Shown one piece after another: positions 1 to 64,000 of a stretch of 64,000 nucleotides of DNA. The notes under the pieces are model-generated. The model had not been told where the DNA came from. It did not search any database and saw only the letters and a program-made list of their open reading frames with translations. Within the stretch, counting starts at the first letter, position 1. Every line of letters starts with the position of its first letter. Both the position numbers and the translations under genes were made by a program. Source of the stretch: Magnolia sinica (taxonomy: Eukaryota > Streptophyta > Magnoliopsida > Magnoliales > Magnoliaceae); contig NC_080577.1 of assembly GCF_029962835.1 (NCBI RefSeq), forward strand, positions 4,526,001-4,590,000. Reading direction: 5' to 3'.

Positions 1-1069
1 TGGCCCATATGGCTAGACCTGGAACCTAACCGGCAGCATGGGCGGGTTTCATCTCAGACCACAGAGGACACTGTAGCGGCATTCTCATGAAAATTATGAA
101 ATTGCTCTTTGACCATGGAAGAATGCTTCGGCCTCTGGACGGGAATAGAGAAGGCTCCGCGTCGAGATGACGCTGCCACTGGCTCCTCCAGCTTAGTAGA
201 GCAAATTATCATCTTTTACCAAAAAAAAAAGAAGGAGCTAGCCTATCTAATTTAGGCAAAAGGGTGTGACTACCGCCAATGAGTGGATCGACCTGATTTT
301 CATATCAGGCTATCATCAAATTGTGGCCGACCGCTTGCATGGATAAGATAATCTACACGTCACATGCTATTGGAAAAAAGAAAATAGTTGTTTAGAACTG
401 ACACATATGTATATATTTTTGTTTCATTATCCATAAAATCAAATTGGATTTTACATATTTCATTATTTAGAACTGTAGATTTTTTCCCCAACTATTGCTG
501 TCCATGGGGGTGGGCTTGGGCTTGGGCTCAAGTCATTTTAGCAGCTGTTCCATCCTCCAATTTCGACTCCAATCATCAGCTAGGGACACATGTATCTTGA
601 TCGATGGATGTGAGGCCCACTTGATCGATGGATGGATTAGGAACACCCACATTCAGGAACATGGATTTAATCATTGGCTGGGACTTGGGCCGGATGGACC
701 TGGCTCGGCCCAAATCTGGTATATTTCCACTCCAGCTATTGAACAAGAAACTAGCAGGCGAAAAGAGGACATATACACTGCTGGACCGAAGTCGAACTAA
801 GACAGGCAAGGTAGCTGCTGCGTTGTGGGTCCATCTTTACGTGATCGATCCAAGCCGTTCATCATCTGAGACGAATCTAATTTCAACAGGGGCGCCTAAC
901 AATAGGGAGCCTAACCCAAGTCAGGCACTTGTCATCTTTTCACGAGCAATTCATCGAGTGGGGCTCCGTGAAGATGCCCGGGCCTAAATAGGCTCGAGAT
1001 GGACGGTGCGACCCATTTCTTATTGTAATTATTATATTTATATAAATTATTGCAAAACTTTCGTGTCTC
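1..1069. other. Intergenic, no gene recognised
   Basis: I see no convincing coding exon here. Short open frames exist, but none resembles a known protein and they overlap on both strands. The stretch around 590-740 has a TGATCGATGGATG-type phrase used twice and GGCCCAC words like those of the MITEs elsewhere in the window, so it is probably degraded repeat DNA. The last part, before 1070, should hold the upstream sequence of the tRNA gene. Confidence 0.5.
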
Positions 1070-1141
1070 GGTTCCATGGTCTAGTGGTCAGGACATTGGA
1101 CTCTGAATCCAGTAACCCGAGTTCAAATCTCGGTGGAACCT
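1070..1141 (+). tRNA. tRNA-Gln (anticodon CUG)
   Basis: This is a 72-base nuclear tRNA gene. The acceptor stem GGTTCCA at the 5' end pairs perfectly with TGGAACC at the 3' end, leaving T as the discriminator base. The anticodon loop reads CTCTGAA, closed by a stem that includes TTGGA/TCCAG, which gives anticodon CUG for glutamine. The A box lies in TGGTCTAGTGG and the B box in GAGTTCAAATCTC. A run of five T at 1143-1147 is a good RNA polymerase III terminator, and CAA-type sequence (TGCAAAAC, about 1050) lies just upstream, as in many plant tRNA genes. No intron is present. The tRNA reads in the same direction as the protein gene that starts 240 bp downstream. Confidence 0.97.
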
Positions 1142-1380
1142 ATTTTTCTCTCCTTTTTGGCCTTTTGCCTTTTTGTTTCTCGTTGCAACCCAAACCTTTA
1201 AAACAGTGGGTCCAACTGCAGTTTTGGGGAAAGCAAATCGAGTGGCCGCAAATGGATGGTTACGATGAAAGGAAGGCAACGGTCTGCGCGCAGGCGCATG
1301 GATCACACACTCAGCCAGGGCTTCCAAACTCTTTAACATTCCGCACCACATACCCACCATAGAAATCTCTATCACTTCTA

Positions 1381-3562
1381 ATGGCGACCCTCCTTCCAAC
1401 ATCTCCTCAATCCCTCTTCTTCTCATACCAGCCCTCCAGCAGGTGGGCCCACACTCCTTATCCCACTCTCATAACAGGGCCATTTCCCAGGCCATTCCTC
1501 TGCTCTTCTTCTTTTTCTTCTTCTTCACCACAGCCTACTGTAGCTGTTGTGGAAGAAGTGGTAGAAGACTCTCCTTCTCCTCCATTGGATGGAGCTTCTG
1601 CAGAAGACGAATCCGCAATCGGAACCGTTGAAAATCTCCAACTAAGGTAGACTTGAATTGGGTTTCTTCCCTTCTCCAATTTCTCCGCCATTCCTAGCCT
1701 GCTGTCCATTTAGCTATTTATTTGCATTAGAGAAATGATCGTTGTATTAGGACATTTAAGTTTTCCAAATCAACTGATCCGGACTGTCAATTAGGTCCAA
1801 CGCATATTTCACAGGCTACTATGCAAAACTCACAGGAAGTGGAACGTTCTAACTATATGATGTAATTCCTATAGAACAGATGGTCAAGATTGCCATTTAA
1901 AAATCGGTCCAATGAACAATTTGCACCATCTGCTTCTTGGGACCTCTCATGGATCGCGTATTTTTCCGAAGAATTACTGGTGTCGGGCAATCCTAACCGT
2001 CCATCAGTCTCTTGGAAAATGGATGATGTATAAAGAAGAAAGCCAAACCTTCGGATGGATTGTATTATCTGATCTGAGTGATTTTTGCATGGTAGCCCAT
2101 GGAAGGTGTGTTGGACCTAATGAACAGTCTTGATTGGTTGGCTCTGGTGAAGCGTCGGAATACAACTACGGGCACCGTTCACCAGATCATTTCTCTAATC
2201 ATGTACATTTCAGGTCGAACTGTTACTTAGATAACTCAAATTTTTAGTTACAAATGGGTAAAACATCTATATAATGCAGTAATAAATATATGCATGAGTT
2301 TATGATGTCAAGTTTATATCCTCAGTTCATTGCCGGAATTATGTTTTTCTTTTATTTAATGATTTTTTGCCTCTTTGGTTTTACTTTTTGATACCATTTT
2401 GTTTTTTTGTTTTTTTTTTTTTTGTCCCTTTTTTCCTTACTGATACTGTTCTTATATCTGGTTATTTTCTTTTCTTCTGTTATTCTCATTGCATCATTTC
2501 ATGAATACTTATGGTAACAGTAGAAACGTCTGTTGTTTTCTTAATAAGATTGTGGAAACGTCCTTGGAGTTTATTGCATGATGAAAATGAAGTGCTGCAT
2601 CAATGAGGGTATCAATGATCAATTATACATGGAGAGATACTTCTTTGTTTCCCAAAATTTCTTGGAGCTCTACATTTTTCTTGTCTTTGTCTTCTGTTTT
2701 CTGATTTTTGTTGTTGTCATTGTTATCTTGGGACTTGAATTTCCTGTCGACTTGGAAATACAAGGGGATCTCAGATTTTTTTTTTTGAAAAGATAGAAAC
2801 CGGTGAAGAGAGGTTGATGTGCAGATTAGTCTTGCTCAATTGTATTTCTAGTACTGGTTCTTTTCCCCTTTCCAGTTTGTTCCCTGAATTGCTTTTGAAT
2901 ATTGTGTGGTTATAATAAATTTTCGGTGGAATGACTAAAGTGCATGATGCTAGTTAGCAAGGACCTGAAAGGCTTTGTCTGATTGCTGGGATCCTTGAAT
3001 CTCTTGAATATCAAATAAATAACACCTTTAAGTTGGATATGAAATATTTTCTAAGTCATACTTGTTTTAGGAGAGCAATCATATACGTTGTTCATATTTT
3101 CCTTGAGTGCTCAAAATATTCTTGGGTTCTTGGAAAAGTCGGAGAATTTTGTTTGTTATTGAGATGGGAACAATCTTTGATATGGTATGATATGTCCAGT
3201 TCACGTTTTTTATTTTATTTTTATTTTTGAAAATCTTGTAATGGGTGAAAACCTGCAAATTGAGAGACAATAATGGAATGACTATTATTGTTTTGTAACA
3301 ATTATGTTCTTTTAGGGGGTGTAAGGCCTGTGGGAGAGAGGAAATAGAGAAGGGCTGCAATGGTGAGGGAAGGATTCAGGGGGGGATAGCAACGGTCCCA
3401 GGCTTTGGGTGGTGGCCTATAAAGGCTTACAGGCCTTGCCCGGGATTTGTGGAATCTGGTGGGAGGTATAGGCGACGTGGACAAAGCATGGATGAGGTTG
3501 CTTTTGGAAGGGAGGAGAGGGAAGATACCACGGGGGGCATGGACGAGGTTCAATCAAGGTAG
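1381..3562 (+). CDS. Conserved plant protein, predicted plastid-targeted, two exons
   Basis: CDS exons are 1381-1646 and 3316-3562. The exon 1 donor is AAG|GTAGAC and the exon 2 acceptor is TTTTAG|G. Both junctions leave the frame open: two bases of an Arg codon are completed by the first base of exon 2. The product is about 170 residues. Exon 1 starts in a good context (ATGGCGACC) and encodes a Ser/Thr/Pro-rich, Arg-poor N-terminus typical of a chloroplast transit peptide, followed by an acidic stretch. Exon 2 encodes the conserved part: a cysteine motif (CKACGREEIEKGCNGEG), then GGIATVPGFGWWPIKAYRPC and GGRYRRRGQSMDEVAFGR. I recognise this as the style of a conserved plant plastid protein but cannot assign a function. 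An alternative donor (AAG|GTAGAA at 3558/3559) sits right at the stop, so a further downstream exon cannot be excluded. The intron holds a MITE. Confidence 0.75.
1728..2197. mobile_element. Palindromic MITE in intron 1
   Basis: The ends are exact 13-bp inverted repeats: TAGAGAAATGATC at 1728-1740 and its reverse complement at 2185-2197. Weaker inverted similarity continues inward, for example CAATTAGGTCCAACGCA near 1790 against its complement near 2115. The element is about 470 bp with no coding capacity. I could not settle the target-site duplication. It lies in the intron of the plastid-protein gene. Confidence 0.75.
2198..3315. other. Rest of intron 1 of the plastid-protein gene
   Basis: This is T-rich intron sequence with homopolymer runs (for example a T run near 2401-2425). 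No second gene is visible. The intron ends in a pyrimidine-rich tract and TTTTAG at 3310-3315. Confidence 0.6.
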
Positions 3563-3810
3563 AACTTAGATTGCTCCTTTCTTTCTTTCTTTCTTTTTCT
3601 TTTTTCTCCCTAGTGTTTTCTTTTATTCTATCTAATCCATTAAAAAAATCGCTGCATGCCAACTCACGATTATAAGGCTTCTTTATTGAAATGATTGAAG
3701 TAAGCTTGCACGTTTGAGAATGGGTAGAATATTGCTTGAGTGACAAACTTGCCATCTGTTTTTATTTATTTATAATTTTAACACAAATTGGATTTCATGT
3801 TTGCATCATG

Positions 3811-3919
3811 ATGAGGAGTCTCCCGATTGCTTGATGAGTTGGTAGAGCTAGTGTAGCGTGCGTGAATGATCCAGGTTTCAATCCTTGGTAGCGTCACCTT
3901 TCAAAAAAAGAAAAAAAAC
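3811..3919 (+). mobile_element. tRNA-derived SINE
   Basis: An A-box-like segment (GATGAGTTGGTAGAGC, from 3833) is followed about 40 bp later by a B box (CCAGGTTTCAATCC, to 3884). A short body and an A-rich tail (AAAAAAAGAAAAAAAA, 3904-3919) follow. This layout is that of a plant tRNA-related SINE. Flanking target duplications are not obvious. Confidence 0.6.
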
Positions 3920-4333
3920 ACGATGGGTAGGATATCTTTAGTACGCTTGGATAATTATTGGTTGGCTTATTTTGTCTCTTATTTCTATGGCTTGATAATT
4001 CTTTTTGTTTCCAAATGATGACTAAAATATAATTTCACGCTGATTCTTATGATTAATAATTTTCACAAAATGGTAACTGTGTACATATATGCGTGTACAT
4101 CTTTATATTTTCATGATACGTACACATGACCTTTTGAACTCATACCAGCATGTTATGCTTGTGGGCATGTTGGAAATTTACTTCTATCTTTGCCCATGGA
4201 ATTTTTTGAAGCACATCTTTGGATCTTCATGTTTTGTGTATGCACCAGTATCTCTCTCTTTCTCTGTGTTGGAAGCACCACCTAAATCAAGTGAGTTGAT
4301 ATTCCTTTTCACTTTTGAGAATAGACTAGCCTA
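3920..4333. other. AT-rich spacer between SINE and MITE
   Basis: I see only low-information AT-rich sequence and no gene. Confidence 0.5.
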
Positions 4334-4341
4334 GACTAGAC

Positions 4342-4841
4342 CATAGTTCTAAAACTCGGTGACTCGACTTGAAACCTGGTTGAGTGAACTCAACGTGGCC
4401 AGAAATTGAGCTTAGTCACTATGAAATTTGTTGGACAGCTCGTTTCGGTTAGACTTGGTGTGACTCATCGAGTTGGCTTGCCTACTCGGTCAACTCGACA
4501 CGACTTGAACTGAGTCACTGAGTTTCTTTGTCTTTAAATAAAATAAATATAATTTTATTTATTTATTTATTATTTATTTTTTGTGGGATTCGAATCCACG
4601 ACCTCTCAAACTTTTTCTTTTTTGGACACAACCTCTCATGCTTGGGCAACAGTGTCTACTAGCAGGCTGACACTGCTTTGACGATTAGACTTGCCTATTT
4701 TTGTACTCAAAGTATTCTTGCTACCTATTATTTGTAAAAAAAATATTTATAATTTAATTATTAAATATCCAGTTGAGTCAAATTAAGTCTTCCAGTCAAC
4801 CCAACTGGATATCAAGTCAGTTTTCGAGTTTTTAAACTACG
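4342..4841. mobile_element. hAT-type MITE with 8-bp target duplication
   Basis: The element is 500 bp and begins CATAGTTCTAAAACTCG. Its other end, read inverted, is CGTAGTTTAAAAACTCG. It is flanked by exact 8-bp direct repeats GACTAGAC (4334-4341 and 4842-4849), the size made by hAT transposases. Inside, the words CGACTTG, CGAGTTG and CAACTCGAC are repeated in both orientations. A tRNA-like GGATTCGAATCC word occurs near 4588. It has no coding capacity and would be moved in trans. Confidence 0.85.
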
Positions 4842-4849
4842 GACTAGAC

Positions 4850-5860
4850 ACATCGTGTTTAAACATGCCTTGTTAGTTCTAAAATTTAAGTGGATGTTAT
4901 CTTTTCTTAAGTTTCACAAGGTTCGCACTCTTAGGCCTATGTAATTATGGGTGCATGTGTTACTAGTATTATTACTTCTCAACTGGAATATGAACTTGGT
5001 TTTACATGTTAGCTTATGGCTCGGTCCATTGATACTCATACAAGTAACTGTACTGTCTGAATGATTACCATTATACTAATTCCCCGTAAAAAATGAAGTG
5101 TAGCTAATGTGCTGGTGTCTGGAGGCATTTTCTTTCTTAAGGAAACATAAGAAGCAAACAGTTTTCATGAAGTAGAATGAGGTATTTGGGTTATTACTTG
5201 GTTTGTCTTTTTCCTTCAATTATTTAAAGAGGCATGCTAATATGCACGCTTCTGCATAAAAAGTTCTATACGGTTCCCTCCTCATGGTACAAGTGGCACA
5301 TATTTCTGGTGAGTAGGACTGTTGATCCTGTGGCCACTGCGTGGAAGGGTTACGGGCTGGAAATTGAAGCGATTGGAAAACACCAACCATCAAAGTTTTC
5401 TTTGGAACACAGACCATTGCTCTTATACCACTCCTTTCACAGGCTTTGATCGCATGACTACCACAGGCCAATATGCTTGGTCCACATAACAACAATCCCA
5501 ATTACTGTAGATGTCTGCTGTATATACCGCAAGGAGGCAACTGCATAGAACAATCATGTGGCGACCTGCATATTAGTAAACTTCCTATTTAAACTAGGAA
5601 TGGATTCTGTTCAGTGCAGACAATGTGCACTGGGAGTTGGGACTTTTTAATTAATCTATTGGCTCTTGGAGTCTGTTTGATATTAAGATACGGCTTGCAT
5701 CTTCCCCTTGGGAATATTTTGGAAGCTACATCATCTGGGTGTCCTATCCAAGAATGCCCCTTCTGTAGTCAGAGATGATGTTTCACCAAGTTCGTTTCCC
5801 AACTGGCCATCCTCTGTTCTGGTCATAGAAATGTTGTGCTTGTTGGTCCTCAACCTGTAG
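4850..5860. other. Intergenic, repeat-like
   Basis: No gene is supported. Short frames around 5220-5500 are open on both strands, but neither has recognisable protein features. The text resembles the degraded MITEs found elsewhere. Confidence 0.45.
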
Positions 5861-5868
5861 TGATACTC

Positions 5869-7770
5869 TTTTTTTTTGGGAGATAGTTGTAAAAATTTAA
5901 TTGAAGCTAGGGACAGGGGAATTAGTTCCCAATAAAATGGGGCATGTGACTAATGCCCCTTTAGCTATTGCAATAGCTAAGCAATTTGTCACTCTACGTA
6001 CTTGTGTAAACAATATGTTTAGTCATGATAAGAGGGCTCTAATATCACTAAACCCAATCTAAATCCCATGGATTGGTTCCCACAAATATTACCCACTCTA
6101 TGATAATGGGGAATGGCCCTCAACGATGACCTTCCCTGAAAGCTATCACTAAAAGTATGGGGACCCTCCCTCAAAGACAGTGCTGCCGCCATATTATTAC
6201 TACTAGGGGAGTCGGGCCTGAGAAAGCCAAGCGGATCATACCTTTGTTGTCTCTTAGAACCCCACCAATGCCTGAGGTCTTGGATGGCTAATGCAGGGGC
6301 ATTTTCACACTGGGCTCGAGTGGGGTTGCCTATGGGATGTAGAGGCACGTTCGGGGTGGGCGGCCCGTGTGAGGCAGGTGGCTTGTGTGAGGCGGTACTC
6401 ATGTGATTTCGGGCACACGAGGGGGGTTCAGCCGATGTCCTAACCCATGAAATGTGGGGCCTGGGCTATGAGATAAAGTGATTGAATTGTCATGCTTTAA
6501 CAGTTTAAACTTTTAGAGCAAGTAGTTAATTGTCCTACATCAAAGTGGTATCAAAGCGGGATGTCTCATGTTCGAGACTCCTCACTGGGGGTGATTAATG
6601 CAGGGGCATTTTCATACCAGGCTCAAGTGGGGTTGCCTGTGGGATGCAGGGGCACACTTGGGGTGGGCGGCCCATGTGAGGCGGGCCCCACCCGTGTGAG
6701 GCGGTACCCATGTGATTTAGGGCCGATGAGGGGGGTTTAGCCGATGTCCTAACCCATGAGATGTGGGGCCTGAGCTATAAGATAAAGGGATTGATTCGCC
6801 ATGCTCTAACAGTTCAAGCCTTTAGAGCAAGTGGTTAATCGTCCTGCATCAAAGGCTCAATTGCCGCCAAAGGAACCGACTCTAAGTTTCTCTGCACGAG
6901 CGATTGCCACTTGAATCTTTGACAAAATAGAGTCTTTGAAGGCCCTAGGATTCAAAGGACACATTTTAATATTTTCTTTGATTTATTTTTATTTTTTATA
7001 TTTTGTTTTTTCCTTTTACAAATTCAACCTTGAAAATCATTGCATCATTGTAAATATGATTATTACTCTCCTCCTAAATTTCCCAGCACACTGTATAAGG
7101 GAGCAACCCTGTAACACCTTCCCCCTTTCTTTGCATGGCTGTGCCCTGACGAATAAATACCTCTCATAGCTTCTACCTGAATGACCATTGCCACCCCAAA
7201 ATAGTTAGGAAAAAAATTCAATTGGGTCTAGCTATTGAACAATGAAGGAAAAGATGGCGAACATTTTCGTCTTCCTCCTACACATCACTTGCATATTAGG
7301 GAGGTTTATGCCCCTATTCTTTAAATGATCCGAGGTCAAGATTTTATTCATATGCGCTGTCCAAACAAATACAACTCCTCTAGGGGGTGTGCCAAGAAAG
7401 CATACGGCAGTAGGGTACCATCCGTCAAAGCAACTTTGTAAAATAACTCTACTGATGAAAGCATTCCATTTTCAAACTTCAGAATCCTCCCCTTCAGAAG
7501 GGAGAAACACCTCTTGGAGACTAATCAATAATTTTCAAAAGCTTTCCACTTTGTCATTTTTTAGGTTTCTTATGAAAGATGAAATCCAAACCAAGGGGAC
7601 CTCCAACATCCCCTACAGCCGAGTTTTTGTTCAGAGTCACTTGGAAAAGACCCGTAAATCTCGGCCAACCATTTAAACCACACTCTATTAGACAACCTAA
7701 CAAGGATCTTGACCCTGTCGTAAGAACTTCTCCCTTGGCTTGATATCATCACCTAGCGTACTAATACTTT
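5869..7770 (-). mobile_element. Degenerate LINE (L1-type), 3' part
   Basis: Read on the minus strand, the tail of an L1-like element is recognisable. There is a zinc-binding reverse-transcriptase segment around 7230-7420 (VFVWTAHMNKILTSDHLKNR, then GINLPN), with further RT C-terminal text upstream of it to about 7770. An A tail appears as a T run on the plus strand at 5869-5877. The frame is broken many times, so this is a dead copy. A TRIM-like miniature element sits inside it at 6285-6851. Confidence 0.6.
6285..6851 (+). mobile_element. TRIM-like miniature LTR element
   Basis: Two direct repeats of about 258 bp (6285-6542) and 260 bp (6592-6851) both begin TG, end CATCA and are highly similar. 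They are separated by only about 49 bp. That spacer starts with TGGTATCAAAGC (6546-6557), one base away from the standard plant initiator-Met primer-binding site, and ends with a G-rich tract just before the second repeat. This is the layout of a terminal-repeat retrotransposon in miniature, which carries no genes. A target duplication is not visible. It is an old non-coding fossil. Confidence 0.65.
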
Positions 7771-8090
7771 TCCAACTGTAGGAACCCTTATTCATCCCAT
7801 CCAGTGTGGCAGACAGGTGCAATATCCAAGCCATCCATTAGAAGGGTAACACTATGTAGATTCCCTATCCCAAGATATGGTCGGTCAAGTAGTCAGGTGT
7901 GCCGCAATTAACAGAACAAATGTATGTTTGTGGAAAAAAATCAGCCAAAGTTTTCAAATCCATCAACTTCTTTTTTATATCATGACTCACCTATTGAATG
8001 GACCACCTTTATCTTTGGGTGGTAGCATCTACAAGTTGAGATCCAGCTGATGGATGGCTTGGATATTTCACCCGTCTACCATGCTGGCAT
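7771..8090. other. Spacer, nothing recognised
   Basis: I see no gene, and only weak MITE-like phrases. Confidence 0.4.
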
Positions 8091-8099
8091 ATATGGTGG

Positions 8100-8470
8100 T
8101 GTGTGCATCATTGCAGCTTGGGTTCGGGTCAACCTGAACCCGATTGACCCAGCCTGAGTTTGGGTGGAGTTGTCAAGGTCCTTGGGTTGGGTTTGGGTTT
8201 GGTTTGGAAAGTGGAAATGCCAACCCATTGGAATTCGGGTTTGGATTGGGTTGGGAAAATTCAATTTGGGCTAGGTCAGGTTGGAAATAATCACATGTAT
8301 TTGGGTCAAGTTGGATTAAATATAGCAGATTTTGGGTGAGGTTTGGGTTGAGCTTCTCAGGCTGGAATTTGTGTTGGGTCGGGTCAGGTTGTGGGTTGTG
8401 TCCTCTTGAGGTTGGGTTGGGCTTGGGTTGACCCTCAACCAACCCAATCCACTCGAGTTGCACCCTTAGT
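8100..8470. repeat. GGGTTGGGTT-rich repeat
   Basis: About 370 bp is built from variants of GGGTTGGGTT, GGGTTTGGGTT and GGGTCAGGTTGG, with complementary words (AACCTGAACCCGA, CAACCAACCC) near both ends so that it can fold back. A shorter piece of the same type lies at 34165-34300. The open frames across it are products of the low-complexity sequence, not genes. Confidence 0.7.
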
Positions 8471-8915
8471 GTGCATATGCTGAATTGTAAACACCTGTGG
8501 GTTTATCAAAGCTTTTGAGGGGCCCTTTTTTGCTCTTGACTTGTGTCAGAAGGGCATTCTTCTCCTCATCAAATATCCACCACCACTTGCACATGAGGCT
8601 TCAACTTCTCTCCCTTACCTACCCTAACCCAGTTTGCCCATTCCTTTTTGGATTTCTAGACATCTTTCCACTTAATCATGTGGAATTATGCTTTTCACTA
8701 CTAAATAAAAAATAAAAAAGCATTTTCACTCATTATGTAGGTGATAGCAAGCATAAAACTAAAATAATAATAAAAAATAAAAAATAAAGAAAGAAAGAAA
8801 GATAGCAAGTAATGTAAATCCCTTCGAGTGATGTCATGCTTTGCCATTCCATGGCATGTAGAGGAAAGGAACTTGAGAGGATTTTTTGGTGTCTACCTTG
8901 TTGCAATCTTTCACA

Positions 8916-9165
8916 TACTAGGGGTCCGCTCGGATGCACTGTTGAAACAATGATTTGGGGACAAAACCCTCTTTTCGATCTGAAACCTTCATTTTGTAGC
9001 ATATTTGGATTGCACCCACAATCCCTGGTTTGGAATCCACCCGACATTTGATGCAATGAATCTTCATTTCACCAAAAACCAATCCAGTTGGTGTTTGGCG
9101 AAACAACGATTGTGGGCACCCTCCTGCAGTTGACTTTCGACCTTGTGTCCAAACAGGCCTTAAGA
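8916..9165. mobile_element. Possible short MITE
   Basis: The left end AGGGGTCCGCTCGGATGC resembles the inverse of the right end (GTGTCCAAACAGGCCTTA). This GGCCTGTTTGG style is common in plant Harbinger- or hAT-type MITEs. The match is imperfect and a target duplication was not fixed. Confidence 0.35.
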
Positions 9166-9290
9166 TCTCATTGGAAAACGCTGCCTTTTACCATTCTCTG
9201 GGGTCTTTGGAAGGAAAGAAATAGAATTCTTGCATCATTTCTCCTGATTTTACATCTGAAAACATGTGATCTCCTTAACGCTCGTGTGTC
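9150..9290 (+). mobile_element. LINE C-terminal fragment
   Basis: The plus strand encodes WKTLPFTILWGLWKERNRI, a motif typical of the very end of plant L1-type reverse transcriptases (W...W.LWKERNRR). Only about 140 bp remains. Confidence 0.5.
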
Positions 9291-9689
9291 AACTTAATGC
9301 AGCAAAAAAAAGCAAAGTTCAAGGAAGTTCAAAAGATAAGATTAGAAGGAAGTTCTCCATCGAAACAACTGAAACTACAGCTACATCACAACATCCAAGT
9401 TTGAACCTTTGATGTTTTTGCATGAAAACATAGACATATTCAGATTGGTATGTGGCTGTTTGCTTTCTATATTTTCATGTTTCTTAAGTCGAAGTCATTG
9501 AAAGAAGAAAGCAAGATAGTTTTCCATATGTTGATTGAGATTCCGACTCGTATTATCTATGTATCTACTTGTCAATGCTGAAAATTCACATCTTTTATTA
9601 GTTTGGTCTGCTCTTTGTTCCTCATTTGAATGAATTTGCAGCATTTTTACTATGCTCATTCAAGGTTTGCTAAGTGCACGTCCATTCAG

Positions 9690-10609
9690 AGCCCTGCCCA
9701 TCCACATTCAATCATGGGCCAATATGGCACACGGGTGCGAGATCCGAGCTTTCCATCCGGTGGGCCACACTGACTAGCTTTTCAAAAGAGAAGGTAGTTT
9801 CACCAAATGGATGGCTAAAACAAAATTTTCCTAGCCATCCATTTGTTTTGTAGGCTGGATTCCTATGATAGTTTCGTGCCATTACCAAATGGTGGTGACT
9901 CTTCAAACATACACATGGCATAGTTGTAGACCATCCAATTCCCTGACCCAACTCTGATGGGAGCATAACCTAAAAATTGCACTGAAAATATGATGTTGGT
10001 CTGATTTTTCCCTTCGAATTTGGACCACTTGCTACTTGAAATCATCCATTACATTAATTGGATTAGGATTGCTTTATCAGTGATTCAAGAGATATGCTCC
10101 ATCCACAGTGGGACCCATAATTCGGATGGTTGATAACTGTAGATTGGTAACACAATTGAAGAGGATGAGTCACCAGCATTTTTCTAAATGAGTCCAGCCC
10201 TTGTTTTGTACACTATGGCCCACCCAAGGGGTGTATGACTTGACTTTGTAACAAGAAGATCTAAATGTGGCCCGTTTGATGGGAAGTTCAGATCACTATA
10301 AGCGCGCTTCAAAATTTTAATGATCTATATAATCTTTATACTAGTGAGAGTGACAAGTGCGGATAGGGATGTCAACCTTTGAAACCTTATCGGGCTCACT
10401 AAAATTTGGATTAGAATGATATTTGTGTTTTTCTCTTTACGTTGGCGGTACTCACCTTATGAACGGGCTAGATGGCTGTGGGTCCCAGGAATGTTGCAAT
10501 GTTGGGCTTCATCCCCACAGTTGTCTATGGTGTGGGCCACTTCCGTTTTGGATTAGATTTTTGGGCTTACTTCCTAACATGAGGTGGTGCAGATGATGGA
10601 TGAATTGTA
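9690..10609. mobile_element. MITE cluster, left side of a copia insertion
   Basis: The stretch contains phrases of the window-wide MITE families: GGTGGGCCACACTGACTAGC, CATCCAATTCCCTGACCC, ATGATATTTGTGTTTTTC and TGTGGGTCCCAGGAATGTTG. The rightmost element reads straight across the copia fossil: GGATGAATTGTATGTGA before it joins TGTGACACATTATGGTGG after it. The copia therefore landed inside a MITE. Confidence 0.6.
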
Positions 10610-10614
10610 TGTGA

Positions 10615-11000
10615 TGATGGGGTTTTCCTTCTCAGGTCAGAGGAGATGTGGTGCGGTTCGGATGCCACAAGCAGTGGAATCACCACGCTGCTCGACCAGT
10701 CGAGGGTCAGTCGACTCAAAGTCCAGCGAGCTCAGTGAACAGTGCTCGACCAGTTGAGGGCCGGCTCGACCAGTTGAGTGAACAGTCTCGACCAGTCGAG
10801 GACTCTGCTCGACTAGTCGTGGTTACGCAGATTTGAGTTCGGATCTTGCGCGGACTACGGAAATCTGAGGACCTTTTGCAAGGGGTGCGAAAGGGAGTTT
10901 CCTAAACTATAAATAGAGGTGCCTAGGGCTTTTCTATGCAATGCAAGAGGGTTTCCTAAAACTTTATAAGAGTTTGCTAAAGGGTTTAGGGCTATCAAAG

Positions 11001-11049
<49 letters not shown>

Positions 11050-11372
11050 TATGCTCGTGTGGGTGATCTACTGTGCAATCAACATCTCAGCGCTTCTACG
11101 TCATCGTGATCAGTGAGATCTCTCCGTTTTTCTTTTATTCTCTTATTGTTTATCCACTCCAGCGTGAGTGAAGAATGTTGTAACGTTCTACTTCATAGTG
11201 GATTGTTGATCTGGACGAGGTTCCGTGGTTTTTACCTCTTTGAGGGTTTTCCACGTAAAAATCTCTTGTGTCGTGTGGTTTGTGCTTTGATTTATTTCAT
11301 TGTTTTATTATGCCATAATTCTGGTTTGTTTTGGGAGGCTAGATCCTAAGGTTTTGTTCAAGGCCCCCAACA
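10615..11372 (+). repeat. Left LTR of the copia fossil
   Basis: It starts TGATGGGG and ends CCCAACA. It contains five or more copies of a palindromic word of the form CTCGACCAGTCGAG (about 10684-10820), TATAAATAG at about 10909, and a (GA)n run at 11009-11047. Confidence 0.9.
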
Positions 11373-14343
11373 AAGTGGTATCAGAGCTAAGTTCATTGAA
11401 CGGAGTGGGATCGGTTTTGAATTATGGAAAGTGGCTCACCGAGGATGATCAGTCTCAATGGTTCTAACTGGACCATATGGAAGGCTAAGATGAAGGACTT
11501 GCTTTATTGCAAAGACTTGTATTCTCCAATTCAAGGCATATCAGCAAAGTCAAAAGATATGTCAGATGATGATTGGAAGAAATTGGACCGGAAGGCGGTG
11601 GAGTTTATTAGACAATGACGGGATGATTCTGTGTTCCACCATGTATCTACGGAGACCTCAGCCGTTAGCCTATTGCTGAAATTGGAAGGGCTGTATGAGA
11701 GGAAGACAGCCGGTAATAAAATCTTCTTGATAAGACGACTTGTGAATCTCAAGTTCAAAGATGGTGGTTCTGTGGCTGAGTACATAAATGAGGTCAGCAA
11801 TATATTGTACTAGCTTTCTGCTATGAAGATGGTTCTGAATGATGAATTACAGGCTTTGCTATTGCTTAGCTCATTGCCTGATAGTTGAGAGACATTGGTG
11901 GTGTCTCTAAGTAACTCCGCGTCAGACAGAAAGGTATCTATGGAACATGTTACTAGCTGTCTTTTCAATGAAGAGACAAGGAGGAAGTCTCAGGGGTCTA
12001 CTCAACAAGAGGCTCCTGTGACACAAGAACGGGGGAGATGAAAGAACAGAAAAGGCGGGAAGGCCAAGATAAATCAAGAGGCAAGTCGAGTACAAGAAAG
12101 AATGTTGAATGCTGGAATTATGGCAAGAAAGACCACTACAAGAATGAATGTTATAAGAATAAGAACGACAAGAAAGGAAAAAGAAAGGAAAATGAAGATG
12201 AATCAGATTCCACTGTGGTTGCTTCAGATGGTGACGTTGTAATTATTCTTTTAGTAGATCACGATGTATGTCTTACGGTTACAAGTCAGGACACTGACTG
12301 AGTGATAGACTCGAGAGCCTCGTTTCATGCGACTCAACGCAGAGACTTCTTCATAAGCTACAAGTCAGGTGACTTTGGGACCATGAAGATGGAAAATTCT
12401 GGCGTATCGAAGATCGTAAGGGTTGGTGATATTTGTGTGAAGACTGATGTTGGCTGCATATTGGTTCTCAGGGATGTGAGGCATATCCCAAACCTTCGCC
12501 TCAACTTGATGTCGACGGGAAGGCTGGATGATGATGGTTATGAAAGCCGATTTGCTGGTGGGCGTTAAAAGCCCATTAAAGGTTCGTTGATCGCAGCCAG
12601 AGGAAAGAAGTGTTGCACCTTGTATAAGGTAAGTGTTAGTGTGTGCAAGGGTGTGTTGAATGCAGCGGAAGATTCAACTATTGACATGTGACACAGGCGT
12701 CTAGGCCACATGAGTGAAAAATGGCTTCAGGTACTAGCGAGGAAGTGACTTCTTCCAGACGTGACAGGTATACCTCTCAAAACCTGTATTGATTGTTTAT
12801 CAGGGAAACAATATAGAGTTTCATTTGTTAAAATTGTTTCTCATGTTAATAAAGTGCATGCATTAGATTTGGTTTATTCTGATGTTTATGGTCCTATGAG
12901 GACAAAAACCTTGGGTGAGGCATTGTATTTTGTCACTTTTATAGATGATGCATCTAGGAGGGTTTGGGTTTATGCTTTGAAATCCAATGACGAGGTCTTT
13001 GGTGTGTTTAAATTATTTCATGCTATGGTCGAGAGAGAGAGAGACAGGTAGATCATTGAAGTGCATCCGCACTGATAATGTTGGTGAATACATTAGTGAC
13101 TTTCATGAGTATTGTAAGTCCGTGGGTATACAACATGAACAGACGGTTCTCAAGACCCCCTAGCATAATGGTGTGGCTGAGCGAATGAATCGCACCATTG
13201 TAGAGAAAATCAGATGCATGTTATCCCATACGAAATTGCCCAGGACGTTCTGGGGAGAAGCAATGCACACGACAGTGTATTTGTTAAACATATCTCTATC
13301 AGCCTCGTTGAATGGAGAAGTGCTTGAGAAGGTGTGGACTGGACAAGATCCATCGTATGGTCATCTCAGAGTGTTTGGATGCAGGGCATCCGTTCACGTA
13401 CCAAAGGACGAGAGGTCCAAGCTCGATATGAAGGTCAGACAGTGTGTGTTCTTGGGGTGCGGTGATGAAAAATTCGGTTACAGATTGTGTGATCTGACCG
13501 AGAGGAAGCTCGTCAGGAGCAGAGATGTGGTTTTCTTTGAAGATTAGTGTATAGAAGACATTGGTAAGCCAGAGAATAATTAGCCTAGTTCATGTAAGTT
13601 AGAGGACATAGATCCGGTTATTCCTCCCGTGGTGCCTGATGACAGGGGAGTACAGTGAGGTGCAGAGAACGAGGGAGTTCCTACAGAAGATGGACCAGGG
13701 GAGCAACCCCTATCTGATCCACCTATTGAGCCACAGGTGAAGAGGTCATCTAGGAACAGACATCCGTCCAAAAGGTACTCGCCACATGAGTACATTATGT
13801 TCACTGATGGGGGAGAGCCAGAAGACTATTCTGAGGCCCTAACTGACGAGCATGAAGGGGACTGATTGAAAGTTATGCAAGAGGAGATGAGATCCTTACA
13901 TAAGAACCACACCTATGACATGGTGAAATGGATACTACGGTATTTAAGAGGCTCATTCAGGTTGAGAGTGCTGTGGTGACGGAAAACCTGTGTTAGAGGG
14001 CTACACAATGTAGATATGACATGTGACATAAACTCCAGGAAGTCTACATCGGGGTTCATGTTCACGTTTGTAAGGGGAGTGGTCTCTTGGCAGAGCAAGC
14101 TACAGAAGGTCGTAGCATTGTCGATGACAGATGCCGAGTACATCAAAGTCAAGGGCAATGAGCATATAATGTGTAGGCCGAGGAAGAGCTTATATATGCT
14201 GAAACGAGCTCCACGACAATGGTACAAAAAGTTCGACTCATTTATGTTGAAGCATGAGTATGACAGAACGGAATCAGACCACTGTGTGTTCACGCGCAAG
14301 TTTTTAAATAGTGAATTCCTTCTGAGTCGGAAAGGGAGAGATT

Positions 14344-15142
14344 TGATGAGGTTTTCCTCCTCAGGTCAGAGGAGATGTGGTGCGGTTCAGATACCACAAA
14401 TAATGGAATCACCGCGCTGCTTGACCAGTCGAGAGCATTGCTCGATCGGTCGAGTGAATAGTGCTTGATCAGTCGAGGGTCACTTGACTCAAAGTTCAGC
14501 GAGCTCAATGAACAGTGCTCAACCAGTTGAGGGCCGTCTCGACCAGTCGAGTAAATAGTCTTGACCAGTTGAGGACTCTGCTCGACTAGTCGTGGTTACA
14601 CAGATTTGAGTCCAGATCTTGCGCGGACTACAAAAATCTGAGGCCCTTTCGCAAGGGGTGCGAAAAGGAGTTTCCTAAATTATAAATAAGGTGCCTAGGG
14701 CCTTTCTAGGCAATGCAAGAGTGTTTCCTAAAGCTTTGCAAGGGTTTGCTAAAGAGTTTAGGGCTATCAAAGGTGTGAGAGAAAAAGAAAGAGAGATAGG
14801 AAGCTTGTAGAAGGGAGGTTATGATCGTGGAGGTGATCTACTATGCAATCAGCATCTCAGCGTTTTTACGTCCTCATGATCAGTGAGATCTCGCTGTTTT
14901 TCTTTTATTCTTTTATTGTTTATCCACTCCTGCGTGAGTGAAGAAGGTTATAACATTCTAGTTCATAGTGGATTGTTGATCTGGACGAGGTACTGTGGTT
15001 TTTACCTCTTTGAGGGTTTTCCACATAAAAATCTCTTGTGTCGTGTGGTTTGTACTTTGATTTATTTCATTGCTTTATTATCCCATAATTCTGGTCTGTT
15101 TTGGGAGGCTAGATCCTAAGGTTTTGTGCAAGGCCCCCAACA
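14344..15142 (+). repeat. Right LTR of the copia fossil
   Basis: It starts TGATGAGG and ends CCCAACA. It holds the same CTCGACCAGTCGAG-type repeats with extra copies, and the (GA)n run is nearly gone. Confidence 0.9.
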
Positions 15143-15147
15143 TGTGA

Positions 15148-16260
15148 CACATTATGGTGGTCTCCACATAGCTTTTTCCTGCACAGGCTCCGTGCAACAC
15201 CTGTGGTAGGGAAGCGAATTGGGCGCACTGAGTAAACTCTGTGGGGTCTACTATGATTTATATATTTTATCCACTCTGTCCATCCATTTTATCAAATAAT
15301 TTTAGAGCTTGAACCTAAACATGAAGCATATCTGAAGCTCAAGTGGACCACACCACAGGAAACAATGTGAATTGAACGTACTGTTGAAAAATTCTTGGAG
15401 CCATGGAAGTTTTGGATCAAGTTGATATTTGTGTTTTCCCTTCATTCATGTCCCTGTGATCTTATGAACAGGTTGGATGACAAATAAACATCATTGTGGG
15501 CCCTACCAAGGTTTCAACGGTGGAAATCATTATTCTCATTGTTTCCTGTGGTGTGGTCCACTTGAGCTTTGGATATGCTTCGATTTTAGGCTCAACCCCT
15601 AAAATGAGCTGAAAAAACAGATGGACGGCGTGGATAAACCACATACATTCACAGTGGGCCCCAGGGGATATGCAACGTAAAAGGCAAGTGAGAGTCTGGG
15701 CCACTCTTGAGGCTGCGGCTTTCATGTAAAATGCCTTCTCTGGGCCACTCGCGCTTTTAATATAGACCAGTACATTTTATTTTTTTTCGCACGTCCATTT
15801 TTCTCGAGATCGTGTGACCCACTTAATGAGTGGGCGGGGCTTAAGTTTTGGGTGTTTGTGTTATATCCACTCCGTCCATCCACTGAGCTAGCTCCTCTTA
15901 AGACATGAGCTCAAATATTTGGTGGATTCAAAACTCAAGTGAGCCACACTTCGTAAAGAGATGGTGATTAAATGTCAGCCATTGAAACCTTCTTAGGGCC
16001 CACAGAAGTTTTTGAATTAGGCTGATATTTATGTTTTCCCTTTAACCGGTTGGGATCACCCCATGAACAGGTTGGATGGCATATCAACATCACTGCAGGC
16101 CTTAGGAAGGTTTCAACGGTGGGCATTTCCACATCCACTGTTTCCTGTGGGGTATGGCCCACTTGTAACTGCCTCACTTTTGGGCTCATATTCTAACATG
16201 ATCTAGTGGATGAATGTCACAGAGACACTGTGGTGGGCCATGAAGCTTTTGGTTACAGAC
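15148..16260. mobile_element. MITE cluster (GGGCCCACCATGATG family)
   Basis: At least two elements of one palindromic family lie in tandem. One spans about 15230-15690: CTCTGTGGGGTCTACTATGA on the left, and its inverted counterpart with CACAGTGGGCCCCAG on the right. Another spans about 15830-16250. They share the internal phrases TTTCAACGGTGG, GTTTCCTGTGG and AACAGGTTGGATG. Confidence 0.65.
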
Positions 16261-16310
16261 TTAAAGGGGCTTCCTGGGCTAGCATTGCAGATGCATGCAA
16301 TATGGTTGGG

Positions 16311-16850
16311 GATTAGATACTGACAAGTTCAGTATCCAAATCGCTACTGAAGTGACGTCACCAAACTCTGTGGGCTCCACCATGATGCATGTGTTATATC
16401 CATACCGTCCATCCATTTGGAGAGATCATTTTATGGCATGATAAAAATAATGAGATAGATCTAAAGTTCAAGTGGACCCCACCATAGAAAGCAGTGGGGA
16501 TAGTGACATCCACCGTTCAAAACTTCTTAGGGGCCACATAAGTTTCTGATCAATCTTTTTTTTTTTTCACTTCATCTATCTCTATGTTAATTTATTAATA
16601 GGTTGGATCTAAAAAATACATCATGGTGGGCCCTATAAATGTTTCAACGGTGAGTGTAACTGATCCCACGGTTTTCTGTGGTGGGTCCACTTGAACTTTA
16701 GATCTATATCATTCTTTTCCTCATGCCATAAAACGATCTCTAAAAATTGATGGACGGTATGGATATAACACATGCATCATGGTGGGGTCCACAGATCTTG
16801 GTGACGTCACTTCAGTAGCGATTTGGATACTGGTCTTGTCAGTATCTCAT
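16311..16850. mobile_element. Palindromic MITE with long inverted repeats
   Basis: The left end (about 16313-16375) carries AGATACTGACAAG and CAGTATCCAAATCGCTACTG, then AAGTGACGTCACCAA. The right end (about 16790-16848) carries the same text inverted: TTGGTGACGTCACTTCAGTA, then GCGATTTGGATACTG and GTCAGTATCT. The body is also largely self-complementary, so a transcript would fold into one long hairpin. Confidence 0.8.
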
Positions 16851-17169
16851 CCAGGCTCGCCCAATACCATTACTAGGCAGTCCAAATGTGAAACATGCCC
16901 TGTCCCGAAAGCCACGTCCACAATCATACATGGTTAAACTTGTCGGTCTAGAGTGTAGCTGGTGGTTTCGTTTCAACGGCTCATTTTCCTTGCAAAGGTG
17001 TGGCCCACCTGATGAGTAAATTAGCCTATTTATGGCCACATGATGTTTAGGGTTAGCCCCACCTAATGAATATCGGATGGATGGACATTTATTGGACAGT
17101 AAAATAAAAAATAAAAAAAATCCAATGGTCCAGCGAATAAGTGTCCACAAATGGAGGTTAGAATTGTTT

Positions 17170-18420
17170 AACAAATCTGATTTTGGGACTGTGACTCAGC
17201 CGACGGTGTTTGCCACGGACTCGGTTTCGCTGGTGGCTAGTGGCGGGTGCTCTGTGGGCCCCTCTATTATGTATGCGTTTTATCCATCCTGATTTTAGGA
17301 CTTGATCCAAAAAAAAAAGGGGATCTAAATCTCTGGAGGACCACACCAATGGAAAAATGTAGTGATTGAATGTTCACTATTAAAAATCTCTTGGGCCCAC
17401 TATAATGTTTATTTGACATTGAACATGTTGATTAGGGGAACGGATTGGCTGCTCCCCCTGACACCAGCCCGGTGGCTGGTGGTTGGTGCTCTGTGGGCCC
17501 CGCCATGATGTACGTGTTTCATCCATTCCGTTAATACATTTTTACAGATCATTTTAGGGCTTGATACAAAAAATGATAGGGATATAAATCTTAGGTGGGC
17601 CACACCACGTGACAAAAATAATGAATGGATATTCACAATTAAAATCCTCCTAAGGCCCACTGTACTTTTTACTTGACATCCAATCTGTTGATTTGGTCAT
17701 AAAGACCCAGATGAAGGGAAAAAATAAATATCAGTTTGATCCAAACCTTTTATGGCCCCCAAAATGTTTTTAATGGTCAAAATTCATTCAACACTGTTTC
17801 CTGTAATGTGGTCACGTACATTAATACATTTTTACAGATCATTTTAGGGCTTAATATAAAAAATGATAGGGATATAAATCTTAGTGGGCCACACCACCGA
17901 ACAAAAATAATGAATGGATATTCACAATTAAAATCCTCCTAAGGCCCACTGTACTTTTTACTTGACATCCAATCTGTTGATTTGGTCATAAAGACCCAGA
18001 TGAAGGGAAAAAATAAATATCAGTTTGATCCAAACCTTTTATGGCCCCCAAAATGTTTTTAATGGTCAAAATTCATTCAACACTGTTTCCTGTAATGTGG
18101 TCCACTTGGGATTGAGATATACTTCATTTTTTTAATCATATCATAAAATAATATATAAAAATAGATGGACAGCATGGATGACACACATACATCATGGTGG
18201 GCCCCACAGAGCACCGACCACCAGCCAATGGCTGGTGTCAGGGGGAGTAGCCAATCCGTTCCCGTTGATTAGGTCATGCAAATGAGAAAAAACAAATATC
18301 AGCTTGATACAAAAATTTTATGATCGTTAAGAAGTTTTTAATGGTTGTTTAATTAATATTATTTCTTGATACATCTAAACCGGACCCCATGATTTATAGA
18401 CAGTTTAATCTGGTTACTTT
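17170..18420. mobile_element. Older MITE interrupted by a younger relative
   Basis: Left part 17170-17426 and right part 18273-about 18420 read as one element of the GGGCCCACCATGATG family once the insertion at 17436-18263 is removed. GACATTGAACATGTTGATTAG on the left continues as GTCATGCAAATGAG on the right, which matches the usual internal order of this family. Confidence 0.6.
17436..18263. mobile_element. Mutator-type MITE with 9-bp target duplication
   Basis: The element is 828 bp and flanked by exact 9-bp duplications GTTGATTAG (17427-17435 and 18264-18272), the size typical of Mutator-like transposases. The ends are inverted repeats of roughly 80 bp, beginning GGGAACGGATTGGCTGCTCC with its inverted match ending at 18263. 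Internally, 17531-17815 is repeated almost exactly at 17821-18103. Confidence 0.88.
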
Positions 18421-18603
18421 TACGACACGTAAGTAACGTCTAAGTGCCTGCGTATCATTAATCATACTCTGCCAGAGTATCGAAGTCCTTCGACAACTTT
18501 ATTAAGCCACGCAGCTTCATCTGTGCCCAAAAGCTGTTCGAACAAATTCCCCCAAAAAGGGTACTTCCCACATCTTCGCGCCCCTCTCTCTCACATACTC
18601 GAA

Positions 18604-21600
18604 ATGGATCCCGAAACCCAGAGCCAAATCGAGACGACTGTGATCGAGATTCTGAAAAACGCAGACATGGAGGAGATGACTGAGTTCAAGGTCCGAAGCG
18701 CGGCCGCAGAGAAGCTCGGGCTCGACCTGTCCACTACCGAATACAAGCGATTCGTCCGCCGCGTGGTGGAATCGTTTCTCCTCGCGAAGAAGGAGAAAGA
18801 AGAGGCGAACGAAGCCCAAGGAGAAGAAGGAGAAGAAGAAGAGGAGGAAGACACGAAGAGAGATGGCGGGAAAGAGTATGACGACGACGGTGATCTCATC
18901 ATCTGTAGGGTGAGTCAGATTCCCAAAACCCTAACTATACGTTTTTTTTTTTCCTTTCCTTTTTTGCTTTTTCATGGCAAATTGAAAGCATGATTTGGTG
19001 ATCCGCCGCTGATCTGATAGGCTTCACCGTGGATGGACGAAGATCTACATTTGGGACAATCATAACCGTTAGATTGGTTTGTTTGCAATAGATGGTTCAG
19101 AAAGTACATACAGCAACGGCCTTTTACATTCAGCTGGGTTTTCTTCTGGCATGGGAGAAACTTGGGCGGTGCTCCACCGACGTTGGGGGCCATCAGTTCA
19201 ATGGTTCAGATTGCCGAACCGAGGGCCTCGCATTCGCTGCTAGCTTTTTTTTTTTTTTTTAAAAAAAAATTATTATTTTAATTTGGGGTTTTATTTTGTT
19301 GTCACAGCTATCGAACAAGAGAAGGGTGACTATTCAAGATTTTAGAGGGAAAACACTGGTTTCGATAAGGGAATTCTATGAAAAAGATGGAAAGCAGATG
19401 CCATCTGCCAAAGGTAATATGCTCCTCTCTCTCTCTCTCTTTTGTTGGACTTTTTTCTTCTTCTGCTGAATGGAGTTACTTCATTAAAGTTGTGAACTTG
19501 AAATGGCTGGTATAGTGTAATTGTAATAGGGTTTGATTACTGTCTTAGTGATCTTTTTGGTAAAGGCCGCCCGAGTTATCAACAATCTGATCTGTAAACG
19601 TGCTTGATTTTGTTTGATACCTACTTAGAAAATGGTCCTCTCATGATAGACGGTCTGGATCCATACTTACAGTCATTTCGAGTTGTCTAGGCGCATATTC
19701 CCTACACGCTTGGTTTGTAATAGAGACTACAATTGCATCACAATTGGCTACCATTCTGAAAAGTTGTGGTGATTCATACTCCTCACATATGATAGTCATG
19801 TATTGCTATCAAGACAATCTAAATGGTCAGGTACGCTGTGGATGGATCATGTTTCCAAAATCACACTAATCATAAAAGTTTTAACCTACAATTATCTGCT
19901 ATCAAAATGAGTGGTTAAAGTTAAAATAGCAAATGGCCAAAATTTACATATGGAGGTTAAAGGCATAACAACCTGTTTTAGATTTTGGATATTCCAAGTA
20001 CATGCTAAGTCGCATTACATAAACTGTTTGGATTGTTCAAAAGGTTACCTGGCACAAAATGTAAAGTACAAAGTTGTTACATTTTTACAACAATAGGTAT
20101 GACTATATTTCTGAACCTTCATCTCCATGAATGGCTACTTTGGTGTCCTAGAGGAAAGGCGGTTGGTAGCTTTGTTAATGTCACATGCGTGCACACGGGA
20201 TTATGTATTCTCTGCTATGTGCGCAAAGTGGCAGACGTTTTTGAAATCCAACCCCTATGTTGGTTGAGGCCTGCTTCTCCTCAGCGCAACAGGTAAGCTA
20301 GTGCCCCATAATTATGTTTTAATAATGGTCCTAACCTTTGATTTCTAGAAAGGAAATTGAAAATTTCTTTTCAATGCTTTGAATTCATTTAGCTGCAATG
20401 ATTATTACACTTTCCTTTTTAGAGTAATTTTTCTATCAGGACAGAATAGCTTAGAATACACGATGTGAGTGGTTCTGCTGTCCAATCAGCACGTGGGCTT
20501 GAGTGGGGCCAATTGTCATGTGTATATGGAATCCTAATCATGCATCTAATTCAAGTTGTTATGTTCACCATACATACTAAGGTGGTGTGGCCCACATGAG
20601 AAAGCAAATGACTTGCTTTTTGGTGATTTCCTCCATCATGGTGGGTTTCACCTGATAAATGGGTCAGATAGCATATAAACAAGGTGGGCCACACCTTCTG
20701 GAAATTTCTACAGCGGGTGTCATTCTCTCCATAATGTCTCCTGGTGATCTTTTTGGCACAGACTGCCTGAGTTATGGATCAGGCTAGATTTTGGTTGGTA
20801 CGGTTAACATTGGGCGAATGTATCTAATGGACGACTGGGATGGCACTAACACATCTCACTGGCCCCCACAACTCCATGTGTATGAATGCACGTTACCAAT
20901 CCTCGTTAAGTCAGGGACCCTTTCTCATCCTCTGCGGGAGAGAACTGTTGCTGCTCCATACAATACTATAGGAAAATTGTCTCCCCCCTACTCTACCTCC
21001 TCGTAAATTGGAATCCTCTATACTGCCTGTTGTACGCAGCAATGGGTATACTTGAGCTATCTCGGCCCACTGTATCGTGTCTATGACATAAATTCCATCC
21101 ATCAGGTGTTTACTTTACAGCCCAACATCAGCCCTAGCCATAACTCAGGTCACACTATGGTGAACAAAGTAAATTCATGCTCAAACTCTTAAGCTCTCTG
21201 TGTGACCTACCTGAATTTTCGATCAGGCTGATTTTTCAGGTGTCCCTTCATCCTGTCAAGGAACATGTTTTGAATGGTTGGATGGAATATAAACACAATG
21301 GTGGGCCCAAACATAAACCTCTGGTTGCTCTTCTCATTCAATGATCCAAACTCATGGATACGGTGGTCCATTGTATACATCTTAACCAAAAATCTCCCAT
21401 ATTGGAAAATCCTAACTTATAGTTGGTGACCAACAAATAGATGGTTCAGAAAGCAAATTCAATAATTCTTCATGGCAAGGAATGGGGGAAAGGCCAAAGA
21501 CTAGATGGCTAGGATCTTACAGCATGAGAACTTTTGTGTATGAAAATCGGTATCGTCAGTTCCACGTAAGAAACTATGTCATGTGCATATTATGCACGGA

Positions 21601-22940
21601 TGCTCCTCTGTTTACGTCATGTGCTTGTGCATGTGCCACACCTCTAGTTTAAAAAAAATTGGAGTTGATTTGATGAGATGTCAACGTATAGGTGTAAGCA
21701 AAGCCAAAGTCCTTAATTTCACCATGTGCAGGATGGTTGGTGAGTTCGGATTGTGAAATGTGAACTATGAAACTTGAGACTGTTGGTACTTAGACAGTGT
21801 TATGCGATTCCTGCTGAATTAATGGTATTTTCTTAAAAAGAAAATATCCTATGATTTTCATTCAGTGATAACTATGAGTGCAACTTCAAATCCTATTTGA
21901 TAGACTTTGTAGACTACTAATATGGTTCTCTAAGAAATGTAACGGCATTGGATGTAATGATTGGTATTGTTTTAAAGTTACTTTTCTTCGATGTATTGAT
22001 GTATTGAGGGGTGATAAAATGATATTGCAGTAAACCTAGCGAGTTTGAGTTCTTTCCCATGTCTGATTGTGTAAGGGCGATGATATTGCCATAAACCTAG
22101 TGAGGTTTGAGTTCTTTCCCACATCTGAATGTCTAGTATGTGATGATCATTGCGATGCATAAAATGCTACAGATTGTTATACAGTGATGAAAGTTTGATG
22201 TGGAGTGTTAAAATTTGGCTATCTGGTCATACACTATTTTTAAAAAAAGTATTTCCGATACTCAAGCTACCTAATTTTGGTTTATGATCCAATCACTGAA
22301 GTGGATTGACAACTTCATGTGGATGAGATTGACCCCATCCATCAGGTGCACCATCCCTTGGTAGGCCTTGATGATCCAGAACTCAGGGTGGACTGTAGAA
22401 AACAGTGAAAATCTGTGCCTAAAATCTCCAAATTCACGTAGTGTGATCCACCTGAGTTTCAGGACTGATTTTTCAACGGTACCTCCATCTTGATGAGAAG
22501 AGTCATATGAACGGATTGGATAGCATATATAAACGACCATAAGCCCCATATACAACTGTCTCATCTGAACCTGTTCCTTATGGTGTGGCCTACCCGAGTT
22601 TGGAACCCACCCAGGTTTCAGGTGAAGATTTGGCAGCATCCCCCCACACCCCCACCCCCACACACCCCCTTTGATTACACGTGTGACGTAGTGCAGCTAG
22701 CACGGTTTCTATATTTGTTTATTTGCAGTAAAGACTTAATTAAGGTCAGCTTTAACATGCCGCATTAGTTTAAACCTCAAAGCTTGTCTTTCTTTATTTT
22801 TTGATGCTCTGACCTTCCTTTTTTGCTGATGTGTTTGTATTTCAGGGATAAGCTTGACAGCTGAACAATGGACTGCCTTCAGCAAATCTGTCCCTGCCAT
22901 AGAGGAAGCCATCAAGAAACTGGAATCAAGGCTGAACTGA
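18604..22940 (+). CDS. KELP: RNA polymerase II transcriptional coactivator KELP
   Basis: Three exons, 18604-18909, 19308-19413 and 22846-22940, give a 168-residue product; Arabidopsis KELP is about the same length. Donors are AGG|GTGAGT and AAAG|GTAATA; acceptors are CACAG|CTATCG and TTTCAG|GGATAA; all junctions keep the frame. Residues about 5-60 form the DEK C-terminal-like domain (ETTVIEILKNADMEEMTEF, then KLGLDLST). A Lys/Glu-rich, strongly acidic linker follows (about 62-93). Residues about 97-165 form the PC4 single-stranded-DNA-binding domain (RVTIQDFRGKTLVSIREFY, LTAEQW, then an AIEEAIKKLE helix). KELP proteins are nuclear, bind DNA and assist activator-dependent transcription, partnering with KIWI. 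Intron 2 is 3.4 kb, swollen by MITEs. The gene converges with DMS3. Confidence 0.95.
19414..22845. other. KELP intron 2, MITE-filled
   Basis: This 3.4-kb intron carries MITE-like blocks at about 20460-20760, 21100-21400 and 22260-22640, recognised by phrases such as GTGGTGTGGCCCACATGAG, CAATGGTGGGCCC and GTGTGGCCTACCCGAGTTTG. A short imperfect tandem repeat lies at about 22025-22125 (GATATTGC..TAAACCTAG..GAGTTTGAGTTCTTTCCC twice). No separate gene is visible. Confidence 0.6.
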
Positions 22941-25900
22941 ATTTTGTAAACCTTGTAGTAGCATATGATCTAAACCAACGCCAATGACCTAAAAACTACA
23001 CGTGAAACCATGAATTTCATCATCATAGGCATCCCCCCCCCCCCCCCCCCTTTTTTTGGGTTTTGTATGTGGAAGGGCTGGAGGTAGGTCTCTTTTGTAG
23101 AAGTGCTTGTGATATGAACTGGAAAGGACCATCAATCTCAAATTTCCTTCTTGTTCAGCCATTTCTTACGTTGTCTTGCTTTCGACCAAGAGAAGCGGTA
23201 AAAAAGAGAGAGGAAGTAGTCGTGGATTTTGAAATTCCAACCACAAGGACTCTTGAAATCCCACATGGATAATTAGGCACTGCCCCGCATGCAAGAGGGC
23301 ACATTGAAGATCTTAATCATTCATTTTTTGGCCATTGGATCTCAACGGATCCGTTGGATTGCTTCAGCTCCTTGAATAGGCTTGGACTCTTACACCATTT
23401 TGAAAACGGTGTGCGACTCATCCTCAAACGTGGTGCTAATGTACAGTAATCGAGACCGTCCAAATTGTGGGGCCCATTGTGGATGGAACATGGAACGTAA
23501 CTCCTAAAACTACACTGATGGAGCGGTCCTAACCATCCAATTAATGTCTATATTAAATGAGTTTTGAAAGTGAAATAGGTGAGTTGTTCCAAATTTCAGA
23601 GAAACTAGATGGTCAATATTATTTACTCAAATGTAATTCATGGGATTTGGATGCAAGAAAAGTTAAAAAGAGTATAGACCATGAAAAATGGTGGGATGAT
23701 GGATGGCATTTCATTAAGGTACGCATGCTTAGGGTATATTGTTCATCACATGTGCTGCAGCAGTTGTGACTACTAACCTTCCACCGCATCCCGCATGTCA
23801 AATTCATCCTTCAAGCAACCCACGTGCGTGCCGAGCATCAATGTACAATTAGGGAGGCGACAGTGGGAAATTAAGTGGGGTCCACCATGATGTTTGTGAG
23901 AAATCCAAACCCATCCATCTGTTTTGCTAGCTCATGTTAGGACAGGATTCCACAAAATGTACAATTACGGATGCGTCCGCACGAAGTTCCTGCAGTGGGA
24001 ATTTAGGTGGGGTCCACCATGATATTTGTGAGAAATCCACCCCGTCTATCTGTGTTGCCAGCTTATCTTAGGAAATGAGCCCAAAAATGAGCCAAATCCA
24101 TAACTCATGTGCTGCCACAGGATAGGAAAAAGTGGGGAGAGATGCCTGGTGTTGAAACCTTCCGGTCAATCTTTATATGCCATCCAAATCGTTCATAAGG
24201 TCATTGCACTAGGATGAACTGAAAACAAAAGGAAACAAAAAATGAGCCTGATCCAAAACTTCTATGGCCCCAAGAATGTTTCAACGGTTGATGTTCAATC
24301 CCCATTTTTTCCTGTGGCCCATTTGAGCTTCGATCTGCCTTAATTTTTTGACATAAGCTGGCAAAACAAATGGATGGAGTGGATTTCTTACAAACATCAC
24401 AGTAGGCCCCACTTAGCTTCCCACTGTTGGAACTTCCTGCGGTTGGGGTCATAGGCAATTCACTTCCTACATTAGCTCACGTGCCACATGCAAAAGTGTG
24501 AACGTAGCACGTGCCATAATCCTTTCCAGTCCAGGGTGTTCGACAAACAACACGAACGCCTGGGGAACAGCTTTTGTCGAACCAAAACGCTTATTTGATA
24601 GGGCTCTCCTGGTATGAGGAATGCCCCCCGCACATCTCTCGGATTGAATATTCCAACCTATTATTTATGCAATGTTTCTGTTGATGTTCAGACCAACATA
24701 GCTAAATCATCAAACAGTTGATATAATCCATGGAGAGCTTTTATTTGTTGACTTTCCACCAATAAGGTAAGACTCAGACTTGTCATATTAACGGTTCAGA
24801 TCATTGGAAGATTACCCAGATTCAAATGCTAAAGCTGTATTGAAATACGCCAGGCTGTATTTGAGCAAACCTCTTTATGATTTTCATCTATTAACAAAAA
24901 ATAGGGACATGGAACAATCCTCTGTTGACAGACGTGACCACCTTTCCTAGGACACCATTTATCCGGTATTTATTTTCATGTCAGAAATATAAGGCCCAGA
25001 GAGAAGTTTTATACTCTGTCAGTGTGTGTTTACGGTAAGCAGGCACTTAAAAACTACAGAGAAATTGCCTAGGCAGCATGCAAGTCAATTGAACTGCCCA
25101 AATATGTTTACCTGTTTTGGATGTATCATGAAGTAAGAGTTGAGCATATTTTACAAACTGATCCATAACTCAAGTGGTAGACTGAGTGAAGATAACCTCG
25201 TTTCAACACTGAGGTCTTGGCATTGATTCCCAAAGTGGGGTGTGAATGTATGCTACATTCCCAAAAAAGCACCCATGGTCAGTATTCAGTCCCTTTTGGG
25301 TTCAATGTCAACTACAGATTCTCTTTTTTCCCCTCTTAACATCTATTTGTACAACATCAACCGACGGAGCAGAACCTGGATATTCTAATTTGCCATATTT
25401 TGTCGAATCCCCCATCTGCAGGATGGCCCATCAGATCAATGGTTAGGAATACGGAACCATGGGGCCCATATGTTTGGCATCCTACATGTTGGCAAACTAT
25501 ATTTCCCATGGCGTGCAGGGAGCAATGATTTTCCTGTCTTTCAAACATTGGCAATCTTTCTCCAATGATGGTAAGCATGGAACTGACAAGAAAAACCTCT
25601 TAAAGGTGAGTTGGTGACAGCATTGGTTGATATAAACGATTTAAAAAGCAAAATAATGTAACAACACTGGTTGAGGTACACGATTTTAAAAGAAAAATAA
25701 TGTAACAACACGGGTGATGGTGCAGGGAAACATACTCCATGAGAATAACCCCTTTGGACAACCTGCACGCAATATAAACAGCCAATGTCGCAGTTTACTT
25801 TGGGTTGTAGCAATCATCTGTGCAAAAGCTCATGCCATAGGTTCGTCTCTGCATGTTTCTATTTTCTTTCAGCCTTGACTTCGTTCTGCCCATTGTAACA

Positions 25901-26591
25901 AATCACAGGAATCAATCATCAGGTTACTCTGTTACTGAAATCATAAAGAGAGCAAGAAAAACAGAAGTACATCCAAGCTTGTGAAATCATCTATTATTTT
26001 TCTTTTAAAAAAAAGTGGCATCCAGCATTGTGGGGCCAACGTGGTATGTTTATGGCATCCAACACACCCAACAGGTTCATACTACCATGATGCACATAAG
26101 AAATAACAGTCGAGCCGATCCAATCATCAGGTAGGCCACAGATTACTCTTTGGTTTACGGGACTGAAGCAATGCTCCCCCTGGAAGTACAACTATCCTCT
26201 CTTAGGATTGCAGTCTAAGCATCCTTCATGAATGAGCAGAATACAAGTTTTGTCTTGGAGAACTCGATGCTCCCGACGCGAAAAGACTCAAGGCTCAACA
26301 AAGCCTCCAATCTATAATGCAAAAGCCATCACCTAAGGAGCGCAACAGATGTACAATGTGGATTTCACAGTCCTCACAGCAGGACCCTTTCTTTATTTGA
26401 AATGTCTTCCCATGTCCTTCAAATATCCAAAAGTCTCCGCCCCCAAGGAAATTACTCTCATTGTATATGTTATAGATAAAAAAAGCTGGTTACGTTCTCA
26501 AAGCGAATTCAAATTGGTGGTTCAACTAGCAAAATGGCCTTACCCTACTAAGGCATTAAAAGAATTTTAACAGTATCAAGACCACCAAAGA
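22941..26591. other. Spacer between the convergent genes KELP and DMS3
   Basis: After the KELP stop there is an 18-base C run (23033-23050) followed by T's. MITE material lies at about 23860-24445: GGTGGGGTCCACCATGAT occurs twice on the left, and the inverted form with GTAGGCCCCACTTAG occurs on the right. More lies at about 25390-25560 and 26020-26190. Direct repeats with AAAATAATGTAACAACAC lie at about 25650-25710. No gene is supported. Confidence 0.5.
25160..25268 (+). mobile_element. tRNA-derived SINE
   Basis: The A-box-like text CTCAAGTGGTAGACTGAG (from 25169) is followed by TTTCAACACTGAGGTC and the B-box-like GGCATTGATTCCC (to 25231). It ends in CCCAAAAAA. It shares its core with the SINE at 28870-29014, so both belong to one family. 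Confidence 0.6.
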
Positions 26592-29500
26592 TTATGCAAG
26601 ATGCAGTACCTGAGTCACGTATGGCGAGGTCTCACCAAGGAACTTCACAAACTCTTGCCTTTTCAAGTCAAAGCTGTTTTTTGCATGGTTTAATAATGTC
26701 TCTTCCCTTTTTATGTCTTCGTCTATTCTTTCCTTCTCCCATTTCATAAGCTTGATCCTTTCTGCAGTTTCACCAATGTCCCCTGGTAGATTTGAATTTC
26801 CTAAGGTAATTGGAAACCTCACTTCCACGTCTTTCCTGAAAGTGATTGCAATTCATCAAGAGCGAACCCAATTTAATATTACATGATGAAATTAATGAAA
26901 TAACATTATGATCACAAAAGAGCTTGAAGAAACCATGTTCATTGGCTTGCTGTCAGAAGTACATTCATGTGTACATAACAAAGACTTAAGCAGAAGAGCA
27001 TATCCTTGCTACCATTGGAAGTACTCTCAGATCCCCAATTGGCCAAATTTGGCAGTGAGTTCACTTCTTTTTTAACTCACTGGTCGTTTGGGCCGCACAG
27101 AAAATGACATAAAGCTGTATGGGTTTCTTTTCTCTCTTAATAAATATATCTTCCCATAGATCTTGTCTTTGTATAGGGGACTCATATCCATTGCCTTGAT
27201 GGATCTTATATTGGCTCACTTCTTTCTTAGTTTTATCAGCAATCTTGCATTGGTTTCTTTTTGCCCGCCTAATAAGTTACTAATAATTTTTTTTCAAACT
27301 AGTGGGTTATTAGTTTCTGCTTTTCAAAACCGAGAAACCAAATTCCACTCATTCCAACCATGAGTTGAAACAAGCGGAATTCCAGTAGTCAGAAATCTTT
27401 CTGCCACCCACGAGTCTCTTGATACTTCCAAATGTACCAATAGCTTTCCTACTACATACTTCAGCAGTTCAGCCGCATCTAGCATCAGAATGGCATTACT
27501 GTGATTCCTCATGACTGTAGGGTCATGGTATTCATCCCTACTCAACTAATGAGAACAAGGCACAGCCGACTTTAGTGTTGCCCTAGTATTGTATAGAGCC
27601 ATAAACCAAAGAAACCAATCTCACTTCATCTCAAAAAAGGGAAGGAAAAAAAGGCAGTTAAAGAAACCTACTGCTTACCAGTTGCCAAGGTCAAAGACAC
27701 CAGAACCTTTCATCATTCCGCCATCTAAAGAGATGGCACCATCACTTATACATGGGAGAGCAAGTTGCATATCAACTCTGGTTCTATATACTTGTAGGTG
27801 GGAGAAGAGATAATAAAACAGAGTCTCCCTAAGGCCATGCCCACTGGGAGTGAGACAAGATAGGTTAGTATTGTCCACATGGATCATATTAACAGCAAAC
27901 CCTAGAAAGCCGGAGGGACACTCCCCACTTGGTAATCTTGGTTTCAGTAAAGCGAGTTTCTTTTGTGGGTCCTCGGCTACAAACTTGCCAGCATAAGGTC
28001 TGTAAAAAAGAAACTATATTACAGTTATTTCAAGGAATACCAGCCCCAAAAAATGACAGTATGGACCAAATAAATCTATCTTGAAGATGTATCAATTTTA
28101 AAATTTGGGAATCTTAATGATATGCGTTAAATTCAGTAACATTTGGCAAATACTTTTCATTTCAGAAAAAGAAAGCTATGTAAGGTTCTTACATTAAATC
28201 TTCAAGACAAATGACCCGAAAACGGCCGTCCATGGGCCTTCCAATGGACTGGCCTAGCCCATGAAGTCCGACACTCTTATCAATCCGACCTGCTTGATCA
28301 TACAGTTCAAGAGCTTTAACACCTTCATACGTCTTGCATACAACTGCCAACATACTTTCCAATCCTAGATATTCAGAGAAAAACCTGGATATGGAAGTGT
28401 ATGGGGGCTAGGTAAGTTAAAAAACTAAGTAATAACCAAATACAATATATCAATGACAGCTACAAAGTTCAGTTACTGAGAAGGAATGGAATTCAGTTTT
28501 CAAGCTAACCTGCTATGATTATCATCATTTACTTTGCCGAGAGTAGCTACTATACCCAACACATCCTTCGTCAGCGGCAGATTTGATGCTTGGGCTCCAT
28601 GACGAGTTTTCAGCTGGCACAATATGCCAGCTGCTGTTTTCTCCTGCCGTAATATCTGTTCGATAGTGTTCTGCTCGGTGTGTACATGGTTAAGATTCTG
28701 ACTTCCAGTGTCAGCTACAGTAGATGAGTGGTACTTTCCAAGACTAACTGAGTGAACAAGTTGTGTTAGCAGTGGATAAAAGACATGACACATGCAGGTC
28801 ATATATCAAAGACAGCGGTTTGTTAAACATATACAGAGAGAAAACAAGCAGCTGGTAGCTGAGTCCTTACTCATGCCTCAGTGGTAGACTCACAAGAGTT
28901 TCAACACGAGGTCATGGGTTCTAGTGCCCACTGTGGTGAAATCCCACTGTGGTGTCAGTGCATGGGTGTGTGTGGGGTGTGAGTGCGTGTATTAAAAAAA
29001 GAAAAGAAAAAAGTAGCAGCATCTATAGCTGGGTCAGGGTTGCCCAAGCCCAAGCCAATAGAACAAGATCTTGGCCTGAGCTCAATGTGGGATCCTTAAC
29101 AACGAAATAGGAAATAGATATTAAATGAAGAAAAAGAAAGGCAATGAAGTAGTAACTAGTTATATCATGTTGCACTTGCAGAGATGCAATCCTAGGGTAG
29201 CATCTAAATGACTCAACTTTCCTAGTGCATTAGATCGAAAGCCACACAGACCTCAAAAACAGAACAGAATAACAGATAGCCTATGGACTCCATTTCTGAT
29301 TCTGCTTTTAGCTAGTTTCAACACCTTTCCTAATTCAAGATGGATCATAGACAAGACAATACAAGGACACCACACTAAAGAAAAGCAATAAGCTAACCTT
29401 GCATATCAAAAATGGATTCATCTAAGTTGTTTGTTTGAGTCTTCAGAAATTTCAGGTTGTCCTCATGATGCTTGATCTTTAATCCCAACTTTTGCAGATC

Positions 29501-29907
29501 GTCTTGAAGCATCTGCAAATTATTAAAGTTGATTATTGTTACGTGGGATTGAGACATTTTGAACTCAGGATCAGTTATTATCACATCAGGATGGTCTATT
29601 TACCATGGACTTTCATCAAAACGAATATTAGCAAACTTTAGCTCATGAAGTTCTAGAGATAACTAACATGGTATATAAAACATCCACAAAATGGAAATTT
29701 CTTGATGACATACATAAAAGAACAGATGCTCAAAGGCAACGCTGATCCCACAAACCTTGGAATGGCCCACAATTGTGTCTGCCTTATTAAGTGTGTCGTC
29801 CTGCATCTTGTTGGTTGCCTTTACACTGGCCACTTCAATGGGTAGGCTTTGGCTCATGATTTTGGAATAGATTACACCTTTATGTGAGAAAATGCCACCA
29901 TCGGAAG
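26592..29907 (-). CDS. DMS3: DMS3, SMC-hinge protein of RNA-directed DNA methylation
   Basis: Coding exons on the minus strand, in order: 29756-29907 (first in-frame ATG at 29857), 29398-29512, 28510-28747, 28193-28384, 27679-27999 and 26592-26835. From that ATG the product is 403 residues, close to Arabidopsis DMS3 (420). Order: a coiled coil ([20 protein letters not shown]), then an SMC-type hinge ([85 protein letters not shown]), then a C-terminal coiled coil ([15 protein letters not shown]). DMS3 joins DRD1 and RDM1 in the DDR complex, which lets RNA polymerase V act on chromatin. The frame is open upstream of the ATG to the acceptor after 29907, so an upstream coding exon is possible. 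The minus-strand leader from 31640-31820 is probably a non-coding first exon. Confidence 0.92.
28870..29014 (+). mobile_element. tRNA-derived SINE in a DMS3 intron
   Basis: The A-box-like text CTCAGTGGTAGACTCA is followed by TTTCAACACGAGGTC and the B-box-like GGGTTCTAGTGCCC. A GT-rich 3' part (GTGTGTGTGGGGTGTG) and an A-rich tail (28992-29013) follow. It is on the plus strand, opposite to DMS3, and in the same family as 25160-25268. Confidence 0.65.
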
Positions 29908-29913
29908 CTGTAG

Positions 29914-31640
29914 TACAAGAGAATTCAGCATGAGAACATGTATTTCACGCACACCTCAAGCAGACCTTGCCAACAGTTTATCTAAGATGCAGTCCTATTC
30001 TATCCTTTGTAATGAAAGGATGGTACGGACAGATACAAACTCAGATAACTCTCTGTACCATGATACAGACTTTTGTATATATTTTTTGAAAAGTATTATA
30101 CCAATATTTGTAGTGTATCAATAAATGAACTTATCATGATGCTTTCCTGACATCCCAACTTTGCTAATTTTGTATGTGCTTTTTTCATAGCTTCAAAATT
30201 CAGTGCATTGGTTTTTTGATTAGACACAAACCATGAAGAAATATACTGCCTGCAAGTGGATTAAAGATCAACCTTTACATGAATGGTCTCCTTTCTTCGC
30301 CTTCCTAGTGCAAACCCATGACGCTATTGTATCATTCATTTCAAGTACACCATTTAAACAACAAATTCCATTTTACCCCTCTTCAATCTCTAAGCGTTCA
30401 GTGGTCCTACCAAACATCATACATACGGGCCCCAACCAGATTGATCAAAATGGCCCACCAAGCTGTGTCAGCCTTCAATTGCCACTGCCCAAAACTAGCT
30501 TCGACCATCCAACAGAGAAATCTTTTCAGCAATTGAATGTGGACAATGGCCATTCTTTGCAACTTACACTAATCATTCCCAGAACACCCCACCTTAGAAA
30601 TCAAATATTCCATGTTCCTTCTCCTTCTCTCTCCTCATGCTAGATGCATACATACAGACAAATACAGGTGTAAATGCATGCATACATGCAAGAGGTGTGC
30701 TCCAGTGGGAAACAGTACCAATGTAAGCTTACAGAGGTAATGGGTAGAAATGAGGCCCGTGCTGTCTGTGTATCACATCCAACTTGTCCATCATATGTAT
30801 CCTCTCAGGTTACCCCCATAATCTGAAAATCATCTCAATCCCAAACTGTGGTGGGCCACAGTTTCGGGAACAAAATAGGAGGGGATGCTTACCCTTGATT
30901 TTCACCAGGGCTCACTTGAGTTGCAGAACAACCTGATTTTTGTCCTGACTCTTCATCCAGGGCAGACAAAGGGTCTGGACGGCCTGGATTCCCTACAAAC
31001 AACATGGTGGACCCCCATGCAAATCAAGAGCAGGTGTGTCCCCTGTGCTGTGGCCCACCTGAGTTTTCATCTGGGCTGATTTTTTGGGACCTAGGGGTAA
31101 CATGAGGCGATGCTTCTGATGGACGTGTCAAGCGTCCCGAATCACGTGGGTCCCACATCTGCCCAGTACACCAGAGCATGCGCCACTACACATTTACATG
31201 ATTACATGCCACGATTGATGGATAATCTACTCCATCAATTTCCTCCCAACTTGAATGCATGGGTTGATGAAAGCATAGATCAGAAGATTGGGCATGGCCC
31301 CGGCATCGCCGGATTTCGGCTCCACCTCAAGGCCCACTGACCCGGTGGTCGGTCCTCAACTCAAGGTCGACTGCATTAACGGTCTGGGATCAAACCCTCT
31401 CAGCTTCAACAGCTTTCACCGTTAGATCCAAACCACGATGCCAGGCCCGCTGTAGCATGTTTACGGCCATCTGTCGCAGGCTCGGGCATATCCGGACCGT
31501 TGATCATGACATAGGCAGTAACTAAAAATTCTCAGAGTATGCAATGGAAGATTCTAGAATAGAAATGCAACGCCTTTGAATTCCCCCTTTTTTTTCTTTA
31601 TCTTTTCACTTGTAGGAGAGGAAAAAGAGGTGCGAGTACA
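29914..31640. other. DMS3 5' intron (inferred), MITE material
   Basis: No coding exon is recognised. MITE-like blocks lie at about 30380-30640 and 30750-31120, with phrases such as GTGGGCCACAGTTTCGGG and GTGGCCCACCTGAGTTTTC. On the minus strand a plausible donor (CCGGTTCAG|GTTATG, boundary near 31643) would end a non-coding first exon. Confidence 0.45.
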
Positions 31641-31847
31641 TAACCTGAACCGGTGGAAGAGAGAATCGCAAGGCTCTGAAATGGTGGAGGTGTACAGAAC
31701 TAAAATGGTACTGCGGGCATGGAAACACTGAAGAGAAGGAAAAACGAGGAGTGACTGGCGATAACCTATCCCTCTTCGGATTTTTACCACCAACTTCTTT
31801 AGGAGTCCGCCCACGCTTTTCGAAGATGAATTACCAAGATCCCTTCT

Positions 31848-31856
31848 GTATTTATA
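31848..31856 (-). promoter_or_regulatory. Candidate TATA box of DMS3
   Basis: TATAAATAC on the minus strand lies about 2 kb before the first recognised DMS3 coding exon and about 200 bp before a plausible leader-exon donor. It is the best core-promoter candidate in the gap between GMI1 and DMS3. This is inferred from sequence only. Confidence 0.45.
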
Positions 31857-31929
31857 TTCCTCAGAACTCGGGAGCGCTAAAGCGGGACGCGGATTGGGTA
31901 CTAACCCGGCGGACCGAGCTCGGTACAGG

Positions 31930-32305
31930 CAGGTTCTCCAAGGGACCCACTGTGATGTATGAGAATTATCCACACCGTTCATCAAATTTTCTGTATTGTT
32001 TTAGGGAGTAAATCCAAAATTGAGAGATATTCAATGCTCAAGTGGACCACACCATAGGAAGTTATGCCTATCGTTGAAACCTCCTGGACCTACCGTGATG
32101 TTTATTTATCATCTAACGTATTCGTAAGGTTACATAGATCTGAACGAAAGAAAAACACAAATAACAACTTGATCCAGAACTTACGTAGGAAAAACGTTGG
32201 ATCTGCTTCGTTTTTGGACTTGCACCCTAAAATGATGATAGGGCAAAATGGATGAACATTGAATAAAACTCGTACAAGTACCATGTGGGCCCCGCAATTT
32301 TTAAC
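31930..32305. mobile_element. MITE of the GGGCCCACCATGATG family, in the DMS3 promoter
   Basis: CCAAGGGACCCACTGTGATG on the left and TACCATGTGGGCCCCGCA on the right are inverted counterparts. The usual internal phrases (TCAAGTGGACCACACCATAG, GTTGAAACCTCCTGG) lie between them. Confidence 0.6.
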
Positions 32306-32589
32306 TTCGCCGCTCTTAAAGAAGAATTGTGGGCATTTTATTCATTACCAAAAAGAACCGGCAATTTCAATTTGAAGGCGTTGCTTGGTAAAATTAGAAC
32401 TGCTGGGGACTTTGCAGTAAAAATCCCAACCTTTTTTTTTCATTTTCTCAGCGCGTCTCTCGTCTTGAAAATATTTGATCTTTTAAGGGCTAAAGTGGCA
32501 ACAAATATTTGAAGAGCAGTAATCGGAGAACTGATCACATACATGCAACAGCACCACAATTCCACCAACAAGGCACTTGTGTAGGATCA

Positions 32590-32712
32590 GTACCATGAAA
32601 ACAGTAGGGCCCACATGAAGATCTCCCTTACCTAAAATAAGTTTGACCCGGAACGGCCTCATTTTGTTCAACGTGATCTTCATGGTGGGGCCTACAGTTT
32701 TCACGGTACTCA
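32590..32712. repeat. Short foldback repeat
   Basis: ATGAAAACAGTAGGGCCCAC then ATGAAGATC on the left pairs with GATCTTCATGGTGGGGCC then TACAGTTTTCACGGT on the right. The loop is about 50 bp. It lies between GMI1 and DMS3. Confidence 0.65.
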
Positions 32713-33691
32713 TTTCGTACACAAGTGGCATTTTATCTGGAAAAGATGGTAAGCCATCACAAAGTTGTGGAACCTTTTCTGTATTTGATAGTTGCCTGAT
32801 TAAAGAGTTACATAATTCCCTGACAGTGTATGACGCTTGATAAGCGGGCATTCAGAAATTGTAGACGTGTCATGCATTAACTCAAGTTAAAGCTACTAAA
32901 TTGTGGAACCCATAGGTGCCGAGTCACAGCCCTAAAACTAGATTGGTTAAACAATCATAACCTCTGATTTGTGGATACACGTCTCTGCCTATCATCCATC
33001 AAACTCCGCCGGAGTATCAAAACTCTCCTCTAAATAGAGAAAAGAAAAATATAAAAAATCACATCAAGTAGTTCTATAGAACTCATTTATCTTCCTTAAG
33101 TTGAATGGAATTTTTTATGTGAAATTTTATACGCATTTGATGCGTCGAAGCATTACGTTTTTCTTGAACACCAAAACAAACCACATTTTGAGTGGTCTAA
33201 ATCGTTATTGGCAAGCTTATATTTATGATATTCCTTCACCATCCATCTCATGGTATGCAAATGAGTGGCTGTAGTCAGAATTACACAATTAAAACTTCTT
33301 ACCACAGAAATTGTTTCTGAAAACAAATTTTAATCAACTTCTACATTCCAGGTTGCAAAATGGCACCCTAGAATTCATGCATGTCAGATGACAACAATGA
33401 CAACAATGCCGAATGGTGCCAAGTTTACTGGGATGAAGATTTTCTCATTAATCCACAAAAATCGATTCAAATTCACATAGAATCAACACCCAAGGTAAAA
33501 GCATATATATTGCATATAAACATTTTTTTTTTTTAAAAAAGTATCCAAAAGGTGGCATGCATGTTGAGACTTCCTGTTTTCATTTTATAAAATCAGAATC
33601 CCATAATATATACAGAAATTATGCAACCACCACCAGATTCAAAAGCAACAGAACTGTACAAAACATACATATTTACGGCAAAATGCATTTC

Positions 33692-36600
33692 CTAGTTTTC
33701 AGCTATAAGTTGCTTTCTAGACTCCATAACCTCCTTTATGAAGGGTGCCTTCTCTTCCATAAATTTGCACAGCTGCTCTCTTCGCTTTCCAAATTTGTGG
33801 CGGGCTTTGGCAAGGGCGTTTGTCTCTTTCAATATTTCTGCACTTAGGGCTTCCATCTCAGCTTTCTTGTCAGTTATCTTCTTTACAACATCCAAGGTGT
33901 GCTGAGAGGACCGTAGAACTTCTGGCTCAACTGGAAATCTGATTTCTGGATCACTGAAACAGAAGGACAGTACCCAGAGTCAAAATGTCTCTGACATTAC
34001 CCATGGAGAAGTGGAAGAAAGAAAACAGAAACATGTCTACCAAAGCTCAAGTAATTAATTTACATTCATACTATCAAGGAATGAATGATCCAAGGGTATA
34101 GAACAACATAAACCAACTTAACATTTCTACTCATCAATCATCACCACCATCTGATTAAAATTAAGGCAGCAACTTGGGTTCTGGTCAACCTGAACAAAAC
34201 CTAAACCAACCCTAGTTCAGGTTGGGTTGTCAACATCAAATTGGATTGGGTTCGGGTTGATCAAATTCAGGTCGGGTTGGGTTAGTTTAGGGTTGAGTGC
34301 AGATGGTGGTGATGGGGCCTCACACCTCACTGCTGACTAATTCTCATCAGATGATGTTTGCATATGCCACCATAATCAGTGTCATGCACTATCCCCTCAC
34401 TAAGATAAAACGCACGCTACTTTAATTTTTCAATTAAGAAAAATGATAACATAAAAACATTGCATGGTACAACAAGGAATTTGACCTTTAAATTCAGAGA
34501 TTTGACATAAGATCTATATTAAAAAAGAGGAATTTATAGCTGAAATTCCTTATAGTACCATACAACAGTTGTATGTGATCATTCATGGAAAGGGCTTTCA
34601 TGTAGCTTATATGAAGAACAACATTTATTACAGCACAAATGCCTAGATAAGATGAAGTGGATACCAGTGGCTAGAATGCCTTATTTACTAAAATTGAAAA
34701 TTTCTAATTTCCTGATCGGGCATGTACTGAGCTCGAACATATTATTTCTATACTTCCTGACCCTAAAAAGTAAATGTTACTTGAAAGATGTGTCAAAAAT
34801 ATGAATCTAAAACTGTCAACCAGTTACAGCTCCTATGATCACTTTTCACATGTAAAAACATCACATGAATGCTAGAAGGTCATAGCCGACGACAAGATGA
34901 AATAATGGGAATCCCGCACCAGACGAAATAAAATACTGCCTATAGTTTGTCAACACTCCCAGCAAAAGTCAAGGACTATTTCTTGTGCTGAAGAGCTTGT
35001 CGGAACTTCAAAGACTGTCATGATGTGCTTCAAATGGTTTCCGTGAGAATATAAGAACCTATTTATTGTGTGAAGAAATGAATTGTAATCTCTCCCATGA
35101 GAACAATCCTCCAAATAAACAGCAGTTCATTCAATCTAAATGGACAATAGAATTTGATCCATGCTACTTCCATAACCTTTGAAACCAACCCACTTCAATT
35201 CCAAAAGCACCGGTTATTTCTCTCCTCCCATAAAGCCCAAATCCCAACCAACAAGACCAGTCTCCAAAGCATCTTTCGTTTCTTCCCAATCCCGCCCACA
35301 CCACCCTCATTAACTAAGACTGAATTAGCACCAAGCAATGGGAATGTTTGCTTCCGAGGAAAATCTAGCTAGACTCGGAAACTCTTGGCAGAGTATCCTC
35401 CCACCCAACCAAACGACCTCCCAAAACTGAATCCCATTCCAACCCCTAAAGAGAATCCAATCCCCTCCTTGAATTTGCTCCCCACCCTGAACCGTCTTCC
35501 ATAGCGTCGAGGCCCTGTAAAGAGAGATGTCTTTTGTCCACCACTTTTCCTTCTTGACCCAATACTTCTTCTTCTTCCTTTTTTATTTATTTATTGAAGG
35601 ATGACAATTTATTAATGGGCAGAAAAACCACAAAAGGAATCTAAAGAAAAGAACGCAGAAAAGACTAGAGCACAAGCCCAATCTAAGCCAGAAAAACTAC
35701 AACCACAAAGCTTGGCATTCACTGCAGCCCAACTGATAACCATAGATCTAGCTTTAAAGAAGACTCTCTTGGCATTCCTCAAGCCCTCTCTGAAACATCT
35801 ACTGTTCCTTTCACCCCAAATGGACCATAACCCGCAGGGAGAGAGCCTCCAAACCACACAACCCACTGCCCCAATGCCTCCTCCATGCCACTGGCCAAAG
35901 AACTACACAATCGAATTAGGCATAACCCAGAGTACCCCAAAAGAATAATAATAATAAAAAAAAAGGGAACCTATCTTCCTTCGCAAAAGGGCATTGCAAA
36001 AAAAAAGAAAAGAAGACGAAGAACTGACTCATTTCTGAAACATAGCAGGCAAGCGCTGACAAGGATTAAGCCCCTCTTCTGCAAATTATCTTCCGTCAAG
36101 GTCCTCTCCCAACTGGCCAACCAAGCAAAAGCTGCCACCATAGAAGGAGCCCCACAACACCATAGAAATGCAAAGTAACTCTCTCGGCCCTGACCATACT
36201 TCCTAACTATCACCGCTCTACATAGCCAACCCTCTTCCATACCAAAGCTCTATAACCGTTTTCCTATCAATGCTTCATTCATAGACTCCCAACTTCTTTA
36301 TACCTGCACCCTGCTTGGATACCTCCTCTCACGACAACAAACGGAAGCGGGAGGTTCGATAATGCTGCTTAGATGCCTAAAGCTTCTGGTCACTTCTAAA
36401 TCATCTCTAATTTCAGTGGTAAATAATAATAATAAATAGGGGAAGATATGCGGAGTTTTACCAGAAAGAACCAAGAATCTCACCTCTAAGAGTTTCTAAT
36501 CTCAAAAATTATTATTTTTTTATTCGACCGAGAAAAAACAAACCATCTCTAAATCATCCATACTTATGGCCTATGTTTACATAGCCTTGGTTGATATACC

Positions 36601-39600
36601 ACTTAATAAAATAAAAGAAGACAATACTTGAAACCCTTAGGAATGCATTGTGGTTCCACTAAAACCAAATTTACCCCTTCTTGTTCGACATGCAATATGC
36701 GGTGTTAGTGCTTATCAGATTTTTGGCTGACAATCAAGACTTAGTCCACTACAGGGGATACCAAAAAAATATCGATATCGCTAATAACTGGAAATGAGGG
36801 GAAACATTGGGGAAACATGGGGAAAACAGTGGAAATTTTCAGTGAAACTTTAGCAGATGCTAAAATACACATATTTGCAAATTTATGAATATGAAAATTT
36901 TAAAAAGAATGCATACATAATAAGTTTCCATTTAATGGAGGCCAAAAAGCATGTGGTGTCATCCAAACATTCATCAATATTTCAAAATATTGACAACACA
37001 CGATATTTCACCAAGAAATCGTTGCCAGTTGGAAAGGAAATGAAAGATTATGGTCTTGATATCACACATGTTGCGATAACGATAATATCACGATATAATC
37101 GATATTATTATTGATAAATTGAACATTGCATACAACCATGCACCCATATAAAAATTGAAATGGAAAAAATTTTTAATAAACAAAATTTTGGCGATATTGA
37201 TATGTAGGCGATGTTATCAAAATATCGTTGATACACTGGTGATACAAGCAACACCTGGAATTTATACAGTTGATATTAGTGTTAGATTGGCAATATCAAT
37301 ACATTAGCAATATAAGTGAGACCTAGAATTTACATAGTAAAAAATATTGGCGATACTTAGAGATACATCGCCGATACTTGGAATTTTTGATACTACCATT
37401 GTCATCAGTATCATTACTAGTGTTATCAGTATCGTCGAGCTGGAGATACAGATAATATCGGGGATATTTTGATAATGTCGGGGATACTTCGAACAATGAT
37501 GTCAACTGCCACTTAAATACTTCATCCACACACAAATATACTACCTTAGGGGCTGTATGATTTATACAAAGCCTCCTTCTTTCTTGTACGATTTGTGTAT
37601 AAACACTAACATCTTTATTCTAACAGACTGGTGAGTCCACAGTTGTTTACTCTCTCAGACATTTGATTGGATCTGTTGGTCCCGCAATCCAATCGTATGG
37701 TGAATCTTGGTCTGCATTCCATCAGCCAGCAGTGCAGTCCAATAGTGGATCCAGATTGTTGATCCAAATACTGTATTATATTATAATTTCAACACCTTGT
37801 GTATGGAGTTCAACTGGGAAACTAGCAACTGTTATCACATTCAATGAGATGATTGTGTGATTCATATGACACAGATCATACAAATTTTGAAGTCCTGTTA
37901 AGAAATATTTGTCAAACATATTTGGAAAACAGAATTCCTTGTCATGAAAATGACATTGCAAAAAAAAAAGAAAAAAAAGGAACCGCTTCGGATGTGCTTA
38001 CCAATTTCCTAGGACAACAAGGATGCCATTTCCTCTCTTAATTCCACCGTCCAAAGAGATGGCCCCAGACTTTATACAAGCATTGGCCTCTTGCATGTCT
38101 GCCCTTGTTTCATAAACTTGGACCTCACCAAAAAGAAGATAGAATAAGGTTTCCCGAAGCCCATAGCCAGCAGCAGTCGTAATATGCATATTCATGTTTA
38201 GATTGATCATATTAACTGCATAACCTAGGAATCCATGTGGTGTCCTCCCAGATGGTAACAGTGGAACTGGCAAGGCCAGTTTCCTTTGGCGATCATTGCC
38301 TGTAATGTCTCCACTGTACGGCCTAGCATGGAAAAGTAGTCACCTTTAGAGTACAAAGTTTATAGAAATAAGGAAATGCAACAAATGCTGACTACAATAG
38401 TTAAACTGGCATCAATCATTCATGGCAGAAAGTACTGGTTTTTCTTGACAGAAAGCACACTACCTGGGGAATGAAATGTTTGTGCAAACAGTGGCATGTG
38501 CATGTGAGAGAGCATGGTGTCGGTGTGTGCATGAGCACAAGTGAGTGTACCCGTTTATGGAATTTAAATGCTTTCTAAACTACCTTATGTCTTCCAGACA
38601 TATAACACGAAACCGGCCATTTATAGTTTTCTCCGAGGCGGATGCTGCTTCATGAAGTGAACAGCTCCAGTCTATTTCTCCTTTCTCAACATACTTTTCT
38701 AAAGCACTTACAGCTTCATTGGACTTGCAGACTACCGCAAGCATATAATCTTCACCCAAATATTCTGCAAATATCCTGCAAAAAGTCATACTCAAATGTA
38801 AATCACACACCGGATCAAAATTATTAGTTGTTTCGTGAATATTGAGTATAATGTGCAGTAGTGAAATGGCTGCCAGAAGGTTTACCTACTAAGTCTATAG
38901 CTGTTTACTGTTCCAAGAAGAGCGACAACGCCGATTACATCTTGCACATACTGTTTTTCTGGTTCTCGAATCTGAATGGTCTTTAATAAATTACAGAATA
39001 CAGCAACAACGTCATCACCTTTGCCTTCAATCCTTTTCACTACTAGGTCTTTTGCATCCATCACATGGTCAAATGGACTGAAGGATAGAGGCTCCATCAA
39101 AACTGGCAAGTTCGTCACAATTTCATGTTCACTTTGAGTCAGTTTGCTAATTGATTTCCATCTTAATCATGTTGCTAATGATATCCTAAAGAGAATTATA
39201 AAAATGACCCCTGATTTAATAAAATGTGAAAACAATGATCCACTACATAATACTCATCATTGTTTGGAAGTACTAGCTTCCAAAAGGAAATAAAACCTTG
39301 AATGTTTCATCAAATGGATGAAACCTGCTCACCAGTTGCCAATAACAAGACTGTGTCTTACCATAATTAGGAAGCATTTTGTGTTTCACCATATTATAAT
39401 GAAAAAAAGTGTCTTTATAACTTCACTACATTATAACAAAAAGAGTGTCTTCATAACATCATTAGCGGTATAAATCAGGAACACCTTTGTAATTCTCCAT
39501 AACTTGATATCCATCACCAAAGAAGGGAAAAATATTAATGAAAGAAAATCTCTTAATGAGTTTCAGAACCTTCCAAATCATATATTTCTCGTGCAATTGC

Positions 39601-39813
39601 TGTCTTCCGATCATTGAGCAGTTTCAGCTTGTTTTCAATGCTTCCAATCTGTACCCCAACTTTAGCAAGACCTCTATCAAGTTTCTGCAGAAAAGAACAC
39701 ACGGAAGATTGAGCATAGTTTGAGTGCAGAAAGAACAAAGGATGATGGAACAAGCTACACTTCGTATGGTTGGTTCCTATATGCAAAAATTCATATTTTA
39801 AATAAAATTGTCT

Positions 39814-39849
<36 letters not shown>

Positions 39850-42800
39850 CTAAATTTCAAAGGATAGACCAATGGAATCCTAACATCATATATGCCCACC
39901 AAGTTACCAATCCATCACTTCACATTGGTTTATATATGTATATATATGTATATATACACATATATATACATATATAAACCAATGTGAAGTGATGGATTGG
40001 TAACTTGGTGGGCATATATGATGTTAGGATTCCATTGGTCTATCCTTTGAAATTTAGTGAGGTGAAACCAAATTACGATTTACAATAAACACACTTTTGG
40101 AATTGCTTCCAAGATTTGAGAGCACATTATTGAATCATTGATGAACTTTAGTAAATAAAGTACCCCAGTTCAGTTATTATTCGTGGAACCATGTCTAAGC
40201 TAATGACAGCCCTGAAAGCTATGATAAAGATGTTCAAGACCATAGCAACCAAGACAAATCTACTATCTAGAAATTAAATGCTTTATAATTTTTATTTTAT
40301 TATTATTATTATTATTTTAAAGAAAACAACGTGGAGTTGACAATTAGTGGAAGGAAGGATTCTTTTTTTTTTCTTTTTTCTTTTTTTTCTTTTTTTTTTA
40401 AATTTTAAATTTTAATGACATCAAGGTGTCCCCGCCACATTTTGAGGTGAGACTATTCCTTGCAGATGCATGCAATCACTAGAAAACCACGTCCATCAGG
40501 TAATCCCGGGAAGGGGAATCGAACTCGTGTCTGTGAGGAGCACACCCACGATGCTTGCCGTTCACCCAAACCCGGTGCGGGTTTTGGCCATTTTAACTAT
40601 CAAGCTTTCTAAGATATAATGTAACATTCATTGGAAAGGGCAAAGGCTAATTCACAGCCTCTTCACCTAATGCATCCATTGTATATTTGGCTCATCTCAA
40701 ACAGCACGCGTGAAACGCTTAGCCTACCAGGATTTATTCATGAAGCTGGGTAAGATATCAGATGTTTTGTTCATGAAGCTGGGGTATTAGGAAAATGCTT
40801 AATAAATTCATTGCCGTTCACTTTCAGAGACAGAAATCCCATTCTAAATTAGTACCTAGCATTTCAAGCAAAAGTTTAGCCTACCTTCCCATCTTCAAAG
40901 AGAGATGCCACCAAGGCATGTGCATGCTTAGGATCAAAGACATATGTATCTTGGAGAAGCAACATCCTTCCATCGGAACATTGAGAATGGACTATGGGAG
41001 TGCTTGGCTCAGTTAGGGTGGCCAGCTCCAATTTCGGGGCCCGAATAACTAAAATCTGCATAACATGGAATTGCAAGTTAGCAATCAGAAGAAGAAAAAA
41101 AAAAAAGAAGAAAAAAAAGAGAAAAGAATCCTTGCCACATAGATGACAGAAAATAAACTGATTCTAGAAGTAGCTTGCAACCTTAACACTAGTTCGAAGC
41201 ACTGGGTGATGAGAATGGGAAGCCACAAACTGGAAGTCCCCTTCTTCTCGAGGAACAGGAATTGAAGGCACGGTGCACTTCCCACGTCGGAAAGTATACC
41301 GAATTGTGCTGTCGATTTGCGATGATTCTGATGTTAATGTAAGTGCATGAAATTGATCATGTGTTGGTTCATCATGTATCCCTTCATCAACTCTGCCCTC
41401 GGAATCAAAAACTTCAAAGACAATATTTTCAAGCTGGGAAGCAGCAATGCAATGGCTAGGTACCTGAAATGAAACAAATGCCAGAAAGGAATGGACTGTA
41501 GATTACTAAAACGTATCCATGTTATTCCATAGAGAGAACCCCACACTAATGAATGACAGGAAATAAGAGGGAAACCAATTACCAACCTGAGACACCATTC
41601 TCAACTCTCTTTTAGCAATTTGAAACTCTTCCTTCAATAATATTTTCCCACCAAATGAAACAGAAAGATGCACTGTATCGGAGTACACAATTAGAGGCAT
41701 TGAACTGGATAACCAAAGGATATAATTTACTAACATAAGAGAATGCATGTGCCTCTAAACGATATGACTGTTTGCAAAGGGCCATTTTTCCGTGGCATTG
41801 CAACAGGGCCAGATGTACCCAGCCTCTAAAGCATAGGCATATGACTCTCCATGTTCGACTATGATGCCTATGTGACAGAATAAGGCTAGATTTGTAATCG
41901 ACTAACATAAAAGAATGCATGCCTTTTCTTGTATACTCCTCTTAAGGATAAAATTGTTTGAATAAGACTATATTTCTGTTACATTGCAACAGGGCCAGAA
42001 GTACATGATGAGGACATCCAAGCACCATATCGAGTATATCTAATGGGGACATCACGCGCACACACACGCCCCCCCTACGCACGTACGCAAGGAGGAGGAG
42101 GGCCCTACTGTCGATCCGGATCAATGACGATGTCCAAAGAGGGCCTCCTAATTAAAAGACTGAGTATTGATTCGTTGGAATGGGTCCGATAGTCAAGTCA
42201 AGCCCATCATGGGTTCTCATGATCATGTCCCACTAGTCTGATTAATCTCATATTTTAGGTCTTGCTTATTAATGTTATTTAGAATATCATGGACGGTTTA
42301 GATTGCTTTGATTAGTTGTTATTTTTTATTACTTCGTCGCTAAGTAATAGGTTGTGCACATGATGCGAGTTTTGAGGTATAGGGTTTTACTATAAATAGG
42401 CACCCCTTGTAGTCTTTCTAATTCATTGAAGTTTAATGAAAATTCATTCATTTTTTCTACTCCTCTGAGTTCTTGAGTTGTGGAAATTCAATTGGGTGTG
42501 AAGCCCTCCCTTCATCGAAGGGCCGACTACCGTGGTGCGAAGCCACATCTATCCCGATTCGCCCCCATCCTCTACCATCCCTATTTTTCAACTCCTATAA
42601 TCATCTACACTTCGAATTCGTTCTCTATCGCCACAATTCTTCTCCCTACAGCAGAATTTCAAAATCTGACCCTACAAGAGGGCTGAAACTTCGACGGAGC
42701 ACCACGCCCAGACCACACGTCGGATCGTCCTAAAAATTGGGGATTTTGGAGTCCTCCCTCCTCCCCTAGCCGACCAGACCCTAAAAGTCGGTTCTCGGAA

Positions 42801-45800
42801 TCGGGGCTCGCTCGCATGTGCGGTCAGGCTCCTGCGCACGTGCGTCAGGCCTGGCCCGCTGTCCGCACGTGTGGACTATCGCCAGGTTCAGATTTCCTAC
42901 TTATTTCATCCCTCTCATACCTATTTTCCATAACTCCAACCCTATATTGCATTATTTTCAATTTGTTTGTCCTTTTCTTACCCTAGGGTTCTCAGAACAT
43001 AAACTAGTGAATCCCTTGGATTAGGGACAAATCGTTGTGCATGTGTGGATGAGTTTTACTTCCCTTTGAGTATCGTTTGGTTCATAATTTTTATTGATCC
43101 AGCCCTAGCATGTGTAGCCCTGGACCCGCACAGATTCCCCTTGCTTGAATGTTTGAACTTTTGTGTGGGATGTGGAAATTTTATGTGAATGTTTCTGAAT
43201 TAGTTTGATCTAAAGCCTGAGATCTTGCATATCATAGTTAATTTTCATGTCCTGCATCAATATCAAAGGAGTGGACGAGCTGTGACCCATGCCTCGGTTT
43301 CTCTATGGCTAGATGATCACAACTCTAGATCGTAGGTGCATAGAAGACCTCACATGCATATTTGGTGCATCGTTGAAGATCCTACATTGGGGATATGTAT
43401 GTGGGCTACTATTTAGGAGCATAGACATACGTTTTACATGTGGAGACAAGTTTTTCGCCTTAGCTAGGGGTAATTTTATATTTGTTAGAGAGTTAGGGGG
43501 TTGTCTTATTCTGATTTCACAGTAGGAAGTAATTAGGATCCTTATTGAGAGACATCTTTTTGTAAAAGTCCCAACTATTTAAGGGTTATGGGAGCCCTAA
43601 TTTGGGGATGCTATGATTATTATGAATGAGATTTCTCCGCTAGGGTATTTCTCCTTACAATTTCTTGTGATTGGAGTGATGTGATGCCATGGTGTGAAGC
43701 CATTAATCCATTTTTTCCCACATTTTTCAACCCATTTCCAAAATATTCATCCTTACTAAAACCCAATACAAACCAAATCAAAACCTAACCTAAACCTACA
43801 CCTTCTCCTTCCCCCGACTTGTGAACAATGCCGTGAATAGTGATTTCTCACTTCAATTCCCCTTTTCTTATATTTTCGTAACTTTTAAACCCCAAGTTCC
43901 TAAATCTCCAATCCCAAACCCTTAACCTAATTCCCAATTAATCCAAACCTAGAATACTGGACCCTTGATGGACATATGTGAATCCCCTTGAATGTAGATC
44001 AATCCCCATGCTATAAATGGAAATCCCATATTCCATTGGGCCTATTTCTCTTTGATCTATATTTTTAAGGACCTATATTGCAGGATTGAATTTAGTTCTT
44101 GGATCTAAACATAGATGCTTACTTGAGTACCTTTTATATTTGTGGTAGATTATATATTTTTTATATTTTCCCATTATATGATAATCCATTGATTAATCTC
44201 ATGACATCATTTTAGCTTAGTCTCACATCCTGCATCAAATTTTGATACAAGAGCCTAAGTTAGCATAGGGTTAGTGTGTCCGTCAGATTAGCGTCTAGGG
44301 TTTACACATTGTCGCGTTTCAAGTTAGTAGCCTTCCATTTTCATCATATTGTATTTAGGATTTTAGTGGTTAGTTCTCCCTAATTAGCGTGTCTAGTGTA
44401 TCCCTACCCATAGTGGGCGTGGTTTTGGTCTACACCCCATAATGAACTCGGAACAACTTACTGAAGCCCTCAATCTTATCAACCACCGTTTGCAGTCATC
44501 GAGGCCCAAAGTAGAACCACCGGTAACCAACTAGCAGCCTCCAGGAACGAGACCAACTCGTATGAACCAGTTGGAAGTGTCCCTCCAGACAAACCCCAAC
44601 AATGGGAAAAATGCTCAATCTTAAACAAGAGGTGAGTTGGAGAAAACCAAGTTCAAGAAGAGCGTGAAGATTGAGGCCTCAAGTTATGACAGTCGCTTGG
44701 ACCCCAAGGCCTTCCTTAATTGGCTTGCGGACATGGATCATTATTTCGAGTAGTACAATATGTCTGATCGCCGTCGGGTGAGGTTTGCCAAGTTGCTTTG
44801 GACGAATGTAGAGTAGAAGGTGAAAAGGTCTGGAGATGACCCAGTCTCACTGTGGATCGAGATGAAAGAGATTTTGAAAGAAAAACACATTCCCTTCTCA
44901 TACCGCTAGAAGCTTTTGGATCAATAGCAATCTTTTCGACAAGGATCAATGCCCGAGGGTGAGTACATCGCCAAGTTTAAGAATACATGATGTGTAGTCA
45001 CATCGAGGATGACCCATTAGTGACCCTTTCCCGTCTTAGAATGGGCCTTCGACTCGAGCTTCAACAAGAGCTCATTCCTCACAACGTGAACACCCTAGAG
45101 CATGCCTATCAAGTGGTGCAAGAGGTTGAGGGGTATTTGAAACAGCAACTTGTGAGGCGATTCGACTCTCGTGAATCCAAAGTCAAGGCCACTCCCCAGG
45201 GAGCTAAGCCTAGTTCTGGGAGCCAATCTAAAACCACTACCAGTACTGAAGGTAAAGGTCTAGCTAGTACCAGTTCGAGGGGAGGTGAGCAAAAGCGGTG
45301 TTACAATTGCGAAGGATATTGTCATTTCGCATACCGGTGTCCTGAGAAAGAGAAAGGCAAGGCCCTCATAATTAGCGAGTATGATGAAGATGTTGATGAA
45401 CGGGGTGATTGTGAAGAAGAAGAATATTAGCCTAAAATTGGTGCTAGTGATGAAGTAGTTGGAGGAGTTGAGAACATGACACTTGGAGTTATAAGATGCG
45501 CCTTAGCCAAGGCTAAAGAGAGATGATTGCTGCAAGAATTCAATTTTCTACACTTACGTCAAGTGTGATGACAAAAACTGCAAGGTAATAATTGATAGTG
45601 GCAGTTGCACCAACGAGGTCTCCATCAGCGCCGTGTCTTGTTTGGGTTAGAAACTCGTTCCTCACCCTCAACCCTATAGAGTTTCAAGGGTTCAAGTTTC
45701 TCAACAGTGTCTCATTCCCATTAAGTTTGTTTCCTATAAAGACACGTTGTAGTGTGATGTCTTGCCTATAGATGCATGCCATATCATTTTGGGTAGACCT

Positions 45801-48800
45801 TGGTTGTATGATCGTGATGTGACACTATTCAACTGTTCAAATATGTGTTCATTTATGTATGAAGGTAAAAAGATAAAGTTAAATCCTCTTCTGCCCGAAA
45901 GCACCCCGAAGAAGAAAGAGAAGATCAAGAAGGTGGCCCCAAAGATGTGAGGAGATCCTAGCGTAAATCTCTCCACATTATAAATACCATAGAATTTGAA
46001 AAGGTGACTAAAGCTAATTCAATGGTGTATGCTCTCGTGGTAAGAGATGTCACACCCGAGGTTAGTGTAGAGAGGCCACACGAACTAAATCCATTGTTGG
46101 AGTTTAGAGATGTTTTCCCTAAGGATCTACCTCATGAGCTTCTACCCATGCTAGACATTCAGCATGCCATTGATATTGTCCCCAAGTCGACTTTGTCAAA
46201 CCTTCCTCACTATCGAATGAACTCCACGGAGCATGTGGAGTTGAAGAGACAAGTTGATGAGCTTCTAAAGAAAGGGTTCATTCATGAGAGTTTGAGTCCG
46301 TGTGCCATGACAACCCTCCTCACGCCTAAGAAAGATGACACTTGGCGCACATGTGTGGACGGTCGGACCATCAACAAGATCACGGTCAAGTATTGGTTTC
46401 CTATACCGCTCTTAACGACATGTTGGACATGATGGCTAGTGCCACAATCTTTTTCAAGATTGATCTCAAAAGCGGGTATCATCAGATATGTATTTGCTCA
46501 TGAGATGAATGGAAAACAACCTTCAAGACGAAAGATGGGTTATATGAGTGGTTAGTCAAGCCTTTTGGCTTGACCAATGCTCCGAGTACGTTTATGAGAG
46601 TGATGACCCTGATGTTGAGACCCTTTATAGGTAAGTTCCTGGTGGTATACTTAGATAACATCCTTATTTATAGTACCTCCAAGGTACAACATCTCCACCA
46701 TTTGAGACATGTTTGCAGGGCCCTTTAAGACAAAAAATTGTATGCCAACCTGAAGAAGTGTTCTTTCATGTCTAACAAAGTTATCTTCTTAGGGTTCATT
46801 ATTTCATCGGAGGGTATGTCTGCAGACCCTGAGAAAAGCAAGGCCATAATAAGTTAGCCTGAACCGCAGAACATCTAAGAGGTGCATAGCTTCCACAGTT
46901 TAACAACCTTTTATAGGTTGTTCATTTAAGGCTTTATTTTCATTATGGCTCCCATCACGGATTGCATTAAGAATGGAGATATCAAATGGACTAATGCAGC
47001 CTCCGAAGCGTTCAAAGAGATTAAATGCAAGATGATTAAGGCTCATGTCACGCGCCTTCCTGACTTTTCTAATGTCTTCGAGGTTGCGTGTGACACATCT
47101 GGTATAAATATATGTGTACTTAGCCAGGAAGGGCACCCTGTCGCTTATTTTAGTGAAAAGTTGAATAAGGGGAAGTAACGACATTCTACCTATAACAAGG
47201 AATTTTATGGGGTAGTTTAATCCCGCGACATTGGCGACATTATTTACTACTGCAAGAGTTTGTATTGTTTTCTGACCACGAGGCTTTACAATACCTCGAC
47301 ACTCAAAAGAAATTAAACCCAAGGCATGCCACATGGGTTAAGTTTCTCTAGGAGTATACTTATGTTTTGAAACAAAGCCAGGGTCGAGAATAAACTTGTT
47401 GATGCCCTCAGTCGTAGAGTAGCGTTACTCAAGTCCATGAGCGTAGAAGTCATTGGGTTTGAGCAATTAAAAAAAGAATATCCAGCGTGACCAGATTTTG
47501 GGAAGATATACACCACTTTTCAGTGATCCGTCACGTAGTGATAATTAGTTTGTCGTGATTAATGAGTACCTATTTAAAGGGGACAAACTCTGCATTCCAC
47601 AAACTTTGCTGCGAGACTTCCTTGTTTGGGAGCTTCATGTTGGAGTAGCCGAACATTTTGGGAGATACAAGACTATTGCCCTTGTCGAAGAGAAGTTTTA
47701 TTGGCCAAGTCTCAAGCGAGATGTCGCCAGAATTATTGGGCAATGTAGGACTTGTTACCTGGTAAACCAGAAAAGGTAAAATGGAGGATTATGTATACCT
47801 TTGCCAGTCCCTCATGCTCCATGGCAAGACATAAGTATCGATTTCGTGCTTAGGCTTCCTAAGACAATAAGAAAGCAGGATTCCATGTTTGTAGTGGTGG
47901 ACTGTTTTTTCTAAAATAGCACATTTCCTCCTATGTTTTAAAACGTCAGATGCCTCCAACATTGCTAAAATATTCTTTGGAGAGGAGGTTCGTTTGCATG
48001 GCTTGCCAAGACATAAGTATGGATTTCGTGCTTAGACTACCCAAGACAATCAGAAAGCAGGATTCCATGTTTGTAGTGTTGGACTGTTTTTTCTAAAATG
48101 GCTCGTTTCCTCCTATGTTTTAAAACGTCAGATGCCTCCAACATTGCTAAAATATTCTTTGGAGAGGTGGTTCGTTTGCATGGCTTGCCAAAGACCATTG
48201 TGTCTAACAGAGATGTAAGATTCATGAGTTATTATTGGAAAACACTGGGCACATGATGGGTAAGAGGCTTCAATTCTCATCGGCACACTACCCACAAACT
48301 GACAGTCAAATGGAAGTGGTTAATAGAAGTTTGGGTAATCTGTTATGATGTCTTGGAGGCGATCATACCAGTACCTAGGATTCGATGTTACCAGTTACAG
48401 AGTTTGCATATTATAGTTTAGTCAATAGGTCGGTAGGCATGAGTCCATTTGAGGTAATGCATGGTTATATGCCAAGAAAGCCTATAGATCTCATTCCCAT
48501 GTCAATCTCCCATAGGTCGTAAGAGTCAGTAGGATGCACTTGCACACCATATTCATGACTTGCATCATGAGATTAAGAAGCGGATTAATGTAAGTAATGA
48601 GAAATATAAAATGCTAACTGATTCACATGGCAGATTTAAAGAGTTTCAAATGGATATTTATGTCATGGTTCGAATAAGGCCAGAGCGATTTCTACGAGGA
48701 ACCGTGGAGAAATTACATGCTCGCAGTTCTTGACCTCATCAAATATAGAAAATGTTGTGGATCTTCTAGCTAACATGGGCATTAGCTCTACGTTCAATGT

Positions 48801-50618
48801 TGAAGATCTCGACTTTATTCAAGGACTAGAAGCTTCACCCATTGGCCCTTCTTCCGACCCTTACCCGTGGCATTTACCAAACCCATATTCTCACCCTTTG
48901 CCCCCTTTAAGATCGATATCGGCTAAAAGAGAATAGATAGGGTATTCTAGATGAGCAAGTGGTTTCCACCAGGCACAAAGGTTTTCAGAACTATCTCCTC
49001 AAGTGGAAGAACATGTCAAAGTCAATACATGGATCACGAAGAGCGAGCTTCGGAGACTTTTCCCCCATCTTCTTGAGTATTACCACAACTTTATATCGCC
49101 AGAGGCGATCTCTTCTCAGCCGGAGGAGTTGATGAGGACATCCAAGCACCATATCGAGTATATTAGAGGAGAGTAGCTGTGACCCACGCTCCAATTTCTC
49201 TACGGCTAGATCATTACGTGGGGCCCGACCTCAGATTGTAGGTGCGTGGAAGACCACACATGCATATTTGGTGCATCGTTGAAGACCCTATATTGGAGAG
49301 ATGCATGTGGGCTGCTCATTGGGAGGATGGAGATACGTTTTACATGTGGAGACATTTTTCTCCTTGCTATTTCCCATGATTGGAATTGTGTGATGCCGTG
49401 GTATGCAGCCATTAATCTTAATCCAGATAAGTTTTTCTCCCCCTATTTCTATTTCTTCAAAATTTCCCTTCTATTTTCCACTTTTCTCAACCCAACACAA
49501 TATTCATTCCCAACTATCATCTGTACCAAACCCAATCTAGACCACATCAAAACCTAACCTAAACCAAAACCTTCTCTTTCCCCCAACATGTGAACAATGC
49601 CGTGAACAATGATTTCTCACTTACATTCCCATTTTCTCCAATTTTCCTAACTTTTAAACCCTAAGTTCCTAAATCCCCAATTCCAAAACCGTAAATCTCC
49701 AATTCGAAACCCTTAACCTAATTCCCAATTAATCGAAACCTAAAATACTTGACCCTTGATGGACGTATGTGAATCCCCTGAATGTAGATCAATCCCTGTG
49801 CTATAAATGGGAGTCACATGAGGTACCATACAACATAATTGGAATTAGGTCTTAAATCTAAACATTGCTTACTTGAGTACTTTTTATATCTATGGTAGAT
49901 TATATATTTTTTGCATTTTCTCATTGATATGATAATCCATTGATTAATCTCATGACATCATTTTAGCCTAGTCCAGCGTCCTGCATCAGTACAACCACCC
50001 TGCCCCATCTAGCATGGACCTATGACTCTGCATGTTGGACTATGATGCCTATGTAATGTGCCAAGTCTGCAGCTAGACAAAGGACATGTATTATTGCCTT
50101 ACAAAAGCACTTGATGAACCTATTCATGCTGCTGAAAACCTATCGCAAGTCAGCAAAGAAAATGGGGAAGGAGATACGATTGTATTTCCTGATTTAGGCA
50201 ACGATACAAGACCTGTTATAACAATATATAGAAACATATAGAGGACGTGGTGATGAAAAAATAATCTTGACATGTGATTGGGGACTCCAATGTACATGTC
50301 TCCTAGTAAGTTGGCTTCCTTGTAATTTGTGATGAAGCTACATAATAAGTAGAGATTGAATCAAGAGTTCAGAAGAAAAGAGCATACCACTGGTACCGTA
50401 GCCGCCAGTGACTTTTAGAAGCCCACTAAGGTTAACACATCCATGATCATCCACCTACACCACAAGAAGACCTTGCTGAGATAGTGTATAGAAAATGATA
50501 CAGTACCATGGGCGGAAAATAATCAATCCACACTAGATAAAGTATGTTCATGAAATATCCATGTGGTAGTAGAGTAAAAAAAAATTATAATTTTGAACTA
50601 GTGTTGTAATAATGCAAA

Positions 50619-50649
<31 letters not shown>

Positions 50650-53255
50650 GAAACAGAAGAAACCAAATAAACAAAAAAACTAGGAAGTGCAATTTTGTAG
50701 GCCATATGTTTGGGAGTTTTTTGTGGTATTACCATCTGTGGTGGGGCCCATCAGATCAATGGCGAGGATTACCAATCCATGGCTCCACATCTATGTGATC
50801 CTTCTATCAAAAATCTATGCTTTTATTGAGGCAAAAGATCCTGGGGCATTATCCTATTGGCTACTTTAAAAGCTAAAGAGGCCAATCCTTCTTCCATCTC
50901 AAGAACCATAGTTATAAAAGAGGCCAATCTTTTTGGCAAGCATACAATAACCTTAATCAAAACATAGGGGAACACTGATTTCTCATACGGATCCATGCAA
51001 CTATAAAACTGTTTTTGAAAAAAAAATATACCTTATGCATCCAACCATCACGCCCTTGAAAACAAAATCCCTCCACCTCTACGCGTACTTCTACCCCTTT
51101 CGCAACATGATTGTCATAAGCATCAAATAGCTGGAGCAAGTGCAAGAGAAATAAAACAGGTTGGACACCATACTTCAACTGGTATAAATGTTGCAGAAGT
51201 TCCAACCAAGAAACAAAACAAGGGACAAAAAGAAGGATACCACATGAAGTGATATCGAGCTTTAAATGATAATCGATCTACAAAATTAATAATTCTCCAC
51301 AATCTATGGTAGGTTTATCCATGGTGTTCATGCTAATCAGGGAACACTTGGAAGGTATTTTCCATTTCAAAACAGGTATTTTCTGTTTTTATGAGTCAAT
51401 TCAAGTGGTGGGGCAAAACTGACCATTGGATTGTGCAGATTTTTGGCACATCACATTGTCATGGTGGGCTTCAGCTGATGCATGGGTTGGATGGAATACA
51501 CAACGCACTGGAACCAACACCATATAAAACACTGTAAAATCAGTTGACACTTGACACACTTGATGCATGGGTCAGCTTGGAAGTCAACACCACAATGAGC
51601 CGATTTTCAACCATCACCACTACAATCGTGGTGGTAACACTAGTATGTGATCATTTTCCCTACACATGGAGATAGTGAGAGGTGTATGTGTCACACATGA
51701 AACCCTTCCTTTTTTTCATGAACTTTGAATCACATGACCTTTTTTTAAGAGTATGCGAGAAACTTTAAATTATCTGTTTCATCCACGAATTGAAATATTA
51801 CAACAGACTATTTGGATCCTCATAAAAATCCCTTGACATGATAAGAAAATGATCAATATACCCTTGACAATCTTAATAATATTAGATGATTTCTCTTATG
51901 CACTCTAGTAAAAGGAATTACTAGGACAATGTCTTATTGATTTAAGTTTACTGCTTAGCATTTCTCAACATTGGAAATAGCTGCAATTTGAACCAGACTC
52001 ATTGGTAAGATAATTATATCTGCTCTCTGGGAGACTGGATTACACAAATTAGCTAAAAAACACTTCTATTCAAGGTTTACTTTTTATGCTGATTTCAGTT
52101 CATCAATGCAGGGGCTAGACTCGTTTATAGTTCACCACCATTTCAAAAATGGTGCTGATTCATCCACCATAGGTATGGCATAATTGTACAGCAGTCCAGG
52201 TAAGCCGATTGTGGATGGAGCATAATCCAAAAACTGCACTAAGCAGGTGATAGTGACCATCTGATTTTGCCCACTATAATTGGACCACACATGATTTTTA
52301 AATTAATCATCAAATCATATAGCCAGGATTTGGATGGTCTGGATAGCCACACAGGTCTGACACAAATAAGGTGGATGAGAACTACAACCGGAGTCTCGTC
52401 CCTCCCAGAGGGGGTCATTCACTGTCATTAACTCTCCAAGCAACATCAATATGCTGTCCTATGATCAGTTCAGTGTCAGGTCCAGTTAGATTATCCAGGC
52501 TAGATTTGCAACAATGCTAACATAAAATAAGACAGGAAGGATGTTACCAGAAATGTAAATGCAACTGAACTTAAGAGAAAAACTTCTAAATGTGAGAATG
52601 ATAACCATTCATAAATAATTAGCTACAAGGTTACCTCTAATATAAGCTTGTCGATCACATGACCAGGGATCAAAGAGTTCTCTAATTTTGGGGACCGTGT
52701 CATCTTAAGATGATGAGGATGTCCAGGATTGACTGATATACAAAGATCCCGTAAACCTAATGAGAAATCGCAAAAACGATTTTCCTAAAAATAATATAAT
52801 GACTACAATTTAGTGATGGGAAAGGCTGATAGTTTTGGGTACCCGGTGCAGGTAAAAGAAAATAATCTACCTTGACAAGGAACAGATACTGGGAATAACT
52901 CATCCCCTGAGCAAATCTCCAAGGTTGCTTTATATTGTGGCCGAATCAGGTCTAAGTTACTACTTTCAATCAGCATATCCTACATAATGAGAAATCCAGA
53001 AGACCATTGATGACATAGAATAACAAAAAAGTATACGTAACTCACTGACAGATGTATAGAGGGTATATAAATCATACTGTAACTTGCAGAGTCATTTTAT
53101 TTATGGAAAGATCCACCATCATTTCTTTGACACAAACAAGTGTGCTTCCTCCAGCCATTATTTTGACTTTCACTTCAGGAGTACTCTCGAATGGCATCCG
53201 GTTGTAATACTTATCGTAGCATGCAATAGACAGATGCGGAAAAGATGAACCAACC
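33692..53255 (-). CDS. GMI1: GMI1-like SMC-hinge protein, 3' portion (thirteen exons)
   Basis: Minus-strand exons: 53078-53255, 52871-52979, 52635-52756, 51032-51130, 50388-50454, 41587-41672, 41182-41463, 40885-41055, 39570-39684, 38886-39102, 38584-38775, 38002-38322 and 33692-33953. All splice in frame with GT-AG and give 739 residues ending at TAG. The 5' portion, including any GHKL ATPase domain, is not seen; Arabidopsis GMI1 is about 1,600 residues. First come beta-rich SMCHD1-like repeats ([41 protein letters not shown]). Next is a coiled coil ([20 protein letters not shown]). The hinge follows ([62 protein letters not shown]), then a C-terminal coiled coil. GMI1 acts in DNA-damage response and homologous recombination. 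One intron holds the 8-kb gypsy fossil. Confidence 0.92.
35150..35560 (-). mobile_element. LINE fragment, internally shortened
   Basis: The minus strand reads [20 protein letters not shown], then FWEVVWLGG and [11 protein letters not shown], which is the plant L1-type RT C-terminal region. It then passes directly to [13 protein letters not shown], the extreme C-terminus, so the zinc-binding segment between them is missing. Confidence 0.6.
35575..36260 (-). mobile_element. LINE fragment, 5'-truncated
   Basis: On the minus strand a zinc-binding RT segment ([20 protein letters not shown] then [13 protein letters not shown]; 35971-36240) is followed by [20 protein letters not shown] (35612-35866). 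An A-rich 3' end shows as T-rich plus-strand text at 35575-35600. The 5' truncation is usual for LINE copies. Confidence 0.65.
36740..37520. repeat. CGATATC/GATACT-rich repeat
   Basis: About 780 bp is rich in words such as ATATCGATATCGC, CGATATTGATATG, CGCCGATACTTGG and CGGGGATACTTCG in both orientations. It looks like a non-coding transposon remnant or internally repetitive element; the class is not determined. Confidence 0.5.
39817..39848. repeat. (TA)n microsatellite
   Basis: A TA dinucleotide run lies immediately left of the 210-bp palindrome. Confidence 0.85.
39849..40058. repeat. Near-perfect 210-bp palindrome in a GMI1 intron
   Basis: Position 39849 pairs with 40058, and pairing continues to the centre near 39953/39954. 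I saw one mismatch, in the AT-rich centre. The arms contain ACTAAATTTCAAAGGATAGA, CCAATGGAATCC and CCAACTTGGTGGGC-type text and its inverse. There is no spacer. Such a hairpin could be a foldback element, a template-switch duplication or an assembly artefact. Confidence 0.9.
40362..40582 (-). mobile_element. tRNA-derived SINE in a GMI1 intron
   Basis: On the minus strand: A-box-like GGTGAACGGCAAGCATCG, then B box GAGTTCGATTCCCC, a body of about 130 bp, and an A/G-rich tail that shows as T/C-rich plus-strand text at 40362-40400. It is in the same orientation as GMI1 and of a different family from the 25- and 28-kb SINEs. Confidence 0.65.
41730..42000. repeat. Imperfect tandem duplication in a GMI1 intron
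   Basis: ACTAACATAAGAGAATGCATG at 41730 recurs as ACTAACATAAAAGAATGCATG at about 41901. The text GCATTGCAACAGGGCCAGA and then CTATGACTCTGCATGTT..ACTATGATGCCTATGT follow in both copies. The second copy is split by the gypsy fossil and resumes at 49989-50057. Confidence 0.75.
42041..43259 (+). mobile_element. Solo LTR of the element-B family, nested in fossil A
   Basis: This 1,219-bp LTR is flanked by exact 5-bp target duplications ATATC (42036-42040 and 43260-43264). It begins TAATGGGGACATC and ends CCTGCATCA. Along its length it matches the 1.2-kb LTRs of fossil B (CTACGCACGTACGC, AGGGCCTCCTA, CCCGATAGTCAAG, CTATAAATAGGCACCCC). No internal region remains, the usual result of LTR-LTR recombination. 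Because it interrupts the left LTR of fossil A, it is younger than A. Confidence 0.9.
49130..49988 (+). repeat. Right LTR of fossil A
   Basis: It starts TGATGAGGACATCC and ends CCTGCATCA. It is 859 bp, and is uninterrupted, unlike the left LTR. Confidence 0.88.
51400..52440. mobile_element. MITE material in a GMI1 intron
   Basis: Two blocks lie here, about 51410-51660 and 52080-52430. The second shares order and wording with the block near 9880-10100 (CACCATTT..AAATGGTG, GGCATA.TTGTA, GATGG.AGCATAA.CC.AAAA.TGCACT), so both are copies of one family. Confidence 0.55.
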
Positions 53256-53514
53256 CTGTCAAATCAGTATCAGAAATAGTCCCTAGATGAGAATTTGGAA
53301 GAAGGCCATTTTCAAGGCTAAAAACATGAAAAAGGGATGTGAGTTGCATTATCGAATTACTAAAATTCCTTATGACCACTTAGAAGAAAGCCAATACTTC
53401 TTAAAAGTTTTTTTAAGTTAGTGGTGGGAGGAGAGATGATATCACATTTCTGAAGGTATATGATGATGCATTAGAATATAATAACCAGCAGATAGTGTAA
53501 CCATGGACATGGAT

Positions 53515-53517
<3 letters not shown>

Positions 53518-53598
<81 letters not shown>
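53518..53598. repeat. (TA)n(CA)n compound microsatellite
   Basis: About 29 TA units are followed by about 12 CA units. The reading frames across it are artefacts. Confidence 0.95.
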
Positions 53599-53600
53599 GA

Positions 53601-53936
53601 AAATGCTCTCCTGGGAACCAATTCTCATGGAAACTTCGTAAGAACTTTCGACACATGATGTCGGCACAAAATCCAGACGGTCCGCTAGATGAGTCACCTC
53701 ATGAAACCCCCTTGGACTAAATTTTTGGACCGATCCAAAAATATGGTGTGCCATAGCAAAGTGGAAAACCTCGGTCTCTTGATTTGCCTCACACTTTGCG
53801 ATGGCCCATCAGATTTTTTGGATCGGACCAAAAAATCAGCATTTGGGGTTTCATGAGGTGACACATCTAGTGGACCATCCTGATTTTGCGGCCACATCAC
53901 GTGTCAAAAGTTCTCAGTAAGTTCCCATGAGAGCAT
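53601..53936. mobile_element. Palindromic MITE
   Basis: The left end AATGCTCTCCTGGGAACC matches the inverse of the right end (GTTCCCATGAGAGCAT). Internal halves are also complementary, for example TTTTTGGACCGATCCAAAAA against TTTTTTGGATCGGACC. It is about 335 bp and non-coding, and starts right after the microsatellite. Confidence 0.75.
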
Positions 53937-54189
53937 CTCTCTCTCTCTCTCTTTGTGACATGCCGATGAGAGGAGAAAAATTGGACATCATGGTGAATAC
54001 TAGAGCAAGAAAACAAAAACTACTTTTAGCAGTAGCCAGTAGTGTTACTTGGACACTACTAGTGTGCCATAGCAAAGTGGGTTTATTTAACTATTTCATT
54101 GTAGATTGACTGTTAGGCCATCTATATTTTGAGTTATATTATATTATATATAACAAAACAAATTTAAATAATCAACAAGTTACAATAAG

Positions 54190-54480
54190 AAAGAATTAAT
54201 TATTGAAAACTACAAAAAAGAAAAAATTTGAAAATTTGATTGGACGTTGCCGGTTTTGCAAGTGTATTATTGAATCATACAATTCACGATACGAATAGTA
54301 CGATTCGTATTGTATCACATGACCATATGATCTGAACCGTAATTTGAAGGGAATCCTGCGATTCATACAATTAAATCGAGAATTGTATGATTCGATAATA
54401 CACTTGCAAAACCGGCAACGTCCAATCAAATTTTCAATTTTTTTTTCTTTTTTGTTTTGTTTTTTGCAATTATTATTAGG
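54190..54480. mobile_element. Foldback MITE with 44-bp core inverted repeats
   Basis: The core arms 54242-54285 and 54380-54423 are inverted copies with one difference, starting GGACGTTGCCGGTTTTGCAA. Similarity runs outward through GAAAATTTGATT into A-rich text for roughly 50 bp more on each side. The loop also contains palindromic CGATACGAATAGTACGATTC-type sequence. Confidence 0.82.
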
Positions 54481-55010
54481 GATTTCAATTTTAAAGTGTA
54501 TTTAGGCCCCACCCTCATTAGAAAAACATATCTTTTCCAACTTTTGAGAGATTTTGGGGACTTTTAGAACTTGTGGGCCATAGGAAACCTAGAGAAAGAA
54601 ATCAAGATATCATTTTTGCCACTTGTTGCATAATGTAAAATATTCAGTTATTCCTTTCTATTTCATTTCTTTCATGTATTGGTGAAAATAAGGATTTTTC
54701 GAAAAAGAAAAATAGAATATTTCGATTTTTCATTTTTTTTCTAGTTTTTTCAATTCTTTTTTAGGGATTTTGAATTTAAAAGTTATTTATGCCCCAAATA
54801 CATTATAATATCACTTCTTTTCTTTCTTTGAAAAGATAGTGGTGAGATTTGGAGTTTATGTGGGCCTAAATAAATTTTTTTTAAAAGAACTTTCTCATTT
54901 ATTTCAAATTTAAACTAGTTTTCTCATTTTTAATCAATTTATAATCTTCTATGTTTGTGTGGGGCCTAAATAGTTTTTCTCTTAGTATGTATGTAGGCTT
55001 GGCTTGTCAC
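54480..55010. other. AT-rich spacer, probably hAT non-coding sequence
   Basis: There are T- and A-rich runs and a phrase (AGGGATTT..AATTTTAAA.GT.TTTA.GCCCCA) that occurs twice, near 54480 and 54760. No exon is seen. It lies just upstream of the hAT transposase remnant. Confidence 0.4.
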
Positions 55011-55019
55011 TTGTTTGTT

Positions 55020-55298
55020 GCCAATTTGCAGTATTGGTTCGTTTTTAGCATTGAAAGATGACAATGATCTCACGTGGGAATATTATTTAAAGATGGATGA
55101 GAACAATAATCTCCACCTAAGATACAATTTTTTGCGAGAAGGCATATTGGGGAGGTGTGTTTCGAATGAAACATCACATGGCTTGAACGAAGAAGAATGT
55201 TGTGGCATGTCCCCAAGTAGGTGATGAGATAGCAGAAAATCTCAAGAAATTATTAGATGGTAATGTTAGCGAGAAGAAGCAATAGGAAGAGATAGGTT
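55020..55298 (+). pseudogene. hAT-family transposase remnant, 5' piece (BED finger)
   Basis: DDNDLTWEYYLKMDENNNLH at the start, followed by text aligning with the BED-finger pattern (N-F-x-x-x-I-x-GG-V-x-R-x-K-H-H-M) and then CPQVGDEIAENLKKLL, is typical of plant hAT transposase-like proteins of the BED/DUF659 type. The frame shifts around 55140, and one histidine/cysteine pair of the finger is degraded (an expected Cys reads Leu). The piece ends where gypsy fossil B starts and resumes at 62660. It is a dead DNA-transposon gene. Confidence 0.65.
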
Positions 55299-56476
55299 AC
55301 ACCACCACCCCTACGCACGTACGTGCGCAGGAGGACCCCACGATCGATCTGGTTCAATGACGACGTCCAGAGAGGGCCTCCTAGCTAAAAGACAAGTTTT
55401 GGTTCAAAAAAGTGGTCCCGATAGTCAAAAAAAGTCCATCATGGGATCTCATGATCGTGGCCCACTCGTCGGATTGATTTCATATTTTAAGTTTTTCTTA
55501 TTGTTATTATTTAGATCATCGTGAACGCTTTAGATTTCTTTGTTTGGTTTTTATTTTAGTTTATTTCATCGCCAAATAATAGGTTACGCACATGGTGCGA
55601 GTTTTTGGGGTATAGGTTTTTTTTCCTATAAATAGGCACCCCTTGTAGTTCTTTTCATTCATTCAAGCTTAATAAAAATTCCCGCTTTATTTTTCTGTTC
55701 TCTTAGCGAGTTGTGGAAGAATTCAAAAGTGGGTGCGAAGCCCTCCCTTTTCGAAGGGGCTAACTACGTGGTGTGAAGCCACATCTATCACTATCCGTCC
55801 CTACCCTCTCTCATCCATATATCTCATCTTCTATCATCATTATTACTTTGAATTTCCCAACTTATGCAACTATTCATTCCCCTATAGCCAGTTTCCAAAA
55901 TGTGGACCTATAGGATGGCTGAAACTTCGGCGGAGCACTACGCCTCGACCTTACGTCGGATCGTCATCAAACTTGGAGGGATTAGAGGTCTCCCCTAGCC
56001 AACCAATACCTAGGTGTCACTTTGGGGAGGTGGGCTTTCATCACATGTACGGCCAGCCCACCCGCGCAAGTGCGCCAGCCCCGGATCACCATCTGCGTGC
56101 AGGAGCTTTCTCCGAGTCAGGTTTTCCTCTTATCATTCTTATTTCCTAAACCCTAACTTTAGTTTGCATTAGCCCTAATTTATTTGCACTTTTTTTTTCA
56201 CCCCAAGGTTCCTTGAATTGAGTCTGGGGAATCCCTTGGATTAGGGACTGTTTGGTATGCATGAGTGGTTGATTTCTATTTCCCTTTGAGATCGTTTAGC
56301 TTATAATTTTTATTGGTCCAGTCCTAGCCTATGTAGGCCTGGACCCGCATAGATTCCCCTTTAATTGAATGTTTGGATTTTCAAGTGGGATGTGGAATTT
56401 GTATAATTGTTTCTAGATTGGTATGATCTAAGCCTGAAATCTTGCATATCATATTTAAACCTTGCATCCTACATCA
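55299..56476 (+). repeat. Left LTR of fossil B
   Basis: It matches the right LTR from ACACCACCACCCCTACGCAC onward and ends CCTACATCA. It contains CTATAAATAGGCACCCC near 55636, a probable TATA region. Confidence 0.85.
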
Positions 56477-59400
56477 AATTTGGTATCAGAGCTTAGGGTT
56501 CTTGTAGGGGAATTCACCACATATTTAGGGTTTAGTTTGTTTGAGTCCTTCATGCATCCAATCCACCGTATATAGCTGCTAGAAAACCGTGGTCCCTGAT
56601 ATATGTAGCTGAATTTTAGTAACGGTGTGTAGTCTCCTTCATTTAGAGTCTCGTAGGGTCATTTAATTTTTAGACACAGTTGTCGTAGCAGGTCCTTAGG
56701 TTGAGCAAGTCAGTGTATGCCCACACATACGGGTCGTGGTTTCGATTTGCACCCCACACTAAACATGGAGCAACTGCAAGAAACAGTGGCCAAGGAAGCC
56801 CAGCAGGTTGAGTTCTTGAATAAGCACTTGGAACAGCGCATGGATAAATGCTTTGAAGAAATAGAAACCTCCTTCAGGGCAAACCCCACCACTGGGGAGG
56901 ATGCCCAATCTCAGGCAGTTGGTCAGGAGGTTAGACCAAGGAATGGAGGCGGCTACAGAGCTGGTCATGGGCGCGAACCTGTGCACCCACCCCGTGAGGG
57001 ACATCATAATCAATATGACCCAGATGCACAACTCCTCAAGGGAGTTAGGGTAGATGCCCCTACATTTGATGGCCACTTGGACCCTAAAGCCTTTTTAGAT
57101 TGGCTGGCGAATATGGACCACTATTTTGAATGGCATGATATGTCGGATGCTCAACGAGTTCGATTCGCCAAGATGAAGCTTGTGGGTCAGGCAAAGAGGT
57201 TTTGGGCGACGATTGAGCGAAAGAAAGAAAGAGCAAGGGAACTCTCAATAGTCCATTGGGGAGAGATGAAAGAAACGCTGAAAGACAAGTACCTCCCTTT
57301 TTCTTATCGCCTGCGGTTGATTGAGGAGTGGCAGTCTCTTCGACAGGGTTCCATGAGTGTTGCTGACTATATAGAGAAATTTGAAGAGTACTTGACCCGT
57401 TCTGAGGTTGATGAGGACCCCATACTCACCCTTGCTTGTTTTAAAACGGGCCTCCATTCTGACATTAGGAGAGAATTGCTCGCCAAAGACATAGACACTA
57501 TCGAACAGTTGTATCAAGTAGTGTTGGACGTCGAGCAATATCTCAAAGCATCTGTGGGACGGCAGTTTGATTTTCGCGATTCTAGTGCTAAGGCCAATCC
57601 CTCTGGGGCTAAACCTAACACTGGATATCAAAACAAACCCTCCAACAATTTACAGCCTAGGTCCAAGGATGATAAGGGTAAAGAAATTGCCGGGTCTAGT
57701 TCACGGGGAAGTGGAGCCACTAGGTGTTTTAGGTGTCAGGCGTTTGGTCATTTTGCTCACCACTGCAGCACGAGAGAGGGCACCAAAGTATTATTTATTG
57801 ATGGGCAGGTAGTAGTGCCCCGAGAGAGTGATGGCGAAGAGGAAGAATATGAGCCCGTAGAGACCCCTAGTGATGAAGAAGAGGGAGCGCAAGAGTCTGT
57901 GACCCTCGCAATTGTGCGTTGTGCTTTGCTTCAAGCCAAGAACACTGATGACTGGCATTACACTTATGCAAAATGTAGAGAAAAGAGTTGTAAATTGATC
58001 GTAGATAGTGGTAGTTGTGCCAACGTGGCATCGACTAGCACTGTGAGCCGTTTGGGCTTGAAGCAGGAAGCTCATCCTCAACCCTACAGAGTTTCCTAGG
58101 TTGACGAAACCTCCATTCCAGTATCACACGGTTGTCCTGTTCCTATTCAGTTTGGATCTTATAAAGACACGCTTTGGTGTGATGTTGTTCCCATGGACGT
58201 TGGCCATATTATTCTATGCAGACCATGGCTTTACGACAGGGATGTCACCATATTTGGTCGTTCAAATATGTGCACATTCTGGTTTAAGGGCAAGAAGGTC
58301 AAGCTAAACCCTTTGCCACCTAAGAGTACGACTGGAAAGGAGTCCACCACACAGTAGTGTGAGTGGCTCGAAAGAAGCAAAGGAATCGAAGTCCAAGTCC
58401 AAACCGCTCCATATTCTGAATGCTAAAGACTTTGAGCAAGAGACGGAGATGGAGGCGGACGCTATAGTATACGCCCTTATGGCTAGGGAGAGTGTACCAA
58501 AGGCTAGTGTACGCCCTTAGTATACGCCCTTATGAGTTTCGTGATGTCTTCCCTAATGATCTACCGAATGAGCTTCCCCCTATGAGGGATATAGGGCATG
58601 CCATCGATTTAATCCCTGGGGCGACTCTATCAAACCTCTCGCATTACAGAATGAACATAAAGGAGCATGCTGAGTTGAAGAGACAGATTGATGAGCTCCT
58701 AGAGAAGGGTTTCATTCGAGAAGCATGAGCCCGTGTGCCAGGCCCGCCCTTCTTACACCTAAAAAGGATGGCACATGGAGGATGTGTGTTGATAGTAGGG
58801 TCATCAACAAAATCACAATCAAGTATCGGTTTCCCATACCGCGTCTTGATGACATGTTGGATATGATGGCCAATGCTACCATCTTCTCAAAAATTGACCT
58901 CAAGAATGGTTATCACCAAATCCGTGTACGCCCTGGTGATGAGTGGAAGACGGCGTTCAAGACAAAGGATGGGTTATATAAGTGGCTAGTTATGCCTTTT
59001 GGATTAACTAACGCCCTAAGCACTTTCGTGCATGTGATAACCCAAGTGTTGAGGCCCTTCATGGGGAAATTCCTGGTCGTATACTTTGAAGATATCTTGA
59101 TTTATAGCATGACCAAGGAGCAACACCTCATCCATTTGAGGCAGGTTTGTGGGATCCTTAGGGCCAAGAAGTTGTACGCCAACCTAAAGAAGTGTGCATT
59201 TTTGTCTACTAGTGTGATCTTCTTAGGTTTTATTGTGTCAGCTGAGGGCGTATCGGCGGATCCTGAGAAGGTCAAGGCCATCATCAATTGGCCTGAACCC
59301 CGCAATATTCATGAGGTGCGCAGCTTTCACGGCTTGACCACCTTCTATAGGCGGTTCATTCGAGGTTTCAGTTCCATTATGGCTCCCATCACAGATTGTA

Positions 59401-61436
59401 TTAAAAAAGGAGAGTTTCAATGGACAAAGGCCGCCTCGAAGGCCTTCAATGAGACAAAGGTCAAGATAACCGAAGCTTCAATTACGCGACTTCCAGATTT
59501 TTTAAAAGCTTTTGAAGTCGCATGTGACGTGTCAGGAGTTGGCATAGGAGGAGTGCTTAGGAAGGGCACCTTGTCACCTTTTTTAGTGAGAAACTGAATG
59601 AGGCGAAACAAAAATATTTCACCTATGATAACGAATTCTATACAGCAGTGCAATCTCTGCGCCATTGGCGTCATCACCTATTGCCGCAAGAATTCATCTT
59701 ATTCTCGGATCATGAGGCCTTGAGATATCTGAACTCTCAGAAGAAATTAAACCCTAGGCATGCCAAGTGGGTTCAATTCCTTCAAGAGTATACTTTTGTG
59801 CTTAAGCACAAGGCCGGTGTAGAGAATAAGCCCGCCGACGCGTTGAGTCGTCGAGTCGCATTACTCAACTCCATGAGTGTTGAAGTTACGGGCCTTGAGC
59901 ATATCAAAGAAGAGTATTTTGAGTGTCCAGATTTCGGAGTTGTGTACGCATCATTGTTGGAGAGTCCGTCAGGAGCTAGCAGTGAGTATTTGATTTTAAA
60001 CGAATATTTGTTTAGGAGTAACCGCTTGTGCATACCACACACTTCCCTCCGCGATTTTCTTGTCTGGGAGTTACATTCAGGAGGGGTTACGGGTCATTTC
60101 GGTCGAGACAAGACCATTGCCCTAGTAGAGGATAGGTTTTATTGGCCAAGCCTCAAGCGAGACGTGGCCAAAATTATAGGGCAATGTCGTACTTGTCAAC
60201 TAGCAAAGCAAAAGAAACAGAATACAGGATTATACACACTTTTGCCAGTCCCATTCATCCCTTGGTAGGACATCAATATAGACTTCATGCTTGGACTTCT
60301 GAAGACTATTCGGAAACATGACTCCATATTTGTTGTCGAGGACCGTTTCTCTAAAATGGCCCACTTCATTCCTTGTTCTAAGACCTCCAACGCATCTCAT
60401 GTTGCCAAGCTATTCTTTAGTAAGGTCGTCAAACTACATGGGTTACCAAAAACCATAGTGTCTGATCGTGACGTGCGATTCATGAGTTACTTTTGGAAGA
60501 CACTACGGCACATGACGAATACTAGGCTCCAATTTTCTTCTGCCTACCACCCTCAAACTGATGGCCAGACTGAGGTGTTTAATAGGAGCATAGGGAGTTT
60601 ACTTCGATGTTTAATAGGGGAGCATACCAGGACATGGGACACCGTACAACCTATAGCTGAGTTTGCATACAATAGTTCTGTAAATAGGTTCACAGGGCTA
60701 AGTCCTTTTGAAGTTGTTACTGGTTACAAGCCTAGAAAGCCTATTGATCTTATCCTCAAATCATTATCCTATATGCCATCAAAGTCTGCAGAGTCTTTGC
60801 GCATCATATACATTCATTGCATCAAAAAATCAGGCGAAAGATCACTACTAGTAATGAACATTACAAATTTTCTGCAGACCAACATAGACGTTTCAAAGAG
60901 TTCAATATTGGAGACTCTGTGATGGTCCGCATCGGGACCGAGCGGTACCCTCCAAGGGCCGTTCGTAAGTTACAAGCGTGTAACGCTGAGCCCTTTAAAA
61001 TTATAAAGCGAAACGGTCTCAATACGTATGAGGTAGATCTTCCACCTTCCATGAGAATTAGTTCCACATTCAATGTGGATGATTTAGTTGCTTTTCAAGG
61101 ACCCACTAATACTTTGTCCGGCTCTTCGCCCACCCATCCTCATTTCCCAGATTTGCGCCTTGATCCATGGCCTCTTCCTGACCTTTCATCCCAGCCTTTG
61201 CCTCCCATACCTAGCCTTCACACACCCAGAGAAGAAATAGAGAATATCCTGAACCATGAGATTGTTTCAAAAACGGACGGCGGGTTTCAGAAGTACCTAG
61301 TTAAATGGAAGTCACGCCCACCTTCAGACAGCACATGGCTCACTGAGGAGAAGCTTCAGAGACTTGATCCTGACATCCTGGAGTGGTTCAGGAGTTTTAT
61401 TTCACTAGTGGCGAAATCTTCGCAGCAGGGGAGAGT

Positions 61437-62659
61437 TGATGAGGACGTCGTGCACACGCATGCCCGCACGCCGCCTACACACGCACGCACACACACCACC
61501 ACCCCTACGCACGTACGCAGAAGGACTCAACCATTGATCTGGTTGGATGATGACGTCCAAGGAGGGCCTCCTAGGTAGAAGACAAGTTTTGGTTCAAAAA
61601 AGTGGGCCCGATAGTCAAGAAAAGCCCATCATGGGATCTCAAGATTGTGGCCCACTCGTCGGATTGATTTCATATTTTAGGTTTTGCTTATTGTTATTAT
61701 TTAGAACATCGTGAACGCTTTACATTTCTTTGTTTGGTTTTTATTTTAGTTTACTTCATCACCAAGTAATATGTTGCACACATGGTGCGAGTTTTTGGGT
61801 ATAGGTTTTTTTCCTATAAATAGGCATCCCTTGTAGTTCTTTTCATTAATTCAAGCTTGACAAAAATTTCTGCTTTATTTTTCTGCTCTCTTAGTAAGTT
61901 GTGGAAGAATTCAAAAGTGGGTGCGAAGCCCTCCCTTTTCGAAGGGCTAACTACAAGGTGTGAAGCCACATCTATCCCCATCCGTCCCTACCCTCTCATC
62001 CATATATCTCATCTTCTATCATCATTATTACTTTGAATTGCTCAGTTTTTGCAGCTATTCATTCCCCTACAGCCAGTTTCCAGAATCCGGACCTGTAAGA
62101 GGGCTGAAACTTCGGCGGAGCACTACGCCTCGACCTTACGTCGGATCGTCGTCAAACATGGAGGGATTGGAGGTCTCCCCTAGCCGACCAAGGCCTAGGT
62201 GTCACTTTGGGGAGGCGAGCTTCTATCACACGTACAGCCAGCCTACCCGCGCACGTGCGTAAGCCCCGGGTCACCATCTGCACGCAGGAGCTTTCTTCGA
62301 GTCGGGTTTTCCTCTTGTCATTCCTATTTCCTAAATCCTAGCCTTCGTTTGTATTAGCCCTAATTTATTTGCCCTTTTTTTCACCCTAGGGTTCCTTGAA
62401 TTGAGATTGGGGAATCCCTTGGATTAGGGACTGTTTGCTATGCATGAGTGGTTGATTTCTATTTCCCTTTGAGATCGTTTGGCTTATAATTTTTATTGGT
62501 CCAGTCCTAGCCTGTGTAAGCCTGGACCCGCATAGATACCCCTTTAATTGAATGTTTGAATTTTCATGAGGGATGTGGAATTTGTGTAATTGTTTTTGAA
62601 TTGGTATGATCTAAGCCTGAAATCTTGCATATCATATTTAAATCTCATGTCCTACATCA
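61437..62659 (+). repeat. Right LTR of fossil B
   Basis: It is 1,223 bp, starts TGATGAGGACGTCG and ends CCTACATCA. Its first 60 bp are rich in CACACGCACGC-type words. Confidence 0.9.
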
Positions 62660-63095
62660 TGTAGGAAGGGTTCCTATAATTGATGATGATGATGATGAAA
62701 TGGATAGTTGAAAAAGAAAAAGAACAGTGGATGATTTTAAGGGAAAGAGTGGGGATAAAAAAAAAGCCACTCTAAACACAATCTAGAAGGAAGACAGAAA
62801 CCATGTGCTTATCTATTTCGCATTTCCTATATGAGAATGCTCTGCCATTCAACCATGTAAAGAGCCCATTCTTTGCACCAATGATGTTAGTGGTTACTAC
62901 ATTTGGGTAGGGTTGAAGCTTTCCTCGTATCATGGAGGAATACATTTTTAAAGATGAAGGTTGAATCGATAGAGAAATCTATTGATGTTTATAAGAAAGA
63001 ATGGGGGAAGACCGGATGCAAGATTATGTCAGATAAGTGGATCAATGGAGAGAATCGGTAGATTACAAATGTTTTGGTTAATAAAGTGGTATGGT
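62660..63095 (+). pseudogene. hAT-family transposase remnant, 3' piece (DUF659-like)
   Basis: This continues the hAT remnant after the gypsy insertion. Recognisable text includes KRKRTVDDFKGK, a stretch aligning with the pattern around FxYENAxPFNxVxSPFFxPM, and SIDVYKKEWGKTGCKIMSDK followed by WINGEN. These match the DUF659 region of plant hAT-type proteins (Y.KEW...G..IMSDGW.D). The frame is broken several times. It ends abruptly where a LINE tail begins at about 63107. Confidence 0.65.
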
Positions 63096-63106
63096 ATTTT
63101 TAAGAT

Positions 63107-64000
63107 TTTTTTTTTTTTTAATGATAACAGTCACTTTCATTAAACAAGAAAAATTACAAAAGGAGAATCACCCCACTGAGGTAGTGGGGCAATTACTAAC
63201 CGAATAAAAACAGTTTACAATCTTTTAAATGAATCACATTAGAGGCCCATTCGATGATATAATAGTGAATTCTTGACACAATGAACCCCACCAAATTGGA
63301 TACACCATTAAAACACCTACCATTCCTTTCTTCCCACATCACCCACCAGAGAGCCAGGAGGGTCATTCTCCATATCATAATTCTTTGCTTGCCAATGGTA
63401 AAACCATGCCAGGCTTTTAACAGCCACCCCGTCGAATCTGGGAAGGACTGAGACATATCGAACCAAGATAAAACTGTTAACCATATCTGGTTAATGAAAG
63501 GGCAGTGAATGAACAGATGATTCACTGATTCTGCATTTTCCACGCAACAAAGACAAATGTTAGTGATTGTCATTCCCTTTTTTCTCAAGTTATCAACTCT
63601 TAGTACCTTTCTCTTTCCAACCAACCGAGGGAGCTTATAATTCCACACTTTGTCTGTCATTATCTCTTTTGTGACATCGGCTTTCCCGCAAATGAAGCTG
63701 TATAAGGATTTGACCCAGATAAAGCGGCATAAGGATTCGACCGCAAATAAAGCTGTATAAGGATTTGACCGAGAGGATACTAGATTTGTTGAATGTCCAC
63801 ACCAGCCTATCTGAACAAAACTGATCTGGCTTGCCACTACCAATCCGACTAAGGAGAGCTGCGAATTCACCTATCTCCCAATCTTGAAGATTTCTACAGG
63901 CTAGGTTCCACACTATATCATTGCCTTGTATGTGATAGTTGTCAGCTATCGAAATAGCTCGATTTGGAGCCAGACGACAGATATTCGGAAAATCTTCTTC
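63107..64000 (-). mobile_element. LINE (L1-type), 3' part, running out of the window
   Basis: The A tail shows as a T run at 63107-63119, at the minus-strand 3' end. Upstream on the minus strand, 63196-63870 is open for 224 codons. It carries the RT C-terminal region (SFICGKADVTKEIMTDKVWN, VDNLRKKGMTITNICLCCVE), the zinc-binding motif CxxC...HLFIHCPF, and the terminal WWVMWEERNGRCFNG. Farther upstream, 63800-63913 encodes WNLACRNLQDWEIGEFAALL, the preceding RT segment in another frame. A 30-bp-scale tandem repeat (GTATAAGGATTTGACC) lies at 63690-63775. The LINE is inserted in the hAT remnant. Confidence 0.8.

What the first reader, a model, noticed from the sequence alone, without database searches (positions are those of the whole stretch)
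26592..53255. DMS3 and GMI1 are tandem neighbours with matching exon structure
Seen: from the coiled-coil exon to the end, both genes have five matched exons on the same strand. Three pairs have identical lengths: 115/115, 192/192 and 321/321 nt. The others are 238/217 and 244/262. All shared introns have the same phase (after 1, 2, 2 and 2 bases of a codon), and hinge motifs align one to one ([36 protein letters not shown]). Known: DMS3 and GMI1 both carry SMC hinge domains, and in Arabidopsis they are on different chromosomes. Inference: DMS3, a core RdDM factor, began as a partial tandem duplicate of the 3' end of a GMI1/SMCHD1-like gene that lost the ATPase half, and this genome keeps the original arrangement.
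Basis: partly seen in the sequence, partly recalled or inferred. Interest (0 to 1): 0.88.

Follow-up and report, generated by a model that had tools for sequence, protein, structure and literature searches.

The report
Ancient tandem pair behind DMS3
In a magnolia, DMS3, a gene needed to silence jumping genes by RNA-directed DNA methylation, sits directly behind a larger DNA-repair gene, GMI1, and matches its tail end intron for intron; the same pairing turns up in several other flowering plants, so DMS3 very probably began as a tandem copy of GMI1's tail that does without the ATPase part.

Summary
The window is Magnolia sinica. On the minus strand a complete DMS3 gene (29857-25859) lies 3.8 kb downstream of the 3' half of GMI1, whose GHKL-ATPase half lies beyond the window on the same contig. 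The pairing is not peculiar to Magnolia: 5 of 16 species with readable locus tags have the two genes within three tags, and seven gene models from elsewhere carry a GMI1-type then a DMS3-type hinge in one protein. DMS3 and GMI1 form two fully supported groups, each with magnoliids, monocots and eudicots; a Magnolia-only or magnoliid-only duplication is rejected (AU p 8e-5, 7e-6). Best reading: DMS3 arose before the mesangiosperm radiation as a tandem copy of GMI1's 3' end. Angiosperm stem or earlier is open: no ANA-grade, gymnosperm, fern or moss sequence was identified, and the SMCHD1 outgroup was too distant. The hinge kinship was known; eight literature searches turned up no report of the linkage.

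The parts
29756..29857 (-). DMS3 coding exon 1 (ATG at 29857; phase 0 at its end); not usefully alignable to GMI1
   Evidence: spliced protein equals P0001; 3 of 34 aligned residues identical to GMI1
29398..29512 (-). DMS3 exon 2, N-terminal coiled coil, 115 nt, phase 1 at its end
   Evidence: pairs with GMI1 39684-39570
28510..28747 (-). DMS3 exon 3, 238 nt, phase 2 at its end
   Evidence: pairs with GMI1 39102-38886
28193..28384 (-). DMS3 exon 4, hinge first part, 192 nt, phase 2 at its end
   Evidence: pairs with GMI1 38775-38584; 35 of 64 residues identical
27679..27999 (-). DMS3 exon 5, hinge second part, 321 nt, phase 2 at its end
   Evidence: pairs with GMI1 38322-38002; 61 of 106 residues identical
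26610..26835 (-). DMS3 exon 6, C-terminal coiled coil, 226 nt (not 244), phase 0 at its end
25859..25885 (-).
29858..33691 (.). interval of 3834 bp between the GMI1 stop codon and the DMS3 start codon
   Evidence: coordinates; P0121 finds no GMI1 exon here
33692..33953 (-). GMI1 last exon, C-terminal coiled coil and stop, 262 nt
   Evidence: equals the end of P0121
38002..38322 (-). GMI1 hinge exon, 321 nt
38584..38775 (-). GMI1 hinge exon, 192 nt
38886..39102 (-). GMI1 exon, 217 nt
39570..39684 (-). GMI1 coiled-coil exon, 115 nt; preceded by a phase-0 intron as in DMS3
40885..41055 (-). GMI1 exon, 171 nt
41182..41463 (-). GMI1 exon, 282 nt
41587..41672 (-). GMI1 exon, 86 nt
50388..50454 (-). 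GMI1 exon, 67 nt; followed by an 8715-nt intron that holds a degraded retroelement
51032..51130 (-). GMI1 exon, 99 nt
52635..52732 (-). GMI1 exon, 98 nt
52871..52979 (-). GMI1 exon, 109 nt
53078..53255 (-). first GMI1 exon inside the window (first whole codon is residue 878 of P0121); the 5' half continues beyond position 64000

Best explanation
DMS3 and GMI1 are an ancient head-to-tail tandem pair. Before magnoliids, monocots and eudicots separated, the 3' end of a GMI1 gene (GHKL ATPase, S5-like domain, coiled coil, SMC hinge, coiled coil) was duplicated just downstream of itself. The copy kept the coiled coil-hinge-coiled coil unit with five of its introns, gained its own start exon and lost or never had the ATPase half. 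It became DMS3, a hinge dimer that in Arabidopsis holds RDM1 and DRD1 and helps bring Pol V to its targets, with ATPase activity proposed to come in trans from MORC6; GMI1 stayed a long ATPase protein tied to DNA repair. Shown here: homology, shared introns, orientation, recurrence of the linkage in several angiosperm orders, two deep groups. Inferred: direction of the change, partial rather than full duplication, date. From the literature: function of DMS3 and GMI1, not tested in Magnolia.
For: Five of five introns of the common part shared at exact position and phase. GMI1 complete on the same contig and strand, with HATPase_c_3 (39.1 bits, cut-off 25) and a sub-threshold SMCHD1_S5 match (22.1 bits, cut-off 27); DMS3 has no Pfam family at E 0.01. 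Locus tags within three in 5 of 16 species with readable tags for both genes (read). Seven of 287 proteins hold a GMI1-type hinge followed by a DMS3-type hinge: Fragaria, Neltuma, Centaurea, Chenopodium, tomato, Buddleja and P0131 (species cut off in the listing; groups with Solanaceae). Both genes on one contig in 19 of 35 species, or 11 of 28 other species when only entries with a readable genus on both sides are used (binomial p 0.0015 if 15% is assumed by chance, 0.015 if 20%). DMS3 and GMI1 groups each 100/100 and 100 in the 288-row tree; AU tests reject Magnolia-only (p 8.4e-5) and magnoliid-only (p 7.1e-6) duplication.
Against: The two genes are unlinked in Arabidopsis. By the contig count they are on different contigs in 16 of 35 species, Xanthoceras among them although its tags are consecutive; by tags they are not close in 11 of 16. 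Protea and Liquidambar share a contig but the tags are 584 and 1355 apart. Magnolia's second DMS3 (C3) has no GMI1 exon in 58 kb upstream or 14 kb downstream. Monocot support is weak (Phoenix and Musa: same contig only; Acorus: different contigs). No sequence outside mesangiosperms was identified; SMCHD1 could not root the tree. [quoted passage not shown]
Confidence: 0.82

Rival explanations
1. The duplication is much older (land-plant or seed-plant ancestor) and possibly dispersed; the two genes were later brought side by side by rearrangement or simply stayed linked, and gymnosperms lost or still hold DMS3.
For: The stem between the groups is long (0.75 changes per site against mean crown depths of 0.34 and 0.67), which under even rates puts the split at about 1.7 times the crown age. 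Pine 'DMS3' loci are listed.
Against: Same strand and order with GMI1 first in all seven two-hinge models is what tandem duplication gives directly. PMC4607528 (abstract and passages seen) could identify DMS3 with confidence only in angiosperms; its gymnosperm candidates could not be told from GMI1. Faster change after duplication would lengthen the stem.
Confidence: 0.25
2. A full-length GMI1 was duplicated in tandem and the second copy later lost its 5' half, rather than being a partial copy from birth.
For: Nothing here separates the two; DMS3 exon 1 is unlike GMI1 (3 of 34 residues) and could be either new or a decayed remnant.
Against: No relic GMI1 exon is found in the 3.8 kb upstream of DMS3, but relics that old would have decayed.
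Confidence: 0.3
3. DMS3 is the older, ATPase-free form and GMI1 arose by fusing a DMS3-like hinge to a GHKL ATPase gene.
For: The angiosperm tree is unrooted, so topology alone does not exclude it.
Against: Animal SMCHD1 has the same ATPase-plus-hinge layout (PMC5651269, passages seen), and PF22899 SMCHD1_S5 is precomputed for eight of the listed plant GMI1 proteins, so the long form predates plants unless built twice.
Confidence: 0.05
4. A recent tandem duplication in the Magnolia lineage.
For: Adjacency alone.
Against: Rejected by AU tests and by close linkage in Aristolochia and several eudicots.
Confidence: 0.005

Closest known systems
Arabidopsis DMS3 (At3G49250; PDB 6ois, 6oit)
   Same: Window DMS3 matches it over residues 11-393 at E 7.8e-123 (query with a five-residue wrong tail); same coiled coil-hinge-coiled coil layout; the glycine of the LG motif after the hinge strand, which I equate with At G339, is kept
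   Different: In Arabidopsis the gene is unlinked to GMI1
Arabidopsis GMI1 (At5G24280)
   Same: 36% identical to the window's GMI1 part over 97% of it (P0230); GHKL ATPase at the N end, hinge at the C end
   Different: In Magnolia the gene spans about 85 kb with retroelements in introns and has DMS3 directly downstream
Animal SMCHD1 (PDB 6n64)
   Same: GHKL ATPase and C-terminal hinge layout (literature); sub-threshold SMCHD1 S5 match in P0121
   Different: Hinge sequence too far for a tree; hhalign probability only 4 and 9% with plant hinge profiles (pairwise E 0.01 and 0.0035)
Tandem partial gene duplication with domain loss, as a general way of making new genes (recalled)
   Same: Adjacent, same strand, shared introns, 5' part missing in one copy
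   Different: Here the linkage recurs in magnoliids, rosids, asterids and Caryophyllales

Membership tests
DMS3 | SMC hinge flanked by two short coiled coils, about 400 aa | tested here: met
   window DMS3 aligned to 6ois; profile match E 2.2e-152; 406 aa
DMS3 | no ATPase domain | tested here: met
   no Pfam family at E 0.01
DMS3 | dimer-interface glycine (At G339, PMC6718625 passages) | tested here: met
   G321 at 95% or more in both families; equating it with At G339 rests on alignment and recalled numbering
DMS3 | binds RDM1 and DRD1, needed for Pol V occupancy | not testable with these tools
   experimental
GMI1 | GHKL-type ATPase at the N end | tested here: met
   HATPase_c_3 at 147-267 of P0121, encoded outside the window on the same contig
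GMI1 | SMC hinge at the C end | tested here: met
   groups with GMI1 including Arabidopsis P0230, support 100/100
GMI1 | role in somatic recombination and break repair | not testable with these tools
   experimental
SMCHD1-type proteins | S5 domain of SMCHD1 type | tested here: inconclusive
   22.1 bits against a cut-off of 27 in P0121; precomputed PF22899 in eight other listed plant GMI1 proteins
SMCHD1-type proteins | hinge of SMCHD1 type | tested here: inconclusive
   hhalign probability 4.0 and 9.2%; tree branch 9.4; a plant profile did not find 6n64 among solved structures at E 10
tandem duplicate pair | homologous, adjacent, same strand, shared intron positions | tested here: met
tandem duplicate pair | linkage ancestral to angiosperms | tested here: inconclusive
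   found in magnoliids and core eudicots, weak in monocots, ANA grade not sampled

The most novel reading that the evidence does not exclude
DMS3, and with it the DDR complex that brings Pol V to its targets, was born on the angiosperm stem when the tail of a SMCHD1-like repair gene was copied in tandem, and the pair has stayed together because the genes are still transcribed jointly. In some lineages (Solanum, legumes, Asteraceae, Chenopodium) read-through would even make one protein with a GHKL ATPase and two hinges, rejoining in cis the ATPase that Arabidopsis DMS3 is thought to borrow from MORC6.
Probability: 0.12. Interest if true: 0.85.

Novelty: new member of a known kind. Interest (0 to 1): 0.6.

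Why it matters
Where DMS3 came from bears on how angiosperms acquired their full RNA-directed DNA methylation machinery, since PMC4607528 (abstract) names DMS3 among six proteins restricted to angiosperms. A tandem pair with shared introns gives a concrete, datable origin, ties a silencing factor to a DNA-repair ATPase, and supplies a synteny marker for telling true DMS3 from GMI1 fragments in gymnosperms, where that paper could not do so by sequence. Seven annotated two-hinge models also warn that public gene models around this locus may be fused, or may reflect real read-through.

Tried and rejected
SMCHD1 as an outgroup: too distant, rooted inside DMS3 on a branch of 9.4 changes per site; profile comparison inconclusive. 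Non-angiosperm sequences: three protein searches listed 120 of 694, 120 of 150 and 120 of 221 hits; among the names I could read none is of a non-angiosperm, but many entries have no name or a cut-off one and the rest of the hits were not listed. In the part of the 288-row tree that was printed no nameless row stands at the base of either group. A profile search of solved structures found Arabidopsis DMS3 and otherwise only weak matches, E 0.038 or worse. A GMI1 structure model (P0188, 22 rows) had mean pLDDT 68.6 and block means of 31-80 over the hinge; I did no fold search with it. Pfam on five raw window ORFs: nothing. NMNAT near the Magnolia pair: no tblastn match at E 1 in 160 kb of C5 or 80 kb of C3. 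Read-through as the proven cause of the two-hinge models: the linker sequences differ between lineages, so they could equally be annotation joins. Gene order between the DMS3 copies on C5 and C3: 82 open frames of C5 had a match in C3; apart from those over DMS3 and GMI1 exons they looked to me like transposon-type repeats and I did not pursue them. Literature: eight searches. Nine papers were opened, all as passages found by term, PMC6624907 also as section 5; none was read whole. None of what I saw mentions DMS3-GMI1 linkage or shared introns; only two papers of that library hold both names. The original DMS3 and GMI1 papers (Kanno 2008, Boehmdorfer 2011) were not seen.

Limits of the counts. 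The contig table was transcribed by hand; the contig printed is the longest one of a 90% cluster. For Phoenix, Macadamia, Ziziphus, Mangifera, Malania and Humulus the printed GMI1 name was cut off and the species was recognised by the matching contig length, so these can only count as linked; Musa was likewise recognised for the linked entry. One search repeats the test without the six, with Musa as unlinked and without Magnolia; there some names show the genus or part of the species only (Diospyros, Argentina, Telopea, Rosa, Corylus). The 15 and 20% chance levels are my assumption. Unlisted DMS3 copies and different assemblies of one species may hide linkage in the 'different' group. In one search P0005 and P0219 were themselves among the sequences from which the hinge profiles were built; the other five were not, or were left out. 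In one search the 'magnoliid' set of eleven rows includes the nameless P0122, placed there because it groups with Magnolia.

Full report
What is there. A DMS3 protein recorded for Magnolia sinica (P0001) matches the window's DMS3 and lies on a contig of 115,679,843 bases; the window is bases 4,526,001-4,590,000 of contig C5 of its genome, which has that same length. On the minus strand GMI1 comes first and DMS3 follows. I rebuilt both genes from splice sites. DMS3 has seven coding exons, 29857-29756, 29512-29398, 28747-28510, 28384-28193, 27999-27679, 26835-26610 and 25885-25859; the spliced product equals P0001 over all 406 residues. The rest of P0121 was found by tblastn, in order and nearly without gaps, at C5:4593753-4644400, so GMI1 spans about 85 kb and its ATPase half lies outside the window. 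Between the GMI1 stop and the DMS3 start lie 3834 bp.

Checking the finding. The exon lengths 115/115, 238/217, 192/192 and 321/321 and the phases 1, 2, 2, 2 are right. The phase-0 intron before the coiled-coil exon is also shared. On an alignment guided by 15 relatives, all five introns of the common part coincide exactly. Identity is 35 of 64 and 61 of 106 residues in the two hinge exons, 11 of 38 and 15 of 72 in the two exons before them, 19 of 75 in the C-terminal coil, 3 of 34 in DMS3 exon 1 and 0 of 8 in its last exon.

Is the linkage older than Magnolia? No plant genome other than the window's could be opened, so I used locus tags and contig lengths printed with the protein hits. Sixteen species have readable tags for both genes. 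In five the tags are consecutive or three apart: Aristolochia fimbriata (H6P81_014368 and 014369), Reevesia (G0152300 and G0152200), Xanthoceras (ACOSP7_031352 and 031351), Juglans (F2P56_035352 and 035355) and Bertholletia (NMG60_11020146 and 11020149). In eleven they are not: Protea and Liquidambar (same contig, far apart), Lonicera, Acorus, Papaver californicum, P. bracteatum, Hevea, Anisodus, Hibiscus sabdariffa, Pterospermum and Aquilegia. On contig lengths, 19 of 35 species put both genes on one contig; that count is biased because some species could be recognised only through the match. With those removed it is 11 of 28, still above an assumed chance level of 15% (p 0.0015) and more weakly above 20% (p 0.015). 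Of the 19, Macadamia (contig of 548 kb) and Nelumbo (4.2 Mb) have the shortest shared contigs.

Further evidence comes from gene models. Of 287 proteins scored with separate GMI1 and DMS3 hinge profiles, ten had more than one hinge stretch; three of these (P0007, P0070, P0284) are doubled or split hinges of one type. The other seven carry a GMI1-type hinge and then a DMS3-type hinge: P0005 Fragaria, P0130 Neltuma, P0131, P0152 Centaurea, P0207 Chenopodium, P0219 tomato and P0241 Buddleja. The order is GMI1 first in all seven. The linkers differ, and in Buddleja a cytidylyltransferase-like (NMNAT-type) domain lies between. They suggest that annotation pipelines met the two genes side by side on one strand; they do not prove fused transcripts.

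Phylogeny. In a 288-row hinge tree (FastTree, which warned of long branches), 123 DMS3 and 165 GMI1 rows separate cleanly (support 100). In a careful 44-row tree the split has 100/100, and each side holds magnoliids, monocots and eudicots. Holding the Magnolia DMS3 and GMI1 together costs 108.9 log-likelihood units (AU p 8.4e-5), and holding the eleven magnoliid rows together (ten by name or by DNA, plus the nameless P0122) costs 144.8 (p 7.1e-6). The duplication therefore predates these lineages. SMCHD1 could not root the tree. The stem is 0.75 changes per site against mean crown depths of 0.34 (DMS3) and 0.67 (GMI1), ratio 0.74; under even rates the split is about 1.7 times as old as the sampled crown, which does not decide between the angiosperm stem and an older date.

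Direction. P0121 has a GHKL ATPase (39.1 bits) and a sub-threshold SMCHD1 S5 match (22.1 bits, cut-off 27); P0001 has no Pfam family at E 0.01. Since animal SMCHD1 has the same ATPase-plus-hinge layout (PMC5651269, passages), loss in DMS3 is the simpler course. This is inference.

How it works. The DDR cryo-EM paper (PMC6718625, passages) shows DMS3 as a hinge dimer with short coiled-coil arms bound to RDM1 and to a DRD1 peptide; G339 lies at the dimer interface and its mutation loses de novo methylation. The matching glycine is kept in 95% or more of both families (the numbering match rests partly on recall). Thirty-two positions are the same residue at 95% or more in both families, and only three are nearly fixed differently (90% in DMS3, 80% in GMI1: DMS3 G196, L215 and S282 against A, I and G). 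So the hinge core looks conserved, and I infer that the change of role lies in loops, coils and the loss of the ATPase half. The 2017 review reports the proposal that MORC6 supplies the missing ATPase to DMS3.

Second DMS3 copy. P0002 lies at C3:125987678-125995778 with a similar exon plan by tblastn; no GMI1 exon was found in 58 kb upstream or 14 kb downstream. In the tree P0001 pairs with one Asimina copy and P0002 with another, so that duplication is at least as old as the Magnolia-Asimina split.

What is known. The kinship of DMS3 and GMI1 through the hinge, and the missing ATPase, are in print (PMC5651269). PMC4607528 (abstract and passages) calls DMS3 angiosperm-specific and reports that gymnosperm sequences could not be told from GMI1; PMC10082083 (passage) lists three pine loci as DMS3. 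PMC6624907 (passages and section 5) studied collinearity of DMS3 but is not among the papers that hold both names. I found no statement of DMS3-GMI1 linkage or shared introns in searches; subscription papers were not available.

Verdict. A real and well-supported observation with one wrong exon, and an interpretation mostly borne out within mesangiosperms but untested beyond them.

Noticed in passing
window 41673-50387: An 8.7-kb GMI1 intron holds what looks by its frames like a degraded Ty3/Gypsy element on the + strand, with two direct-repeat pairs 5.8-5.9 kb apart at 85-86% identity and a 182-nt tandem duplication at 47822-48185.
   Followed up: partly
window about 55300-62300: A second, better preserved element of the same look on the + strand (long gag/pol-like frames at 56705-61578) lies in another GMI1 intron, between the exon at 53255 and the next one beyond the window.
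   Followed up: no
G000 C3:125987678-125995778 (L014, L015): A second Magnolia DMS3 gene (P0002, 76% identical to the window's DMS3) without GMI1 beside it; Asimina also has two copies that pair with the two Magnolia copies.
   Followed up: partly
P0131, P0219 (Solanaceae-like, tomato): Two-hinge GMI1-DMS3 models; the P0131 cluster has 29 member sequences, and a separate unfused Solanaceae DMS3 (P0101, Anisodus) also exists.
   Followed up: partly
P0241 (Buddleja), P0212: A cytidylyltransferase-like (NMNAT-type) domain is joined to GMI1 models, in Buddleja between GMI1 and DMS3; perhaps a neighbouring gene that accounts for tag gaps of three in other species.
   Followed up: partly
P0037 (Aristolochia fimbriata DMS3): The DMS3 model next to GMI1 begins with a double-stranded RNA binding domain (PF00035, 53.6 bits): a fusion or an annotation join.
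   Followed up: no
P0230, P0220, P0239, P0237, P0224 (GMI1 of crucifers and grasses): These GMI1 hinges sit on long stems and join each other at the base of GMI1 (flagged as long branches meeting); Arabidopsis and Sorghum also join, probably long-branch attraction.
   Followed up: no
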